This document shows, piece after piece, positions 1 through 64,000 of a DNA stretch of 64,000 bases; position 1 is the stretch's first letter, and the number at the start of each line of letters is the position of its first letter. Below the pieces are notes generated by a model that was given only the letters and a program-made list of their open reading frames with translations, was not told the DNA's origin and did not search any database. Position numbers and translations under genes: made by a program. This DNA is from Algibacter amylolyticus (GTDB lineage Bacteria > Bacteroidota > Bacteroidia > Flavobacteriales > Flavobacteriaceae), in NCBI RefSeq assembly GCF_014202225.1, contig NZ_JACHGE010000006.1, positions 124,001-188,000 on the forward strand. Direction: 5' to 3'.

Positions 1-1
1 T

Positions 2-2035
2 TTACCAAAAGATAGTACGGGATTAGATATTGAAACTATTACATTTAAAAAAAGAATAGATTTAAAATATTACCAGAAAAACATAACCCTAACTGCAGCA
101 GCTTTAAATTATATTATACCAAATAAAAACCAATATGAATGGGTTTTATCTAAGGATAATGAATCAATTATTAACGGAAATAGTCCAATTATAAATATAA
201 ACAACCTAAATACGGGGAGTTATATTTTATCCATCAAAGCATCCAATAATGACGGTGTTTGGGTGGATTCTCCTTTAGAGTTAGAATTAAATATACTTCC
301 ACCGTGGTGGAAATCTAATTTTGCATATGCGATATACTTTTTTCTAGGAGCTTGCATAGTTATGCTAGTCAGAAAAAAATATAAAGACAGAAAAAAAATT
401 CTACATGAATTAGAATTAGAAAAAATAGAAAAAATAAAAGACAAGGAATTACAGGAAGAAAAACTAATGTTTTTCACAAATGTTTCGCACGAAATTAGAA
501 CCCCATTAACACTTATTTCTGGCCCCATACATCATGCTTTATCAATTTCAAACAACAATGAAATTACAGAAAATCTATTAATAGCAGAAAAAAACACCAA
601 TTACTTAAAGGAACTTGTTAATCAAATTTTAGATTTTAGAAAAATAGAAAAAAATGCTAAATCGTTAAAACTATTTAGAACAGACATTAATGCTTTTATA
701 GAAAATATCTGTTACTCATTTAACAATCCATCTGCAAATAGCAATACAAACATAACTTTCAATTCTACTTTTGAAAATAGAATATTTATAGACAGAGATG
801 TGATAAACAAAATAGTACGCAATTTAATATCGAATGCTATTAAATTCAATTTAAATGAGTCTCCAATTTTAGTCAATTTAAGTGAAAAGCCCCTAAAACA
901 AATTTCTAAACTTCATAATTCTTTTTCGGTAGGTAAAATAAATAAAAAAGAACAAATAGTAATTATTACTGTTGAAGATAGTGGTATTGGTATTACAAAA
1001 AACTTGCTTCCTAAAATATTTAATCGCTTTTTCCAAGTCGATGATTCAAAAAATAAACATTTAGGCTCCGGCATTGGTTTATCTTTGGTTAAAAGTCTTG
1101 TTCTTCTGCATAAAGGAAGCATTAAAGTTGAAAGTGAGCACAATAAAGGCACCAGATTTACGGTAACTTTACCTATAAATAAAGATTACTACAATTCAGA
1201 GGAGTTTGTGTTTAAAAGTGAAACAATTGAGAAGCAGAAAACCGAAAAAATAGCCTATAAAATTAAAGAGAATAAGCTAGAAATAATCAAGAATAAAAAT
1301 ACAGTTTTACTTGTAGATGATAACGAAGAACTTTTAAATTGGATGGTTTCCTTCCTTTCTAAAGAATTTAATTGTTTAACAGCAGAAAACGGCAAGAAAG
1401 CCATAAACATCGCAAATAAAATGAACCCAGATATTATAGTATCAGATGTTATGATGCCCAAAATGAATGGTTTTGAAATATGCAAAACATTAAAAAACAA
1501 AATTAATACTAGCCATATCCCTATTATTCTGCTTACAGCCAAAACCTTTGAAGAAGATGTTAAAGAAGGGTTCGACTCAGGTGCAAATTCATATATCAAT
1601 AAACCATTCAATCCAGAAATATTAATAAAAACAATAGGAAATTTTATTAATTTAAAGAAAACCATAGTTGATAAATATAATGCCAATTATAGGGATTCTT
1701 CTTTAATAGAAAAACTTTCTATACATGATAGAAAAATTATCGACAAGGCTAATTCTTATATTGAAAGTAACATATCTGACACAAATATGAGTGTTGAAAA
1801 AATGGCAAGTGACTTAGCCATGAGTCGATCTACTTTATTCAGAAAAATTAAAGTGATAACAAATACATCGCCTAATGATTATATAAAGAACTACCGCTTA
1901 TCTATAGCATTAGAATTAATAAAAGAAAAAGAATATTCGATAAACGAAATATCTGAAAAAGTAGGGTTTAATGACTTTTATTACTTCAGAAAATGCTTTA
2001 TTCAAAAATTCGGCGTTAAACCTGACTATGTTTAA
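2..2035 (+). CDS. Hybrid two-component system regulator (HTCS), 5' end outside window
   Basis: Membrane sensor that joins a histidine kinase, a receiver and a DNA-binding domain in one chain, the usual regulator of Bacteroidetes glycan loci. The frame is open from base 2 with no start, so the N-terminal sensor is cut off. In order: the end of a periplasmic Y_Y_Y-type beta-sandwich, a membrane segment near bases 320-370, a HisKA H-box (NVSHEIRTP, His codon at 488), an ATPase domain with GIGL-type glycine motifs near 970-1170, a receiver domain with the phospho-acceptor Asp codon at 1445 (SDVMMPKMNG), and a C-terminal AraC-type double helix-turn-helix from about 1740 to the stop. It is separated from the PUL by an integrase gene, yet it is the only AraC-type protein visible and so the best candidate for binding the repeated 10-bp sites in this window. 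Family call certain; target inferred. Confidence 0.95.
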   Translation, partial: LPKDSTGLDIETITFKKRIDLKYYQKNITLTAAALNYIIPNKNQYEWVLSKDNESIINGNSPIININNLNTGSYILSIKASNNDGVWVDSPLELELNILPPWWKSNFAYAIYFFLGACIVMLVRKKYKDRKKILHELELEKIEKIKDKELQEEKLMFFTNVSHEIRTPLTLISGPIHHALSISNNNEITENLLIAEKNTNYLKELVNQILDFRKIEKNAKSLKLFRTDINAFIENICYSFNNPSANSNTNITFNSTFENRIFIDRDVINKIVRNLISNAIKFNLNESPILVNLSEKPLKQISKLHNSFSVGKINKKEQIVIITVEDSGIGITKNLLPKIFNRFFQVDDSKNKHLGSGIGLSLVKSLVLLHKGSIKVESEHNKGTRFTVTLPINKDYYNSEEFVFKSETIEKQKTEKIAYKIKENKLEIIKNKNTVLLVDDNEELLNWMVSFLSKEFNCLTAENGKKAINIANKMNPDIIVSDVMMPKMNGFEICKTLKNKINTSHIPIILLTAKTFEEDVKEGFDSGANSYINKPFNPEILIKTIGNFINLKKTIVDKYNANYRDSSLIEKLSIHDRKIIDKANSYIESNISDTNMSVEKMASDLAMSRSTLFRKIKVITNTSPNDYIKNYRLSIALELIKEKEYSINEISEKVGFNDFYYFRKCFIQKFGVKPDYV

Positions 2036-2420
2036 ACTACTTAAAATCATTTTTGCGTTTCCACAAGAAATGGTATTTGAGCAGCTAATTTGTTATTACT
2101 TAACATATAGAATGGTTAATTCTATAAAGCGATACTAAATGTTAATCAACTATTATTAAATAAAATTATTTTACTCACTAATGGACACTAAACTGAACAG
2201 ATTTTTGAACACCAGTATTCGGAAAGAAATACAAACAAGCTCAGTGAAATATTCATTCAAATAAAACAAAAATTGATTTAAGAAAATAAAAAAACAAAGA
2301 GAGGTACGCAATTCCGTACGTAAAAAGCCATACCACTTGTAACGCCCTATAAATACTATAAAAAATAGCATCTGGATAGTTAATCATTCTCCCGACCCTA
2401 AAAACAATTTTCGAAAGAAT
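2036..2420. other. Intergenic region, nothing recognised
   Basis: About 385 AT-rich bases between the stop of the hybrid regulator and the 3' end of the integrase. I see no coding region with family resemblance, no RNA gene and no convincing terminator hairpin. Confidence 0.6.
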
Positions 2421-3624
2421 TTAGAAATCAATAACTTTTTCTAATGCAGCATCCGTTTCATTTTGCATAAAATTCGACTGATACAAAATCGTAGTTGTTA
2501 CTGAAGAATGCCTATATAACTTTTGAAGCATTTGTATTGGAATTCTATCTCCAGAAATATTCCCAAAACTATGTCTTGCTATATGCATGCTCAGTTTTTT
2601 TATCAATACCAGCCTTTTCAGCTACTATTTCTAATCTTCGATTAAAATTTCTGGTTGCAGTCTTTATTCTTGTTCGTAATCTTTTATTATCACTTATATT
2701 GACCCCCTCTAACTCTTTAAATAGATAGATTGAGTTTTTATCCCTTTCAAGTCTATCAAGAATATTCTGAACTTTTTCTGGCACCTTTAGTGAAACTAAT
2801 TTACCATTCTTATTCATTCTATAATACAAACGATTATCTAAAAAATCTTCCCATTTTAATTGAAGTACATCACTAACCCTAATTCCTGCAAAATAGAAAC
2901 TCAATAACCATGCAGAAAGTGCATATTTTTGTGCTACTGTTATGTTTTGAATGTTTTCTAGTAGGGTTATTTCATTAGTATTCAATCCTATTTTCTTTGT
3001 TTCTGGAAACTTAATAGAATATTTTCCTTTGCCAAACGGATATAACTTAATATCAGTAAATGAATTTCTTATTGCAAGATTGAAAATAGTCCTAATCGTA
3101 ATCATATAATTCACCATTGTGCGCCTAGAAAGATTAAGCTTAATTATTAAATAATTTTCAAACTTTTTAAGTAATTCAATGTTCAAATCATTGAAAAACA
3201 GTTTATCCCTTTCAAGAAATTCTTTAAATACTTCTATCCTCTTATATTCAATGGCTAATTGATGAGATTTATTTCTATTCTCAATATTCTTTAAATATAT
3301 CTTTGCTACATTAAAAAATTCACCAGAATGAGTTTTAATTACTTTATTTTTTATACTTATAGATGACAGGTATTCATCTTTAATTTCTGCCTCTAATAAT
3401 CCCCTATTTGCTTTTGAAAGTTTTTTAAATATTAGTTGATTAATATTTAAAGCGTCCGGATGCGATTTTTTCACCTGTCCCTTATTTTGGTCCCATTGGT
3501 TCTTATGGATGTATTGACCTGTATACAGAAAAGAAGTTTTTCTATCTTTAATAATCCGTATTGCAATAGGAAATAATTTCTGAGAATTAGGTTTTGTTCT
3601 TAGAACTGCTTTTACTGATGACAT
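2421..3624 (-). pseudogene. Tyrosine recombinase/integrase disrupted by a +1 frameshift
   Basis: Phage-type site-specific integrase of the Bacteroidetes kind: N-terminal arm-binding domain (about residues 1-90), SAM-like core-binding domain (about 100-195) and C-terminal catalytic domain. The first frame (3624 down to 2569) holds the first catalytic Arg in AGIRVSDVL (R249). The HxxR box (HIARHSFG), the later His (LYRHSS) and the Tyr nucleophile (TTTILYQ) lie in the +1 frame, ending at 2421. The switch falls in a run of seven A (minus strand, about 2597-2603). Removing one A gives a continuous protein reading GIDKKLSMHIARH across the junction. As written the gene yields a protein lacking half its active site. 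It may be a dead integrase, a sequencing error in the homopolymer, or be rescued by slippage. It lies beside a probable attachment site. Confidence 0.85.
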
Positions 3625-3657
3625 GTTTTTAGAATTTATAATATTCTAAAGATAAAC

Positions 3658-3683
3658 ATTTTAGGTACAACATAGGTACAACA
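3658..3683. repeat. Tandem 11-bp repeats TAGGTACAACA, candidate integrase arm sites
   Basis: TAGGTACAACA occurs twice back to back at 3662-3672 and 3673-3683, just upstream of the integrase start. A third exact copy sits at 3880-3890. The first and third copies share a longer exact match, ATTTTAGGTACAACA (3658-3672 and 3876-3890). Short direct repeats on both sides of a core site are typical of arm-type integrase binding sites; the function here is inferred from position. Confidence 0.55.
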
Positions 3684-3782
3684 TTTATTGATATTGCTTG
3701 ATATAAAACAATATCAAATATTATTAAATAACTATAAATCAGTGTGTTTTACTATGCTATAATGATTTTTACTTCATACCGC

Positions 3783-3832
3783 TTAGAGTTCATAACTCGG
3801 AGGTCGCGGGATCGTGCCCCGCTCTCGCTACA
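3783..3832 (+). other. tRNA 3'-end-like sequence, probable attachment-site core
   Basis: The sequence resembles the 3' half of a tRNA: an anticodon-like loop TTCATAA flanked by GAG and CTC (about 3785-3800), a T-arm-like stem GCGGG/CCCGC (3806-3822) and a CTCTCGCTAC acceptor end (3822-3831). No matching 5' half (acceptor strand or D-arm) precedes it, and the T-loop ATCGTGC departs from the usual TTCGAAT type. I therefore call it a fragment, not a working tRNA. Integrases often use tRNA 3' ends as targets, and an integrase gene lies 160 bases away. The intact tRNA should be elsewhere in the genome. Confidence 0.5.
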
Positions 3833-3845
3833 AGGTAATTAAAGG

Positions 3846-3880
3846 AAAAGCTGAAGATTCGTCTTCAGCTTTTTTATTTT
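3846..3880 (+). terminator. Strong rho-independent terminator after the tRNA-like end
   Basis: Perfect hairpin AGCTGAAGA-TTCG-TCTTCAGCT (3849-3870) with a UUCG tetraloop, followed by a T-rich run. It lies 15 bases after the tRNA-like 3' end, as expected for the original tRNA's own terminator. Confidence 0.85.
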
Positions 3881-3890
3881 AGGTACAACA
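3876..3890. repeat. Third copy of the TAGGTACAACA repeat
   Basis: Exact 15-bp match (ATTTTAGGTACAACA) to 3658-3672, placed on the other side of the tRNA-like core. See the tandem pair at 3658-3683. Confidence 0.5.
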
Positions 3891-4217
3891 AATGACCTTT
3901 TTTTTATTGTGCCATATCAAACAAACACAAACCTCTTTAAATTTAATTATCTACTACATAACAAAAATTGGTAGGTATTCTGCATCTACAAATTAATAAT
4001 CAATGTTACTCTAAATAATTTTAATCATAACCACAACACTTAATATTCCCTTGAAAAAAAAAATTACCTATCTCAACTATATACAAGTATCCTCAATTGA
4101 TTTATTTAACTATTTAAATACTCAATTTTGATGTTCTAATTTATGACTATAAACACTATATAAACATTTTTATGGATAGTTGCTCATTCTCCATAGCAAA
4201 TAACTTAAATTACACAA
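3891..4217. other. Intergenic region, nothing recognised
   Basis: About 330 very AT-rich bases between the att-like region and the terminator of the oxidoreductase gene. No gene, RNA or repeat could be supported. Confidence 0.55.
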
Positions 4218-4256
4218 AAAAAAGCCCATAAACTTTATGTTTATGAGCTTTTTTCA
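4218..4256 (-). terminator. Terminator of the Gfo/Idh operon
   Basis: Inverted repeat with arms 4224-4234 (GCCCATAAAC core) and 4239-4249 (GTTTATGAGC), one mismatch, flanked by A-run and T-run. On the minus strand it follows the oxidoreductase stop by about 20 bases. Confidence 0.8.
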
Positions 4257-4272
4257 TTTTTATTGTTACTTA

Positions 4273-5613
4273 TTAAAATACAGGATCCCATCCAGCTTCA
4301 TAAGTACGTGACCACAGTTTCATTGCTTCTCTATTGTACATCATTCCTGTTTGGTTGTCGATATCAAATCCGCTATTTATTCTATAGGCAATATTAGCAT
4401 AATGCACCATAGCCATACTTATGCTTGCATCGTCTATAGGAGCAGTTAATTTAGCTTTGCCTCTAATAGTATCAAAAAGGTTTATAACGTGTTTTGTAGT
4501 GGTATCGCCACCGCCACCTAATGCAGTTCCTGCTTCATTTGATGAGGAATTATATTCTTTAACTAGTTTACCTCTGCGGTCGTATAGCATATATTTACCT
4601 CGATCTACAAAAACCGAACCTTCTGTACCATAAATTACTGTTCCTCGCCCTGTGCCGTATGTTTTATAGCTATTTCGTGATTTCCCATCCCACTTTATAA
4701 CCTTATTATCTTTAAACTTAAAGGTAGCTTCCATATCATCATACATTTCCCAACCATCATTTAAAAAATGGCGCTTTTCTGCTTCCACATAAACGTGTTG
4801 CGGAAAATCGACTTGTAATGCCCAACGTGCTACATCTAACTCATGAGTTCCGTTATTTCCAGCTTCGGCAGTGCCATATTCCCAGCCATACCAATGCCAA
4901 TTATAATCCCATGTTTCCGATGTGTAATCGCGCCTTGGTGCTGGTCCTTGCCACAATTCCCAATCTAAACCTTGAGGAATCGCTGCGTTTTTTTGCAAAG
5001 GTACTTGGCCTCTACCATTATTGTAAAATGCTACAGCTTTATAAGGTTTACCGATAACACCATTATGAATTTCATTTATAATCTCGATGGTGTGCCCTGA
5101 GGAGCGTTGCTGATTCCCCATTTGCACCACTTTATTGAAATGCTTGGATGCCTTTACCAATTGCTCATTTTCATACATATTATGACTACAAGGCTTTTCG
5201 ACATACACATGTTTACCTGCTTTCATGGCCATTATAGAACCTGGTGTATGCCAATGGTCTGGTGTTGCATTAATTAAAACATCTACATTTTTATCATCTA
5301 GAACTTTTCTAATGTCATTTTCCAATATTGGATTATAATCGATATGCTCTCTAAAGGCCTTTAAACCTTTTGCACGCTGGCTTTCCATAACATCGCACAA
5401 ATATAAAAGTTTAGCATTACTTTCTTTTAACGCTATGGGTTGTTTAAAAGCAGTCATTCTTCGTCCTAACCCAGCTATAGCAACATGTATACGCTCATTA
5501 GATCCCACAATGTTATTGTAACTTTTAGCGCTCATTGCCATAGCTGAATGTCCTATTGTAACAGCTGCTCCGGCTAAAGTTGTTTTTTTTATAAAATTTC
5601 GTCTTGATGTCAT
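4273..5613 (-). CDS. Tat-exported Gfo/Idh/MocA-family oxidoreductase
   Basis: NAD(P)-dependent sugar oxidoreductase of the Gfo/Idh/MocA family, 446 residues. The N-terminus is a twin-arginine signal (SRRNFIKK, residues 3-10, then a hydrophobic stretch), so it is probably exported folded with its cofactor. A Rossmann domain follows (VAIAGLG at 44-50), with DHWH (119-122) and the family EKP motif (139-141), then the alpha/beta C-terminal domain. It lies 5 bp downstream of the DUF1080 lipoprotein, so the two are surely cotranscribed. Some members of this family oxidise the C3 hydroxyl of glycosides, and DUF1080 proteins are linked to 3-keto-disaccharide hydrolysis. A periplasmic keto-sugar route is plausible but the substrate is unknown. 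Confidence 0.9.
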   Translation of the reverse strand: MTSRRNFIKKTTLAGAAVTIGHSAMAMSAKSYNNIVGSNERIHVAIAGLGRRMTAFKQPIALKESNAKLLYLCDVMESQRAKGLKAFREHIDYNPILENDIRKVLDDKNVDVLINATPDHWHTPGSIMAMKAGKHVYVEKPCSHNMYENEQLVKASKHFNKVVQMGNQQRSSGHTIEIINEIHNGVIGKPYKAVAFYNNGRGQVPLQKNAAIPQGLDWELWQGPAPRRDYTSETWDYNWHWYGWEYGTAEAGNNGTHELDVARWALQVDFPQHVYVEAEKRHFLNDGWEMYDDMEATFKFKDNKVIKWDGKSRNSYKTYGTGRGTVIYGTEGSVFVDRGKYMLYDRRGKLVKEYNSSSNEAGTALGGGGDTTTKHVINLFDTIRGKAKLTAPIDDASISMAMVHYANIAYRINSGFDIDNQTGMMYNREAMKLWSRTYEAGWDPVF

Positions 5614-5618
5614 AATGC

Positions 5619-6986
5619 TTATAAGGATTTAATTTTAATGTTTTTAAATGCTACACGGTCGCCATGGTCCTGTAATAAGATTTGTCCTTTTTCTAGCAAT
5701 CCAAAATTTGGCCATTTAGCATATTTACTTTCTGAAACAAGCTTTAAAAACGCTGCACTTCCTCGTTCGTATTCTAAAACTTTCATCCCATTTAACCAGT
5801 GTTCCACATGATTGTTTTTTGAAATGATATAAGCGCTATTCCACTCTCCAATTGGCTTAATTGGTTTTTCAGGATTGGCTTGAATTAAATCGTATAAAGA
5901 GCATACCGTTCTGCTACCTTCATGACTTCCAAGTTTAGCGTCTGGATGCATTGCATCGTCCAAAATTTGATACTCCAAGCCTATAGAAGATCCAAGACCT
6001 TTATTAAGGTTTGTATCTACATAATATTTTATACCGCTATTAGCACCTTGAGTTAATTTAAAGTCTACTTTTAATTCGAAATCGCCATACAACTCTGTAG
6101 TAACAATATCGCCGCCTGCTGCTGATTCTGCTCCACCAGAAGATAAAACAATAAGTTCGCCATTTTCTATTACCCAACCTTTATCAGGAAACGATTCTAG
6201 TTTAGCACCTCGCCACCCTTTAGTTGTCTTTCCGTTCCAAAGCATTTTCCATCCCTTTTTACTTTCGTCCAATGTTAGTTTGTTTTTAGTAATTACGGGT
6301 TGTAATGGTGTTTTTTTGGTATACTTATCTAAATCCTTAGTTAAAATTTTTACATTTTTCCATGAAATTGTCGTGCCTTCTTTTTGTTTTCCGTGAATAC
6401 TATGCACTTGCAATCCTATAAATCCAGAAGCCGTTTTATCGTCAATTAAATAAGAAGCAGGCACACCGTTTATCCACGTTTTTATGGTGTCTCCAATCGC
6501 CTCAATTCTATAATGATTCCAATCATTTTGTTTAAATGCTTTTTGAGCTTCTTCATTACCTTCTAATGTATTTAACCATTTTCTTCTCCCCTCATCAAAA
6601 ATACCAGCACTCCAAGCTCTTTTAGATGGATCGATTTCTACTTGGTAACCATGTACTCTTCCGTCCTGATAGTGAGGAAAACTATTACTACGAATTTGGA
6701 TTCCGGAATTCATTGTGGAATCTACTTTATACTCTAATTCTAAAATAAAATCATCGTAAAATTTATTTGTTGTTAAAAAGGTATTAGGAGTTTCTTTTAC
6801 TGTAGTTCCAGTAATTACACCATCTTCTATACTATAGGTCGCTTTACCTCCCTTTATGTTCCACCCATTTAAGGTGTTATTTTCTATTAAATTTTCCCAA
6901 GGTGTTTTGTCTTTTTTATCTCCCGAACAACCTGTAAAACAAGTTACCGCAAAAGCCAATAAAGCCCAATTCCTGAATTTCAACAT
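5619..6986 (-). CDS. Lipoprotein with two DUF1080 (3-keto-disaccharide hydrolase-like) domains
   Basis: 455 residues with a lipoprotein signal (lipobox FTGC near residue 20). Two concanavalin-like DUF1080 domains in tandem: about residues 30-215 (TPWENLIENNTLNGW, then GIQIRSN) and about 245-455 (WKMLWNGKTTKGW, then SGIKYYV). DUF1080/PF06439 proteins are annotated as 3-keto-disaccharide hydrolases; most have one such domain, so the duplication is notable. First gene of a two-gene unit with the Gfo/Idh oxidoreductase, preceded by a copy of the shared regulatory repeat at 7047, which ties it to the PUL regulon. Predicted periplasmic or outer-membrane lipoprotein. Confidence 0.85.
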   Translation of the reverse strand: MLKFRNWALLAFAVTCFTGCSGDKKDKTPWENLIENNTLNGWNIKGGKATYSIEDGVITGTTVKETPNTFLTTNKFYDDFILELEYKVDSTMNSGIQIRSNSFPHYQDGRVHGYQVEIDPSKRAWSAGIFDEGRRKWLNTLEGNEEAQKAFKQNDWNHYRIEAIGDTIKTWINGVPASYLIDDKTASGFIGLQVHSIHGKQKEGTTISWKNVKILTKDLDKYTKKTPLQPVITKNKLTLDESKKGWKMLWNGKTTKGWRGAKLESFPDKGWVIENGELIVLSSGGAESAAGGDIVTTELYGDFELKVDFKLTQGANSGIKYYVDTNLNKGLGSSIGLEYQILDDAMHPDAKLGSHEGSRTVCSLYDLIQANPEKPIKPIGEWNSAYIISKNNHVEHWLNGMKVLEYERGSAAFLKLVSESKYAKWPNFGLLEKGQILLQDHGDRVAFKNIKIKSL

Positions 6987-7018
6987 ACTTTTTTTTATTT
7001 AATGATTAAAAATTTAAA

Positions 7019-7066
7019 ACAATTTATAGTATTTACTATTATTCTCTATCCTGTACTAGTGGCTTT
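7019..7066 (-). promoter_or_regulatory. Shared PUL promoter: TATCCTGTAC repeat and weak -7 box
   Basis: TATCCTGTAC at 7047-7056, read on the plus strand as at the other sites, lies upstream of the DUF1080 gene. The second 10-bp copy is weak (TAGTGGCTTT). Twenty bases nearer the gene is TAAATTGT (minus strand of 7019-7026), a poor match to TAnnTTTG. Confidence 0.6.
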
Positions 7067-7153
7067 TATTTATTAAAAAATAACATGTACCCCCGAAAAT
7101 AAAGGATAGCATACTAAATCCTTACAATGTAATTTTGAAAAAAATGGTTAAAA

Positions 7154-7187
7154 AAAAGAATCATAAACTAATGTATATGATTCTTTT
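7154..7187 (-). terminator. Terminator of the NCS1 transporter gene
   Basis: Perfect 12-bp stem AAAAGAATCATA (7154-7165) with TATGATTCTTTT (7176-7187), T-run on the minus strand, about 28 bases past the transporter stop. Confidence 0.85.
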
Positions 7188-7214
7188 ATATAATTATTTA
7201 AGTGTTTTGTACAC

Positions 7215-8624
7215 TTATTGTTTTTGAGAATATTTACTTAAAACTAAAAATAAAATACCACATAATAACCAAGCAGGAAGTGTTACAAAAGATAAAAACA
7301 CATCAAATTGAATGGATATAAAATAAAACACCCCAAAGCTTATGGCCCATGCCCAAAACACAGACTTATTAAATGAAAGATTAGCTACTTCTGCATAATT
7401 CTTGATAATACCCGCCTTTTTATGGAAGAAGTGTTCAAAAACTATAATTGCACCAAAAGGAGCCAATATAAAACCGTATAAAGCCACAAAGCCTAATAAT
7501 TTCATTGCAAAAGCCGGAAACAACCCTGCAATTGTAGCAATAGAACCTGCCAAAATAGTCACTTTAGCCGTTGAAAGCTTTGGTAAAATAGCCTGAAATG
7601 CTAAACCTGCTCTATAAATTGTTGGGTTTGCGGTAGTCCATCCTGCAAGTACTACTGCAATAATTCCAAACACTCCTATAGCGTTATAGGCCATAGGACC
7701 TGGAGCCACTGGTGGTGCAGAGTTAGTTGATAAAAATGCTTGTGCTTCGGGAGATTTTAAATAAACTGCATATAACAATGCGGCGGCTATCCACGCCATA
7801 TAATGACCTACATACATTCCTGCAGCTGTTGCCCAACCTGCTTTAGCTTTTTTAGCAAACCTAAACACAGATAAATCGGACATACCAATATGCATGGCGC
7901 CATTAGCAAACCAAGACCAAATAACAACATGCCAAAATGTAAATTTTGTTTGTCCCGGAAAAGGCTCTCCACCGTCTCCCCAAATGTTCCAAAAGTCTGA
8001 AAAACTATCCACTCCTAGTTGACCAAGAGCAACTATACCACAGGTAACAAAAGCTAGTACAATTACAGGAGACATCCAGTTTGCTGCTTTTGTAACCGTA
8101 TCGTAACCTCTGGCTGCAATTACAGATATAACCGCACCTATTATTATAACTATAATAACCCACGTCATTCCATTAGGAAGCGTATCATCTAACTTAGGCA
8201 TTGGCATATCAAAAGGAATACCAACTGCCGTTGCAGAAACGGTTATCATAGATCCAGCTAAAAAACAAAATAATATACCATTAGCAAGATTATAGCCCGT
8301 TACCAACTTTTTACCACAAATTTTTTCTAATTGAAAGTATAGTGTTAATCTGTTTTTAACAGCGATTTCCGCTGTTAAAAATCTCCAACTTAAAACCGCT
8401 AAAAGGTTTCCAATTAATAACCCAATAATTAAATCGAAGGCACTAACCCCAGCAGTTAAAAAAAGAGGCCCAATCATAAATTCTGTACCTGCAGCATGCT
8501 CGCCAGCATACATACCTATAAAACTTTTCCAGCCTTTTAGTTTAGATTGTGGTACAGGAGTTCTTTCAAATTCTCCTCCCGAAGCTTCTTGTAAAATGTC
8601 TTCTTCTTGATGATATTGCGTCAT
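7215..8624 (-). CDS. NCS1-family (cytosine permease-like) membrane transporter
   Basis: 469 residues with about twelve hydrophobic segments. The N-terminal stretch GWKSFIGMYAGEHAAGTEFMIGPLF and the repeated Gly/Ala-rich helices match the nucleobase:cation symporter-1 family (cytosine/purine/hydantoin permeases). No nucleobase metabolism gene is nearby. It stands between the keto-sugar pair and the lactaldehyde/lactate genes, and has its own copy of the shared promoter at 8689-8736. This context suggests a substrate from the same pathway, such as rhamnose, a uronate product or lactate. No RhaT-like or FucP-like permease is seen in the window, so this protein could fill that gap. The family is clear; the substrate is a guess. 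Confidence 0.85.
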   Translation of the reverse strand: MTQYHQEEDILQEASGGEFERTPVPQSKLKGWKSFIGMYAGEHAAGTEFMIGPLFLTAGVSAFDLIIGLLIGNLLAVLSWRFLTAEIAVKNRLTLYFQLEKICGKKLVTGYNLANGILFCFLAGSMITVSATAVGIPFDMPMPKLDDTLPNGMTWVIIVIIIGAVISVIAARGYDTVTKAANWMSPVIVLAFVTCGIVALGQLGVDSFSDFWNIWGDGGEPFPGQTKFTFWHVVIWSWFANGAMHIGMSDLSVFRFAKKAKAGWATAAGMYVGHYMAWIAAALLYAVYLKSPEAQAFLSTNSAPPVAPGPMAYNAIGVFGIIAVVLAGWTTANPTIYRAGLAFQAILPKLSTAKVTILAGSIATIAGLFPAFAMKLLGFVALYGFILAPFGAIIVFEHFFHKKAGIIKNYAEVANLSFNKSVFWAWAISFGVFYFISIQFDVFLSFVTLPAWLLCGILFLVLSKYSQKQ

Positions 8625-8688
8625 AATTGCGGTTTAGTTTAGTTTTTTTAATAATTAACTTTTTAATAAAGTTACTAAATTATACTCA

Positions 8689-8736
8689 CGAAAATATACT
8701 GTACAAATTATAACTCTATCCTGTACTGTGCCGTAA
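8689..8736 (-). promoter_or_regulatory. Shared PUL promoter of the NCS1 transporter
   Basis: Direct repeats TATCCTGTAC (8717-8726) and TGTGCCGTAA (8727-8736), a 20-bp spacer, then TATTTTCG (minus strand of 8689-8696), one mismatch from TAnnTTTG. It lies between the terminator of the upstream aldehyde dehydrogenase gene and the transporter start, so the transporter has its own promoter. Confidence 0.8.
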
Positions 8737-8751
8737 TAAAATACCATAAAA

Positions 8752-8782
8752 AAAACTCAGCCAAAATTTAGCTGAGTTTTTT
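8752..8782 (-). terminator. Terminator of the rhamnose catabolic operon
   Basis: Stem AAAACTCAGC (8752-8761) with GCTGAGTTTT (8771-8780), loop CAAAATTTA, T-run on the minus strand, about 25 bases after the aldehyde dehydrogenase stop. Confidence 0.85.
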
Positions 8783-8806
8783 ACAATTACTTTAAAAATA
8801 TATTAT

Positions 8807-10246
8807 TTAATAGTATTGCGCATAAACTACGCGAGTATGCAAGTACTCTTCCATACCATGTTTGCCATCTGCTCCACCTATTCCAGATTTTTTCCAACCA
8901 GCATGAAAACCTTGAATGGCTTCAAAATGTTCTCTATTTACATAAGTTTCACCAAAATGCAGTCCATTTGTTGCACGCATAATGTTATTATAATTTTCAG
9001 AAAATATAGAAGATGTAAGTCCAAATTGGCAATCGTTTGATAATGCAATGGCTTCATCTAATGTACCAAACTTCATGACCGGCAAAACAGGTCCGAATAC
9101 TTCTTCTTGAATAATCTCCATGTTTTGAGACACATTCGTTAAAAGTGTTGGTTTGTAGAAATACCCTTTATCGAATTTCTCGTCGCGTTTTCCTCCTACC
9201 AAAACTTCTGCGCCTTCTTTTTTAGCAAATTCTACCATTTCAGAAATTTTATCTATTTGAGATTTAGATACTAGGCTACTCATATCTGCATTAGTTCCTG
9301 TTAAAGCATCCTCTACTGTTACTTGACTCATTTTTTTAGTCAATTTATCGACAAACTCATCATAAATACGGTCTTCCACATAAACGCGCTCTGCACAGTT
9401 ACAAACCTGTCCGCTAAAAATAACTTTAGACGCCACTATGGCATTTACAGCTAAATCTATATTGGCATCAGCACAAACAATTGCAGGAGCTTTTCCTCCT
9501 AATTCTAAAGAAACCTTAGTAATGTTTTCGGCCGCGGCACTAATAATTTGTTGGCCAGCACCCACGCTACCTGTTAAACTAATAATACCTGTAATAGCAC
9601 TTTTTGATAACGCATTACCCACAGTTCTACCCGATCCACAAACAAAATTTAAAACGCCCGCAGGCAAATCTATTTTTTGAATTAATTCTGCAAATTCCAT
9701 AACGGTATTAGGAGCCTCAGAACTAGGTTTAATAACGCAAGTATTTCCCGTTATAAGAGACGCGGCAACCTTTCTAGCCATTACGAAAAACGGAAAATTC
9801 CATGGGCAAATACCAACAGCCACACCAATTGGGACTTTATGAAGGTAAATGTGTTCATTTTCTCGATCACTTTGAATAATTTCACCTTCAATACGTCTTG
9901 CCCAACCCGCATTATAATCAAAATAATCGGCTGTTACATCAATTTCAACTTGTGCTAACCCAATAACTTTAGCTTGTTCTTTAGATAATGTTTCTGCTAA
10001 AAACACTCTGTTTTCTCTAATAACATCTGCCATTTTATGTAAAAAGGCCGCTCTTTTAATTGCTGGTAAAGCTTCCCATCCCGGTTGAGCTTTTTGTGCT
10101 GATTCTAAGGCATGATTAGCATCTTCCACAGTACCTGTAGAGATAGTACTAATAATTTCTTCTGTACACGGATTAAGTATTTCAATAACCGATGTGGCAT
10201 TGGAAGCTATAAACTGCCCGTTTATATACTGTTTATAATGTTTCAT
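8807..10246 (-). CDS. aldA: Aldehyde dehydrogenase, probable L-lactaldehyde dehydrogenase
   Basis: 479-residue NAD-dependent aldehyde dehydrogenase of normal length. Visible motifs: PWNFPFF (148-154), KPSSEAP (173-179), ELGGKAP with the general base E248, and GQVCNCAERV with the catalytic Cys at 282. Length and motifs resemble the AldA lactaldehyde/glycolaldehyde group. Last gene of the rhamnose run, downstream of the L-lactate dehydrogenase gene. In the pathway it would turn L-lactaldehyde, released by rhamnulose-1-phosphate cleavage, into L-lactate. RhaEW carries its own dehydrogenase domain, so this enzyme is either redundant or acts on another aldehyde. Family certain, substrate inferred. 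Confidence 0.85.
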   Translation of the reverse strand: MKHYKQYINGQFIASNATSVIEILNPCTEEIISTISTGTVEDANHALESAQKAQPGWEALPAIKRAAFLHKMADVIRENRVFLAETLSKEQAKVIGLAQVEIDVTADYFDYNAGWARRIEGEIIQSDRENEHIYLHKVPIGVAVGICPWNFPFFVMARKVAASLITGNTCVIKPSSEAPNTVMEFAELIQKIDLPAGVLNFVCGSGRTVGNALSKSAITGIISLTGSVGAGQQIISAAAENITKVSLELGGKAPAIVCADANIDLAVNAIVASKVIFSGQVCNCAERVYVEDRIYDEFVDKLTKKMSQVTVEDALTGTNADMSSLVSKSQIDKISEMVEFAKKEGAEVLVGGKRDEKFDKGYFYKPTLLTNVSQNMEIIQEEVFGPVLPVMKFGTLDEAIALSNDCQFGLTSSIFSENYNNIMRATNGLHFGETYVNREHFEAIQGFHAGWKKSGIGGADGKHGMEEYLHTRVVYAQYY

Positions 10247-10287
10247 AAGGTTTAAATAGGATTAATTTATATTTAAAAAAAGTCAAT

Positions 10288-10306
10288 AGTATTGCCGTAC
10301 AATACT
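10288..10306. promoter_or_regulatory. Palindrome AGTATTG-CCGTA-CAATACT between lldD and aldA
   Basis: A perfect 7-bp inverted repeat around CCGTA, 40-60 bases upstream of the aldehyde dehydrogenase start. Its centre (TTGCCGTAC) resembles the second half of the shared promoter repeat (TGTGCCGTAA). It could be an operator of the GntR-type regulator; this is a guess from symmetry and position. Confidence 0.35.
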
Positions 10307-10364
10307 CTTTTAGATGGTTTCTAAAAGCATATCATAAATTATAATTAGCAAATATTAATAGTTA

Positions 10365-11513
10365 TTATGGCACTAAATGATATGGAAAATCTGTAGTTTT
10401 TTCGCAACATAATTGTTCCATAACTTGCTGTAATTCTGTTTTTAGTAAAGATATGGTATGGTCTCCTCCTTTTTTACCAAGTGCAGAGACTCCGTACATA
10501 AAGGAGCGCCCCATAAAGGTAAACTTAGCTCCGCTTGCCATGGCTCTAGCTACATCTGGCCCAGAACGAATACCGCTATCCATCATAACTTCAATTTGGT
10601 CTCCGTATTTTTCTGCAATTGTTGTAAGCGGTTTAATTGTAGATTCTCCTGCATCTAATTGGCGCCCACCATGATTAGAAACAATTATTCCATCAATACC
10701 AAGCCTTATTGCTTCTTCTGCGTCATACTCTGAAGCCACACCTTTTAAAACCAGTTTTCCTTTCCACATATCGCGAATTGGTTTAATTTTCTCTTCATTT
10801 AATCGCCCGCTAAAGGTCTGGTCCATAAATTTACCTAATTGTTTTAAATCTAAACCTTTAGGCATATAAGGTTTAAGCGTTGCAAAATTAGGCTGACCAT
10901 ACTTAAGCGTTTGAAGCGCCCAATCTGGCCTACCAAAAGCTTGTAAAATATTAGATATATTCATTTTAGGCGGCATTGCTAGCCCATTTCTTATATCGCG
11001 AGGTCTAAAACCAAAAGTAGGTACATCGCACAAAATAACAAGTACAGGACATTCTGCAGCTTCTGCTCGTTTAATAATATCGTCTCGTAAGGCATTTTCT
11101 GTAGGATGGTATAATTGAAACCAAGCTTTGCCTTCAGTTAACTCGCTAGCACGCTCTATACTTGTTGTTGTAACCGTACTAAGTATAAAAGGTATATTAT
11201 GTTCGAAAGCCGCTTTAGCTAAAATTTCTGGCGAGTTAGGCCACATTAAACCTTGAAGACCAACAGGAGCTATTCCAAAAGGTGCATCATACTCCATTCC
11301 AAACAATTTTGTTTTTAATGAAGACCCATGATGTGCTCTTAAATAATTTGGTTTTAATTGAACATCTCTAAGTTCTGAAGTGTTTCGTATTAAATTCACA
11401 TCTTCATTACAACCACCATCTAAATATTCGAATGCAAATTTTGGTATTTTCTTTTGAGCTCTCGTTCTCAAATCATCTATTGAGGGATAACGGGTATCAA
11501 ACTTTATAGCCAT
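10365..11513 (-). CDS. lldD: FMN-dependent L-lactate dehydrogenase (alpha-hydroxy-acid oxidoreductase)
   Basis: 382 residues, the usual length for the FMN-dependent alpha-hydroxy-acid dehydrogenase family (LldD, glycolate oxidase). Seen: PVGLQGLMWP (83-92) in the FMN-binding region, QLYHPT (133-138), the lysine of LVLKGV (254-259), and SNHGGRQLD (279-287) with the catalytic His281 and substrate-binding Arg284. The C-terminal DSGIRSGPDVARA phosphate-binding loop is present. It would oxidise L-lactate to pyruvate, completing rhamnose use after lactaldehyde oxidation. It starts 11 bp after the class II aldolase-like gene, so it is in the same operon. Confidence 0.88.
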   Translation of the reverse strand: MAIKFDTRYPSIDDLRTRAQKKIPKFAFEYLDGGCNEDVNLIRNTSELRDVQLKPNYLRAHHGSSLKTKLFGMEYDAPFGIAPVGLQGLMWPNSPEILAKAAFEHNIPFILSTVTTTSIERASELTEGKAWFQLYHPTENALRDDIIKRAEAAECPVLVILCDVPTFGFRPRDIRNGLAMPPKMNISNILQAFGRPDWALQTLKYGQPNFATLKPYMPKGLDLKQLGKFMDQTFSGRLNEEKIKPIRDMWKGKLVLKGVASEYDAEEAIRLGIDGIIVSNHGGRQLDAGESTIKPLTTIAEKYGDQIEVMMDSGIRSGPDVARAMASGAKFTFMGRSFMYGVSALGKKGGDHTISLLKTELQQVMEQLCCEKTTDFPYHLVP

Positions 11514-11524
11514 AATATTTCTTT

Positions 11525-12814
11525 TTATGATAAAAACTTTTTTCTTAAATCCTCTACCTGTTCATCATTAATAGGCACTAATTCTCCTAACGAATTACCC
11601 AAAACAATAGACTTTGCACTAAACTCTGCTACCTCCAAATAATCGAAAGTTTGCAATAATTTATCGCCTGTAATTATTACCGAGTCGTTTTCTATTATTA
11701 ATGCGGTATCACAATTATCTACAATTTCTGAGCTACAATTTTTTCTGAAATGATTCCCATATTTTACAGCATTAATGTCCTGTAAAAAGATCCAGCTTTC
11801 TGGAATTGTTCGCACATTTAAATAGCTATTTGTTACTCCAAATGCCATTAAATATGGCGATTGCGTCATGATTATGGAATTAACATTTGGGTTACGATTA
11901 TATATTTCTTGATGAATCCAAGAGGCTCTACTAGGTTTTTTTCCTGCTTCGCGTTTACCATCTTTTATTTGGACAATATCATCAATTTCTAAGTCCCATC
12001 TATTTACACCTGTTGGCGTAATAAGAAAGTCATTATCCTTCCAACGCATAGACACTGTACCATACGAACTTATCATTAAACCTTGCTGACAAGACCGTTG
12101 AACAATCTTGCAAATTTCTAAACGTTTTTCAACTTCGTCTGCAGGATAGGAAGTCGATTCCATTTCTGGTAAAACTCCTGTAGCTTGAGCCTCAAACTCA
12201 TCTATCTGCTCATCGGTTAAATAATTTGGTGTTCCTATTTGAGAACCGTACAATATCGTTTTAGCACAAAACTCTAGGGCTTCAAAACGTTCAAAAGCAT
12301 CGGTTAGATTACTACCACCTAAAACCACACCATGGTTTTCCATAATAACCGCCTTGTATCCTTTATTAAATTCGTCTGCAATAACCTCACCCAAGTCTTC
12401 ACTTCCTGGTAATCGATATTTAGCATAACCAATTGGTCCGCAAATATGTTTTGCTTGAGATATAATATTAGTATTAGGGATTTGGCGAACAATACTAAAA
12501 GAAACTAGTGCAGGTGGATGCGCATGAATAACCGATTTAATATCTGGTCTTGCTTCGTAAATGGCTTTATGAAATGGAAATTCTGACGAGGGTTTATGTT
12601 TACCAATAATAGTTCCGTCTTTTTTTACGCAAATAATATCCGATGGTCTTAAAGAGCCTTTATCGATTGCCGATGGTGTTACCCATATATCGCCTTGCTC
12701 GTCAATAATAGATATATTACCTCCAGAGGTTGTAGTCATTCCCCGTTTATAAATTCTATCTATAATTTCTGTAATCTGATTTCTGGGGTGTATTAATTTT
12801 ATGTTTTTAGACAT
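11525..12814 (-). CDS. Two-domain class II aldolase/adducin-like protein, second domain degenerate
   Basis: 429 residues made of two class II aldolase (AraD/FucA/RhaD-type) domains. Domain 1 (about 5-215) has the intact pattern: GMTTTSGGNIS, the zinc-site HAHPP and ENHGVV. Domain 2 (about 218-425) keeps the fold signature (GLMISSYGTVSMRW, TPTGVNRWDL), but HAHPP is replaced by MTQSP and ENHG by ENDS, so it should not bind the zinc. Usual family members are single domain, about 210-270 residues. It sits between rhaB and lldD. Since RhaEW already supplies an aldolase, this protein may split another sugar phosphate or act as an epimerase. Function not assigned. Confidence 0.8.
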   Translation of the reverse strand: MSKNIKLIHPRNQITEIIDRIYKRGMTTTSGGNISIIDEQGDIWVTPSAIDKGSLRPSDIICVKKDGTIIGKHKPSSEFPFHKAIYEARPDIKSVIHAHPPALVSFSIVRQIPNTNIISQAKHICGPIGYAKYRLPGSEDLGEVIADEFNKGYKAVIMENHGVVLGGSNLTDAFERFEALEFCAKTILYGSQIGTPNYLTDEQIDEFEAQATGVLPEMESTSYPADEVEKRLEICKIVQRSCQQGLMISSYGTVSMRWKDNDFLITPTGVNRWDLEIDDIVQIKDGKREAGKKPSRASWIHQEIYNRNPNVNSIIMTQSPYLMAFGVTNSYLNVRTIPESWIFLQDINAVKYGNHFRKNCSSEIVDNCDTALIIENDSVIITGDKLLQTFDYLEVAEFSAKSIVLGNSLGELVPINDEQVEDLRKKFLS

Positions 12815-12884
12815 TTTTAATGATTTGGAGTTGGAATATTTGTTTTATAAACTGCTGCTTTTTACGCTCCTTTTTTAAAAACAT

Positions 12885-14261
12885 TTAACCGCTAATTATA
12901 AAAGGCACATGCTTTTTTAGTGCGTAGTTTTTTTTAAGAAATTTAGAATTTAACTTGGTATCCGATATAGAAATTGCGGCACCCAATGCCGAGCCTAACG
13001 AGGCATTTGTTGTTCTTAACTTTTTATCTCTAAAATAATGTGATAGTAATTTAATATAAACATCGTTATCACTAAAACCACCATCTACGTAAAGTCTAGA
13101 AATAGTATCGTTTCCTATTGCTTTTTTAATACACTTAATTTGAAGCAACACTAATTCGGTCATTAATTGATGGTAGGCGTACTCATATTTGGTATAAGCA
13201 ATTTGAGTTTGCTGTGGCATATCTTCGTCCGTTAAGCCTTCCCACTTATAGCAATGCTTAAAGTCTTTCATGATTTCAGAATACATATCATAATCAAACT
13301 TTACAGAGCGATGATAATCGTCGTTAACACCAAAATGCTTATCTAATTTTGCAACTTGTATTTTATATTCGTTACCTAAAAATAAACGTGACGCTTTTAC
13401 AGGTTTTCCATTAATACGCATATAGTTAATAGCGTCTTTATCATTAGTATCTTCGGAAATAGGGTTTTTGGTAAATGGATTAAACGCAATACTCCACGTT
13501 CCTGTAGAAATTAATATGAATTTCTTTTTAATACTTCTTACATAAGGAAGCAATGCCGCAGAACTATCATGAATACCCACACCTATTTTAATGCGATTTC
13601 CGTTATAGTTCATATTTATACTTGTTTCAGTTGAAACAATAGGCGGTAAAATTTTATTGATTTCGGACTTATAAACCCAAGTATGATAATCTTTTTTACC
13701 ATAATCCCACAATGCTGTATGGCACCCTATACTTGTATATTCACTTAATGGAATACCGGTAAAAATGTAACTTAAGTACTGCGGTAAGTGCAAGGAATAC
13801 TTAATTTTTTTATACACTTCTGGTTTTTCGGTTTTTAACCAATACAGTTGCATGCCCGAATTTAGCATACTCAAATCTGCACATCCGGTATTCTTTAAAA
13901 ATTCTTCTCTAGGACCATACGCATCAAAGAATGCCGTTACTACTTTTTTCGGCAGTGGTTTTGTGTAGTTATAGAGTGGTGTTAAAGGTTCACCGTTTTC
14001 ATCTATATGTACAAAACTAGCTCCGTAAGTAGAAAAATTAATGGCTTTAACATCAAACTCTTTAGCGTTTAAAATTCTGTTGAATACCTGCTTAAGCCAT
14101 TTTTGTAACGCAGGAAGATTTTCGGTTGGATGTCCGTCTTCATCTGTAATTTCATCAAAAGAGATATATTCTTTATAGACTTCTTTAAAATCCTTATCGA
14201 AAAGAAAAAACTTTTTATTGGTTTTACCTATATCAAAAACTGCGGTTACTTTTGTTCTCAT
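12885..14261 (-). CDS. rhaB: L-rhamnulokinase (FGGY-family carbohydrate kinase)
   Basis: 458 residues. FGGY kinase: N-terminal VFDIGKTNKKFFLFD phosphate-binding motif (residues 8-22), STGTWSIAFNP near residue 255 and the C-terminal ATP-binding VDGGFSDNDVY near 393. It would phosphorylate L-rhamnulose at C1. The assignment rests on being 10 bp downstream of rhaI and in one run with rhaEW; the FGGY family also contains fuculokinases and xylulokinases. Cytoplasmic, no signal peptide. Confidence 0.85.
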   Translation of the reverse strand: MRTKVTAVFDIGKTNKKFFLFDKDFKEVYKEYISFDEITDEDGHPTENLPALQKWLKQVFNRILNAKEFDVKAINFSTYGASFVHIDENGEPLTPLYNYTKPLPKKVVTAFFDAYGPREEFLKNTGCADLSMLNSGMQLYWLKTEKPEVYKKIKYSLHLPQYLSYIFTGIPLSEYTSIGCHTALWDYGKKDYHTWVYKSEINKILPPIVSTETSINMNYNGNRIKIGVGIHDSSAALLPYVRSIKKKFILISTGTWSIAFNPFTKNPISEDTNDKDAINYMRINGKPVKASRLFLGNEYKIQVAKLDKHFGVNDDYHRSVKFDYDMYSEIMKDFKHCYKWEGLTDEDMPQQTQIAYTKYEYAYHQLMTELVLLQIKCIKKAIGNDTISRLYVDGGFSDNDVYIKLLSHYFRDKKLRTTNASLGSALGAAISISDTKLNSKFLKKNYALKKHVPFIISG

Positions 14262-14271
14262 CCTTAAAAAA

Positions 14272-15552
14272 TTATAGTCCTGTGGCTACAGTATTTTTAC
14301 CTCTTTCTTTAATAAGATGACCTCTAACATCTAAAGATCGGTATGCGTTTATTGGATTTAAAACCCCACCCTTATTTAAGCGAGCTTTTTCAAGTAGTGG
14401 TCTTACATCAGTGCGGTAAGCGCCTTGTAAAATTTCTTGACATTTAACAACATCATTATCCAATTGTGCCGCTTTTAATGCTTTTTGGTCTATTAATAAC
14501 GCTTTTGCATAAGCTTCCTGAATAGCTTCTAGAGATTGAATTAAATCTTCTAAAGGATCTTTAATATTATGACTAGCATCAATCATCCAAGCTAAATCTG
14601 GGTTTTGAGGGTTGTTTTCCATACCATAAACGAGCTCGTTAAAAATTAAGAAAAGTGCATATGGCTTAATACTTCCAACAGTTAAATCGTCGTCTCCATA
14701 TTTACTATCGTTAAAATGGAATCCTCCTAATTTACCTTTTAATTGTAAAATTGAAACTATTTGCTCGATATTACTATTAGGTAAATGGTGTCCTAAATCT
14801 ACCAATGTATACGCTTTATCCCCACACCCATTGGCTAACATTAATGATGCGCCCCAATCTTGAATAACTGTACTGTAAAAGTTTGGTTCGTATGGCTTGT
14901 ACTCCACTAACATTTTCCAGTCGTCCGGTAAACCTTTGTATATGTCTATTAAGCTGTCTTGTGTGTTTTGGAAAGCCGTTTGAAAGTTGTTTTGACCAGG
15001 AAAACTAGAACCGTCTGCTAACCAAACCGTTAAGGCTTTAGAACCTAACTTATCTCCAATTTTAATAACATCTAGGTTATGTTGGATGGCCTGTTCTCTA
15101 ACCGCTTTACTTATATTGCTTAACGACCCATATTTATATGTTTCGGCAGCATCTTTCTGATCTTGAAACGTATTAGAATTAACGGCATCGAACTTAATAT
15201 TTAAAGCATCTGCTTGCTCTTTAATAGCAGCATAATCTGTAGGAATATCCCATGGAATATGTAATGATACGGCTCCGGCAGTTTGAGTTAAACTATGTAA
15301 AACAGCAATATCATCAATTTTTTGCTCTAGTGTTGAAGGTTCGCCGTAAAAAGAAAAACGACCAAAACGCGTACCTCCTGCACCTAATGCCCAACTAGGG
15401 ATAGCCACTTGAAATTCAGCTAATTTTGAAACAATATCAGAAACATTATGTCCTTGTTTACTTAATTTATTAGCTAAAAAATCGAAATTATCATTGTGAT
15501 TTTCTAAACCTTTTTTATTGTAATCTGAGATTTGTTCTTTTTGTATTTTCAT
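14272..15552 (-). CDS. rhaI: L-rhamnose isomerase (RhaI type)
   Basis: 426 residues. Resembles the RhaI branch of sugar isomerases (TIM barrel, Mn/Zn-dependent), which is distinct from enterobacterial RhaA. Seen: the RFGRFSFYGEPST segment typical of this group near residue 62, VEYKPYEPNFYSTVI near 217, the metal-site stretch LVDLGHHLPN near 251, GGFHFNDSKYGDDDL near 276, and WMIDASHNIKDP near 320. It converts L-rhamnose to L-rhamnulose in the cytoplasm. Flanked by rhaB and rhaEW, which supports the specificity. Confidence 0.9.
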   Translation of the reverse strand: MKIQKEQISDYNKKGLENHNDNFDFLANKLSKQGHNVSDIVSKLAEFQVAIPSWALGAGGTRFGRFSFYGEPSTLEQKIDDIAVLHSLTQTAGAVSLHIPWDIPTDYAAIKEQADALNIKFDAVNSNTFQDQKDAAETYKYGSLSNISKAVREQAIQHNLDVIKIGDKLGSKALTVWLADGSSFPGQNNFQTAFQNTQDSLIDIYKGLPDDWKMLVEYKPYEPNFYSTVIQDWGASLMLANGCGDKAYTLVDLGHHLPNSNIEQIVSILQLKGKLGGFHFNDSKYGDDDLTVGSIKPYALFLIFNELVYGMENNPQNPDLAWMIDASHNIKDPLEDLIQSLEAIQEAYAKALLIDQKALKAAQLDNDVVKCQEILQGAYRTDVRPLLEKARLNKGGVLNPINAYRSLDVRGHLIKERGKNTVATGL

Positions 15553-15659
15553 GTGGTATTATTTTATTTTTTTAAAGGTAATATACCGAACATATATAGC
15601 CCTTAACTTAAGTATTAATTTGAATTATAGAGTTGAATAATAATTTTAAAATTTAAGAA

Positions 15660-15710
15660 AAAAAGAAACTCCCATAAACTTCAATTTGAAACTACGGAAG
15701 TTTTCTTTTA
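15660..15710 (-). terminator. Possible attenuating hairpin between rhaEW and rhaI
   Basis: Imperfect inverted repeat, arms about 15664-15679 (AGAAACTCCCATAAAC) and 15692-15706 (CTACGGAAGTTTTCT), followed on the minus strand by a run of T. It may partly stop transcription after rhaEW or stabilise an mRNA end. The 190-bp gap holds no gene. Confidence 0.35.
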
Positions 15711-15744
15711 CTAACTAAACAACTACTAAACTAATTTCTATATT

Positions 15745-17850
15745 TTATCTAACAAATGCATTTGCCATTCCTCCATCTACATTAATAATGTTTCCTGTAG
15801 ATTTATCTAAAATACCAACTAAAGTAAATACACCATTAGCAATATCGTCTGGCGTAATAATTTCATTTAACAAGTTTCTTTTAGCATAAAATGCTGGCAA
15901 CTCATCAACAGTAATGCCGTTTGCTTTAGCACGACCTTCTGCCCAAGCACCTTCCCAAATTTTACTTCCAACAATAACACCATCTGGGTTTACGGTATTC
16001 ACTCTAATTTTATCTTTTGCTAATTCTGCTGCTAATAAACGTACCATGTGCTGTTGCGCCGCTTTAGCTGTTCCGTAAGCCACGTTATTTGGACCCGCAA
16101 CTAAACCATTTTTACTTGCTATAGAAATGTAGTTTCCACCCAAGCCTTGCTTACGCATAATGACCGCAGATTGTTTTGCTAAATCGAACTGTCCTTTAAC
16201 TAAAATATTTTGTAAAATGTTCCAATCTTTATCGGTAGTATCTTCTAAAGGTTTCGAAATTGCTAATCCTGCACTGTGTACAATAATATCTACACCTCCA
16301 AATTCAACGCAAGCCTTTTTATAAGCCGAGGCAATTGATTCTGTACTAGTAACATCGCAAATAGCATAAGTAGACACGTCTCTTTTGTAAGTAGCGTGTG
16401 CTTCTTTTAAACTATCTTCATTAATATCTGTAAGAACTACATTGGCACCTTCGGCAGCTAATTTATCTGCAATAGCTTTACCAATACCTCCTCCGGCACC
16501 AGTAACAAATGCTACCTTACGAGATAATGGTTGTTCTTTTGGCATACGTTGTAGCTTAGCTTCTTCCAATAACCAATACTCAATATCGAAGGCCTCTTGT
16601 CTTGGTAACGATGTGTACTCGGTAATAGCTTCTGCACCACGCATTACATTAATAGCATTAATATAAAACTCGTTTGCAACACGCGTAGTTTGCTTGTTTT
16701 TAGCAAAACTAAACATACCAACTCCTGGGTAAATTATAATAACAGGGTTTGCATCACGCATAGCAGGACTATTTGCTTTTTTACAAGTATTATAGTAATC
16801 CGCATACTCTTTTCTGTAAGCTTCAAAAGCAGGTTCTAATTTCTTTAAAACAGCATCTGTATCTGTTAAATCTTCATTTTTATCTAAATCTAATACTAAT
16901 GGCTGGATTTTTGTTCTTAAGAAATGATCTGGACAAGATGTTCCCATAGGAGCTAAACGCTCTAAATCGTTACTATTAATGTATTCCATTACCACATCGG
17001 TATCAGAGAAATGCCCTATCATTCTATTTTCAGAAGAACATAACCCTCTTAATAAAGGCATAATTTGAGCCGCTTTATCTAAACGCTCTTCTTTTGGTAA
17101 ACTTTCTATTTTTTGTCCGCCAAAAACAGAACCTTTTTCTTTAATTTTCTTTTCTATAAACTCAGAAGCCATTTCAATAACCTCTAAACTATTCATATAA
17201 CATTCAAAAGAAGTGTCTCCCCAAGTAAATAAACCATGAGAACCTAAAACGATACCTCTAATACCAGGATTATCTGCTAAACATTTTTCTATTTGAAGTC
17301 CTAAATCGAACCCTGGACGTTGCCAAGGCACCCATCCCATAGTATCACCCCAAATTTCTTTGGTTACTTTTTCGCTATCTTTTGCTGCAGCCACGGCAAT
17401 AAGTGCATCTGGATGTAGGTGATCAATGTGTGCAAATGGTAATAAACCATGTAACGGCGTATCAATTGATGGTGCTTTACTATCTAAATCAAAAATACAG
17501 TGATTGAATAATCCAACCATACGATCTTCATCTTCTAAACCGCCGTAAACATTTTTTAAATCACGTAATCGTTTTGTATAAATGCCTGCAATACCACTTC
17601 TATTTAAAGTTCCTATGTCTCCACCAGAACCTTTAATCCACATCACTTCAACATCTTCATTTGTAAGAGGGTCTTTTTCTATGGTTCTACAACTTGTATT
17701 CCCACCGCCGTAATTTGTAATTCTTAAATCTGCTCCTAAGATATTTGAACGATATAAAAATAAATCTACTTGATTATCTCCAAACTCAGCTGCCTTTTTA
17801 TCGTCCCATAAATAATCGACGTATTTAAAACTCTTAGTAATTTCTTTCAT
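15745..17850 (-). CDS. rhaEW: Bifunctional rhamnulose-1-phosphate aldolase / short-chain dehydrogenase
   Basis: 701 residues in two parts. The N-terminal half (about 1-430) is a class II aldolase with LRITNYGGGNTSCR near residue 40, the zinc-site HIDHLHPDA near 142 and GSHGLFTWGD near 204. The C-terminal part (about 445-700) is a Rossmann short-chain dehydrogenase with VTGAGGGIGKA and the YGTAK active-site pair. This fusion is the known RhaEW type: the aldolase cuts rhamnulose-1-phosphate to dihydroxyacetone phosphate and L-lactaldehyde, and the dehydrogenase oxidises the lactaldehyde. First gene of the rhamnose operon, preceded by one of the clearest copies of the shared promoter (17880-17927). 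Confidence 0.92.
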   Translation of the reverse strand: MKEITKSFKYVDYLWDDKKAAEFGDNQVDLFLYRSNILGADLRITNYGGGNTSCRTIEKDPLTNEDVEVMWIKGSGGDIGTLNRSGIAGIYTKRLRDLKNVYGGLEDEDRMVGLFNHCIFDLDSKAPSIDTPLHGLLPFAHIDHLHPDALIAVAAAKDSEKVTKEIWGDTMGWVPWQRPGFDLGLQIEKCLADNPGIRGIVLGSHGLFTWGDTSFECYMNSLEVIEMASEFIEKKIKEKGSVFGGQKIESLPKEERLDKAAQIMPLLRGLCSSENRMIGHFSDTDVVMEYINSNDLERLAPMGTSCPDHFLRTKIQPLVLDLDKNEDLTDTDAVLKKLEPAFEAYRKEYADYYNTCKKANSPAMRDANPVIIIYPGVGMFSFAKNKQTTRVANEFYINAINVMRGAEAITEYTSLPRQEAFDIEYWLLEEAKLQRMPKEQPLSRKVAFVTGAGGGIGKAIADKLAAEGANVVLTDINEDSLKEAHATYKRDVSTYAICDVTSTESIASAYKKACVEFGGVDIIVHSAGLAISKPLEDTTDKDWNILQNILVKGQFDLAKQSAVIMRKQGLGGNYISIASKNGLVAGPNNVAYGTAKAAQQHMVRLLAAELAKDKIRVNTVNPDGVIVGSKIWEGAWAEGRAKANGITVDELPAFYAKRNLLNEIITPDDIANGVFTLVGILDKSTGNIINVDGGMANAFVR

Positions 17851-17879
17851 GTTAAATATATTTAGATAAATAATAATAC

Positions 17880-17927
17880 CAAAAATATATCCCTAAATAA
17901 ACTTTTGTATCCTGTACTGTACCGTAA
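17880..17927 (-). promoter_or_regulatory. Shared PUL promoter of the rhamnose operon
   Basis: Direct repeats TATCCTGTAC (17908-17917) and TGTACCGTAA (17918-17927), exactly 20 bp, then TATTTTTG (minus strand of 17880-17887), a perfect Bacteroidetes -7 box TAnnTTTG. Transcription should begin near 17872, about 20 bases before the rhaEW start. Confidence 0.85.
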
Positions 17928-18120
17928 TACTAAATAATGCCTAATAAAAAGTTGTGTTTTTTGCTAAAAACATAAAATAACAACCTGTTTTTTAGTCGAT
18001 TAACTAAAACACACGTGTTTTTTTAATGGTATATTAATTAAACATTACCAACCTAAGCTTTGCAATTAGTTAGAACACATTGTTAAGTATAAAACTAATT
18101 ATTTAGAAACTACCTCTACA

Positions 18121-18168
18121 TGTCAGGATACCGCAGGATTCTTTTCCTTAATACAGCTAGTACTTTTG
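18121..18168 (+). promoter_or_regulatory. Shared PUL promoter of fbp, on the opposite strand
   Basis: TGTCAGGATA (18121-18130) and CCGCAGGATT (18131-18140) are the reverse-complement form of the repeat, 10 bp apart. After exactly 20 bp comes TACTTTTG (18161-18168), a perfect TAnnTTTG box, about 60 bases before the fbp start. The same geometry as the minus-strand copies, but facing right. Confidence 0.8.
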
Positions 18169-18229
18169 ACTCCATATAATATATAGGATAATATCATTTA
18201 ACTATAAAAGGTAAATCTGCTCATTAATT

Positions 18230-19240
18230 ATGGATACAAAACACACAACACTAGGAGAATTTATTATTGACAACCAAAAACATTTTAAATACTCGTCGGG
18301 AGAACTTTCTAGATTAATAAACTCCATTCGATTAGCTGCAAAAATTGTAAATCATGAAGTTAACAAAGCAGGTTTAGTAGATATTTTAGGAGCCGCTGGA
18401 GAAACCAATATACAAGGAGAAGACCAACAAAAACTTGATGTTTATGCAAACGAAGTGTTTAAATCGGCATTAATAAACAGAGAAATTGTATGCGGTATTG
18501 CAAGTGAAGAAGAAGAAGATTTTATTACCGTACAAGGTAAATATAATGCCCACGATAATAAATATGTTGTTTTGATTGATCCTTTAGATGGCTCTTCAAA
18601 TATTGATGTTAATGTTTCTGTAGGCACTATCTTTTCAATATACCGAAGAACTACACCCCTAGGAATGCCCGTAAAAAAAGAGGATTTTTTACAAAAAGGT
18701 AAGGAGCAAGTCGCCGCTGGTTATATTGTTTATGGCACTTCAACTATGCTCGTATATACAGCTGGTTATGGTGTAAATGGTTTTACCCTTAACCCAGCGA
18801 TTGGAAGCTTTTATTTATCGCATCCGGATATGAAATTTCCTGAAACCGGAAATATTTTCTCTATTAATGAAGGAAACTATGCCCAATTTTCTCAAGGTGT
18901 TAAAGATTACATTAAATATTGTCAAGCTGAAGAAGACGATAGGCCTTATACCTTTAGATATATAGGATCTATGGTATCAGATTTTCATAGAAACATGATA
19001 AAAGGCGGTATTTATATTTATCCTGCTAGTACCAAAGCACCAAAAGGGAAATTACGATTATTATATGAATGTAATCCCATAGCTTTTTTAACAGAACAAG
19101 CTGGTGGTAAAGCCACCGATGGATTTAATAGAATAATGGATATTCAACCTACCGAATTGCACGAAAGAGTCCCTATATTTTGTGGTAGTACTAAAATGGT
19201 TGAAAAAGCCGAATTGTTTATGAAGTTAAATAAAGAATAA
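18230..19240 (+). CDS. fbp: Class I fructose-1,6-bisphosphatase
   Basis: 336 residues, normal length for class I FBPase. Metal and substrate motifs seen: GEEDQQKLD-like segment (62-71), SEEEED (92-97), the signature DPLDGSSN (117-124), [14 protein letters not shown] and [11 protein letters not shown]. It removes the C1 phosphate of fructose-1,6-bisphosphate, the key step of gluconeogenesis. Cells living on rhamnose and uronic acids gain carbon as triose phosphate and pyruvate, so placing fbp here makes metabolic sense. It is transcribed away from rhaEW and has its own copy of the shared promoter. Function certain; regulation by the PUL regulator is inferred. Confidence 0.95.
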
Positions 19241-19355
19241 AACCTTATAGAAATCCCTTTATTCAGTTACTTTTTTGTATTATTAAATTCTATTTGTAGA
19301 AACACTATTTAATTAAATTTTTACAATTTTTGCTATCTACCAAAAACGTACACTA

Positions 19356-20402
19356 ATGGATCTAATAAAATTCATAAAAATAGACGAAAACTCAAGGGTT
19401 CCAAAATACCAACAAATTATAGATTCTATAATTGATAACATCTCTTTAGGTAATTTAACAATGGACCAAAAGATTCCTTCTATAAATATGTTTAGTGAGG
19501 AGTTTTACCTTTCTAGAGATACGGTTGAGAAAGCATATAGTATTTTAAAGAAAAGAAACATTATTACCTCTATTCGTGGTAAAGGCTACTATATTTCTAG
19601 AACTAAATTAATATCGAAAGTCAACATACTATTTTTAATTAATAAATTAAGCTCTTATAAACTAAGAACCTACAATCATTTTATTGACGCCATTGGAGGC
19701 AATTCGCATACCGATTTACATATTTATCATTGCGATGAATCGTTGTTTTTAAACCTATTGGATAAAAATAAATCGGCTTACGATTATTTTGTAATTATGC
19801 CTCATTTTAAAACCGAAGATTTAAAACATATTAGCTTAACGGATAATGTTACTAAGGCTCTTAAAAAAATACCTGAAGATAAACTAGTAATTCTAGATAA
19901 TAAAAAACCTAACATAAATGGAAGTTCAGTAGAAATCTACCAAGATTTTGAAAATGATATATATTTTGCTTTAAAGGAAGCTTTACCTAAAATAAAAAAA
20001 TATAAAAAAATCATGCTAATCTATCCTGAAAAGGCAGTTTATCCTTACCCAAGGCGAATTTTACACGGTTTTAGAAAATTTTGCGTGGAACATAAACTTG
20101 ATTTTGAAATTCTAGAGAAGGTTTATGACGATATGATTTTGAAAAAAGGCGATTTATTTATAACTATTGAAGAAGCCGACTTAGTAAACCTGGTTAAGCA
20201 AGTGCGCGAAGACGAATTTAGATTAGGTAGTGATATTGGTATTATATCCTACAATGACACACCATTAAAGGAACTTTTGGGCATTACGGTAATATCTACA
20301 GATTTTAAAGTAATGGGAGAAACCGCCGCCACCATGATTTTAAATAAGCAGAAGGGAAAAGTAAAAGTACCTTTTAATTTTATTGATAGAGATTCTTTGT
20401 AA
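19356..20402 (+). CDS. GntR-family regulator with LacI-like sensor domain
   Basis: 348 residues. An N-terminal winged helix of the GntR type (about 1-80: VPKYQQIIDSIIDNI, FSEEFYLSRDTVEKAYSIL, RGKGYYI) is joined to a periplasmic-binding-protein-like domain (about 85-345) of the LacI/GalR sensor kind (VNILFLIN, IGIISYNDTPLKELLGITVIS). Proteins of this build control sugar catabolic genes in Bacteroidetes. It follows fbp by 115 bases and converges on the lyase gene. The most likely ligand is rhamnose or a rhamnose metabolite, and the most likely targets are the rha genes. It is the second possible reader of the repeat sites. No shared-type promoter precedes it. Confidence 0.85.
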   Translation: MDLIKFIKIDENSRVPKYQQIIDSIIDNISLGNLTMDQKIPSINMFSEEFYLSRDTVEKAYSILKKRNIITSIRGKGYYISRTKLISKVNILFLINKLSSYKLRTYNHFIDAIGGNSHTDLHIYHCDESLFLNLLDKNKSAYDYFVIMPHFKTEDLKHISLTDNVTKALKKIPEDKLVILDNKKPNINGSSVEIYQDFENDIYFALKEALPKIKKYKKIMLIYPEKAVYPYPRRILHGFRKFCVEHKLDFEILEKVYDDMILKKGDLFITIEEADLVNLVKQVREDEFRLGSDIGIISYNDTPLKELLGITVISTDFKVMGETAATMILNKQKGKVKVPFNFIDRDSL

Positions 20403-20444
20403 AACGCTTTTAAACCTTATTAATTAGAAATATAGCATCCTATT

Positions 20445-22928
20445 TTATTGGTTAAATTCTTTGTAAATGCATTTATTTTCCTTTGTATTTATTACCTCAT
20501 TTTTAAAAATCAACTTTTCACCTTCTCCAATGTAAATGTTTTGCAATACCTCTTTTTCATTTAATGTGATTACAGCAAAAGTGCCTTTAAAATAAATATT
20601 TAATTCTTTATCTTGAAAAATGGAACCTTTCGATTGCGTGATAACGTATTGTACTAATGTTTCAGTTGCAGTATTACTCAAAATTTTTAAACCTTTATAA
20701 ACACCTCCTTTCTCAATTTTTTCAACCGAAGAAATTGTTGGTGTTTCAGTTTGGTTATATGGCTCATAAACAACCACAAAAGGATTGTCCCAAGCAGCAC
20801 CTCTATTGCGAATTACCAATGTAGGCGTTGGTAAAGTATCGTAAGGCTTTGGGGCTTCAAAAGTATGCGGCGCTTTTACTTGTGTATATTCTCGGTTTTC
20901 AAATCCTGGAATGTGCATTTGCATATATATTGAACCTGGTTGCAATTGTTCAACATTGAAAATTGCCTTAACAGCCTCGTTATAAGGTTTTGATGTTTTT
21001 ACATCCTCAAAAAAGTGCCATCCAGGGTTTCTATATGTTCCTCTATCCCATTTAGCATTAGCATTTTGGTTGTATTTTTCTGGTGTACTTTTAAAAGCCA
21101 TATTTCTGTTTTCAAACGCCAAAGTATCCCCAATATTGTGATATAAATAATCATGAAACTGGTTCGGTAATTTAGATTTTGAACGAAAAACATCTACATA
21201 ATATCCTGTGGTTGGTGAAGTTCTAACTAATGCAAGCGTACGTTCTTGCGTAGCTTCTGCTTTTTTGCCACCATTATCTTCAAAAGTTGTTTGGCTAAAT
21301 GAATGGTATGGCGAAACGCACTTTGCTCCAACTTGAGGTTCCATGGAAACAACTTCAACGGTATTAATACCTAAATTACTCCAGCCACCTTCACCTTGCG
21401 AGCTGCCATTTACTATTACCGTGTTATGCGCTGCAAATATTCTTGAATAGTTTTCATGAATATCTTTAGCATATTTACCTCTACCATTATCGACACCCAA
21501 TACTTGACCTTCTCCATACAGCTCAATATTCATACCTTCTGCATGCCCATGTACCATGTGCGCCCCACCTACAAAACACATGAGTCCGTCTTCCGGCTTA
21601 TTTGTACTGCTTGGGTTTCTTTGCATTACTATACCTGCATGATACACACGATCTGTTATAGGTAACTGGAAGTCATTAGGGTTTCCTTCAATTTCAGAAT
21701 TGAGCAAAAAAACAGACTCCATATCACTTCTTTTGTAATTACCGTTTTCTAAAACACGATTTAAAATAGGCCCCATTTTATCTATAATTTCTATAGAACC
21801 ATCCATTTTAGCTAAAGCATAAGCATGATCGATAGCCTCGTAAGGTGCTTTACCTTTTCTGTGGCCATCTCCCCACCTTACCAATTCGTTATTAGGATAC
21901 ACAAAATAGTCTAATCTGGGTAAAGCATGTAAGATATTAGGATATTCTTGAGATAGTTTTAAAGATGGATTATACCTATTTACCACCAGCATAAGTTTTG
22001 TTAAAATGGCTGTAGAATGGTTTAGGTACTGCGATGTTTCTGGCCAAATATCGCCTTTTTCTTTATAGTTTTTAGCCATTACATTAAGCGCATCTTGGTT
22101 TTTGGTATTTTCAGTTAGAAAATAAGATAGTAATTTTTCTCGCTCCGTTTTATCGTCCATGGCAAGCGCGTTATACACCAAACTTGGTGCTTCTAACACA
22201 GAATGATTGGAACCTGTATGCCCATAGTTTATAGTGATATCTGCGTAAGTTCTAAACACATTTTGAGCTTCATTAAAAGGAAAGTCAACTTTATCACCCT
22301 TTATGATATCTAAAGATTTACCACCGTTTTGAATATATGGATATACAAAATCGTAAATTAAAGGTAGCTTATAGCCTATAACACGTACTTCTCTAAAACC
22401 ATCATAAGGAAATAACCAACCACCTCTACTATGCCAATTAGATAGTTCTGCCTTTTGCACAGATTTTATAAAACTATATAAAATACTACTGGCTACGTAG
22501 GCGTATTTTTCGTCTTGTGCAACATAGTAAATCATGCTACAATCTAAGGCTACTTGCAGATTTTTAATTAAAAGTTCGGCAGGTTTCCATTCTTCATCTG
22601 TAGCATTATCTAAATTTTTATGAACACCATTTTCTATATGGTCTGTTTTATAAAATGGTGGGAACTGATTCTTTTGAGCTTCATCGCAATTAAATGGTAA
22701 TTGTTTAACGTAACTTTCTGGATTTTTATAAAACAAATCGACTTCGCTATCTGTTTTTTTTAATAGCTTATTATAAATATCTTGAGCCCACGGCTGGGTT
22801 TTTATTTTTTGAAGTATTTGTGGGCGTTCACTTGATTTTACTAGAATAAAAGGACGTTTGGCGTCTTGAGCATATATTTTAACCCCTACTAATACGAAAA
22901 GAAATATTATACTGTATTTAATTTTCAT
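20445..22928 (-). CDS. Heparinase II/III-like polysaccharide lyase (PL40-like candidate)
   Basis: 827 residues with a signal peptide (cleavage after about residue 20, KIYA-QD). The N-terminal half is an alpha/alpha-toroid domain (about 25-420) with NHS (241-243), WPETSQY (295-301) and NELVRWGDG (347-355). The C-terminal beta-sandwich holds the heparinase II/III signature around GGAHMVHGHAEGMNIE (454-469), GEGQVLGVD (472-480) and AAHNTVIVNG (499-508). Uronic-acid lyases in several PL families share this fold; ulvan lyases of family PL40 are of this general type, and I suggest but cannot prove that family. Periplasmic, likely cutting oligosaccharides by beta-elimination. Last gene of the block starting at the GH2 gene. 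Confidence 0.75.
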   Translation of the reverse strand: MKIKYSIIFLFVLVGVKIYAQDAKRPFILVKSSERPQILQKIKTQPWAQDIYNKLLKKTDSEVDLFYKNPESYVKQLPFNCDEAQKNQFPPFYKTDHIENGVHKNLDNATDEEWKPAELLIKNLQVALDCSMIYYVAQDEKYAYVASSILYSFIKSVQKAELSNWHSRGGWLFPYDGFREVRVIGYKLPLIYDFVYPYIQNGGKSLDIIKGDKVDFPFNEAQNVFRTYADITINYGHTGSNHSVLEAPSLVYNALAMDDKTEREKLLSYFLTENTKNQDALNVMAKNYKEKGDIWPETSQYLNHSTAILTKLMLVVNRYNPSLKLSQEYPNILHALPRLDYFVYPNNELVRWGDGHRKGKAPYEAIDHAYALAKMDGSIEIIDKMGPILNRVLENGNYKRSDMESVFLLNSEIEGNPNDFQLPITDRVYHAGIVMQRNPSSTNKPEDGLMCFVGGAHMVHGHAEGMNIELYGEGQVLGVDNGRGKYAKDIHENYSRIFAAHNTVIVNGSSQGEGGWSNLGINTVEVVSMEPQVGAKCVSPYHSFSQTTFEDNGGKKAEATQERTLALVRTSPTTGYYVDVFRSKSKLPNQFHDYLYHNIGDTLAFENRNMAFKSTPEKYNQNANAKWDRGTYRNPGWHFFEDVKTSKPYNEAVKAIFNVEQLQPGSIYMQMHIPGFENREYTQVKAPHTFEAPKPYDTLPTPTLVIRNRGAAWDNPFVVVYEPYNQTETPTISSVEKIEKGGVYKGLKILSNTATETLVQYVITQSKGSIFQDKELNIYFKGTFAVITLNEKEVLQNIYIGEGEKLIFKNEVINTKENKCIYKEFNQ

Positions 22929-23263
22929 TTTTTATTTTTCAACCTTTTGTTATACTTTTTATTTAAAGCTAAATTTATCAATAATTGTTGTAGTTTTTTT
23001 AAACCGATCTACCCTTGTAATATTCACTTTTTTGTACCAAAACAACAGTAATCGTATACATTTTGGTCGTCTGTTAAATAAAATATCGAGCGTTTATATT
23101 TTGTTTAAACTATAACCCTACTGACCAAATCCATTTATTATTATTACTATTATTATTATTGATTACAGCCTAACAACTAAAAACACCAAAAATAATTCTA
23201 CTCCAAATAATTGTTTTTTTCTTGCGTGGAGCTTGTTTTGGCCTTTATTTATTTTTAATTAAA
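22929..23263. other. Intergenic region with TTA/ATT trinucleotide run
   Basis: About 335 bases between the lyase and a sulfatase, with a short low-complexity run of TTA/ATT units at about 23133-23164. The shared promoter repeat was looked for here and not found in convincing form. No gene seen. Confidence 0.5.
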
Positions 23264-24787
23264 TTATCTATCAGCACCAATAACTTTAACAGGCCTAATG
23301 TCTTCTCCATTTACGCGTTCCTTTTGTTCCACAAAATAGGGTTGAAAGGTGTAATTAGATTTTTCATCCCATTTAGAATTTAAAGTTGGCAATAGCTTTT
23401 GTAATAACTCAATTTTATGCTTAAATTTAGGATTATTAGCTTCGTTATACCACTCATTAGGGTCGCTACTATGGTCATAAAACTCTTCATTTCCATCTTC
23501 GTAACGAATGTATCTATATCCATCTGCTTTTATTGCATGGTTATTCATACCAAAGGTTGTTATGGCTCTAGCGGTTTCTAGTCCTTCATCATTTTGCATC
23601 ATGGCCACTAAACTATTCCCTTCATTTCTACTATAAGCTGGCAATCCACTTAATTCTAGTAGTGTTGGGTAAATAGATAACATCTCGACTGGAGCTTCAA
23701 TTTTCTTGCCTTTTGGTACATTAGGTCCCACAAACATTAAAGGTGCTTTGGTTGCAGTTTCCCATAAGGCATGTTTAGCAAAGGTGCCTTTTTCGCCTAA
23801 ACGGTAGCCATGGTCTGACCATAATACAATAATAGTGTTATCTGCATATTTACTATTCTCGAAAGCATCCAGCACCCGCCCTAATTCATAATCCACATAA
23901 CTCATACAGGCTAAATAGGCTTGTACTATCTTTTTCCATTCGCCACTCTCCTTTGCCCATTCTGTAGATGGCATCATAGGTAAATCATTTATTTGTAAGC
24001 CTACAGGTGGAATATCGTTTAAATCGTCTGCTAAATATGGTGGTGTTTCAATGCTTTCCAAAGGATGTAAATCGAACCATTTTTGCGGTACATAAAGCGG
24101 CACATGTACACGTAAAAACCCGAGTCCTAAAAAGAATGGCTTATCGTATTCTCTTTGTAACCGTTCTATAGTCCAATTTACAGATTGATGATCTGGCATT
24201 AAAGTATCATGTTCTGGAAATGCGCCCCAGTCTGTGCTGGTTCTGCCGTGCGTTCCTTTAATACCTTTTCCAAAACCATCCCAAACAAAACGCTTTTCAG
24301 GATAGGGACCAAAACCTTTAACACGACCTCCAGATTCAATAAATACACTATCTGGTGCATGAATATGGAACAGTTTTCCTACACCCATGGTATGATAGCC
24401 GTTATTCTCAAAATATTCTGGTAAAAATGTAATATCTTTAGTTGCTTGATTGCCTGGTCTTCGGATTTTATTATCTGGAGTCATGCCATAAATCCCAGTT
24501 GTAGAAGGACGCAATCCCGACAGGATAGATGCTCTAGATGGTCCACATAAAGGTGCTTGAACATGGGCGTTTGTAAACGTAACTCCCATGGCTGCTAACC
24601 TATCAAAATTAGGCGTTTTCGCATTGGAAAATCCATCAATAGGCGATATCCAATTGTTTAAATCGTCAACCGCAATGAATAAAACATTTGGCTTCGACAC
24701 TTCATCTTTAACGACTTTCTTTTTTTCATTATTACATGAAAAGATGAATGTTAAAACTAGTACTAATAACAAAAATGTTTTTTTCAT
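23264..24787 (-). CDS. S1-family sulfatase, iduronate-2-sulfatase-like lipoprotein
   Basis: 507 residues, lipoprotein signal with Cys18. Type I sulfatase: metal-binding VDDLN (40-44), formylglycine motif CGPSR with Cys81 (LCGPSRASILSG), GKLFH near 160 and LWSDHGYRLGEKG near 350. The overall pattern (DDLNNW, GFLRVHVPLYVP, DHGYRLGE) resembles the iduronate-2-sulfatase/choline-sulfatase side of family S1. It would remove sulfate esters from oligosaccharides in the periplasm after Cys-to-formylglycine conversion. Separated by 12 bp from the next sulfatase upstream, so cotranscribed. Confidence 0.9.
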   Translation of the reverse strand: MKKTFLLLVLVLTFIFSCNNEKKKVVKDEVSKPNVLFIAVDDLNNWISPIDGFSNAKTPNFDRLAAMGVTFTNAHVQAPLCGPSRASILSGLRPSTTGIYGMTPDNKIRRPGNQATKDITFLPEYFENNGYHTMGVGKLFHIHAPDSVFIESGGRVKGFGPYPEKRFVWDGFGKGIKGTHGRTSTDWGAFPEHDTLMPDHQSVNWTIERLQREYDKPFFLGLGFLRVHVPLYVPQKWFDLHPLESIETPPYLADDLNDIPPVGLQINDLPMMPSTEWAKESGEWKKIVQAYLACMSYVDYELGRVLDAFENSKYADNTIIVLWSDHGYRLGEKGTFAKHALWETATKAPLMFVGPNVPKGKKIEAPVEMLSIYPTLLELSGLPAYSRNEGNSLVAMMQNDEGLETARAITTFGMNNHAIKADGYRYIRYEDGNEEFYDHSSDPNEWYNEANNPKFKHKIELLQKLLPTLNSKWDEKSNYTFQPYFVEQKERVNGEDIRPVKVIGADR

Positions 24788-24799
24788 AATACGTACTTT

Positions 24800-26131
24800 T
24801 TATTCTGCTCTAAAACTGGCAATTTGTTGTTTCAATTTTTCAACTATTTCAGGATTGTCTTTTGCTATATTATTTTTTTCAAAAGGGTCTATATCAATAT
24901 TAAACAATTGAATATTTTCTTCAGTCTTTCTTATAGCATCTGGAACTATTAATTTATACGGCGGTGCAATAGCAATATTGTAAAACATGCTTGACTCTAT
25001 AGTATTAAAATCGTGCGCATATATTTCTCCGAAAATAACTTCACGATTGTTTAATTCCGTTTCATTTAAAACACTTATACCAGGTAAGTTTTTAGGTTTA
25101 TTAATATCTAATATATCTAAAACGGTTGGCACCATATCAATACTACTTACAACGGTTGTAGTATCCTTTTTAGGTTTTATTTGTCCTGCCCATTTATACA
25201 TAATTGGTGTGCGCATACCCAAATCGTAAGGAGAGCGTTTTGATATTTTATCGTAACTAGAATCGTTTAAGTTTTGTACCCATCCATTATCGCAGACATA
25301 AACAAATACTGTGTTATCAGTTACCCCTCTTTCTTCAATGGCATCAAAAAGTTCACCGCAAGTTTCATCAAACCATTCACACATGGCCCAATATTTAGCT
25401 ACATGTTCAGTCGGCGCTTTTGGAAGATACTTATCTAGTAAACGTTGTGGCGGATTGTGCGGTGCATGTGGTAAAAATGGTGCATACCACAAAAAGAATG
25501 GTTTCTTCTGTTTTACAGCAACATCTATATAACTGTTTAACGTATCCATGCCTTTTCGTCCAATTTCTAATCCGTAATCACCATGACGACCGCCTCGGTT
25601 TGGGTTGCCATGCGTCATCCCATAATCAAAACCACCATTTTTATGGTTTCCTATCCACCATTTTCCGGTTTGAAATGACAAATACCCCTTATCTTTTAGT
25701 AGATCTGGAAGTGTATTTAAGCTTTTAAAATTCTCAATTACTGGCTCATAATTTTTAGCCCGCCATTCCTTTTTGTTTTCTCTTGTGTTACCCGGAAGTA
25801 CTCTGTCATTCCCTAAAACACCATGATTTTTTGGATATACTCCTGTAATTATAGTTGCTAAAGAAGGCGAACATAAGGATGTTGGTACATAACCTCTAGT
25901 AAAGGTTAAACTCTCTGAAGCAAATTTATCTAATCGAGGAGTTTCAATTTGTTCATGCCCCATAAACCCATAGTCTGTCCATGCTTGATCGTCGGAAAGT
26001 ATGAATACAATGTTAGGTAATTTTTTACTTTCAGAGTCTTCATTCTTTGCCTTACTTTTTTCTTTGTTTCCACAAGAAAACACAAAACCAATGAGAAGCA
26101 AAAGGATACTAACTTTTTGTACTGTTTTCAT
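24800..26131 (-). CDS. S1-family sulfatase with atypical CSPSL active-site motif
   Basis: 443 residues, lipoprotein signal with Cys20. Sulfatase fold: LSDDQAW metal site (46-52), GKWWIGNH, and VCDNGWVQ where the second metal site is expected. The formylglycine motif reads LCSPSLATIITG (Cys87): the Cys, the Pro two residues on and the following TIITG are kept, but the Arg of CxPxR is Leu91. I checked the codons; Leu is TTA, so this is not a misread of Arg by one ambiguous base. The Arg normally helps both modification and the active site. The rest of the protein looks intact, so it may belong to an S1 subfamily with this variant rather than be dead. Substrate unknown. Confidence 0.88.
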   Translation of the reverse strand: MKTVQKVSILLLLIGFVFSCGNKEKSKAKNEDSESKKLPNIVFILSDDQAWTDYGFMGHEQIETPRLDKFASESLTFTRGYVPTSLCSPSLATIITGVYPKNHGVLGNDRVLPGNTRENKKEWRAKNYEPVIENFKSLNTLPDLLKDKGYLSFQTGKWWIGNHKNGGFDYGMTHGNPNRGGRHGDYGLEIGRKGMDTLNSYIDVAVKQKKPFFLWYAPFLPHAPHNPPQRLLDKYLPKAPTEHVAKYWAMCEWFDETCGELFDAIEERGVTDNTVFVYVCDNGWVQNLNDSSYDKISKRSPYDLGMRTPIMYKWAGQIKPKKDTTTVVSSIDMVPTVLDILDINKPKNLPGISVLNETELNNREVIFGEIYAHDFNTIESSMFYNIAIAPPYKLIVPDAIRKTEENIQLFNIDIDPFEKNNIAKDNPEIVEKLKQQIASFRAE

Positions 26132-26159
26132 TTTTGTCTAATTTATGTTAGTTTAATAT

Positions 26160-29100
26160 TTATTTTAATTCTTTTACAACAGATATATTTATTTGAACAG
26201 GCCCTAATAATCCTGAGCTTCGCAACTCATCATTTTTATTATAGTGCTTCCAAGACGAAAACGTGGTTCTCTTACTCGGTCGTTCTGTATCATTTAGCAA
26301 CCAATTTGGTAAGCTTTTTGTTTTTTCTCCTTTTCTTTCAAAATCTAACGATAAATTTTCGTCTCCAATTAATCGATTTGGCCACAGGTTGGTTACCCTA
26401 ACTTCTAGCGTATTTTGTCCTGCTTTTACAAAAGCATCAATATTAATTCTAAACGGTGCTTTCCACAATATACCTGCATTTTTACCATTTATAATTACTT
26501 CTGCTATTACACCAACACTTCCTAAATCTAACTCAAAAGAGGTGTCTTTTTTAAATATCTTTTTAGAAATATTAAAGTTTTTTTGATATGTTGCTGTTCC
26601 TGAATAATATTTAATAGCATTATTATCTGAATTAGACCACGACACCAAATTATTAAATACGGTTTTAATTGGTGTACTTAAATTTTCTTTAAATTCTATA
26701 TTCCAGTCACCTACTAACTCTATTGGTTTTGGAACCGATTTTACTTTAATCGTTTTATTCTTACCCAAAGAAGTTTGGTATGTTATTTCTCCTGGATAAG
26801 ATGTTACCCAATTTACTTTTCCATTAGTATTAACCAGTTTCGTTTTAGAAATATCTTTAGACAGGTTAAGCACTCTTCCTTCCGGAACAGAAACAACATG
26901 CTCTACCCCATCCGTAGAAAAAGTAAGACGCAATACTTTGTTTTTACCTTCGGTAACATGACCATCTATTAAAGATTTTTCTATCGGAATTTCTAAAACT
27001 CCAGAGGATACCATGCCTTTAATTTTCTCTGTAATATCAAATGTTTTATAATATTTAGGTACCTCTTTAGTTTCTGGCTTAAACTTTCCAAAAACTGCTT
27101 TTAAAATGGTTAAAGATCCTTTATCAGTAGCATCTATATTTACAAACTCTCTTTCTTCTACGTATATTCGCTTGATTTCTTCACCTATTTTATATTCCAT
27201 TCGGAATTCCTTTTTATACCCCATTGCAGGATCACAATCGCAAAAACCTCTTCCTGCCTGTAGTTTTAATTTATTATCCTCTACAGCTGCCTTTACCTTA
27301 TCGGTGATATCTACCAATCCGTCTTGTAAAAATGAACCATATTCTGCCTTAATAATTTTCAAATTAGATAAAGGTTCTAATTGAGGTTTTTTAAGTGTTT
27401 CAGAAATTTTTGTAATATGAGCAGATGCTGCAACTGGTTTTCTAAATATAACAAAAACAGATGCTTCCATACCTAATTGAATAGGCACGCTTGTTGTTCC
27501 GTCTTCATTATCTACCCAAACAGCAAGACTTTTAACCTCACCACTTTCTGAATTCCATAATTCTGGTTGCTTTCCTTTTACTCTAAATCGTCCTGTAATT
27601 TCTCTACTTTCTTTTTTAGCATTGGCAATAAAATAGATATCTGCATCTTCTGTTTTTCTGTGGATAAAACTGATGTCTGATGCGTCTCCTTCTTCAATTC
27701 TAAAATCAGAAGGTGTTTTACTTTTTGATAAAAATTCTTGAATTGTTATTTTTTTTACCAAACCAGAATTCCATAAGTTTTCTGCAAGTTTATCAATCTT
27801 ATCATCACTTTTTGGGTAATTTTCGAGACTTGGAGATTTATAAGGACGCTCACCAATTACCTTTGCACCTGCTTTTGTAAGTGCTGCTATTTTAGAAAGT
27901 GTTTCTGGTTTCATCCAACTAGAAGTTGGTAAAACTAAAACTTTGTATTTATTACCAACTGATGTATAAATATCTCCATTTTTAACCGTTAATCCTGCTA
28001 ATTTATTGGCTCCAATTAAATCATAATCAAAACCCATGGCTTTAATTTCTGGCATTAAAAAAGCTGTGTTAGGAGATGATTCTCCTGTAAAAACCAAAAC
28101 ATCTGCTACATTTTGACCTTGTTGAAGTAAAAATTGAGACCTAGCAATATAATCCATAAAGCCTTTTCCTTGACTCCACCATGTATTTAATCGGTTAAAA
28201 TCTGTACCATGATAACTTAATGCTAAACCAGGAGCTACATCCCAAGGTTGGTGTACATACGTATGAAAAATAAAACGCGTAATACCTTGTGCCCAAGCTT
28301 GGTCTCCTATAGATTTTAAAACAGCAGGATGCTCGTCCCAACCACCAATTCCTGTAAAAGACTCGGCACCAACAATAGAACTTCCGTTTAAATGTGCTAT
28401 CGAAGAAACGAATTTAGGAGAATCGAAAAACGGGTATCCACCACTCCAGAACTCACACATTACTATATCTCCAGTTGCACCAACTTGCATATTGTCAAAT
28501 GGCCCCCAATAGGGTTCTACAGAAAATTTCATGCCATTTTCACGGCATAATTCTCCAAAATGAGCATAATAATTTTTTGCCATTAAATCTCCTATCGTTC
28601 TTCTAAAATCCCATAAAAAACGTTCTGATACTTCACCACTTTCTACGTAATAACCTGCTAAGGTTGGTAAATAGCTTGTTAAATTATAACCTCTTAATTT
28701 TTTAAATTCAGTATCAAATCCGGCAGTCCAATTGGTAGTTCCTACTTCATAACTATCTATCAAACAATTATTAACAGTTGTTCCTATTAAATCTCCCAAT
28801 TTATTAATAATAGGTTGTATACCGCCTTCCCAATAGACATCAACTGCTTTTTTACTCATTTTATCAACTTCTAAACCACGGCCTCCTTCTGGTGCTGGGT
28901 GGTTACTTTTACCTGTTGGCGTGTGTCCTAATCTTAAAATAATCCATTCTCCTTTTGGGACGTTCCATTCAATAAATCCGTTTTTTGTAATTTTTGAAGT
29001 TAAATCAATAATGTCATTTTTATTAATTACGGCAGAAGCAGTAATCGCTTTTGTATCTGGTAACAAATGATTTCGAATACGATCTGTTAAATTTTTATAA

Positions 29101-29675
29101 TCTAAACCATCTATTTTTATATCTGTTTGAGGTTTAGGAAATGCCAATACTGCAATATCTTTGTAATAATTTAATTTGGTTTTAGGTTGTGGTAATTGAT
29201 CTTTAAATAATTTTCCGCCTTGTACTGTAACTTCCGTAAACACGGTTGTTTGCATAGCATATTCTGGTGTAATCCATGGACCACCTGAAGATGACCAACC
29301 TGCACTGTTATGAAACGTAAGTTCTAATCCTAATCTTTTAGCTTCTTTTGCAGAAAAATGAAATAAATCTAACCACTCTTCACTTAAATATTTTACAGGT
29401 CCATCTGGAAATTCTAATTTAACATTAAACAATTGTGCTTCTTGAATACCAACTTCTTTCATCGCTTCTAAATCTTTTGTAATTCCAGATTTAGATACGT
29501 TTCCGCTAATCCAATGCCACCAAGTTCTTGCTTTAGCTTCATTTGGTGGGGATTGAAACCCTGTTTCAAGTATGCTATTTTTGTCGAATGTACTATCTTG
29601 TTTATACAAACTTTGCCCAAACATTGGGTTAACAGATAAAACAACAATCCATACTAGCAATAAAACCTTTTTCAT
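26160..29675 (-). CDS. GH106 alpha-L-rhamnosidase
   Basis: 1171 residues with signal peptide (about 1-20, MFG-QS). The N-terminal half matches GH106: ARTWWHWISGNVSKSGITKDLEAM (49-72), LELTFHNSAGWSSSGGPWI and SVEPYWGPFDNMQ, around a TIM barrel. The C-terminal part has beta-sandwich domains; the last (about 1060-1160) looks like a GH2 sugar-binding domain (ELDLGSVGVIAEVIINGKNAG). GH106 enzymes release alpha-linked L-rhamnose. It follows the GH2 gene by 31 bp and feeds a sulfatase pair. Presumably periplasmic. Family confident, linkage not known. Confidence 0.9.
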   Translation of the reverse strand: MKKVLLLVWIVVLSVNPMFGQSLYKQDSTFDKNSILETGFQSPPNEAKARTWWHWISGNVSKSGITKDLEAMKEVGIQEAQLFNVKLEFPDGPVKYLSEEWLDLFHFSAKEAKRLGLELTFHNSAGWSSSGGPWITPEYAMQTTVFTEVTVQGGKLFKDQLPQPKTKLNYYKDIAVLAFPKPQTDIKIDGLDYKNLTDRIRNHLLPDTKAITASAVINKNDIIDLTSKITKNGFIEWNVPKGEWIILRLGHTPTGKSNHPAPEGGRGLEVDKMSKKAVDVYWEGGIQPIINKLGDLIGTTVNNCLIDSYEVGTTNWTAGFDTEFKKLRGYNLTSYLPTLAGYYVESGEVSERFLWDFRRTIGDLMAKNYYAHFGELCRENGMKFSVEPYWGPFDNMQVGATGDIVMCEFWSGGYPFFDSPKFVSSIAHLNGSSIVGAESFTGIGGWDEHPAVLKSIGDQAWAQGITRFIFHTYVHQPWDVAPGLALSYHGTDFNRLNTWWSQGKGFMDYIARSQFLLQQGQNVADVLVFTGESSPNTAFLMPEIKAMGFDYDLIGANKLAGLTVKNGDIYTSVGNKYKVLVLPTSSWMKPETLSKIAALTKAGAKVIGERPYKSPSLENYPKSDDKIDKLAENLWNSGLVKKITIQEFLSKSKTPSDFRIEEGDASDISFIHRKTEDADIYFIANAKKESREITGRFRVKGKQPELWNSESGEVKSLAVWVDNEDGTTSVPIQLGMEASVFVIFRKPVAASAHITKISETLKKPQLEPLSNLKIIKAEYGSFLQDGLVDITDKVKAAVEDNKLKLQAGRGFCDCDPAMGYKKEFRMEYKIGEEIKRIYVEEREFVNIDATDKGSLTILKAVFGKFKPETKEVPKYYKTFDITEKIKGMVSSGVLEIPIEKSLIDGHVTEGKNKVLRLTFSTDGVEHVVSVPEGRVLNLSKDISKTKLVNTNGKVNWVTSYPGEITYQTSLGKNKTIKVKSVPKPIELVGDWNIEFKENLSTPIKTVFNNLVSWSNSDNNAIKYYSGTATYQKNFNISKKIFKKDTSFELDLGSVGVIAEVIINGKNAGILWKAPFRINIDAFVKAGQNTLEVRVTNLWPNRLIGDENLSLDFERKGEKTKSLPNWLLNDTERPSKRTTFSSWKHYNKNDELRSSGLLGPVQINISVVKELK

Positions 29676-29706
29676 TTTTAATCTTTAAATTAATTTAATT
29701 TTTACC

Positions 29707-32700
29707 TTAATCAATAAACAACTCATCAATAAAGGGTCCGCTGTGGCCAGCTGTTTCAATCCTAATATTATTTGCTCCGGCTTTAAGTCTTAATATGGCA
29801 GGAACGAATTTCCATTCTTTTTCCCAACCTCCAGTTGGTTTAAATTCTAGAGTTCTTATAAACTCATCGTTTAGATATAACTTCATGGTATGTAATTCCC
29901 CTTCATTATTATGCATATACCTAAAACGCATACCATAATCACCTTCTTCACCATCGTTTTCTTGATAGAACGTTATAGCGCCTTCTTTACCATCAAACCT
30001 TACAAATCCACTACCTTTATAACGGTGTGCCTGCTTACTAACTTTTGCATCACCTTCTAAAACACCTTCTTCCGCAGAAATGTTTACCCCTCTTCCTATC
30101 CACATATCTTTAGAGTGTTCGTTTCCCCAAAATAAGCCTTTGTTTTTACCAAAGGTTTCTTCCATATTTAAAACAACTTTGCCATTTTGTTTTACTACTG
30201 CTTTTACTATTGTAGCATCTGCAACTTTAAAAGCACCTTTATAAATAACACCTTTTGTTTCTGGATTTTCGCCATTTACAGTATAAAGAATTTCTAAACC
30301 ATCTGTATTTGAAGTCCCAAAAACTTGAATCTGTTTGGCATCAATGGATATTTTATTTGAAGTGTATAATGCCTTATCTCCTAAAATTGAAGCTGTTATT
30401 AGTGAAGCTTTTTCTGCATTTGGTAACGCTCTTAAAAACAATCTCGTTTTCCCGAAAAACAAGGCTCTAAAATCTGATTTTGTTCTACTTGTAGGGTCAA
30501 TAGGATTTCCATTTTCCATAGAAATTTTCTTTACATCACCTTGAATATTATAGTAAACTTTATTTTCGCCGTAGGGATATAAATTATCATTTTCGTCTAA
30601 TCCTTCTGAACTGATAATATAACTTGTGGTAAAAGAATCTTCGGCAGCTAACTTTTGAATACTTGTCTTTAATTTTGATGGTTGCTTGCTGGTTGAAAAA
30701 GACGTGCGTTTTACCTCTTTACCACCAATGTATGCCACGGCTTCTAGTTTTCCGTCTTGATAAGGTACCATCCATTCGCATTGCATTTCGTTCCAAACAG
30801 TTCCTGGTTTGTCTTTTCCAAGTGATTTTCCATTTAAAAATAATTCAACTTCATCTGCATTAGAATATACCCAAACCGGAATAATCGTTCCTTTTTCCAT
30901 TCTGGGATGCGTCCAATGAGGAAGCATGTGAATCATAGTTTCTTTGGTCCATTGACTTTGATAGAAATAAAACAAATCTTTTTTAAATCCTGCTACATCT
31001 AAAGCACCTCCCATAAATAAATTAAATGGTAAACCTCCATGTACTAAACCTGCTTCACCATAATAATCGAAACCTGTCCAACGGAAATGACCACTATGCC
31101 AAGGATTATCTCGCATTACTTCCCAGTATTTTCTAGCTGATACTCTTACCGTAGCATTATCGTAAGACGAATTGAAACTTTGTTTTCTGTTTCGCCAATT
31201 TTTAGGGTTGATTCCTTCATAAAAAAAGATTTCTTTTTCGGTTAAATTTGGCAATTCGTAAGTTCCTGGTAATTCGTTATCTCGCCACCAAGTTTGTGTT
31301 CTGTAATAACCTCTTGTTTGCCAAGTATGTGGCGCTTCGGTAGAAATAAATGGTTTATCAAAGGTTTTACTTTCTATAAACGATTTGGTTTCTGCCCCTC
31401 CGTTAACACCTGTAATATCCATATCTTCTGGATTTCCTGCGCCTGATGTAAATAATCGTGTTGGGTCTAAACTTTTTCCGAATTTCACCAATTCTGGTGC
31501 AACATCACTATGGGTTTCGTTACCTAAACTCCACACAAAAATACTTGGATGATTGCGGTCTCTGGTAATCCATTCTTTTACATCGCGTTGCCACCATTCA
31601 TCAAAGGCTTGTTTGCCATAATCTTGAGGTGCTTTTTTGTGCCAACCATCAAAAATTTCATCCATCACCAACAGACCAATTTCATCACATAAATCATAAA
31701 ACATTGGAGGAGTTGGGTTGTGCGACGGGCGAATGGCATTAATCCCCATATCTTTTAAAGATTGTAATTTCCAGCGTAACAAAGGCTTTGTCCAAGCGCC
31801 TCCAACAGGTCCGCCTTCCCAATGCTCACAAACACCTTTTAATTTTACGTTTTCGCCATTTAACCAAAAACCTGTTTTAGTTTCCCATTTTACTGTTTTA
31901 AAGCCGAACGTTGTTTCTACCTCGTCAATTACTTTTTTACCATCTAAAATTTTGGTAATAGCTCTATATAAGGTTGGCGTTTCTGGACTCCATAATTGTG
32001 GTTTTTCTATTTCAAATTGATAAGTTGGATTTGATCCTTTTAAGCTTTCATTTTTTTTAGTCAATTCTTTTCCCTCTGGAGAAAACAATTTCACTTCATA
32101 TTTTAGCTTGTTTACATCGCCATTAATTTCTGCATCAATAGAAACAGTTGCTTTATCTTCTTTAATAGAAGGCGTTTTTATAAAAATACTATTGGGTTTA
32201 AAATGCGTTGGATTTACGACTACTAATTTTACTGGGGCATAAATTCCACAAGGATGATACCAACGTGCCGATGGCTCTAAACTATTATCAACTCTTACAG
32301 TAATACTATTTTCACCTTCTTTTAAATACTTTGAAATATCATATATAAAACTAATGTAGCCATATGGTCGTTTGCCTAAATGATTGCCATTTATCCAAAC
32401 TTCGCTATTCATGTAAACTCCATCAAAATTGATGTATGTTGTTTTAGAAAGACTTTCTTTTTTTACGTTAAAAACTTTCCTGTACCAACCTATACCACCA
32501 TCATGATAACCACCACCTTGACCTTGATCGCCATCAGCACGAACACCTTTTTCGAAAGACCAATCGTGAGGAATGTTTAATGATTGCCAAGAGGAATCAT
32601 CATAAATTTCTGCAGAAAAGGCTGGACTATCTTCTAAAATAAAACGCCAATTGTTGTTAAAATTTATTTCAGTGCGTTGAGAAAAACATTGCAAATTAAA

Positions 32701-32751
32701 AACCACTAATGTAAAAATGATAAAGACCTTATTTTTAAAGCAAACTTTCAT
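29707..32751 (-). CDS. GH2 glycoside hydrolase (beta-galactosidase/glucuronidase-like) with C-terminal CBM-like domain
   Basis: 1014 residues, signal peptide (about 1-24). GH2 layout: sugar-binding domain (25-180, NNNWRFILED, DGVYMNSEVWING), immunoglobulin-like domain (185-285) and TIM barrel (290-600) with acid/base Glu412 (LGNETHSD) and nucleophile Glu472 (ISTEAPHTW). Then a DUF4982-type domain (about 640-720, WVYSNADEVELFLNGKSLG) and a C-terminal beta-sandwich like CBM6/35 (about 880-1014, IRIETAGHSGPFIDELFID). Exo-acting beta-glycosidase; galactoside, glucuronide or other specificity cannot be told. First gene of a five-gene block with GH106, two sulfatases and a lyase, under the shared promoter at 32860-32907. 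Confidence 0.9.
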   Translation of the reverse strand: MKVCFKNKVFIIFTLVVFNLQCFSQRTEINFNNNWRFILEDSPAFSAEIYDDSSWQSLNIPHDWSFEKGVRADGDQGQGGGYHDGGIGWYRKVFNVKKESLSKTTYINFDGVYMNSEVWINGNHLGKRPYGYISFIYDISKYLKEGENSITVRVDNSLEPSARWYHPCGIYAPVKLVVVNPTHFKPNSIFIKTPSIKEDKATVSIDAEINGDVNKLKYEVKLFSPEGKELTKKNESLKGSNPTYQFEIEKPQLWSPETPTLYRAITKILDGKKVIDEVETTFGFKTVKWETKTGFWLNGENVKLKGVCEHWEGGPVGGAWTKPLLRWKLQSLKDMGINAIRPSHNPTPPMFYDLCDEIGLLVMDEIFDGWHKKAPQDYGKQAFDEWWQRDVKEWITRDRNHPSIFVWSLGNETHSDVAPELVKFGKSLDPTRLFTSGAGNPEDMDITGVNGGAETKSFIESKTFDKPFISTEAPHTWQTRGYYRTQTWWRDNELPGTYELPNLTEKEIFFYEGINPKNWRNRKQSFNSSYDNATVRVSARKYWEVMRDNPWHSGHFRWTGFDYYGEAGLVHGGLPFNLFMGGALDVAGFKKDLFYFYQSQWTKETMIHMLPHWTHPRMEKGTIIPVWVYSNADEVELFLNGKSLGKDKPGTVWNEMQCEWMVPYQDGKLEAVAYIGGKEVKRTSFSTSKQPSKLKTSIQKLAAEDSFTTSYIISSEGLDENDNLYPYGENKVYYNIQGDVKKISMENGNPIDPTSRTKSDFRALFFGKTRLFLRALPNAEKASLITASILGDKALYTSNKISIDAKQIQVFGTSNTDGLEILYTVNGENPETKGVIYKGAFKVADATIVKAVVKQNGKVVLNMEETFGKNKGLFWGNEHSKDMWIGRGVNISAEEGVLEGDAKVSKQAHRYKGSGFVRFDGKEGAITFYQENDGEEGDYGMRFRYMHNNEGELHTMKLYLNDEFIRTLEFKPTGGWEKEWKFVPAILRLKAGANNIRIETAGHSGPFIDELFID

Positions 32752-32859
32752 ACTGTTTTCATTATTCGTTTAAAATAGTTACCAAAAAATAACTTAAAAT
32801 AGGATTTCACAAAATTTTTTATGCTTAAGTCCTTTCCCTATTATTTTAAAGTATCTAAA

Positions 32860-32907
32860 CAAACATAATTCTAAAAACAAACTCTTTTATCCTGTGGTGT
32901 CATGGCA
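32860..32907 (-). promoter_or_regulatory. Shared PUL promoter of the GH2 block
   Basis: Direct repeats TATCCTGTGG (32888-32897) and TGTCATGGCA (32898-32907), 20 bp, then TATGTTTG (minus strand of 32860-32867), a perfect TAnnTTTG box. The predicted leader is about 100 bases. The 345-bp gap around it holds no gene. Confidence 0.8.
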
Positions 32908-33069
32908 TTAAATAATACTTAAAATACAACTTTCATATTAACACCATGAGTGTTTAGGTTACAGATTTTAACCTTGGTAGTTTATGTAGTTTTAAATATT
33001 AATTTTATTTTTAGAAGTAAAAAAATCAGGATAAAAACTAATAAATTTATAAAGACATATTCGCACTAA

Positions 33070-33086
33070 AAAGAGCGGTCGCTTTT
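33070..33086 (-). terminator. Weak hairpin after the PL8-like gene
   Basis: Short imperfect inverted repeat AAAGAGCG-GT-CGCTTTT with A and T runs, within 30 bases of the stop of the PL8-like gene. Possible terminator. Confidence 0.4.
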
Positions 33087-33096
33087 ATAATTACAC

Positions 33097-35217
33097 TTAT
33101 TTACTTAAACGATATTGAGCCGACTTTCCAGCTTGATCGCCTTGAGGCAATTGGATTGTAAGTTGGGTTTGCCCCTTGCTATAAGTGCTACCTTCAAATG
33201 CATAATGTCCTTTTAAATTCACTTCAATTTCAGTCAGTTTATGAGAAGGATCGCTAACCGACAATACCAATGCATCTTGCTTACGCTCCAGCATTAATAC
33301 ACATGGTTTATTTACAGAAATCCCTCCGTATATTTCTGACAGGCCTTCACTATAAAAAACAATACCTGCCCAAGTTCCATCATTAGATTCAACGGATTGT
33401 TGTGCTTCGGAATTTACAATCTTAAAAGGTTTGTTTTTATTTAAATGAATCATGGCATCTTCTGAAGCATTAGGAATAAGGATGTATTCATATTTTTCAT
33501 TCTTGGGTTGTTTACCGTGCTCTAAACATAATTTAAAAATGTTTTCGGTAAGTATTACAGGCCTGTAACGCTTAGCAACATTATTCCAACTTCCTTCTAA
33601 AATTTGAGTAGAGAGTTTTACCTGCCTTTGATTTGGAAATAGATACCCAATTTGGTCGTGTAATACCCAATTTATTTCCTGAGATGCTCCTATTCTTGAT
33701 GTTTTCTTTACACTATTGTTTTCACTTACTAAAACACTTCCTTTTAAAAAGGACTGATTTATGGTAGTCGTTACAGGAAAAGCTGAATTTGTTGTAATAC
33801 CACTGCCCAAGCAAACTACTTTATCATTAATCATAAACCATGATTTTTTAGCAGCTAACCCATCTCGATTATAGTTCATTACAGCAATACCATTTTTACC
33901 ATCGCAAACTCCACCAACAAAAGTACCATTGGTTTTAAAGCCACTAAACTTAATAATAGGTAATGCTGATGTGTCTTGAATTATAGTTGTACCGGGAAGC
34001 TTTTTCCAATCCCAAAAAGGAAATACATTTCTATATGCTTCACCATGGGTAGATAATAAAGCTACACCATCTCCCATGTAATACCCTTGTATATTTTCTT
34101 GATTAACCGACTCCGTACCTACAACACGCTTAGAACTCATTTTAACCGAAAAATAAAAATCTTGCCTTCTATGTACATGAAAATCCGATTTCCAAAAGTG
34201 TTTGTTTCCTAATAAGGTTTTAGTATTTAAGACATCCTCATAAGCCTTCGTATGCGTTGTATCAAGGGTTTTCATCTGCTCTAAACACCTTTTTAATCGT
34301 ACTGCTTTCTTTTCTTGCTCATTTTCAAAAAGTTGTCTGCCAGATGCATTTACATCGTAAGTATTATTCCAAATTACCCATTGCTGCCCCTTTAAAATAT
34401 ACTCTCGTAAAAATTCAATTTTATGATCTTCAAATTGAAAAGGTGTATTATTCACAAACGTGTAACACTTAATCATATCTTCTAAATAAGACAAACCGTA
34501 ATTTCCAAATTGAAGTTGAGCACCGTGCTCATGATACGACCAATCTGACTTAACACCTACACCATTAGCTATTTTTAATTCATCTTGAATAGCTTTACTA
34601 GCTATTGAAACCGAATCTTGCTTACGAAGCAACAACGAACGCAATAAAACATTAGTAGAAAGCCAAACTTTATTTTGCCCAGACATTTTTATTTTAGCTC
34701 GATTGAGTAAAACGATAGCTTTATCTTGTTGCTGTTTAGATAATTCGTTTTCCATTAAAAAAAGTGTTGGCAGTAATAACTCAGGAACTCCAATATGTTG
34801 GTCGTGCCAATTGGTACTTAAAAAATCATTATCCAACCAATAATTTAATGCCTTATGAATTTTATGTGAAACATCTTTATCCTTGTAAAAACTAGAGGTT
34901 TTATTTTTATAATGAATGGCTAAACTTTGGACATGTTGTACATGATTTTTTACTGGCCAACCACCTCGAACCTTATTAGAATAATCTATAGTTGACCAAG
35001 ATCCATCTTCCTGTAAATTTTCTAATAATAGATTAATAACATCATCATTAATTTCATAATTTAGATAATAATTAATAACATTTTTATGAAATTCTTCTAA
35101 GTCCGATGGATATCGCACATTAATGCCTTTATCCGAAACAAAAGTATTGCAACTAAGCCCCAAAAACATTACACAAAGACCTAGTAATTTTATTATAACC
35201 TTATTCTTATTTATCAT
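33097..35217 (-). CDS. PL8-family-like polysaccharide lyase lipoprotein
   Basis: 706 residues from the Met at 35217, chosen because a lipoprotein signal (MFLGLSC, Cys23) follows; an upstream Met would add 12 residues. The order of motifs is that of PL8 lyases (chondroitin AC, hyaluronate, xanthan lyases): STNWHDQHIGVPELLL (134-149) for the usual NWW-EIG-P, GQNKVW with the presumed catalytic Asn182, DWSYHEHGAQLQFGNYG with presumed His231 and Tyr240, and ASGRQ with Arg294. C-terminal beta-sandwich domains follow. PL8 enzymes cleave uronic-acid glycans by beta-elimination. The substrate here is probably the locus polysaccharide rather than an animal glycan. It follows a sulfatase by 54-90 bp. 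Confidence 0.82.
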   Translation of the reverse strand: MINKNKVIIKLLGLCVMFLGLSCNTFVSDKGINVRYPSDLEEFHKNVINYYLNYEINDDVINLLLENLQEDGSWSTIDYSNKVRGGWPVKNHVQHVQSLAIHYKNKTSSFYKDKDVSHKIHKALNYWLDNDFLSTNWHDQHIGVPELLLPTLFLMENELSKQQQDKAIVLLNRAKIKMSGQNKVWLSTNVLLRSLLLRKQDSVSIASKAIQDELKIANGVGVKSDWSYHEHGAQLQFGNYGLSYLEDMIKCYTFVNNTPFQFEDHKIEFLREYILKGQQWVIWNNTYDVNASGRQLFENEQEKKAVRLKRCLEQMKTLDTTHTKAYEDVLNTKTLLGNKHFWKSDFHVHRRQDFYFSVKMSSKRVVGTESVNQENIQGYYMGDGVALLSTHGEAYRNVFPFWDWKKLPGTTIIQDTSALPIIKFSGFKTNGTFVGGVCDGKNGIAVMNYNRDGLAAKKSWFMINDKVVCLGSGITTNSAFPVTTTINQSFLKGSVLVSENNSVKKTSRIGASQEINWVLHDQIGYLFPNQRQVKLSTQILEGSWNNVAKRYRPVILTENIFKLCLEHGKQPKNEKYEYILIPNASEDAMIHLNKNKPFKIVNSEAQQSVESNDGTWAGIVFYSEGLSEIYGGISVNKPCVLMLERKQDALVLSVSDPSHKLTEIEVNLKGHYAFEGSTYSKGQTQLTIQLPQGDQAGKSAQYRLSK

Positions 35218-35307
35218 AATACGTCTTGTTAAATATATGGGCTTAATAGTCATTAAAACTAAATGGCTTAAACTTACTAAGAACTATGTAGTGGATTAAC
35301 ACATGAG

Positions 35308-36891
35308 TTAATCGATCGTTGGAATACTTCCCCACCATGTTTTATTGGGTTCCCAATTTTTATCTAGCATGCCTTTACGCAGGGATTCATGAAATTTAGT
35401 CATATCTGCCTTCTTTTTTATTATAGCAAGCTGTTCTTTTTGTGGATTATAGAGTGGATCGGGACTTGGGTATTTAGCCCCAACTTCTTGTAACCATTGC
35501 ATTAGGTTTTTATACATTTCTTGAGTGCGCATGGGTTGCTGCACAGCCAAATCATTATCCTCATGAATATCTATTGCTAAATTGTACAATTCATTACTTC
35601 CATCTTCCCAATAATGAATAAGCTTCCAATTACCTTCTCGTACTATTGAAACCGGTCTTCCTCCCTGATTTCCGTAATGCGGATAATGCCAATATAATGG
35701 TCGTTTCTGCATTATTTCACCTTTAAGAGCTGGAACGATACTTTTTCCATCTACGTGAACTTCTGGAAGTAATGGTAATCCTGAAAGCTCTAATAAGGTT
35801 GGAAAAAAATCTGAGCCCGATACCGGAGTTTTATTCTTTTGCCCACCATGATTCATCCAAGGCACATGCACGAGAAATGGCACCCGAATTCCACCTTCCC
35901 ACTGATAGCCTTTACCACCTTTTAAAGGTAAACAATTGGTTGAATAATTATCACCAGAAACTACACCGCCATTATCAGAAGTAAAAATTACAATCGTGTT
36001 TTTATCTAATCCACTATCTTTTAACTGTTTTAAAACCAAGCCTACAGCATCGTCCATAGTTTCAACTAAACCTGCATAAACCGGATTATCTTGGTGCTTT
36101 CGCATGGGTAAAAAGTAGCCGTCTTCAAAACCTTTATCTGCTATACCACTTCTCTGCGCTTTTTCTCGGTATTTATTCCATTTTTCCTTGTTGGTTTGTA
36201 TTGGACCATGTACGGCATAGAAGGATAAATAAGCTAAAAATGGTTTATCTTTTGTGTTTTTTATAAAATTTACTGTTTCCTTGGCTAAACGTATAGAAAG
36301 GTTTTCTCCCTTCTCAGTATCTTTTAATTTAGGGTTATTAAATGGTGCAAAATACCCGCCTGCTGGACTTCCTCTATGATATCCTCCTTTATTATAATCG
36401 AATCCATAATCTTCAGGATAATATCCAACATCTCCAAGATGCCATTTACCAGCAAAAAAAGTGGAATAGCCTGCGTTTTTAAATGCTTTTGGTAAGCTTA
36501 CCAAATTGGTATCTATATTATGTTTATAGGCAGCTGGCAACATTTTAGAATATCGTTTTTTATTTCTCCATTCTTCCCCTATAGGTGCGCCAATCCAATC
36601 TGTAATACCGTGTCTTGCTGCAAACTGTCCAGTCATTAAAGTAGCTCGAGATGGACTGCAAACCTGAGAACCAGCATAACCATTTGTAAACACCATACCA
36701 GAATTAGCAATAGCATCTATGTTTGGAGTTTCGTAGTATGAACTACCCATGCAGCTTAAATCTGAATACCCTAAATCATCAGCTAAAATAAAAAGGATAT
36801 TAGGCTTTTCTTTGACAACAATTTCATTGGTTTTTAAAGCACAAGACATAAACAAAAAACCAATACATGCTACTATTATAGATTTGTTCAT
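35308..36891 (-). CDS. S1-family sulfatase (arylsulfatase A-like) lipoprotein
   Basis: 527 residues, lipoprotein signal with Cys17. ADDLGYSD metal site (37-44), formylglycine motif VCSPSRATLMTG with Cys78, GKWHLGD near 150 and FTSDNGGVVSGDN near 305. Canonical in every motif I can see. It is the closest in pattern to N-acetylgalactosamine/arylsulfatase A-type S1 enzymes, but that says little about the algal substrate. Between the GH78 pair and the PL8-like lyase, probably with the latter. Periplasmic or outer-membrane bound. Confidence 0.9.
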   Translation of the reverse strand: MNKSIIVACIGFLFMSCALKTNEIVVKEKPNILFILADDLGYSDLSCMGSSYYETPNIDAIANSGMVFTNGYAGSQVCSPSRATLMTGQFAARHGITDWIGAPIGEEWRNKKRYSKMLPAAYKHNIDTNLVSLPKAFKNAGYSTFFAGKWHLGDVGYYPEDYGFDYNKGGYHRGSPAGGYFAPFNNPKLKDTEKGENLSIRLAKETVNFIKNTKDKPFLAYLSFYAVHGPIQTNKEKWNKYREKAQRSGIADKGFEDGYFLPMRKHQDNPVYAGLVETMDDAVGLVLKQLKDSGLDKNTIVIFTSDNGGVVSGDNYSTNCLPLKGGKGYQWEGGIRVPFLVHVPWMNHGGQKNKTPVSGSDFFPTLLELSGLPLLPEVHVDGKSIVPALKGEIMQKRPLYWHYPHYGNQGGRPVSIVREGNWKLIHYWEDGSNELYNLAIDIHEDNDLAVQQPMRTQEMYKNLMQWLQEVGAKYPSPDPLYNPQKEQLAIIKKKADMTKFHESLRKGMLDKNWEPNKTWWGSIPTID

Positions 36892-37023
36892 TTACACAAT
36901 TATTTATTTTAGCGGTTATTGCATTTTCAGCTTTAGTTTATATTTTTTTAAGACTTAAAACCTATAAGTAAATCTTGTAAGGATAACTGTTTACTACATT
37001 ATAACTTAATAAAATCACCGTAT

Positions 37024-39795
37024 TTATTTAAATGTAGAAACAAATTTATATGTTCCCGGTTGCACTAATAATAGAAAACTAGTGTCGTTAGTTTTAACTA
37101 ATTCAACTTGATTATGAGATTTAAATACTTCACTATTTAACTGTAATTCATTGGCCGTATTACCTGGTATAATAACCTTTGCAGTTGTATTTGGAGGAAT
37201 TACGGTTTCTAAATAAAACTTGCCCTCTTTAACTTCCCAAGCACTAGAGACCTTTCCATGAGGTGTATTTAATGATGCTGAAGCAGAACTTAGTGGCTGT
37301 CTAGCTTGTGGTGCGATAAGTATGGTTTTATAACCTGCTTCTAAAGGTGCAATACCAGCAATACGTTCGTACATCCATTCGCCAATGGCACCGTATGCAT
37401 AATGATTTAAACTATTCATGCTCATAGGATTGTAACCTTCGGTTTTGCTGTAGCTATTCCAACGTTCCCAGATGGTTGTCGCACCTTGATTGATGGAATA
37501 AAACCACGATGGGTAGGTTTCATTAAATAATAATTTGTATACCATATCTACTTCTCCCATATCATCTAAAACTCTTGACAATAGTGGTGTTCCTAAAAAA
37601 CCTGTTCTTAAATGATAATCTGCATCTTTAAGTTTGCGCAATAAATTAGCCTGCGCGTTCTTGATTTTAGATTCAGGTAATAAATCGAATGCTAATGCCA
37701 ACAAATAAGATGTTTGGGTTTCTGCTACGCCTTTTACTTTTCCTTCATCATCAAAAAACTCATTATCAAATGCTTTTGCTACGGTTTTGTATAGTGCTTC
37801 GTACTTGGCATGCTCTTCTGTTTTACCAAGAACTTTGGCAGTATGAGCAGTTAATTTAGCAGAATGCGCAAAAAATGCCGTACCAATTAAATTTCTAGAG
37901 GTGTCACCTTTATTATCACCACTTTCAGGAAAAGGTTGCAACCAATCGGAAAACGACATCATATTAGAAATATGTTTATTTGATTTTTTTTGATGATACC
38001 CAACCCAATTTTTCATCATCTCAAAATTGTCTTCTAAAAAACCTACATCGCCTGTTCGCATGAAAATTTTCCAAGGAATAATTGTGCCTACATCACCCCA
38101 ACCCGAACTTGCGATTTTATTTCCTCTTGAATCTGGAACCGTCCAAGGAATGGCGCCATCTTCAAGTTGTGCTTCCCTTACACTTTGCAACCAACTTGCC
38201 CAGAACTTATAAACATCGGCATTAAACATTGATGTTGGCCCGAATACTTGTGCATCTCCTGTCCAACCCAAACGTTCATTACGTTGTGGACAGTCGGTTG
38301 GGATATCTAAAAAATTACCTCGTAAGCCCCAAACAATGTTGCTTTGAAGTTGATTTAGTTTTTCATGTGATGATTTAAATGTACCATTATCATCAAAATC
38401 TGAATACTGTACAATACCTGTTACCCAATCTTCCGTAGGTGTTTTTGAGGTATCAAAACCACTTAATTCAACAAATCGAAAACCATGAAACGTAAATTTT
38501 GGTTGATATGCTATATCTCCATCTTCAGCGGCAATATAATAATCGGTAGAATGTGCACTTCTATAATTTTTAGTATAAAATGTGCCATCTGGCGATAGCA
38601 TTTCTGCAAATCTAATTTGAAGCGTATCTCCTTTCTTCATTGGAACCTTTACAAAGGGAACACCTACCATATTTTGTTTTAAATCAAATATAATTGCTCC
38701 ATCTTTTTTAGTAATCTCCTGTGGTTTTAGCTCTATTTTTCCTTTTGTAGTTGTATGCCTTTTAGGTTCAAGTTTTACCTTATCATCAAGATTTGCTACT
38801 TCTACATTTGTCCAATCCTTATCATCAAAATTATTGGTTGTCCAATGTGGCATTTCTAAATTGGCATTATAAATTTCGCCATCATATATTTCTGCAAACT
38901 GTAACGGGCCGTTTGACATTCCCTTCCAACTAGCATCGGATACAATAATTTCTTTAGAACCATCATTCATCGTAATTTCTAACTGGGCTAAAACCTTAGG
39001 CGAAATTGTATTATCCCATGGCGTGGTTCCCCAAAGTAAACGACCAGAGTACCAACCGGAAGCCAGTTCAACACCAATAGCATTTTGTCCAGGTTCTATT
39101 AAATTTGTAACATCATAAGTTAAGGTTTCAATACGTTTATTATAAGTTGTAAAACCGGGAGACATAACATCATCTGAAACATTTTCACCGTTAATTGACA
39201 CATCAAAAACACCTTTAGAGGTAATGTATAAACGTGCTGAAGTGACATCCTTAGATAATTCAAATGCTTTTCTTAAATATTGGGGCTTATGTATGAGTAC
39301 TTTTTCTCGCCCTCGAATACTGTCCTTAGCAGTATCTAGACCAACCCATTTTGCTTTCCAATCGCTATTATTTAACAAGCCCATTTCAAAATGATTAATT
39401 TCACTCCATTTTGAAGCTTCTCCATCTTGGTTCCAATACTTAACTTGCCAATATACTTTTTGACGTGATTGTAAAGCTGCTCCTTCATACTTGACCCAAG
39501 TAGATTGTGATGATTGTTGTTTTTTAGAATTCCATAAATCTGCATTATCAGGTAACAAATCTGGACTACTAGCCGCTACTATTTGATAGGCAGACTGACT
39601 TTTAATGTTTTCTGACACGGGCAACTTCCAAGAAAATGTTGGGTTAGCATCATAAAAACCTAATGGATTTTCAAACCCTTCGGAAACCATTAAATCTTGT
39701 GCATTTTCTAATGAGTCATTAGAGTTACAAGACATGATTACACTCAAAAAGACAAAAGCGTATGCTAAATAGTTGAAATTTGATTTTTTAAACAT
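37024..39795 (-). CDS. GH78 alpha-L-rhamnosidase lipoprotein, copy A
   Basis: 923 residues, lipoprotein signal with Cys23 (VIMSC). GH78 layout: N-terminal fibronectin-like domain (SAYQIVAASSPDLL, about 60-135), two beta-sandwich domains (YLRKAFELSKDV to HTTNNF, RHTTTKGK to SGFD), an alpha/alpha-barrel with DIPTDCPQRNERLGWTGDAQVFG (the acidic residues there are the family's catalytic and binding ones), and a C-terminal beta domain with NHYAYGAIGEWMYERIAG at its border. Starts 3 bp after the stop of copy B and is clearly homologous to it along the whole length: a tandem duplication. It releases terminal alpha-L-rhamnose from oligosaccharides. Confidence 0.92.
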   Translation of the reverse strand: MFKKSNFNYLAYAFVFLSVIMSCNSNDSLENAQDLMVSEGFENPLGFYDANPTFSWKLPVSENIKSQSAYQIVAASSPDLLPDNADLWNSKKQQSSQSTWVKYEGAALQSRQKVYWQVKYWNQDGEASKWSEINHFEMGLLNNSDWKAKWVGLDTAKDSIRGREKVLIHKPQYLRKAFELSKDVTSARLYITSKGVFDVSINGENVSDDVMSPGFTTYNKRIETLTYDVTNLIEPGQNAIGVELASGWYSGRLLWGTTPWDNTISPKVLAQLEITMNDGSKEIIVSDASWKGMSNGPLQFAEIYDGEIYNANLEMPHWTTNNFDDKDWTNVEVANLDDKVKLEPKRHTTTKGKIELKPQEITKKDGAIIFDLKQNMVGVPFVKVPMKKGDTLQIRFAEMLSPDGTFYTKNYRSAHSTDYYIAAEDGDIAYQPKFTFHGFRFVELSGFDTSKTPTEDWVTGIVQYSDFDDNGTFKSSHEKLNQLQSNIVWGLRGNFLDIPTDCPQRNERLGWTGDAQVFGPTSMFNADVYKFWASWLQSVREAQLEDGAIPWTVPDSRGNKIASSGWGDVGTIIPWKIFMRTGDVGFLEDNFEMMKNWVGYHQKKSNKHISNMMSFSDWLQPFPESGDNKGDTSRNLIGTAFFAHSAKLTAHTAKVLGKTEEHAKYEALYKTVAKAFDNEFFDDEGKVKGVAETQTSYLLALAFDLLPESKIKNAQANLLRKLKDADYHLRTGFLGTPLLSRVLDDMGEVDMVYKLLFNETYPSWFYSINQGATTIWERWNSYSKTEGYNPMSMNSLNHYAYGAIGEWMYERIAGIAPLEAGYKTILIAPQARQPLSSASASLNTPHGKVSSAWEVKEGKFYLETVIPPNTTAKVIIPGNTANELQLNSEVFKSHNQVELVKTNDTSFLLLVQPGTYKFVSTFK

Positions 39796-39798
39796 AAT

Positions 39799-42591
39799 TT
39801 AAAGTTTAGTTTGAAAGTTATAGGTTCCTGGTTCTGCTAAAATCTTTATTAGACTAGTATCAGAACTCATTAATTTTAAATTTGAATTCTTTGCAAACAT
39901 ACTTCCATTTACAAATAAACGTTCTTTATTGCCATAAGGAATATGTACCTCTGCAGAAGTATTAGGTGGAATTACAACATCAAGTGTAAAAGTATCATTC
40001 TCAATTTTCCAAGAAGATGAAGATACTCCATAAGGTGTTTTTACACTTGCAGAAGCCGACGTTAAAAACTCGGTATTTGGCACTGGAGCAATTCTAATCT
40101 TCTTATAACCTGGTTCTAAAGATGCTAATCCAGCTAAACGCTCGTACATCCACTGCCCAACAGCTCCATAAGCATAATGGTTTAAGCTATTCATACTTTG
40201 CGGATTAAAGCCATCGTTTTTACTATAACTATTCCAACGCTCCCACATAGTTGTTGCGCCTTGATTAATGGAATAAAACCACGATGGATAGGTTTCTTTA
40301 AATAGAATTTTATACATTAAATCTATTTCTCCCATATCATCTAAAACCTTTGGTAAAATTGGTGTTCCTAAAAAGCCTGTACCTAAATGGTAATCGGCAT
40401 TCTTTATCTCTTCAAGTAAATATTTTTTTGCTTTTTCTTTAGTTTCTTGCTTTAATAAATTAAAATGTATAGCTAGTAAATAAGCTGTTTGTGTTTGTTT
40501 TTTGCCTATAAATTTTCCTGCATCAAAAAAGGTGTTTTCAAAAGCGTTAGAAACAGCGTTATATAAATCTTTATATTTTTTTTCATCTTCTGTTTTACCT
40601 AAAATACTAGCAATTTTAGATAGTAAATGAGCAGAGTGTGCAAAATAAGCAGTATTTATTAACTCTTTTGGTGTATCGCCTCTATTTCCTGTTTTGCCTG
40701 TTTTTGCTGGGTATGGTTGCAACCAATCTGCAAAAGAATACATACTTGGAATATAATTTTTAGCCTTAGATTGGTAATAACCCACCCACTTTTTGGACAT
40801 TTCGTAATTTTCTTGAAGCACACTTATATCTCCAGTAATATTATAAACATCCCAAGGAATAATAACAGAGGCATCACCCCATCCAGAACTTGCATTATTA
40901 TTCTGAAGAACATCTGGAATAATAAAAGGTATTAAACCGTTATTGTGTTCAGATTGGGTTTCTCGCATACTTTGCAACCAAGCAGCCCAAAAGGCATGCG
41001 TATCATAATTAAATAATGCTGTTGGCGCTATAACCTGAGCATCTCCTGTCCATCCCAAACGTTCATCGCGTTGCGGACAGTCTGTAGGCACATCAAAAAA
41101 GTTATCTCTTAATCCCCAAGTAATATTACTTTGTAATTGATTCAACTTATGGTGAGAGGATGTAAAGGTTCCGATTTTTTCAAAATTAGAATGTTGCGCT
41201 ATACCTTGTACCCAAAACGCTTCTGGTTTAGCATTTTTATCGTAACCACTCAGTTCTAAAAATTGAAATCCGTGAAATGTAAATTTTGGAACATATTCTA
41301 TAACGCCGTCTTTAGATGCAACATAATAATCGGTTGATTTTGCAGAACGATAGTTTTTAGTATAAAAGGTATTGTCTTTTAGCAACATTTCAGAAAAACG
41401 TATTTTTAAAGTATCCCCTTTTTTCATAGGTACGCTTACCTTTGGTACGCCTACAATGTTTTGTTTTAGGTTAAAAACTGATGTGTTTTCTTTTACCGAA
41501 ACAATTTCAACATCCTTTAAAACCATTTGATTCTTTACAGTTTGATGTCTTTTTGGTGCCAATTTAACATCCTTAGAAACAGCCTCAACTTCTACCATTT
41601 TCCAGTTAGAATCATCAAAAGTAACAGTATTCCAATTTGGCATTTCAAAGTTTGCATCATATACTTCGCCATCGTAAATACCCGCTAAACGTAGTGGTCC
41701 GTTTGTAGTTCCCTTCCAAGATTTATCTGAAATTATGGTTTGTTTTGAACCGTTTTTCATGACAATTTCTAACTGACATAGAATTTTGGGCGATGCAAAA
41801 TTTTCATACAATGCTCTACCTCTACTAATTCTTCCTGAATGCCACCCCGAAGCCAATTCTACCCCGATAGCATTTTTACCAGCTTTTAAAAATTCTGTAA
41901 TATTATAAGTAAGTGTTTCTATGCGATGGTTGTATGGCGTCCAACCTGGGGTCATGACATCATCACTTACATCTTTACCATTTAAATGTACATCAAAAAC
42001 GCCTTTTGCCGTAATGTATAATCTTGCTGAAGCTACATCTTTAAACAATTCAAATCTTTTTCTTAAATATTGTGGCCGATGCATTAAAAATGCCCTAACC
42101 CCTTTTATACTATCTTTTGCAGTATCTAAGCCTATCCAATTTGCTTTCCAATCGGAATTGTTTAACAATCCTAATTCAAAAGTATTTACATCACTCCACC
42201 CTGAGTTTTTATCTTCTTGATTCCAAAAACGCACCTGCCAAAATACCTTTTGGCGGGATTTTAATGGTTTACCTTCATATTTTACAAATGTAGATTGCGC
42301 GCTTAATTGCTTTCCAGAATCCCACAAATCGGCATTATTTGGCAGCAAATCTTTTGACGACGCTACAACTATTTGGTAAGCAGATTGGGATTTGATGTGT
42401 TGTGATATCGGTAATCTCCATGAAAACGTTGGGGTATTATTGTAAAACCCTATTGGATTTTTAAAACTCTCGGATATGGTTAACAATTCTGGAGCTATAA
42501 TCTCTTCCACTTTACACCCTACAATTAGTAGTGATGCTAAGGTACAGTAAACCATTATGCCCCGCAGTATGATACGTTTTGATAATTTCAT
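39799..42591 (-). CDS. GH78 alpha-L-rhamnosidase lipoprotein, copy B
   Basis: 930 residues, lipoprotein signal with Cys26 (LLIVGC). Same domain order as copy A. The core reads DVPTDCPQRDERLGWTGDAQVIAPTALFN, and the ends match copy A too (NPIGFYNNTPTFSWRLP, AEPGTYNFQ). First gene of the pair; a shared regulatory repeat lies 86 bases upstream. Divergence from copy A is spread over the chain and both keep the catalytic acidic residues, so both are probably active, perhaps with different sulfation or linkage preferences. Confidence 0.92.
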   Translation of the reverse strand: MKLSKRIILRGIMVYCTLASLLIVGCKVEEIIAPELLTISESFKNPIGFYNNTPTFSWRLPISQHIKSQSAYQIVVASSKDLLPNNADLWDSGKQLSAQSTFVKYEGKPLKSRQKVFWQVRFWNQEDKNSGWSDVNTFELGLLNNSDWKANWIGLDTAKDSIKGVRAFLMHRPQYLRKRFELFKDVASARLYITAKGVFDVHLNGKDVSDDVMTPGWTPYNHRIETLTYNITEFLKAGKNAIGVELASGWHSGRISRGRALYENFASPKILCQLEIVMKNGSKQTIISDKSWKGTTNGPLRLAGIYDGEVYDANFEMPNWNTVTFDDSNWKMVEVEAVSKDVKLAPKRHQTVKNQMVLKDVEIVSVKENTSVFNLKQNIVGVPKVSVPMKKGDTLKIRFSEMLLKDNTFYTKNYRSAKSTDYYVASKDGVIEYVPKFTFHGFQFLELSGYDKNAKPEAFWVQGIAQHSNFEKIGTFTSSHHKLNQLQSNITWGLRDNFFDVPTDCPQRDERLGWTGDAQVIAPTALFNYDTHAFWAAWLQSMRETQSEHNNGLIPFIIPDVLQNNNASSGWGDASVIIPWDVYNITGDISVLQENYEMSKKWVGYYQSKAKNYIPSMYSFADWLQPYPAKTGKTGNRGDTPKELINTAYFAHSAHLLSKIASILGKTEDEKKYKDLYNAVSNAFENTFFDAGKFIGKKQTQTAYLLAIHFNLLKQETKEKAKKYLLEEIKNADYHLGTGFLGTPILPKVLDDMGEIDLMYKILFKETYPSWFYSINQGATTMWERWNSYSKNDGFNPQSMNSLNHYAYGAVGQWMYERLAGLASLEPGYKKIRIAPVPNTEFLTSASASVKTPYGVSSSSWKIENDTFTLDVVIPPNTSAEVHIPYGNKERLFVNGSMFAKNSNLKLMSSDTSLIKILAEPGTYNFQTKL

Positions 42592-42648
42592 TCTAAATAT
42601 GCTATAAACTACTACTTTTAAGACATTTAAAGGTTGAGAAAATATTGT

Positions 42649-42696
42649 CTAAAGTCCAAATTTTCATTAAATAAACTATCCTGTACTGTCTCGAAT
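42649..42696 (-). promoter_or_regulatory. Shared PUL regulatory repeat before the GH78 pair
   Basis: TATCCTGTAC (42677-42686) followed by TGTCTCGAAT (42687-42696). The position 20 bp nearer the gene reads GACTTTAG, a poor match to the -7 box, so this is the least certain promoter of the set although the repeat itself is exact. Confidence 0.6.
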
Positions 42697-42742
42697 TTGT
42701 TGGAATACATATTAAAATGCTATCCTTTGATTGAACAGTATA

Positions 42743-42780
42743 AAAAAGAGCTAGAAATGTTAACATTTACTAGCTCCTTT
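42743..42780 (-). terminator. Terminator of the BNR-type lyase gene
   Basis: Inverted repeat GAGCTAG (42748-42754) with CTAGCTC (42770-42776), extended by AAATGTTAACATTT inside; on the minus strand it ends in TTTTTTAT. About 30 bases past the stop. Confidence 0.85.
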
Positions 42781-42804
42781 AAAACTAAATTATTTGTTGC
42801 CGTT

Positions 42805-45246
42805 TTACTTAATTATAAGTTTAGAACGGAAAACTCTTTGATTATCGTCAATTACTGTAATTAAATATAATCCCGATTTAAAACGGCCATTATTTTCAAT
42901 ATCCATTCTATTAGAATTTATTCTGTTTTGCAAAATGACCTTTCCTAGCATATCGTTTATTATAATGTTAGCCTTATTTACGCCATTAAATAAAATGGTG
43001 AATTGATGGTTTGCTGGATTAGGAAAAACCTTCGCCGAAAATGAATCCGTCTCCACCTTAGAAGTACTTAAGGTTGTGGATTCGACAATCCATTTAGACC
43101 TATCATCAGAATTCCCTATATGCTCTATTATACCACTCGTATTTTGGTACAAGTAATTAGCATTATTTCTGGTTAAAAATTGATATGTGCCGTCGCTACT
43201 ATTATAAGCGACATTAAATTGTTTATCGCTATCCTCTCTAGGAGCTGAAAAACCAGTATTAATAATATCGTTTGGTGGATTACCAGCAGCTCTTAAAATA
43301 CCACGATCGGACCTTTTACTTTCAATATTAAAATAATTTCCAGCTTTTACAAATTCCCATTCCTTATCGCCAGCAGCCACGTTGGAAGCATTATCACTTT
43401 CAACAACATCGGCACCTACAGAATGTAAATATTTTCCAGTTACAAAATTCTTAATTCGGTAAATATCGCCGGTTAAATCTGTAGGATCTTCTTCTTCAAC
43501 ATTAATTGTAATTTTATTAGAAGACACTGTTTCGTTACTTGCATTGTATGCCACTGCTTGCACCGTATATATACCTTCTGTATTTGGCAACCAATCTATA
43601 GCATAAGGCACTGAACTATCCTCGCCAAAAGTAGCACCATTAACTAAAAACTCTACTTTAGAAATACTTCCATTTTCATCTATGGCATCAGCCGAAATTT
43701 GAACTGTTTCACCAAGGCTATACGTTTCATCTGGAAAAGGAGAGGTTAACGACACTCTAAAAGGATCCTTTACAATATCTAAATCTATAATTTGTAAATA
43801 AAGAGGTTGCTCATTACCAGAGGTTCTATGCATTAAATAATAATACAATTTACCATTAGCAATATATACTTGCCCATGATTAAAAACTTTACCAGAAGTT
43901 GCTTGATATACTCTAGTAAAATTATTAGTACCACCTTGGGCTTTTTCTACATAAACCCTTCCGTTAGTTAAACCAATTATAAATACATCATCGCCTGCTG
44001 TGTATATGGCTTCTGCTCCTGCAAAATCCTCTGAAGTTATAAAATCTGTTGCTCCAGAAGGTTTATAAGTATGTAAATACTTGGTTACATTAAATTGATT
44101 GTCTCTAACTCTACTTATAATATGCACATCCTCATTTTCGGTAACTGTCCAATCAAAATCTTGAACAATATTTATGGCGTCTGTATTGGTTCCTTGAACG
44201 TAATCTCCGGGCTCCATGACTTTTATAAACTCGGCATCGTATAAGGGAAGACTAAAACTTTGTCCTTGGTGGTTTTTCCATCCGGTAAAACCATCTTGAT
44301 CATCGGAGTAGGCATAATACACCCCATTTTGATATTGATATTTATCGCTGTTATTTTGAGACCTTTTTTGAAAACCAATACGCATTTTACCATTAACATA
44401 TTTTATATCGCCATAAAGCCCCCAGTTATAGGTTATTCCAGATTGGCTTCTAGCATTTAAAACATTAAAATGCGTAAAACTAGACCATGTAGATGTGGTA
44501 GCTTCATATTTAGAAAATTTATAAGCTCCGTTATTATTGCCACCTTCACGCATATACATAAACAAATCACCCGAATCATTTAAGAAAAATTTAGGATAGG
44601 TTAAAGCCGAAAAATTACTATAATCTTCACCACCGTTTAAACTTAAATGCTTGTATCCGCCGTTATTATTTTGAACAAATTTATCTAAGGTAAATTCTGC
44701 ATCTGGAAGCTCAGCAGCATTTGCTATGGAAAATGAATATCTAAAATAATCGTTACTTAAACTACCATCTGAAGGTCTTGTATTGCTGTACGAATGCATA
44801 TCGTATAACAAATGAATGGTACCGTTTAAAGGACTTACTCCAACAGCTATGGTGTTATGAGATTCTCCTATCCACCATTTATTCTGATAGCCCGTATGTC
44901 TATGAGGAAATTCAATAGTTGCCATAGTACCAGTTATGGTATTATAACGTGTAAGCATAACATTTCGCTGGCCTTTGCCTCCTTTATACCACGTTGTAAA
45001 AACAAATTCGTTATAGCTTGTTATACAGTCGCCATGTGCTGATATTTTATTTCCAAAAAAATAATCGTAGGGTGCAGATTCACCTGTATTAGTTGCACCA
45101 CTTGAAACTTTAGAACCATCAAAATGCAAACCAATATCGGAAATCTTAACTTCGCTTTCTAAGACTACTTGAGCATGCCCTAAAAAGCATAGGATCAGAA
45201 CAATAAAGTGTATACAACATTGCTTTTTTGAGTAATTATTTTTCAT
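42805..45246 (-). CDS. Secreted BNR-propeller protein, probable ulvan-type lyase (PL24/PL25-like), with T9SS sorting domain
   Basis: 813 residues, signal peptide (about 1-25). The main domain (about 28-490) is a BNR_4-type beta-propeller: GNKISAHGDCI, VFTTWYKGG, FPHRHTGY (His115), GESHNTIAVGVS (His130) and GTIHLLYDMHSYS. Ulvan lyase families PL24 and PL25 are seven-bladed propellers, and these conserved His/Tyr segments are what one expects of them. Then an Ig-like domain (about 500-585), a ricin-like beta-trefoil segment (about 595-715) and a C-terminal type IX secretion sorting domain (FPNPANHQF to SKLIIK). It should act outside the cell or on the surface as the first attacker of the polymer. 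It has its own shared promoter and terminator, so it is a single-gene unit. Confidence 0.8.
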   Translation of the reverse strand: MKNNYSKKQCCIHFIVLILCFLGHAQVVLESEVKISDIGLHFDGSKVSSGATNTGESAPYDYFFGNKISAHGDCITSYNEFVFTTWYKGGKGQRNVMLTRYNTITGTMATIEFPHRHTGYQNKWWIGESHNTIAVGVSPLNGTIHLLYDMHSYSNTRPSDGSLSNDYFRYSFSIANAAELPDAEFTLDKFVQNNNGGYKHLSLNGGEDYSNFSALTYPKFFLNDSGDLFMYMREGGNNNGAYKFSKYEATTSTWSSFTHFNVLNARSQSGITYNWGLYGDIKYVNGKMRIGFQKRSQNNSDKYQYQNGVYYAYSDDQDGFTGWKNHQGQSFSLPLYDAEFIKVMEPGDYVQGTNTDAINIVQDFDWTVTENEDVHIISRVRDNQFNVTKYLHTYKPSGATDFITSEDFAGAEAIYTAGDDVFIIGLTNGRVYVEKAQGGTNNFTRVYQATSGKVFNHGQVYIANGKLYYYLMHRTSGNEQPLYLQIIDLDIVKDPFRVSLTSPFPDETYSLGETVQISADAIDENGSISKVEFLVNGATFGEDSSVPYAIDWLPNTEGIYTVQAVAYNASNETVSSNKITINVEEEDPTDLTGDIYRIKNFVTGKYLHSVGADVVESDNASNVAAGDKEWEFVKAGNYFNIESKRSDRGILRAAGNPPNDIINTGFSAPREDSDKQFNVAYNSSDGTYQFLTRNNANYLYQNTSGIIEHIGNSDDRSKWIVESTTLSTSKVETDSFSAKVFPNPANHQFTILFNGVNKANIIINDMLGKVILQNRINSNRMDIENNGRFKSGLYLITVIDDNQRVFRSKLIIK

Positions 45247-45300
45247 AGTTTTTCTCTTTTTTTAAACTGCCCGCTTTAAAATATGAAAGGACTAATCAAA

Positions 45301-45348
45301 CAAATTTCTGATTTTAAAAAAAAAGAAGCATCCTGCACTATACTGCTA
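45301..45348 (-). promoter_or_regulatory. Shared PUL promoter of the BNR-type lyase
   Basis: Direct repeats CATCCTGCAC (45329-45338) and TATACTGCTA (45339-45348), 20 bp, then GAAATTTG (minus strand of 45301-45308): the TTTG is in place but the TA is not. Confidence 0.65.
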
Positions 45349-45371
45349 AAAACTGTTAAATATTTAAGGTA

Positions 45372-45686
45372 TTACTCCATATAAAACAACTCTTCTAACG
45401 GAATTGACACCGGAGAATTATCTGGATTCACCTTCATAATATCTGCCATAAAATCCCACCATTTTTTAACAATTTGATTGTTTGCCAAATCTTGAGAACC
45501 GCCTGTTCCTGAAACTTTTTGGAACGCGAAAAGTGTACTCGTTTCTTCGTCTAGAAATATAGAATATTCACTTACACCATTGTCTTTCAATAATTTTTTA
45601 AGCTCTGGCCAAATCTCGTTATGACGTTTTTTATAGGCTTCCTTTTGCCCTTTATTTAATTTCATTTTGAAGGCTAATCTTTGCAT
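45372..45686 (-). CDS. rhaM: L-rhamnose mutarotase
   Basis: 104 residues from the Met at 45686, which matches the family start (MQRLAFKMKLN); an in-frame Met 14 codons earlier is possible but would add a tail unlike the family. RhaM signature: YKKRHNEIWPELKKLLKDNGVSEYSI with the catalytic His, then TLFAFQKV, and KKWWDFMADIM. It interconverts the anomers of L-rhamnose. Cytoplasmic, no signal peptide, though it lies in the middle of exported enzymes, directly after a sulfatase. Its presence there links the extracellular part of the locus to rhamnose use. Confidence 0.93.
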   Translation of the reverse strand: MQRLAFKMKLNKGQKEAYKKRHNEIWPELKKLLKDNGVSEYSIFLDEETSTLFAFQKVSGTGGSQDLANNQIVKKWWDFMADIMKVNPDNSPVSIPLEELFYME

Positions 45687-45750
45687 AATTTTATCCGGTT
45701 TATTGATTTGCAAATTATAGTAGTGCAACTTTAATTTTTAATGAATGATG

Positions 45751-47199
45751 TTATTTATCTAGTTGAGGATATGAAGACCTTTGATTTTTAGGAAATTGTT
45801 TATCTAATAATTTTTCCATTTTAATTAATTCCTTTTGATAGGTAGGATTATTTTTCAAGTTTACATTTTCGTTCATGTAATCCTGATTGCAAAAATATAG
45901 CTCTTTATCCATGAGCTTATTCTCTTTATTATTCCACCACTCCGTATATCTAAACTTACCATTTGTACAGGTAAAGCCCATAATTTTTTTTCCTCTAGGA
46001 TATAAGCTATAGGCGGCTTCTTCCCATTTTAAGTTAGGGTTATTAACTAGGGGTAAAATACTGTTTCCGTCTAACGATTGTTTTGGTAAACCACATAACT
46101 CTACCAAAGTAGGAAATAGATCGACGTTTTCTACAAATGCCTGAGATGTAGCATTAGTTACTCTATTTTTGTAACTAGTTTCTCTACTCACAATAAAGGG
46201 TACATTTACATCAATTTCAAAATTACTATGTTTACACCAAGCACCATACTCACCAATTTTATATCCATGATCACTCATAAATACCACCATGGTGTTTTTA
46301 CGTAAATCGAGATCCTCTAGAGTTTTCATTACTTTTCCCATTTGAGCATCTATATAACTAATGGAAGCGTAATAACCATGAATAAGATCTTTAGTTAAAT
46401 CATCTTCTAAAGGCCCTTCTTTAGGAATACCATAATAATTTCTCAATTCGCCCCAGTTTGTTAATGCTAATTTATATATATCTTTTGGTGCTACTTTAGC
46501 AGGCACAATAAAATCCGATTTATTGTACATATCCCAATACTTTTTAGGCGCATTAAAGGGAAGATGCGGTTTTGTTAAGCCCACAAACATTAAAAACTTT
46601 TCATCTTTAATTTTATGAAGTGTTTCGATAGCATCATTAGTGGCACGACCATCTTTATAAGCATCGTCTTCTACATCGGCAAATTCAAAAGCTGGTCCGT
46701 TAGATTTAATGCCTGCGTTTTTTAGACTATCTATTATCGCTAAACTTTCTGGTAATACCCAAGAGTTTACTTCCTTAGGAACATGAGTACTCCAACTATC
46801 CTTATCGTCGTTAGTATGATGGTACACCTTACCAACGCTAACCGTAGTATAGCCTTGATTTTTAAAAAATTGAGGCATCGTTAGCAACTCTTTATGTTTG
46901 GAACGTAATGGTGTGAAAATAGAATAAATACCTATACGCTCTGGACGTAATCCTGTTAAAATACTCATTCGAGATGGGGCACATATAGCTTCTTGTGCAT
47001 AAGCTTTTTTAAACAGGACACCATCTTTTGCTAAGGCATCAATGTTTGGGCTCTTTACTATTTTATTGCCATAACACCCTAATTCTGGTCTTAAATCATC
47101 TACCAAAAAAACAACTACGTTGGGCTGTTGTTGGGCATATAAAGCAAGGCCAAAACTTAAACCTAAAATTAAAAGTAAATTTCTTTTTATTCCAATCAT
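45751..47199 (-). CDS. S1-family sulfatase, iduronate-2-sulfatase-like
   Basis: 482 residues with signal peptide (YAQ-QQ, about residue 22), not an obvious lipoprotein. [13 protein letters not shown] metal site (32-44), formylglycine motif [12 protein letters not shown] with Cys73, GKVYHH near 121, [12 protein letters not shown] near 210 and [13 protein letters not shown] near 310. These are typical of the iduronate-2-sulfatase type, which is of interest because ulvan-like glycans contain iduronic acid. It lies between the nucleoside-hydrolase-like gene and rhaM. Confidence 0.9.
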
Positions 47200-47295
47200 T
47201 ATAATAGAATTGCTATTTTTATTTATTTAATTTTATATGATGTTTTAAGCCTTCAATATCATTTAATGTACCTACAACATTAGAGTCAGTTGTAA

Positions 47296-48156
47296 CTATT
47301 TGGTGGTTTTTGGGTGTTTCAATATATAATTTAATAGCAAAGATTTCACATCTTTAACGGTGCCTTGCTTTAATCCATAATTTTTATTCGCACCGGTTAT
47401 CCAATATAAAATCATCCCCGCATCAGAACAATCCCATTTGCCTTTTTGAAATTTAACAACATCATCTATTTCGGCCATTTTCCCCATTAACCATACAAAC
47501 TGAAGACGATCATCATTATAATTTTTAGCCCAATCCCATTTAGATTCTTCCACTTTAAGATTAATATTTTGATCGGGAATTCGAACCTCTTCAATTCCAA
47601 AATCTAAAATATCTTGCCATGTATAAAAATCGCCGGCATTATCATTTGCTGGGTGGTGTGTAATAACTTTTACAAATTTATGTTTCTCTTTTGGTGTGGC
47701 CTGCAACGCAAAACCAATAATATCTGGTTCACCAGCTTCTACAATCCACAGCGGATCTTTAGCTGTAGATGCATTTATTGCTTTACATAAATCTTTAATA
47801 GTTTCATCGGTTTGCCATTTGGCGTCTAAAAATGTAATATGCTCAAAACCTCCCCAACGTCTTGCTGTACCGTCGCAAGTTGTTTGCATCATGGCGTGAC
47901 GTTCCCTTTCGGCCGCTTCAGATATTCTATGTAATACGACCAAATCGCAACTATGCGAATAGTGAACCAAACGATCTGTTAGCCCCGTAGCCCTAAGCAA
48001 AGCTAAAGTAACCGCAGTACCACCAAGGTCATCTGGGTCTGGCGAATTACCATCTGCAACCACCGCTATTCGTCCAGATGGAGGCACAATAGTTTGTGAT
48101 GATAACATAGATGTACTAATTAATGTAACTACAACTAATAAAATTAACTTATTCAT
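47296..48156 (-). CDS. Secreted protein of nucleoside hydrolase-like type, function unknown
   Basis: 286 residues, signal peptide (about 1-20). After it comes IAVVADGNSPDPDDLGGTAVTLALL (29-53), an Asp-rich loop like the metal site of inosine-uridine nucleoside hydrolases (usually DTDPGIDD), then WIVEAGEPDIIGFAL (about 138-152) and KVITHHPANDN. The pattern suggests an alpha/beta hydrolase of the nucleoside hydrolase superfamily, but the classic motifs are altered and I know of no proven activity for such a protein in glycan loci. It is 64 bp downstream of the orphan sugar-binding-like protein and upstream of a sulfatase, in one PUL transcription unit. Possibly a new glycosidase or esterase; unassigned. 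Confidence 0.6.
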   Translation of the reverse strand: MNKLILLVVVTLISTSMLSSQTIVPPSGRIAVVADGNSPDPDDLGGTAVTLALLRATGLTDRLVHYSHSCDLVVLHRISEAAERERHAMMQTTCDGTARRWGGFEHITFLDAKWQTDETIKDLCKAINASTAKDPLWIVEAGEPDIIGFALQATPKEKHKFVKVITHHPANDNAGDFYTWQDILDFGIEEVRIPDQNINLKVEESKWDWAKNYNDDRLQFVWLMGKMAEIDDVVKFQKGKWDCSDAGMILYWITGANKNYGLKQGTVKDVKSLLLNYILKHPKTTK

Positions 48157-48220
48157 GGTTTGCTATAAAATTTTGGTTTAATGCTGCTAAAACTGACATA
48201 TAAAGAACTCGTTACCCATT

Positions 48221-48919
48221 TTACATAGGAGAATAGTTGATATCTTTTGTTAGAATAAATTTATCAAATTCGAAGCCATCTTCACGCATGCTAAATTGAA
48301 TATCGTGAATTCCCGCAGTTTCAAAATCTAAATAAATTTCATTAGGCACACCACAATGCACTTCTTTTGTTCTTTGTTTGCTCGCCCAAGTCCACTTATT
48401 TTTCCCTTCGCACCATTGCATTTTTTGCCCATGTAGCGGCCAAGTATTATTTATACCTACATGAATTCCATTATCTTCACTTCCTGTAGAAAAGGCCCTA
48501 ACCCAAACATAATACCGTCCTGATGAATTTATTTTTACCTGATAATGTACAATGCCCAATACACCAGGTTTGTCAGAAAAATTATCACCGCAAACGAGCT
48601 TATCAGCATGTGTAATCCTTGTATCTGGTAATATTTCGATGTAAGATTGATTGCTGGCATTATTACTATGTTCTGTATCTTGGTAGTTGTCTACACTAGG
48701 AACTTCTGCAGTCGATACTCTAAACCACTGCCTAATCTGAGACTTACTTTGCTTATAAAAATGCTCTGCCTCAACCGCTACAAAACCATTTTTTTCTTCA
48801 AAGAGAATGGTATCATCAAAAATGGCTTGATTTAATTTAGCAGATTGAGCTATCAATGCGAAGCAAGATATGGAAATCAACAAGAATAGTAACAAAAATG
48901 ATTTTGTATTCACAAACAT
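48221..48919 (-). CDS. Secreted stand-alone beta-sandwich protein (GH115 C-terminal-like)
   Basis: 232 residues, signal peptide (about 1-25). The opening NGFVAVEAEHFYKQ (44-57), the middle YYVWVRAF and the end HDIQFSMREDGFEFDKFIL match the C-terminal domain of GH115 glucuronidases and related carbohydrate-binding sandwiches, here without any catalytic domain. It is the first gene after a shared promoter (48938-48985). It may be a small secreted or surface glycan-binding protein. Role inferred from fold resemblance only. Confidence 0.6.
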   Translation of the reverse strand: MFVNTKSFLLLFLLISISCFALIAQSAKLNQAIFDDTILFEEKNGFVAVEAEHFYKQSKSQIRQWFRVSTAEVPSVDNYQDTEHSNNASNQSYIEILPDTRITHADKLVCGDNFSDKPGVLGIVHYQVKINSSGRYYVWVRAFSTGSEDNGIHVGINNTWPLHGQKMQWCEGKNKWTWASKQRTKEVHCGVPNEIYLDFETAGIHDIQFSMREDGFEFDKFILTKDINYSPM

Positions 48920-48937
48920 ATATTTTAAAATTCAGTT

Positions 48938-48985
48938 TAAAAATACCCAATCATTTAGCACAAACTATCCTGTAGTATCCTTAGG
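48938..48985 (-). promoter_or_regulatory. Shared PUL promoter before the GH115-C-like gene
   Basis: Direct repeats TATCCTGTAG (48966-48975) and TATCCTTAGG (48976-48985), 20 bp, then TATTTTTA (minus strand of 48938-48945), one mismatch from TAnnTTTG. The second repeat is unusually good here. The gene starts about 20 bases further on. Confidence 0.8.
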
Positions 48986-49015
48986 GAATAAGCTCTGACT
49001 AGTAATTAAGTTCTA

Positions 49016-50782
49016 CTATTTTAAATTAGAGGTATTTATTTGCACTGTTTTACTAGATTTAAAACCAATACGATGCGCTTTAACAAGTAAATCTTTATCC
49101 TTTTGAATAAAAATAGGCTCTGTATAGATACTCCAATATTTAGGAAACTTTCCATTATCATTTTTAATCTTATAGCCTATTGAGGCTCCTTCTGTGTCGC
49201 AATTAATAACTAATTTTTTATTGGCATGTTTCAGTGTTGGATTAGCTGTAATAGGTTGCTTTTCTAAACCACCCCATAGCTTATCTATTAGTTCAGCTTC
49301 CGGTAAATTTGGATGATCTCCAATATTTTGCAACCAATTATCCATTTCATTTCGTAGCTCTTGCAATTTTTCTTTGTACTCCGGATAAGCGGCAAGGTTA
49401 TTCAGCTCGAAAGGATCTGCTATACAGTCAAATAATTCTTCTTCAGGCTTACGTTCTCTAAACCATTGTTTTTGGACATCGTTTAATTTAACTTCATCCT
49501 TTAACCTTAAAAGTTCTTGCATGCTCGGAATCTTTTCTCGATATGATAAAGGTAAATAGTAACCTTGTTCTGGTCTGTAATTTCTAATGTACTTAAATTG
49601 ATTATCTCTTACTGCTCTTATTACATCTGTAACTTCATCAAAACGATCGGCTGCAGCATGAATATATTTTCTTTCTTTTTTAGCTTTATAGTTTCCTAAA
49701 AAAGCTTGACCCTGCATATATTTTGGTGGTTCCACATCTATCAACGATAACAATGTGGGAGCAAAATCTATAAAACTGACAAGCTGGTTGTCTTTTGTTT
49801 TAGCTTTTTGTTTTTTTGGAAAACGAATTATCATTGGCGTATTTAAGCCCGAATCATAAATTAATCGTTTCTCTCTTGGTAAAGGTCCTCCATGATCGCC
49901 ATAGAAAAACACAATGGTATTATCTAACAAGCCATCGTTTTCTAACTGTTTTAAAACAGCTCCAACCTGTTTATCCATTTCAGCTATATTGTTGTATAGT
50001 TTCCACATATCATTGCGAACTTTTGGAGTATCGGGTAAATACGGCGGAATATTAAATTTTGTGTCTTTAGGTAAGTGTTTCGTTATTTCCGATTCTGGAA
50101 TCCTATTTTTAGAATCGGGCAATCCATTTTGCTTCCATACATACGTGGTATCGCCTTCATGATAATGTCTTGTTTCAACATTTCTAAATCCATAAGGCTC
50201 AAATAAACCAGACTCATGGGTTTCGGTAAAATTAATTACAGAGAAAAAAGGTTGATTTTCCGCTCTATTCCTCCAATGCGCATAATAACTACTTTCGTCC
50301 CATGCGGTAACTGGAGCTTTAAATTGGTAATCTTCCTTGTAATTATTTGAGCAATAATACCCGTTCATTCTAAGTAACTCACTAACCATTTTTACACTTG
50401 GAGGCGGCACTGCTTCGTAGGCTGGTAAACCTGTAACCTGTGTATACGAATTAGTACGCATATGATTTGCACCAATGCTAGAAGGATACATACCGGTTGC
50501 TATTGCAGCACGACTAGGCGCACAAACACCTGATGTTGAATAAAGATTCGGATAAACGACACCCTCGTTTGCTAAACGCGTTAAATTTGGAGTTTCAACA
50601 GTTAAATCGCCAAATGGCGGTATGTATGCGCCCATATCTTCGGTAACCAACCATAAAATATTAGGGCGTTCTGGAAAGGACAAACCCGACGATTCTTGCT
50701 TATAACTAGTACTATCAGCCTTTTTAGTTTGACATCCTGTTAAACATATACAAGTTAAAAAGGCTAAGGTTAAAATTCTCAT
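49016..50782 (-). CDS. S1-family sulfatase with C-terminal extension, lipoprotein
   Basis: 588 residues, lipoprotein signal with Cys17 (CLTGC). The metal site reads VTEDMGAY (46-53), with Glu where the first Asp of the usual DD pair stands. Formylglycine motif VCAPSRAAIATG with Cys87; FFYGDHGGPLPREKR near 295. The catalytic domain ends near residue 500, and about 85 further residues (NPTLKHANKKLVINCDTEGASIGYKI onward) look like a small chitobiase/beta-hexosaminidase C-terminal-type beta domain. Last gene of the unit GH5-like, GH3, sulfatase. Substrate unknown. Confidence 0.88.
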   Translation of the reverse strand: MRILTLAFLTCICLTGCQTKKADSTSYKQESSGLSFPERPNILWLVTEDMGAYIPPFGDLTVETPNLTRLANEGVVYPNLYSTSGVCAPSRAAIATGMYPSSIGANHMRTNSYTQVTGLPAYEAVPPPSVKMVSELLRMNGYYCSNNYKEDYQFKAPVTAWDESSYYAHWRNRAENQPFFSVINFTETHESGLFEPYGFRNVETRHYHEGDTTYVWKQNGLPDSKNRIPESEITKHLPKDTKFNIPPYLPDTPKVRNDMWKLYNNIAEMDKQVGAVLKQLENDGLLDNTIVFFYGDHGGPLPREKRLIYDSGLNTPMIIRFPKKQKAKTKDNQLVSFIDFAPTLLSLIDVEPPKYMQGQAFLGNYKAKKERKYIHAAADRFDEVTDVIRAVRDNQFKYIRNYRPEQGYYLPLSYREKIPSMQELLRLKDEVKLNDVQKQWFRERKPEEELFDCIADPFELNNLAAYPEYKEKLQELRNEMDNWLQNIGDHPNLPEAELIDKLWGGLEKQPITANPTLKHANKKLVINCDTEGASIGYKIKNDNGKFPKYWSIYTEPIFIQKDKDLLVKAHRIGFKSSKTVQINTSNLK

Positions 50783-50830
50783 GATAAAAAAAGGTTTACT
50801 CTAGTTCGTTTTCAATTTTAACGTTTAGAC

Positions 50831-53005
50831 TTATTTAGCCCTTAAAGATACTGTTTGCAAATCTTTGGCCATAGATGACGCCCCAACAGATATGGTAAAT
50901 GTACCTGGTTCTACCACCTTTTTCAGGTCTTGATTTAAAACATTAAGCTGGTTAAAACCTAGATTAAAAGTTACTGTTTTAGTTTCGCCTGGTTTTAAGG
51001 TAATACGCTTAAAACCTTTTAGCATTTTAAGATAACGTCCTACGGAGGCATAGTCATCTCGAACATACATTTGCACTACTTCATCACCTAAAATATCTCC
51101 TGTGTTTGTTACTGCTACAGATACTGTTGTTGAACCATCAATACTAATAGTTTGGTTTTCAAGTTTTGGTGTTCCGTACTTAAATGTGGTATAACTTAGC
51201 CCATAACCAAAAGGAAATAAAGGCGATTTATCGGCATCTTTATATAAACCTTTACCAGAACCAATAAAATCTGGACGCTCTAAATACGTTACGGGAACTT
51301 GACCTACAGATCTTGGAAAAGAAACGGTAAGTTTTCCTCCTGGATTAACATCGCCAAAAATAGCATCGGCAATAGCATCACCAGATCGCATTCCTAAATA
51401 CCAAGTCTCTAAAATAGAAGGTACATTTTCTGCAATATAATTTATAGTTAAAGGACGTCCATTAATTAAAACAACAATTACTGGTTTTCCTGTTTTGTGT
51501 ATAGCCTCTACTAATTCATTTTGAACGCCGTACAAATCTAAATCGGAACGATCAACACCTTCGCCACCCGTTTTACGAGAGCCACCAACCACAAGTACAA
51601 CGGCATCTGATTTATTTGCTGCTGAAATGGCTTCTGAAAATCCTTCTTTGGAATTGCTTAACAAATCGCAACCTTTGGCATAATTTATTTTTACTTTCCC
51701 TTTAGTTTTACTTGTTAACCCTTCTAATACAGACGTATAATATGGTGGCAATCCAGAATAACCACCTAGTAAAGCATATGTTCCTTTTTCAGGTTGCTCT
51801 TCATGTGCGTTAGGACCAATTACCGCTAAGGATTTTATGCCATTAATATCTAAAGGCAAAAGATTGTTATCATTCTTTAATAAAATGATTGCTTTTTTTG
51901 CCATTTCATAAGAAAACTCTTGATGCTCTTTTCTTCCTGCATTTACAGTTTTAGTATCAATCTCTTTTGGTTCTGCATCAAATAAACCCAATTTATATTT
52001 TGCGGTTAAAATACGAGATGTTGCCTTATCAATATACTTTACTAATTCCGGATTATTCGTTATAGTATCCTTTAATACGTTTGAATGATATGAAGATAGG
52101 TCTACACTTTTTCCAATAACTAAATCCATATCCACACCAGCTTTTAAACCTAATATTGCTGACTCTGTTCTAGATTCTGAAATAAAATGCATTGTCTCCA
52201 ATCGTGCAACATCATTATTATCGGAAACAATAAAACCATCAAACCCTAATTCATCTCTTAAAATATCCTTTAGTAACCAAGTATTCATATGGTTTGGAAC
52301 TCCATTATAATCTTGATGCCCAGGCATTATAGATCCTACCTTTGCTTCTTTTATAGCAGCTTCAAAAGGAGGTAGATAAATTTCTCGTAATCGACGTTCG
52401 GACATATCGCTAAAACCACCATTAATACCGCGTCTATTTTCTGGATAACCTATAAAATGCTTAGCCGTTGCAATAACATGATTCTCATCATATTGCTCAT
52501 CGCCTGTGCCTTGTAACCCCTCGATAAAAGCAACACCCATTCTAGACACCAAATATGGGTCTTCGCCATAAGACTCTTCTACCCTACCATACCGTGGATC
52601 ACCAGAAATTACATCTAAATTAGGTGAATAACAATGTGTAACACCTAAAGCTCGTGCTTCTAGCGCTGTTTGAGAAGCCATTTTTTTAACTAACTCGGGT
52701 TGCCAAGTAGAAGCTGCAGCAATAGCTTGAGGATAAACCGTTGTATTACCATAATAATCTAAAACAAGCCACAAGCCATGTAGTGCTTCACCATACTTCA
52801 TAAACGGAATTCCTAACCTGTTATTTGCAGGAGCATCTTGGGTCATTTCTGCTATTTTTTCATCCAGTGTCATTTGACTTACGAGGTGCTGTACTTTTTT
52901 AGCAATTTCAGCATCGTCCTGTCTTTTATTTTGTGCAATTGCTTTATTTGAATTACAACCTAAAAATGAGACAACAAAACATCCTACTAATAATAACTTC
53001 TTCAT
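50831..53005 (-). CDS. GH3 beta-glycosidase (beta-glucosidase/beta-xylosidase type)
   Basis: 724 residues, lipoprotein signal (Cys17, SFLGC). GH3 three-domain form: TIM barrel (about 35-330) with substrate motifs KHFIGY (182-187), SIMPGHQDYNGVP (225-237) and nucleophile Asp262 in FIVSDNND; an alpha/beta sandwich (about 370-590) with GGSRKTGGEGVDRSDLDL; and a fibronectin-III-like domain at the end (about 650-720). Exo-acting on beta-glucosides or beta-xylosides. As ulvan-like glycans contain xylose, beta-xylosidase is a fair guess. Between the GH5-like gene (25 bp) and a sulfatase. Confidence 0.9.
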   Translation of the reverse strand: MKKLLLVGCFVVSFLGCNSNKAIAQNKRQDDAEIAKKVQHLVSQMTLDEKIAEMTQDAPANNRLGIPFMKYGEALHGLWLVLDYYGNTTVYPQAIAAASTWQPELVKKMASQTALEARALGVTHCYSPNLDVISGDPRYGRVEESYGEDPYLVSRMGVAFIEGLQGTGDEQYDENHVIATAKHFIGYPENRRGINGGFSDMSERRLREIYLPPFEAAIKEAKVGSIMPGHQDYNGVPNHMNTWLLKDILRDELGFDGFIVSDNNDVARLETMHFISESRTESAILGLKAGVDMDLVIGKSVDLSSYHSNVLKDTITNNPELVKYIDKATSRILTAKYKLGLFDAEPKEIDTKTVNAGRKEHQEFSYEMAKKAIILLKNDNNLLPLDINGIKSLAVIGPNAHEEQPEKGTYALLGGYSGLPPYYTSVLEGLTSKTKGKVKINYAKGCDLLSNSKEGFSEAISAANKSDAVVLVVGGSRKTGGEGVDRSDLDLYGVQNELVEAIHKTGKPVIVVLINGRPLTINYIAENVPSILETWYLGMRSGDAIADAIFGDVNPGGKLTVSFPRSVGQVPVTYLERPDFIGSGKGLYKDADKSPLFPFGYGLSYTTFKYGTPKLENQTISIDGSTTVSVAVTNTGDILGDEVVQMYVRDDYASVGRYLKMLKGFKRITLKPGETKTVTFNLGFNQLNVLNQDLKKVVEPGTFTISVGASSMAKDLQTVSLRAK

Positions 53006-53030
53006 AAATTCACTTTTTATTTTTAATTAT

Positions 53031-54425
53031 CTATTCAAAATTTCTTAAACCTGGAACAATTTTCAGCTCTATTTCATCCTTGCTTTCAGGCCACTTTAAT
53101 ACAATTAACTTCTGGGTATTAGAATCCCAAATAAAATTTGTTGGATCGATACCTTTCGCTAATTTATAAATTTCGAGACCAACATTTTTTAAAGGATTAT
53201 AGTATAAAACTGAATGATTGCCTATTAAAACAGAAAAGCCATCTGGATAATGTCTATTGGCACCAATAAATATTTTGGATGCGCCTTTACTATTATCGGG
53301 TTTTAATTTAATATCTAAATTTCGTGTAGCATGATTGAATAAAAAGGATTGAATATCTCCTGCAATAACCTGCGGAAAAGGTCGTGATATTACATCTGTA
53401 ATATACTTGCGCTCTACGGTACCTGCATCGGTGCTATCGCTAAAAATAGACCATGTTGAAGGACCGCCAGGTAAAAAGTGTTGCATGGTACGATTACCTA
53501 AAAACCAAGCTTTAATTGAGCCCACACCCATCCTATCGAATACCTCTGCGGTTCGTATATAAAGCTCTCTATACTTTAATTGCCCAAGTTTACCATCTAT
53601 AATGGTATCGGTTGTTGCAAAGGTAGGGAAACCCCATTCCCCTATAAGAATTGGAGCATTTAGCATGTCTGATTCTTTATCAAAACGATCCATATTTCGC
53701 TTTATATAGTTAATATCATTTTGATATATATGCGGCGCAAAAATGATGTTCTTTCTTTTTATTGGTGCTGTTATTTCAGAATATTGGTTATTGTCAATTT
53801 TCTCCCCTTTATTCATGAAGATAGACTGAAATAACGTCATTTTATCCGCATTTATTTTTTGACTTTCATCTATAATCTTTTGATATAGTGGAATGAGATA
53901 TTTATTAGTTAGTTTTTCATAAGAAATATCCATGGTTAACTTTCTAGGTTCGTTTACCACATCGTAACCTAATACCGAAGATTCCTCTGAATATCGATTC
54001 CATATCACTTTCCATGCATCAATATAGGTTTCATATTCATTCTTTTTGTTTTGCCAAAACTCTTCCCAAATAAATTTATCGACTCCATAAACCGTCATTT
54101 TAAAAATGGTTTTAATACCATGGTTTCTACCTAGTGCTACCAAATTGTCTAGTTTATTCAAATACGTTGGATCTAATTTACCTCCTGGAAAATGACTTAG
54201 CTTACCTAGTTCTAATCGTATTACTTGAAAGTTAGCCCCCATTCTAACCATTCGTGCATAGTCATCGCTATTAAAAAACACTTCGCCTTTATGGTCGTTT
54301 GTATTAACCACAAAACCTCTGGGTATAACATGACGCCCCTGTGCGTCTCTTAAACCATGTTTTATCTGACCAAAAGTTGTAAAATAAGTGAATAAAAATA
54401 CTCCTAATATAATTTGGAATTTCAT
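53031..54425 (-). CDS. GH5-like glycoside hydrolase
   Basis: 464 residues with signal peptide (about 1-20). Cellulase-fold TIM barrel: RGFVVNTNDH near 36, DVVNEPRK with acid/base Glu159 and ILIGEWGFP with nucleophile Glu263, about 100 residues apart as in GH5. The opening segment (GLRDAQGRHVIPRGF) and the C-terminal beta-sandwich (about 365-460, PDGFSVLIGNHSVLYY) recall endoglycoceramidase-type GH5 proteins. It heads a unit with GH3 and a sulfatase, under a shared promoter at 54451-54498. Its target in this locus is unclear. Confidence 0.78.
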   Translation of the reverse strand: MKFQIILGVFLFTYFTTFGQIKHGLRDAQGRHVIPRGFVVNTNDHKGEVFFNSDDYARMVRMGANFQVIRLELGKLSHFPGGKLDPTYLNKLDNLVALGRNHGIKTIFKMTVYGVDKFIWEEFWQNKKNEYETYIDAWKVIWNRYSEESSVLGYDVVNEPRKLTMDISYEKLTNKYLIPLYQKIIDESQKINADKMTLFQSIFMNKGEKIDNNQYSEITAPIKRKNIIFAPHIYQNDINYIKRNMDRFDKESDMLNAPILIGEWGFPTFATTDTIIDGKLGQLKYRELYIRTAEVFDRMGVGSIKAWFLGNRTMQHFLPGGPSTWSIFSDSTDAGTVERKYITDVISRPFPQVIAGDIQSFLFNHATRNLDIKLKPDNSKGASKIFIGANRHYPDGFSVLIGNHSVLYYNPLKNVGLEIYKLAKGIDPTNFIWDSNTQKLIVLKWPESKDEIELKIVPGLRNFE

Positions 54426-54450
54426 AAGGGTTTAAAGGTTAAAATGTAAT

Positions 54451-54498
54451 GCAAGATAAATTTTGAATACTTAATTAGTACCCTGTACTGTGCTGTAT
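54451..54498 (-). promoter_or_regulatory. Shared PUL promoter of the GH5-like unit
   Basis: Direct repeats TACCCTGTAC (54479-54488) and TGTGCTGTAT (54489-54498), 20 bp, then TATCTTGC (minus strand of 54451-54458), an imperfect -7 box. The gene starts about 25 bases further on. Confidence 0.75.
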
Positions 54499-54520
54499 GG
54501 CATGTAACAATAAGCAAATT

Positions 54521-54556
54521 AAAAAAGGCCAGAATAACGTTATTCTGACCTTTAAT
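54521..54556 (-). terminator. Terminator of the susCD pair
   Basis: Long hairpin with arms AAAGGCCAGAATAAC (54524-54538) and GTTATTCTGACCTTT (54539-54553), one mismatch, with a T-run on the minus strand; 25 bases after the SusD stop. Confidence 0.88.
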
Positions 54557-54579
54557 AAAACTAAATAAAAAACTAACTT

Positions 54580-56172
54580 CTATCTATACCCATTATTTGA
54601 AGGATCTGATTCTAATAAGTTAGGGTTTGTTTGTAATTCTTGTAGCGGTATTGGTAGTTTAACATGCCAGGTTTTAATATTTCCTGCAGGGTCCCAGAAT
54701 CTGTAATCCAAATCCTGAACTACATCCAACAGAATCCCCCAGCGTATAAGGTCGTATCGTCGCATACATTCGCCTGCTAGCTCCCACTTGCGCTCATTGT
54801 AAATAGCTTGTCTAAATTCTTGCTGAGACAATCCTAAAATAGCTTCGGCTTCTGCTACTGTTTCGTAAGCACGCTCTCTAAGTTCTTTTATATAACCATA
54901 AGCTACAGATGGATTTCCTCCTGGGCGCTCATTTTCGCATTCTGCAGCCATTAAGTGTACATCTGCTAAACGAAAAACTAACCTATTATCCGAGTGATTA
55001 AAACGAGGCGAATCGTTAACATCTAAATTCCAAAATTTAGGCATATATGGAAAGTTTAATTCAAATCCCAAATACGTATCTGCTATATTTAATGGTCGTC
55101 TTAAATCGTTAAGCGGAAACTTTTCTGCGAAATCTTTGGATGCTACTTGTAAACCTGTTCCATTAAAAGCTTCGTTTCTAGCCGCTAATGCATCGGCCAA
55201 CGCACCTCTTTCTGCTGAGTTTTTAGGTTCATCTCTTAAACGAGGACTAAACATACTTGGTCTCCAGTTCCCATTACCAAAAACGGCAGGTAAAGTGCCA
55301 TCCTCTCTAACCGTTCCTTCTTCAAACTGTCCTCTAATATCTTTTGCAAAATCTAAAGACCAAATAATTTCTGAATTGTATTCGTTTTTTGGATCAAAAA
55401 CATCGGCATAATTAGGCAATAAACTATGAGGCGATTGGTTAATAATTTCCAAACATTTATCTAACCCTAATTGCCATTCTTTTTGCTGCATTAATATTTT
55501 GGCCTCAATTATTGCGGCTGCCCATTTTGAAGCTCTTCCTCTATCATCTTCTACATATGTTGATTGTAAATTGGCTTGAGCGAATTGCAAATCGTCCAAA
55601 ATGCCATTTATAATAGTAGCTTCATCTGTTCTTCCTAAAACTTTAACCTCATCTATTTCTAAAGCTTCTGTATAATACGGTGCATCGCCCCAAAGGTTAG
55701 TTACATGCCAGTAACATAGGGCTCTTACAAATCTGGCATCGGCAATAATATCAGTTTGCGAAGCAGGTGTTATAGCATTATTATCTGTAACCCTGTCAAT
55801 AACAATATTTACGTTATTAATTACTCTATACAAATCTTTCCAAGTATCTGAAACACTCATTTTTTGAACGGATACATCTGCTATAGCTTCGTTTAAGGAG
55901 TAATTTCCAATAGGCTCAAAAATATTTGCAGCACGATTAGGTTCTATAATATCGGCGCCATTATCATAAAAAACATCTAAGCCCACTTGCCCATAAATAG
56001 AATTGTTTTTTAATATTCCATAAACGCCATTCATGGCTTGTCTTGCATCATTTTCTGAAGCAAAAAATGTTTCGGGTGCAATTACTGCTTTTGGATCCTC
56101 CTCCAGAAAGCTCTCACAACTAAAAAATGCTATAGTTGATAAGATGCATAAAAATATATGTTTTGTTTTCAT
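54580..56172 (-). CDS. susD: SusD-like outer-membrane glycan-binding lipoprotein
   Basis: 530 residues, lipoprotein signal with Cys19 (AFFSC) followed by ESFLEEDP, the usual SusD opening. The N-terminal SusD-like part (PETFFASENDARQAMNGVYGIL, 37-58) and the C-terminal SusD/RagB segment (ELRERAY, FRQAIYNERKWELAGECMRRYDLIRWG) are both present. It caps the SusC channel and binds oligosaccharides. It starts 13 bp after susC ends. The only SusC/D pair in the window. Confidence 0.95.
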   Translation of the reverse strand: MKTKHIFLCILSTIAFFSCESFLEEDPKAVIAPETFFASENDARQAMNGVYGILKNNSIYGQVGLDVFYDNGADIIEPNRAANIFEPIGNYSLNEAIADVSVQKMSVSDTWKDLYRVINNVNIVIDRVTDNNAITPASQTDIIADARFVRALCYWHVTNLWGDAPYYTEALEIDEVKVLGRTDEATIINGILDDLQFAQANLQSTYVEDDRGRASKWAAAIIEAKILMQQKEWQLGLDKCLEIINQSPHSLLPNYADVFDPKNEYNSEIIWSLDFAKDIRGQFEEGTVREDGTLPAVFGNGNWRPSMFSPRLRDEPKNSAERGALADALAARNEAFNGTGLQVASKDFAEKFPLNDLRRPLNIADTYLGFELNFPYMPKFWNLDVNDSPRFNHSDNRLVFRLADVHLMAAECENERPGGNPSVAYGYIKELRERAYETVAEAEAILGLSQQEFRQAIYNERKWELAGECMRRYDLIRWGILLDVVQDLDYRFWDPAGNIKTWHVKLPIPLQELQTNPNLLESDPSNNGYR

Positions 56173-56184
56173 TTGTTTGTATTT

Positions 56185-59100
56185 TTAAAATGTTACGTTT
56201 AATCCAAGAGTTAATACTCGAGGGTTAGGATAAGACCCATCATTATAGCCTTGAGCAATATTTCCTAGGCCACTTCGTCCAAAATTACTTGCTTCTGGAT
56301 CAATTAACCTGAAATCAGAGAATAACAACAAGTTACTACCGGAGAAATACACGGTTGCATTTTTAAAGCTATTAAGTCCCATTTTATCCACAGGAAGGTT
56401 ATAGGCTAACCTTAACGTTTTTAAACGTAGGTGCGATCCATCTTCAACATACTCTGAGTTAGGAGGTGTTCCTGTAACAGAATCTGCTCCGGCTCTTGGT
56501 ATATTAGATGTTGGATTTTCTGGCGTCCATCGATTTGCCAAATCAGCAAATTTTGTAGTTTCACCTCTATTGAAGAAATGGTTACGTGTTCTTAAATTGT
56601 ACACTTCGTTACCAACCGTTCCTTGAAAATAGAATGAAAACTCCCAATTTTTGTATGAAAATGAATTCTCGAACCCAAAAATTAAATCTGGTAACGGGCT
56701 TCCTAGTACAACGGCATCTTCATTTGATATAATGTTGTCTCCATTTACATCTTGAAATTTAGAACCACCAACAACTTGAGGATCTGTTAATCCAGATGCA
56801 TCTATCTCTTCTTGACTTTTCCATGTACCTAAAAATGGTACACCTGTAAATACAGGAACAGACTCGCCAACTATTAAACGTGTGTTACCTGACCCTAGAA
56901 TAGCATCGACTGTAACATCAATAAAATCTACTCCTCCAAGATCTAGTATTTTATTTTTGTTAGATGATAATGTTAAAGTAGAATTCCAGTTAAAATCTTG
57001 ATTACTAATATTGGTTGAGTTTACTAAAAACTCCCAACCTTTATTTTCTAATGAACCAACATTTTGTAGTTGGCTTGTAAAACCTGTTTGTCTAGGTATG
57101 GTTACATCCAACAACAAATCATTAGTTTTCTTGTAATAATAATTTAATTCAGTAAAAACTCTACCTCCAAATAAAGAAGCTTCTAATGCAATATCTAAGG
57201 AATTAGTTGTTTCCCATATTAAATTAGGGTTTGATGGTCTTCCTAAAGTTAATCCTGGTTGCTCTAAACCATTAATTGTAGTATTAGCTTCTACTAAAAT
57301 ACCTTTAGTTCTATATGGTTCTATGGCCTGATTACCCGATTTACCATAACTAGCTCTTAACTTTAAATCTTGAAAAACCGATTGATCTTGCATAAATGAT
57401 TCTTCCGAAATTTTCCAAGCTCCTGCTATAGAAGGGTAAAATTCATACTTATTACCTTCAGCAAAAACCGAACTACCATCGGTTCTTCCTACCAAGGTTA
57501 AAAGGTATTTATCTTTAAATGAATAATTTAATCTTCCGAAAAAAGAAGCTATTTGAAAACCTGTAAAATCACTGGAAACGACGCTTCTAGTTGGATCGGA
57601 AAAACCTAAGTTGTTAAAACCTGTAGCATCACTAGTTATACCAAAAGCTTCTGCCTGAGCTATTTCCGTAGTTACTTTCTGAAAAGATGCACCAGCAAGT
57701 GCCGTTAAACTATGGTTCTCTCCAAAATCTGATTGATATTGAACGGTATTTTCATTATTCCAACCCGAACTTGCCACCGTTCTTACACTAGCATTCCCCA
57801 AATCATTTACAATAAGTAAATGAGGACTTTGACTAGATGTAAACCTGTTTTGTTTTGTGTTGTTAAACTCCGGACTAAATGTAGAACGAATTATCCAATT
57901 TGGTGCTGGCTTATATTCTAAATATAGCGATGCTAATAAATTATTGGTAAATGTTTCGTTTGTATTTAAAGCTATATTAGCTATTGGGTTTGACCATGGC
58001 GAACCTATAACTTCATCAAATCCATTATACGTGCCATCCTCATTATAAATAGGTTGCGTACGAAGCGTTGCAAATGCATTACCAAAACTAGCGTTTCCAT
58101 TATCTTGTTCTATTCTAGAATAATTAACTCTAAACCCTGTTTTTACCTTATCGCTTAATTTATAATCTAAGTTTGATCTAAATATATATTTTTCAATACC
58201 TGTACTTTTTACCAATCCATCTTGGTTAAAGTAGTTTAATGAAGTGTAATAATTTAAGTTATCTGTTGCTCCGGAAATAGACACATCTGCATTATAAATT
58301 GGCGATGGATCTAAGAGTATATCGAACCAATCATTATCAGGATATGTTGAAGGATCGTTTGGAAAAGGTTCTGCTGCCGACCTAAATCTTGCACTCTCAT
58401 TTGTAAACTCAATTTGTTCTGCTTGAGAAAGCATATCGGGTAATTCTGGGACTAATTGCATGCTAGTGTATAAATTTACACTTACCTGTGGTTTACCTGC
58501 ACCTGCGCCCGTGCCATTTTTAGTACTTACCAATACAACACCATTTGCACCTCTAGAACCATATATGGCAATAGAAGATGCATCTTTTAAAATTTCAATA
58601 GATTTAATATCATTACTGTTAATGTTATTTAAGTTAAAATTGGTACCAACAACAATACCATCAATAACCCAAAGTGGTTCATTACTACCAGTAATAGAGT
58701 TACCACCTCTTACTCTAATAACAGTACCAGCGCCAGGAGCTCCACTAGTTTGTGTTACCTGAACACCAGAAGCACGACCTTGTAATGCTTGATCGACTCT
58801 AGATACGGGAACTGCAGTTAGGTCTTCTGAACTCACAGAAGAAACCGACCCGGTTAAATCCGATTTTCTCTGTGTTCCATAACCAATAACAACAACTTCG
58901 TCTAGTGCATTATCTTGCTGTAATGTGATATTAAAATTAGTTTGGTTTCCTACAAGTATTTCTTTGGTTAGGTAGCCAACATAAGAAATAACGAGTGTAC
59001 TTTGCGCATCTGCATCAATAGTAAAATCACCATCAAAATCTGTACTTGTTCCTTTTGAAGTTCCTTTTAATAAAACAGTTGCTCCAGGAAGCGGTTGTCC

Positions 59101-59226
59101 ATCTGCCGAAACTGTTCCTGTTACAGTTTGGGCATTTAGCATAGCCATACTAGACCATGCCAAAATAAGACATATAAAAGTTTTATTAAAACTTAAACAC
59201 GTGCTTAATTTAATTTTTAAATTCAT
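56185..59226 (-). CDS. susC: SusC-like TonB-dependent outer-membrane transporter
   Basis: 1013 residues. Signal peptide (about 1-32), a carboxypeptidase-regulatory-like domain (34-110, GTVSADGQPLPGATVLLKG), a TonB box region (EVVVIGYGTQ near 111), plug domain (about 118-235, VIRVRGGNS, LWVIDGIVVG, IEILKDASSIAIYGSRGANGV) and a long beta-barrel ending in LNVTF with a terminal aromatic residue. It imports oligosaccharides across the outer membrane with energy from TonB. First gene of susCD, under a promoter with four regulatory repeats, twice the number seen elsewhere. Confidence 0.96.
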   Translation of the reverse strand: MNLKIKLSTCLSFNKTFICLILAWSSMAMLNAQTVTGTVSADGQPLPGATVLLKGTSKGTSTDFDGDFTIDADAQSTLVISYVGYLTKEILVGNQTNFNITLQQDNALDEVVVIGYGTQRKSDLTGSVSSVSSEDLTAVPVSRVDQALQGRASGVQVTQTSGAPGAGTVIRVRGGNSITGSNEPLWVIDGIVVGTNFNLNNINSNDIKSIEILKDASSIAIYGSRGANGVVLVSTKNGTGAGAGKPQVSVNLYTSMQLVPELPDMLSQAEQIEFTNESARFRSAAEPFPNDPSTYPDNDWFDILLDPSPIYNADVSISGATDNLNYYTSLNYFNQDGLVKSTGIEKYIFRSNLDYKLSDKVKTGFRVNYSRIEQDNGNASFGNAFATLRTQPIYNEDGTYNGFDEVIGSPWSNPIANIALNTNETFTNNLLASLYLEYKPAPNWIIRSTFSPEFNNTKQNRFTSSQSPHLLIVNDLGNASVRTVASSGWNNENTVQYQSDFGENHSLTALAGASFQKVTTEIAQAEAFGITSDATGFNNLGFSDPTRSVVSSDFTGFQIASFFGRLNYSFKDKYLLTLVGRTDGSSVFAEGNKYEFYPSIAGAWKISEESFMQDQSVFQDLKLRASYGKSGNQAIEPYRTKGILVEANTTINGLEQPGLTLGRPSNPNLIWETTNSLDIALEASLFGGRVFTELNYYYKKTNDLLLDVTIPRQTGFTSQLQNVGSLENKGWEFLVNSTNISNQDFNWNSTLTLSSNKNKILDLGGVDFIDVTVDAILGSGNTRLIVGESVPVFTGVPFLGTWKSQEEIDASGLTDPQVVGGSKFQDVNGDNIISNEDAVVLGSPLPDLIFGFENSFSYKNWEFSFYFQGTVGNEVYNLRTRNHFFNRGETTKFADLANRWTPENPTSNIPRAGADSVTGTPPNSEYVEDGSHLRLKTLRLAYNLPVDKMGLNSFKNATVYFSGSNLLLFSDFRLIDPEASNFGRSGLGNIAQGYNDGSYPNPRVLTLGLNVTF

Positions 59227-59255
59227 AAAGTTTTAGTTAATTTGTTATACAAAGT

Positions 59256-59323
59256 CTAAATTATTATGAATTAAGACAGGAACCATCCTGTTGCATCCTT
59301 TGGTGTCCTGCACTATCCTGTTT
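59256..59323 (-). promoter_or_regulatory. susC promoter with four in-register 10-bp repeats
   Basis: CATCCTGTTG (59284-59293), CATCCTTTGG (59294-59303), TGTCCTGCAC (59304-59313) and TATCCTGTTT (59314-59323) follow one another without gap. Twenty bp nearer the gene is TAATTTAG (minus strand of 59256-59263), one mismatch from TAnnTTTG. The gene starts 30 bases on. Confidence 0.85.
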
Positions 59324-59389
59324 AGGATTTATAAACGACTATTAGCATGACGTTTTAGGTTAAAATATCTACTAAATACTATGAAATAA

Positions 59390-59422
59390 AAAAACTCAGG
59401 CAAACACTAAACCTGAGTTTCT
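59390..59422 (-). terminator. Terminator of the GH39-like gene
   Basis: Stem AAACTCAGG (59392-59400) with CCTGAGTTT (59412-59420), A-run and T-run on the sides, about 35 bases after the stop. Confidence 0.85.
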
Positions 59423-59453
59423 TAAGTTAAAATAACGAAGATTATTCCTTTTT

Positions 59454-61139
59454 TTATTGAGGAATTAATTCAATTAACTTAACACTATGCGCTTCCAAAT
59501 CCACTTTTAAAGTTAGCTTACCTTCCCTTTTTTGCAAAATAGAATCCGTTATAGTTAAAGGCAATTTAGCCAACTGAGTATATTTGGTTAAGTTGGAGTT
59601 TAACACGTTATCCCATCCATCTCCAAAACGATCTGATGGTCTGTTTCCATAAATACGTCCGTTCGTATTTTCAGTAATACCAGCAGCTCTTAAATCTTTA
59701 TAAAGCTCGTGCATCATGATACCATGGTTTTTATCTATAGTCCACTCGTTCATTTTCCAGCTTGTACCTCCGGCAATTAATCCACCATCTAATTGAGGGT
59801 AAAGCGTTCTGTTTGAAGTGCTGGTACGGCTTGTATTATGATTATAAACCATTAAATAAATAACATCACCTTTAATAACGGGTATTACTCCGGCATGGCC
59901 ACTAAGGTCTTCAATAGTTTCTAATCTGCTACCACCTTCCATCTTTAAAAGCATTTCGGTTACATTTCGTCTACCTTGAGGTAAATTACTAGATTCTATT
60001 TCTTGCCCCCAATCATAAATTTCAGTTATTCTATTTTCATATGCTAAATCTGCTATTCTAGCATACCAACTTGCGCCTAACTCTGTTGCGTCGGTTAAAC
60101 TAAGCCCACGAACCCTGTTTTCGTCTCGTAATATCCCAAATTCTTGAATATCAAAAGGTATATTACTAAACTGTGGATAACTATTTAATTTAGCCCTATA
60201 CGCATCTACAGTTTCAGGAAACTTAACTGTGTTTTCATCAATTTTCTCGTAGTATGAAATACAGAAAAAATCCATTTTTGTCCCTATTTCTCCTGTTGCA
60301 TAATTGGTACCATTGGCACAATGATCAATTATCTCTGTTGTGAAAGTAGCAACGCCTTCGGTTAAATTATTTCCAGGACCAATAATGGCATCTGGAATAA
60401 CTTTTAATACCTCATCTACCGTAATATCATAATGTTTAAAAAACTCCTCTTTAGTACCGTTCCAATGTTGTGGCGAGTAGTTTGGCTCTGTAGCTACTCG
60501 AAAACGCCATGTTTTAACCTCACTCATACCAAACTCGTTAACAAGCGTTTGCATAAATGCATTTATGTATTGTCTCCAAATATCATAGTCGTCTGGTGGG
60601 TTTGTATTTCCGTAGGTATTTACCTCTTTTACGGCATTCATTTCCCATGGCACATTATCTAATACAATTCTAGGTTTAAAACCGGTTAGCATAAAATTGC
60701 GCATATCCTTTAACAACTCACTAAAATCTGTTATGATATTTCCTGAACCATCAACACCTTTGTAAAAGTTATTTTTATTATCCGTTCTACCACCTAAAAC
60801 ACGAACCAAATTATAACTTTTAACATACGGCTTAACATTTTCTATATTGGCTCTAAAACCAGCGCTACTAAAACGCGTTTGATTTATCATTGGTCTTGTT
60901 GACCAGAAATTATACAATTGACCTACAACTGCGCCAGTATTAATACTAACCAAATTGTCGGGATCTACAATAATTATAGGTTGTTCTGGTACTTCTGGGT
61001 TTTCTGGTTCTTCTGGTTCTGGATTCTCAATAATCGGTTCGGTTAGATCTTCTGACTTTGAACAGGTAAAGAATAAGGTAAATACTGAAAGGAAAAACAA
61101 TAATGTAAATATGTTTTTTTTATTGGAATTTGTTATCAT
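59454..61139 (-). CDS. GH39-like glycoside hydrolase lipoprotein
   Basis: 561 residues, lipoprotein signal with Cys26 (TLFFTC) and a Pro/Glu-rich linker (34-57) that would hold the enzyme off the membrane. TIM-barrel segments: YNLVRVLGGR (109-118), WRFRVATEPN with the presumed acid/base Glu218, and IPFDIQEFG with the presumed nucleophile Glu333, as in GH39 beta-xylosidases and iduronidases. A beta-sandwich follows (about 440-560). GH39 proteins are known from ulvan loci of marine flavobacteria. Substrate xylose or iduronic acid; cannot be told. Downstream of the partial GH78 gene by 78 bp. Confidence 0.8.
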   Translation of the reverse strand: MITNSNKKNIFTLLFFLSVFTLFFTCSKSEDLTEPIIENPEPEEPENPEVPEQPIIIVDPDNLVSINTGAVVGQLYNFWSTRPMINQTRFSSAGFRANIENVKPYVKSYNLVRVLGGRTDNKNNFYKGVDGSGNIITDFSELLKDMRNFMLTGFKPRIVLDNVPWEMNAVKEVNTYGNTNPPDDYDIWRQYINAFMQTLVNEFGMSEVKTWRFRVATEPNYSPQHWNGTKEEFFKHYDITVDEVLKVIPDAIIGPGNNLTEGVATFTTEIIDHCANGTNYATGEIGTKMDFFCISYYEKIDENTVKFPETVDAYRAKLNSYPQFSNIPFDIQEFGILRDENRVRGLSLTDATELGASWYARIADLAYENRITEIYDWGQEIESSNLPQGRRNVTEMLLKMEGGSRLETIEDLSGHAGVIPVIKGDVIYLMVYNHNTSRTSTSNRTLYPQLDGGLIAGGTSWKMNEWTIDKNHGIMMHELYKDLRAAGITENTNGRIYGNRPSDRFGDGWDNVLNSNLTKYTQLAKLPLTITDSILQKREGKLTLKVDLEAHSVKLIELIPQ

Positions 61140-61217
61140 TCTATTTTAGTCTTAAAATTAATTTTATTTGTAACAAGCTATAGCGCAATGCTCTTATAGT
61201 TTTGGTGAATTAAATGC

Positions 61218-64000
61218 CTACTGAATTTTAAATTGGGTATATTCAATTGTATAATTACCCGATCCCATAACTACTGCGCCTTCTTTAACTTCGATTTTAT
61301 GGTCTTTTTGAAAATCGTTAAGTCGTTTATTATTTATTTTTATGCTTTCAAGTTCTGATGAGGTTACCAAAACTTTAACTTTTGTATTAAATGGCACCTT
61401 AAGGGCCATCGTTAAAGCGTTACCACTTGCAGACCATTTATTGGTAATATCTCCATAAGGTGTTGGTATTTTTACTTCGGTGCTTTTGATTGCAGCAGGA
61501 AATTCAGGGTTTACAGTAAATTCTTTGTAACCTGGTTGATCTTTAGATGGTTTAATACCACCCAAGGACTCATAAAAATAAGCTGAAAAACCAGAGTGCA
61601 TAGGGTGGTTTAAAGAGTTTGTTGGCCCTTCCATTTCTTCCCAAACAAATTGGCGTTCTGGCCATGTTGTAAATCCGGAATTCATTACATAGGTCTGACT
61701 TGGAAAATCTGGTGTTGTTAAAATTTGATGCGCTAAATCTGCCTTACCATATTTAGTTAAAACAGTATAAATGTATCTATTACCATGAATACCTGTAGAA
61801 TGATGACCACCTTTTACCTCAACAATATCATATTCTAAACCATTAACAACTATCGCAATTTCTTGTTCTGGAACCATACCAAATTGAAGCGCCATAACCG
61901 TAGCTGTTTGACTTTGATACCATTTATGCTCGGTATTAGGGATACTTACCAAAAATGCCTTGTTGAAAGCATCTTTCAACTCTTCTTGCTCTTGTTTCAT
62001 TTTTGCAGCATAAGCTTTATCATTATTTATTTCAGCAAAGGTTTTCATTATACCTAAAACATCATAAAAGTAAGCGTTTGCCGAAATAATTGGATCGCAT
62101 TCCATTGCACTGGGGTTTTTACGTCTGTCCCATTTTGGCGGACACCAATCGCCCATTCCATCTTGCATAATGCCTTTTTCATCTTTATAATTTAAATAGA
62201 AATCGGTCAAGTTTTTCATGTCTTTATAGTACTCTTTTACTATGGCATCATCACCATAAAACTTGTAATTATACCAAGGCAAATACATTGTAGCCACACC
62301 CCAATCTATTTTGGCATAAGTAGATGTTCGTTTACCTGGAGCAATCATAGTTGGTACTTGAAACTTAATTTCTGGGTTGTTGTGTCCTTTGGTTGGTCGC
62401 ATTTGTGTACGGATGTCTTCCATATATTTTTTATAGAAATCGTACATATCGTAATTGTACAGCGCATATTCGCAAAATGCATGTGCATCGCCCAACCAGC
62501 CACATTTTTCGCGGTGCGGACAATCCTCTGGAATGCCATGAATATTATCAACTATAGTCCATTTACTAATGCTATGCATTTTGTTTAATAAAGCATCTGA
62601 TGATGTAAAACTTCCTGTTTCTTGAATATCTGTAGCTACCAAAACTGCCTTTATCATATTAGCATCTGGCTTTTTTGAAACACCTTTTATTTTTGCATAC
62701 CTAAACCCGTGATAACTAAATTTGGGTTCCCAAGATTCTAAACCATCGCCTTTACAGATGTATTTATAAATTTGTGCCATTCCATTTGCTCCTCCTCCTG
62801 TTGATCCTGGAAAAATATCCTTCCCGTTGGTAAGTAATGCTTCGGTAGTTGTAATTTCAATTAATTGCCCATCCTTTTCTTCAACATTTAATTTTACCCA
62901 ACCTGCAATGTTTTGTCCAAAATCTACAATCCAATTACCGTCTGGTGCTTTAAAAACCTTTTGTGGTGCAAACTCTTTTAATTTTTTAATTGGCGGAATT
63001 TGTTGAGCACTAATCTTGTTTAATTTTGGAGAGGCTATTTTTGCATTTCCCCATTTAGCATCATCATAGCCAACTGTATTCCAATTTCCTAATTCATATC
63101 GTGCATCGTAGGTGTCTCCTCCATAAATATTATTAAATACTATTGGACCTGTAGCTTCTTTCCAGTTTTCGTCAGTATAAAAATCTGCCGATGTACCATC
63201 TTTATAATTTAATTTCACCAAACAACGCACAGTTGGCGGACCATAAGACACCCCTTTTTTATTGGATTCTGGATCTCTACTCCACGAAATATTTTGCCCG
63301 TAAAACCCATTTCCTAATATAATTCCGAAGGCATTTTCACCAGAATTCAACTGTTCTGTAATGTCGTAATTTACATAATAAGCTTGCTTATCATAATTAG
63401 ATGGTGCCGGGTCCAAAACATGATCGTCAACTTTTTGTCCATTTAAATACAATTCGTAATAGCCTAAACCACAAATATAAACTTGGGCAGTTTCGACATC
63501 TTTACTAAGGTTTAACTCATTTCTAAAATAACTAGCAGCAAAACCATCAACCGGCTTCGCTTTTTTCATATTACCGGTTTTGTAATCCCTAAAACGATAC
63601 GGAGAAGTTCGTGTATCTTTATTGAGCGTAATCCATTTTGAATTTCCCCAATTGGCTTCATCCATTAAACCCATTTGGAAACTTTGAGGTTCAGACCACT
63701 TAGATTCTTTATGGGATTCATCCCAAATTTTTACTTTCCAAAAGTATTTTTGCATTGGTTTTAAACCTGTACCTTGATATTTCACAAAAGTTGATTTGTT
63801 GCTTTTTACTTCTTTGGAATTCCATAAATCTGCATCTCCTTCGCTTAATTTTTCTTTTGATGATGCAACCAAAATGTGATATGCTGATTGGGATTTATTG
63901 AACCCTTCTACCTCTACAATCCACGAAAAAAGAGGCTGTTCGCTTTCAATAGCTGTTGGATTAACTTTTGAATTAATTAATAATTTTTCAAAACTTAAAG
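61218..64000 (-). CDS. GH78 alpha-L-rhamnosidase, start outside window
   Basis: The frame stays open to base 64000 (minus-strand reading ...ILVASSKEKLSEGD), so the N-terminus and signal are missing; about 927 residues are seen. GH78 features: fibronectin-like start, FGIILGNGFYGQNISWSRDP in the sugar-binding sandwich, IPEDCPHREKCGWLGDAHAF in the barrel and SLNHPMHSGFSAYFYESLGG near the C-terminal border. It is much more distant from the other two GH78 proteins than they are from each other, for example PHREKCGW where they have PQRxERLGW. Likely alpha-L-rhamnosidase with a different linkage preference. Confidence 0.9.
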   Translation of the reverse strand, partial: LSFEKLLINSKVNPTAIESEQPLFSWIVEVEGFNKSQSAYHILVASSKEKLSEGDADLWNSKEVKSNKSTFVKYQGTGLKPMQKYFWKVKIWDESHKESKWSEPQSFQMGLMDEANWGNSKWITLNKDTRTSPYRFRDYKTGNMKKAKPVDGFAASYFRNELNLSKDVETAQVYICGLGYYELYLNGQKVDDHVLDPAPSNYDKQAYYVNYDITEQLNSGENAFGIILGNGFYGQNISWSRDPESNKKGVSYGPPTVRCLVKLNYKDGTSADFYTDENWKEATGPIVFNNIYGGDTYDARYELGNWNTVGYDDAKWGNAKIASPKLNKISAQQIPPIKKLKEFAPQKVFKAPDGNWIVDFGQNIAGWVKLNVEEKDGQLIEITTTEALLTNGKDIFPGSTGGGANGMAQIYKYICKGDGLESWEPKFSYHGFRYAKIKGVSKKPDANMIKAVLVATDIQETGSFTSSDALLNKMHSISKWTIVDNIHGIPEDCPHREKCGWLGDAHAFCEYALYNYDMYDFYKKYMEDIRTQMRPTKGHNNPEIKFQVPTMIAPGKRTSTYAKIDWGVATMYLPWYNYKFYGDDAIVKEYYKDMKNLTDFYLNYKDEKGIMQDGMGDWCPPKWDRRKNPSAMECDPIISANAYFYDVLGIMKTFAEINNDKAYAAKMKQEQEELKDAFNKAFLVSIPNTEHKWYQSQTATVMALQFGMVPEQEIAIVVNGLEYDIVEVKGGHHSTGIHGNRYIYTVLTKYGKADLAHQILTTPDFPSQTYVMNSGFTTWPERQFVWEEMEGPTNSLNHPMHSGFSAYFYESLGGIKPSKDQPGYKEFTVNPEFPAAIKSTEVKIPTPYGDITNKWSASGNALTMALKVPFNTKVKVLVTSSELESIKINNKRLNDFQKDHKIEVKEGAVVMGSGNYTIEYTQFKIQ

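What the first reader, a model, noticed from the sequence alone, without database searches (positions are those of the whole stretch)
7019..59323. One promoter architecture shared by ten units: 10-bp direct repeats exactly 20 bp from a TAnnTTTG box
The sequence YATCCTGYAC followed in register by a second, weaker 10-bp copy (TRTNCYGTAA-like) occurs before DUF1080 (7047), NCS1 (8717), rhaEW (17908), fbp (18121, opposite strand), GH2 (32888), GH78 (42677), the BNR lyase (45329), the GH115-C-like gene (48966), GH5 (54479) and susC (59284). In all but the GH78 copy a -7-like element lies exactly 20 bp closer to the gene. It is perfect TAnnTTTG at rhaEW, GH2 and fbp, one mismatch at NCS1, susC and 48938, and weaker at DUF1080, the BNR lyase and GH5. 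The repeat takes the place of the -33 region. A 10-bp period suits the two helix-turn-helix units of an AraC-type domain binding successive major grooves, so the hybrid regulator is the likely reader. The sites were seen directly; the regulator is inferred.
Basis: partly seen in the sequence, partly recalled or inferred. Interest (0 to 1): 0.85.

Follow-up and report, generated by a model that had tools for sequence, protein, structure and literature searches.

The report
Rhamnose-ulvan regulon read by GntR-type regulator
A marine bacterium that eats the green-algal polysaccharide ulvan appears to control about eighteen sets of genes through one shared promoter design, and comparison of hundreds of genomes points to a rhamnose-type GntR regulator, not the hybrid sensor first proposed, as the protein that reads it.

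Summary
At all ten named promoters the -7 core A..TT lies exactly 20 bp past the box. A matrix from those ten found eight more promoters beyond the window; a genome scan gives 18 sites at E<=0.0014, all in one ~110-kb ulvan/rhamnose cluster. Unit: nnnCAGGAYR, twice head-to-tail, 20 bp, TAnnTTTG.

The proposed reader is not supported. A close counterpart of the hybrid AraC regulator was found in 1 of 397 Flavobacteriaceae genomes, the motif in 89. The GntR-PBP protein at 19356-20402 tracks the motif: 75 genomes both, 14 motif only, 4 GntR only, 304 neither; those 4 also carry the box before rhaEW. Of 7 GntRs with a changed recognition helix (EK to V[RK]), 4 have CAGAAC and 1 CATAAC instead of CAGGAT at rhaEW; 2 show no pair. 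A galactose paralogue has its own repeat, CTAGTAG, in 17 of 17 loci.

Best reading: a GntR-type rhamnose/ulvan regulator binding 10-bp direct repeats over the -33 region. Activation is inferred from rigid spacing; repression is not excluded. No bench data.

The parts
7019..7066 (-). promoter site of DUF1080 gene 5619-6986 (weak distal unit; -7 TAAATTGT)
   Evidence: E 6.3e-4; weakest member, leave-one-out 4.2 bits
8689..8736 (-). promoter site of NCS1-type symporter 7215-8624 (-7 TATTTTCG)
   Evidence: NCS1 weak match
17880..17927 (-). promoter site of rhaEW 15745-17850 (-7 TATTTTTG)
   Evidence: motif directly before rhaEW in 63 of 80 named loci
18121..18168 (+). promoter site of fbp, probably fbp-gntR (-7 TACTTTTG)
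   Evidence: operon inferred from the 115-bp gap
18230..19240 (+). fbp, fructose-1,6-bisphosphatase
   Evidence: Pfam
19356..20402 (+). GntR winged-helix + LacI-type sensor (Peripla_BP_3): proposed reader of the repeats
   Evidence: Pfam; co-occurrence; box follows its recognition helix
32860..32907 (-). promoter site of GH2 gene 29707-32751 (-7 TATGTTTG)
42649..42696 (-). promoter site of GH78 gene 39799-42591 (-7 GACTTTAG)
45301..45348 (-). promoter site of BNR/PLH30 ulvan-lyase-like gene 42805-45246 (-7 GAAATTTG)
48938..48985 (-). promoter site of GH115-C-like gene 48221-48919 (-7 TATTTTTA)
54451..54498 (-). promoter site of GH5 gene 53031-54425 (-7 TATCTTGC)
59256..59323 (-). promoter site of susC 56185-59226 with four tandem 10-bp units (-7 TAATTTAG)
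263..2035 (+). C-terminal part of the hybrid two-component regulator (HisKA, HATPase, receiver, AraC HTH): rejected as reader
   Evidence: full gene C6:121974-126035; no close counterpart in 396 other genomes

Best explanation
The repeats are binding sites of the GntR-type regulator encoded at 19356-20402, a GntR winged helix-turn-helix fused to a LacI-like sugar-sensing domain, the main reader of an ulvan/rhamnose regulon. Shown by sequence: two head-to-tail 10-bp units, one helical turn apart, end exactly 20 bp before the -7 box and sit where a -33 element would be; motif presence and box sequence follow the GntR. Inferred: a dimer lays its two DNA-binding heads on the same face of the helix as direct repeats; with a rhamnose-pathway ligand bound it recruits sigma-A polymerase to promoters with a good -7 but no -33 element; fbp-gntR gives feedback. 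The confidence below is for GntR as reader plus the fixed-spacing promoter role, whichever sign.
For: Co-occurrence over 397 genomes: motif and close GntR (E<=1e-100) 75 both, 14 motif only, 4 GntR only, 304 neither; close AraC-cupin protein in 15 of 89 motif genomes, hybrid regulator in 1 of 89. By genus 58 both, 14 motif only, 0 GntR only, 165 neither. The 4 GntR-only genomes carry the repeat before rhaEW (read by eye). Not explained by rhaEW alone: of 94 genomes with rhaEW, 78 have a close GntR and 74 of these a model hit; 16 lack it and 1 of these has a hit. In 80 named loci chosen by GntR alone, 76 hold the motif, 158 hits against 1 in reversed sequence. Spacing: of 170 repeat-only hits, 132 have TAnnTTTG (<=1 mismatch) at exactly 20 bp, 73 perfect. 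Co-variation: of 7 GntRs with helix SRDT[VI]V[RK], 4 have CAGAAC (G108, G384, G222, G357) and 1 CATAAC (G307) before rhaEW, same 20 bp; SRDT[VI]EK proteins at 39-44% identity keep CAGGAT (G020) or CAGGAA (G064). Paralogue: GntR of the galactose operon has a CTAGTAG repeat next to it in 17 of 17 loci with its helix type and 0 of 3 others; in this genome CTAGTAG pair plus -7 matches there with 1 mismatch, the only other match has 3.
Against: No binding or expression data. GntR dimers usually bind palindromes (PMC4494728). 14 genomes have a model hit without a close GntR, 13 with one hit each and one, 87% complete, with two; about 4 false genomes would be expected at E<=0.01. 4 of 80 named loci have no hit. 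2 of 7 V[RK]-type loci (G037, G247) show no exact CAGAAC pair in the stretch fetched; there GntR is about 3.5 kb from rhaEW. In the galactose clade the spacing is looser: a -7 at exactly 20 bp in 7 of 17 loci (8 with the self-complementary L257), at 17-19 or 21 bp in 6, at 11 in 1, none in 2. Family-wide searches scored only a few candidates per genome (15 for the motif, 5 for GntR, 6 for AraC, 2 for the hybrid regulator), so counts are lower bounds. Fisher values ignore relatedness. A sigma-A promoter with fixed spacing could still be repressed.
Confidence: 0.82

Rival explanations
1. Same GntR protein, but a repressor: the repeats are an operator covering the -33 region, and a sugar ligand releases it.
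For: GntR proteins are described as a large family of repressors (PMC4918961, abstract start in listing); B. theta FucR, a GntR sugar regulator (listed in PMC3878776), is recalled as a repressor. Six of 17 galactose-clade loci carry the better pair pointing away from the GntR gene and spacing there is loose, as for an operator.
Against: A repressor does not need the repeat exactly 20 bp from -7 in over a hundred promoters; 0 of 65 perfect-(-7) repeat promoters have TTG at gap 17-23, against 17 of 78 other promoters and 224 of 1545 coding matches, though the repeat itself fills part of that stretch and the control enrichment is weak.
Confidence: 0.3
2. The hybrid two-component AraC regulator reads the repeats.
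For: It lies at the edge of the cluster and has an AraC DNA-binding domain.
Against: Close counterpart in 1 of 397 genomes (2 candidates scored per genome), motif in 89; its facing GH88-susCD operon lacks the site; known HTCS motifs have about 21-bp spacing.
Confidence: 0.03
3. The AraC protein with a cupin sensor inside the cluster (C6:207064-207948, beyond the window) reads the repeats.
For: All 15 genomes with a close orthologue have at least 3 motif hits; its sugar-sensor domain fits.
Against: 74 of 89 motif genomes lack a close orthologue, including G265, G070, G268 and G045, whose fetched ulvan clusters are full of the motif and hold no AraC-type match.
Confidence: 0.05
4. An unknown co-inherited factor, such as a special sigma or another activator, reads the repeats.
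For: Fixed spacing to -7 would suit a sigma factor.
Against: The -7 box is the ordinary Bacteroidota TAnnTTTG (consensus recalled); box variants follow the GntR helix and the galactose paralogue has its own repeat; Pfam on all 62 ORFs of 150 aa or more in the stretch shows three transcription regulators, of which the GntR is the one that tracks the motif.
Confidence: 0.06

Closest known systems
AraR subfamily of GntR regulators (B. subtilis AraR)
   Same: GntR winged helix plus GalR/LacI-type sensor, sugar catabolism (PMC4494728 passages; DNA-binding domain match to 4egy, 33.7 bits)
   Different: AraR is a Firmicutes repressor with bipartite operators (recalled); here 10-bp direct repeats at a fixed distance from -7
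MocR regulators (GabR, PdxR, TauR)
   Same: GntR-type heads, many direct-repeat sites, activators of divergent operons (PMC5320631 passages)
   Different: Aminotransferase-like sensor domain; mixed repeat geometries
Rhamnose regulators of Rodionova 2013
   Same: Control rhaEW-type pathways; the DeoR-type ones have direct repeats with 10-11 bp period (PMC3870299 passages)
   Different: The twelve groups there are AraC, DeoR or LacI; the word GntR does not occur in that text
B. thetaiotaomicron ManR and FucR (GntR)
   Same: Bacteroidota GntR sugar regulators; ManR spans a monosaccharide pathway and a susCD locus (PMC3878776 passages)
   Different: Their motif structure and domain layout were not seen here (supplements not available)
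SARP/PhoB-type activators
   Same: Direct repeats replacing the -35 element next to -10 (recalled; only the start of the AfsR abstract was seen)
   Different: OmpR-type winged helix, 11-bp period, unrelated sensor (recalled)

Membership tests
GntR family, AraR-like layout | N-terminal GntR helix-turn-helix | tested here: met
   PF00392 1.2e-10, residues 17-80
GntR family, AraR-like layout | C-terminal LacI/PBP sugar sensor | tested here: met
   PF13377 5.2e-9; model pLDDT 88.7, best folds RbsR, LacI, CcpA
GntR family, AraR-like layout | Palindromic GT..AC operator | tested here: not met
   Direct repeat nnnCAGGAYR x2
GntR family, AraR-like layout | Binds the sites | not testable with these tools
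   Inferred from co-occurrence and co-variation
HTCS regulons | Direct repeat with about 21-bp centre distance | tested here: not met
   10-bp period; further units at -30 and -40 in only 12 and 11 of 176 sites at >=5/7
HTCS regulons | Regulator present where motif is | tested here: not met
   1 of 89 motif genomes
Bacteroidota sigma-A promoter | -7 TAnnTTTG | tested here: met
   132 of 170 at exactly 20 bp
Bacteroidota sigma-A promoter | -33 TTG element | tested here: not met
   0 of 65
Class II activator | Regulator needed for transcription | not testable with these tools
   Fixed spacing only

The most novel reading that the evidence does not exclude
Flavobacteriaceae GntR-PBP regulators form a class of activators that bind 10-bp direct repeats in place of -33, about 20 bp from -7, with a readable code in which the two residues after SRDT[VI] go with the box: EK with CAGGAT, V[RK] with CAGAAC, [LMI][MTA] with CTAGTAG; one member turned a local rhamnose switch into master control of whole ulvan clusters.
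Probability: 0.43. Interest if true: 0.75.

Novelty: new variant of a known kind. Interest (0 to 1): 0.62.

Why it matters
It gives marine flavobacteria a defined, computable ulvan/rhamnose regulon with a named regulator, so regulon members can be called from sequence alone. It would add a GntR type to the AraC, DeoR and LacI types of rhamnose regulators in PMC3870299. It suggests that a cytoplasmic sugar sensor, rather than the periplasmic hybrid sensor usually assumed, commands a large polysaccharide locus. It also offers a native part for rhamnose sensing; a recent ulvan biosensor borrowed E. coli RhaS (PMC12858550 passages).

Tried and rejected
Hybrid regulator as reader: rejected by distribution. 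AraC-cupin as reader: all 15 close-orthologue genomes have the motif, but 74 motif genomes lack it. The single box plus -7 as a search pattern: near chance. A generic repeat scan around EK-type GntRs was mostly uninformative because the distal unit is degenerate (15 of 112 against 6 of 112 in random sequence), and the blind scan of galactose loci also gave chance hits away from GntR (L247, L250). -33 control: other promoters show only weak TTG enrichment (17 of 78 against 224 of 1545 coding), so it is weak support for activation. On re-check a first reading by eye of the galactose spacing (9 of 17 at 20 bp) fell to 7 of 17 when scripted, and I lowered the novel-case odds from 0.45 to 0.43 for it.

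Rows dropped: in the co-occurrence tables I used 15 of 18 AraC matches (three at 35-40% identity left out) and 79 of 122 GntR matches (E<=1e-100). One of 16 rhaEW genomes without close GntR (G298, 67% complete) was not fetched. The own-genome model search scored 150 of 6866 first-look candidates; the family search scored 15 per genome with stricter filters and recovered 15 of the 18 own sites.

Papers: PMC3878776, PMC12125979, PMC3870299, PMC4494728, PMC5320631 and PMC12858550 were seen as passages (PMC4494728 also section 5); all others only in search listings. No title or abstract start in those listings describes this motif; the library is open-access only and the searches few.
Full report
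What was checked. The window is C6:124001-188000 of a 4.35-Mb genome. The best named GntR relative is from Algibacter pectinivorans (95%). On the coding strand the motif is a degenerate distal unit followed by GTACAGGATA, then 20 bp, then TAnnTTTG. All ten sites align without gaps; A and TT of the -7 core are invariant at exactly 20 bp.

Out-of-sample test. A matrix of the ten window sites, run over the contig from C6:114001 to its end, recovered the ten and eight new promoters, all outside the window: C6:188132, 190070, 209902, 211607, 216245, 221230, 228887 and 240593. Each is intergenic, points at a gene and has a proximal CAGGA; seven of the eight also have CAGGA in the distal unit (188132 has CATGA). 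The genes are GH78, a T9SS protein, a 638-aa protein without Pfam match, PL28 ulvan lyase, a T9SS protein, GH43, a sulfatase-GH78 fusion and a SusC-like protein. Whole-genome scan with an 18-site model: the 18 training sites at E<=0.0014, all in this cluster; the next is C8:219630 at 0.048 (150 of 6866 first-look candidates scored).

Who reads it. Pfam on the 62 ORFs of 150 aa or more in C6:114001-242539 shows three transcription regulators: the hybrid regulator C6:121974-126035, the GntR-PBP protein in the window, and an AraC-cupin protein beyond the window (two ORFs were scanned in cut form). I searched the same 397 Flavobacteriaceae genomes for each and for the motif. Motif 89; hybrid regulator 1 at E<=1e-200; AraC-cupin 18, of which 15 close; GntR 122 at E<=1e-60, of which 79 close. 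Motif and close GntR: 75, 14, 4, 304 (both, motif only, GntR only, neither), Fisher 5e-61; all 55 genomes with three or more motif hits have the GntR. By genus: 58, 14, 0, 165. The 4 GntR-only genomes do carry the repeat before rhaEW. These values are not corrected for relatedness, and each search scored few candidates per genome.

Could the link be only that GntR sits next to rhaEW? rhaEW is in 94 genomes; 78 have a close GntR, 74 of these a model hit; 16 lack it, 1 of these has a hit. I read the rhaEW promoters of 15 of the 16 by eye. Five with a GntR of helix SRDT[VI]V[RK] have CAGAAC (four) or CATAAC (one) in place of CAGGAT, with the same 20 bp to a -7 box; the distal unit is a full CAGAAC in two of them and weaker in three. 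G020 and G064, whose GntRs keep EK, keep CAGGAT and CAGGAA. Two V[RK] genomes (G037, G247) show no pair in the stretch fetched. G024, with a distant GntR about 12 kb away, and five with no GntR match in the stretch (G291, G325, G249, G272, G327) show none. The variable residues are positions 42-43 of the GntR helix-turn-helix by my alignment to FadR; at 42 FadR and AraR have an Arg that contacts the DNA backbone (PMC4494728 section 5).

Paralogue test. Of ten Peripla_BP_3 matches in this genome, two are relatives of this GntR at E<=1e-60. The second, on C11, heads galM-galK-galT and faces a sodium symporter. A blind scan for any 10-bp repeat 20 bp before a -7 box found CTAGTAG-n3-CTAGTAG at its promoter and at several relatives'. 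Scripted over 20 fetched loci, a pair (each unit at least 5 of 7, together at least 11 of 14) lies within 400 bp of the GntR start at 17 of 17 loci with helix SRDTV[LMI][MTA]AF and 0 of 3 others. In six the better pair points away from gntR; in one (L257) the units are inverted. A -7 box lies at exactly 20 bp in 7 (8 with L257), at 17-19 or 21 in 6, at 11 in 1, and was not found in 2. So the repeat is shared, the exact spacing less so. In this genome the CTAGTAG design matches there with 1 mismatch; the only other match has 3, and the reversed control has 0.

Named loci. 80 loci fetched by GntR similarity alone: 76 hold a hit above 18 bits, 158 hits, against 1 when the sequences are read backwards. 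Four have none (L145, L200, L207, L216). Of 158 hits 63 lie before rhaEW, then SusC (18), NCS1 (11), sulfatases (9), fbp (6) and others; 20 precede genes without a homologue in our cluster and 8 have no ORF nearby. With the repeat alone scored, the -7 box falls at exactly 20 bp in 132 of 170 hits, the next commonest distance being 18 bp with 17. Longer arrays are rare: unit at -30 in 12 of 176 and at -40 in 11 of 176 at >=5/7.

How it works. The regulator has a GntR head and a LacI-like sensor (predicted structure 88.7 pLDDT, closest folds RbsR, LacI, CcpA). The repeat abuts the -33 position, and none of 65 repeat promoters with a perfect -7 has a TTG there (weak support). A repressor would tolerate varied positions; rigid phasing points to contact with polymerase. 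I therefore favour activation, at about two to one. The ancestral target seems to be rhaEW, with ulvan genes recruited later; that is inference. The ligand, rhamnose or a close product, is inferred from the regulated pathway.

Place among known things. It works like MocR activators (direct repeats, GntR heads; PMC5320631) and has the AraR layout (PMC4494728), but the palindromic-operator feature of the GntR family was tested and not met. Rhamnose regulators surveyed in PMC3870299 are AraC, DeoR and LacI types. Hence: new variant of a known kind.

Noticed in passing
L032:1503-1547 (C8:219632, outside the window): A nineteenth candidate site (E 0.048) stands before a start that reads, by eye, like an FGGY sugar kinase, cut off by the end of the locus held.
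   Followed up: partly
window 10288-10306: Upstream of the aldehyde dehydrogenase gene 8807-10246 lies a perfect inverted repeat AGTATTG-n5-CAATACT and no CAGGA repeat; its reader is unknown.
   Followed up: no
L009:7688-7973 (C6:121688-121973): The intergenic between the hybrid regulator and the divergent GH88-susC-susD operon has no CAGGA site but two similar CAAATATT-containing stretches that may be the hybrid regulator's own site.
   Followed up: no
window 2569-3624: A tyrosine-recombinase-like gene with an Arm-DNA-binding domain at the edge of the cluster.
   Followed up: no
L044 and L045: The AraC-cupin protein is 100% identical in a genome of another genus (DNA 90.8% over 3.9 kb) while GntR is 84%; possible transfer of part of the cluster.
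   Followed up: partly
C6:225300-228827 (L012:3300-6827): A single protein joins a sulfatase and a GH78 rhamnosidase.
   Followed up: no
L225:4854 and L227:1434: Two genomes with the V[RK] helix carry a further exact CAGAAC-n4-CAGAAC pair beside gntR.
   Followed up: no
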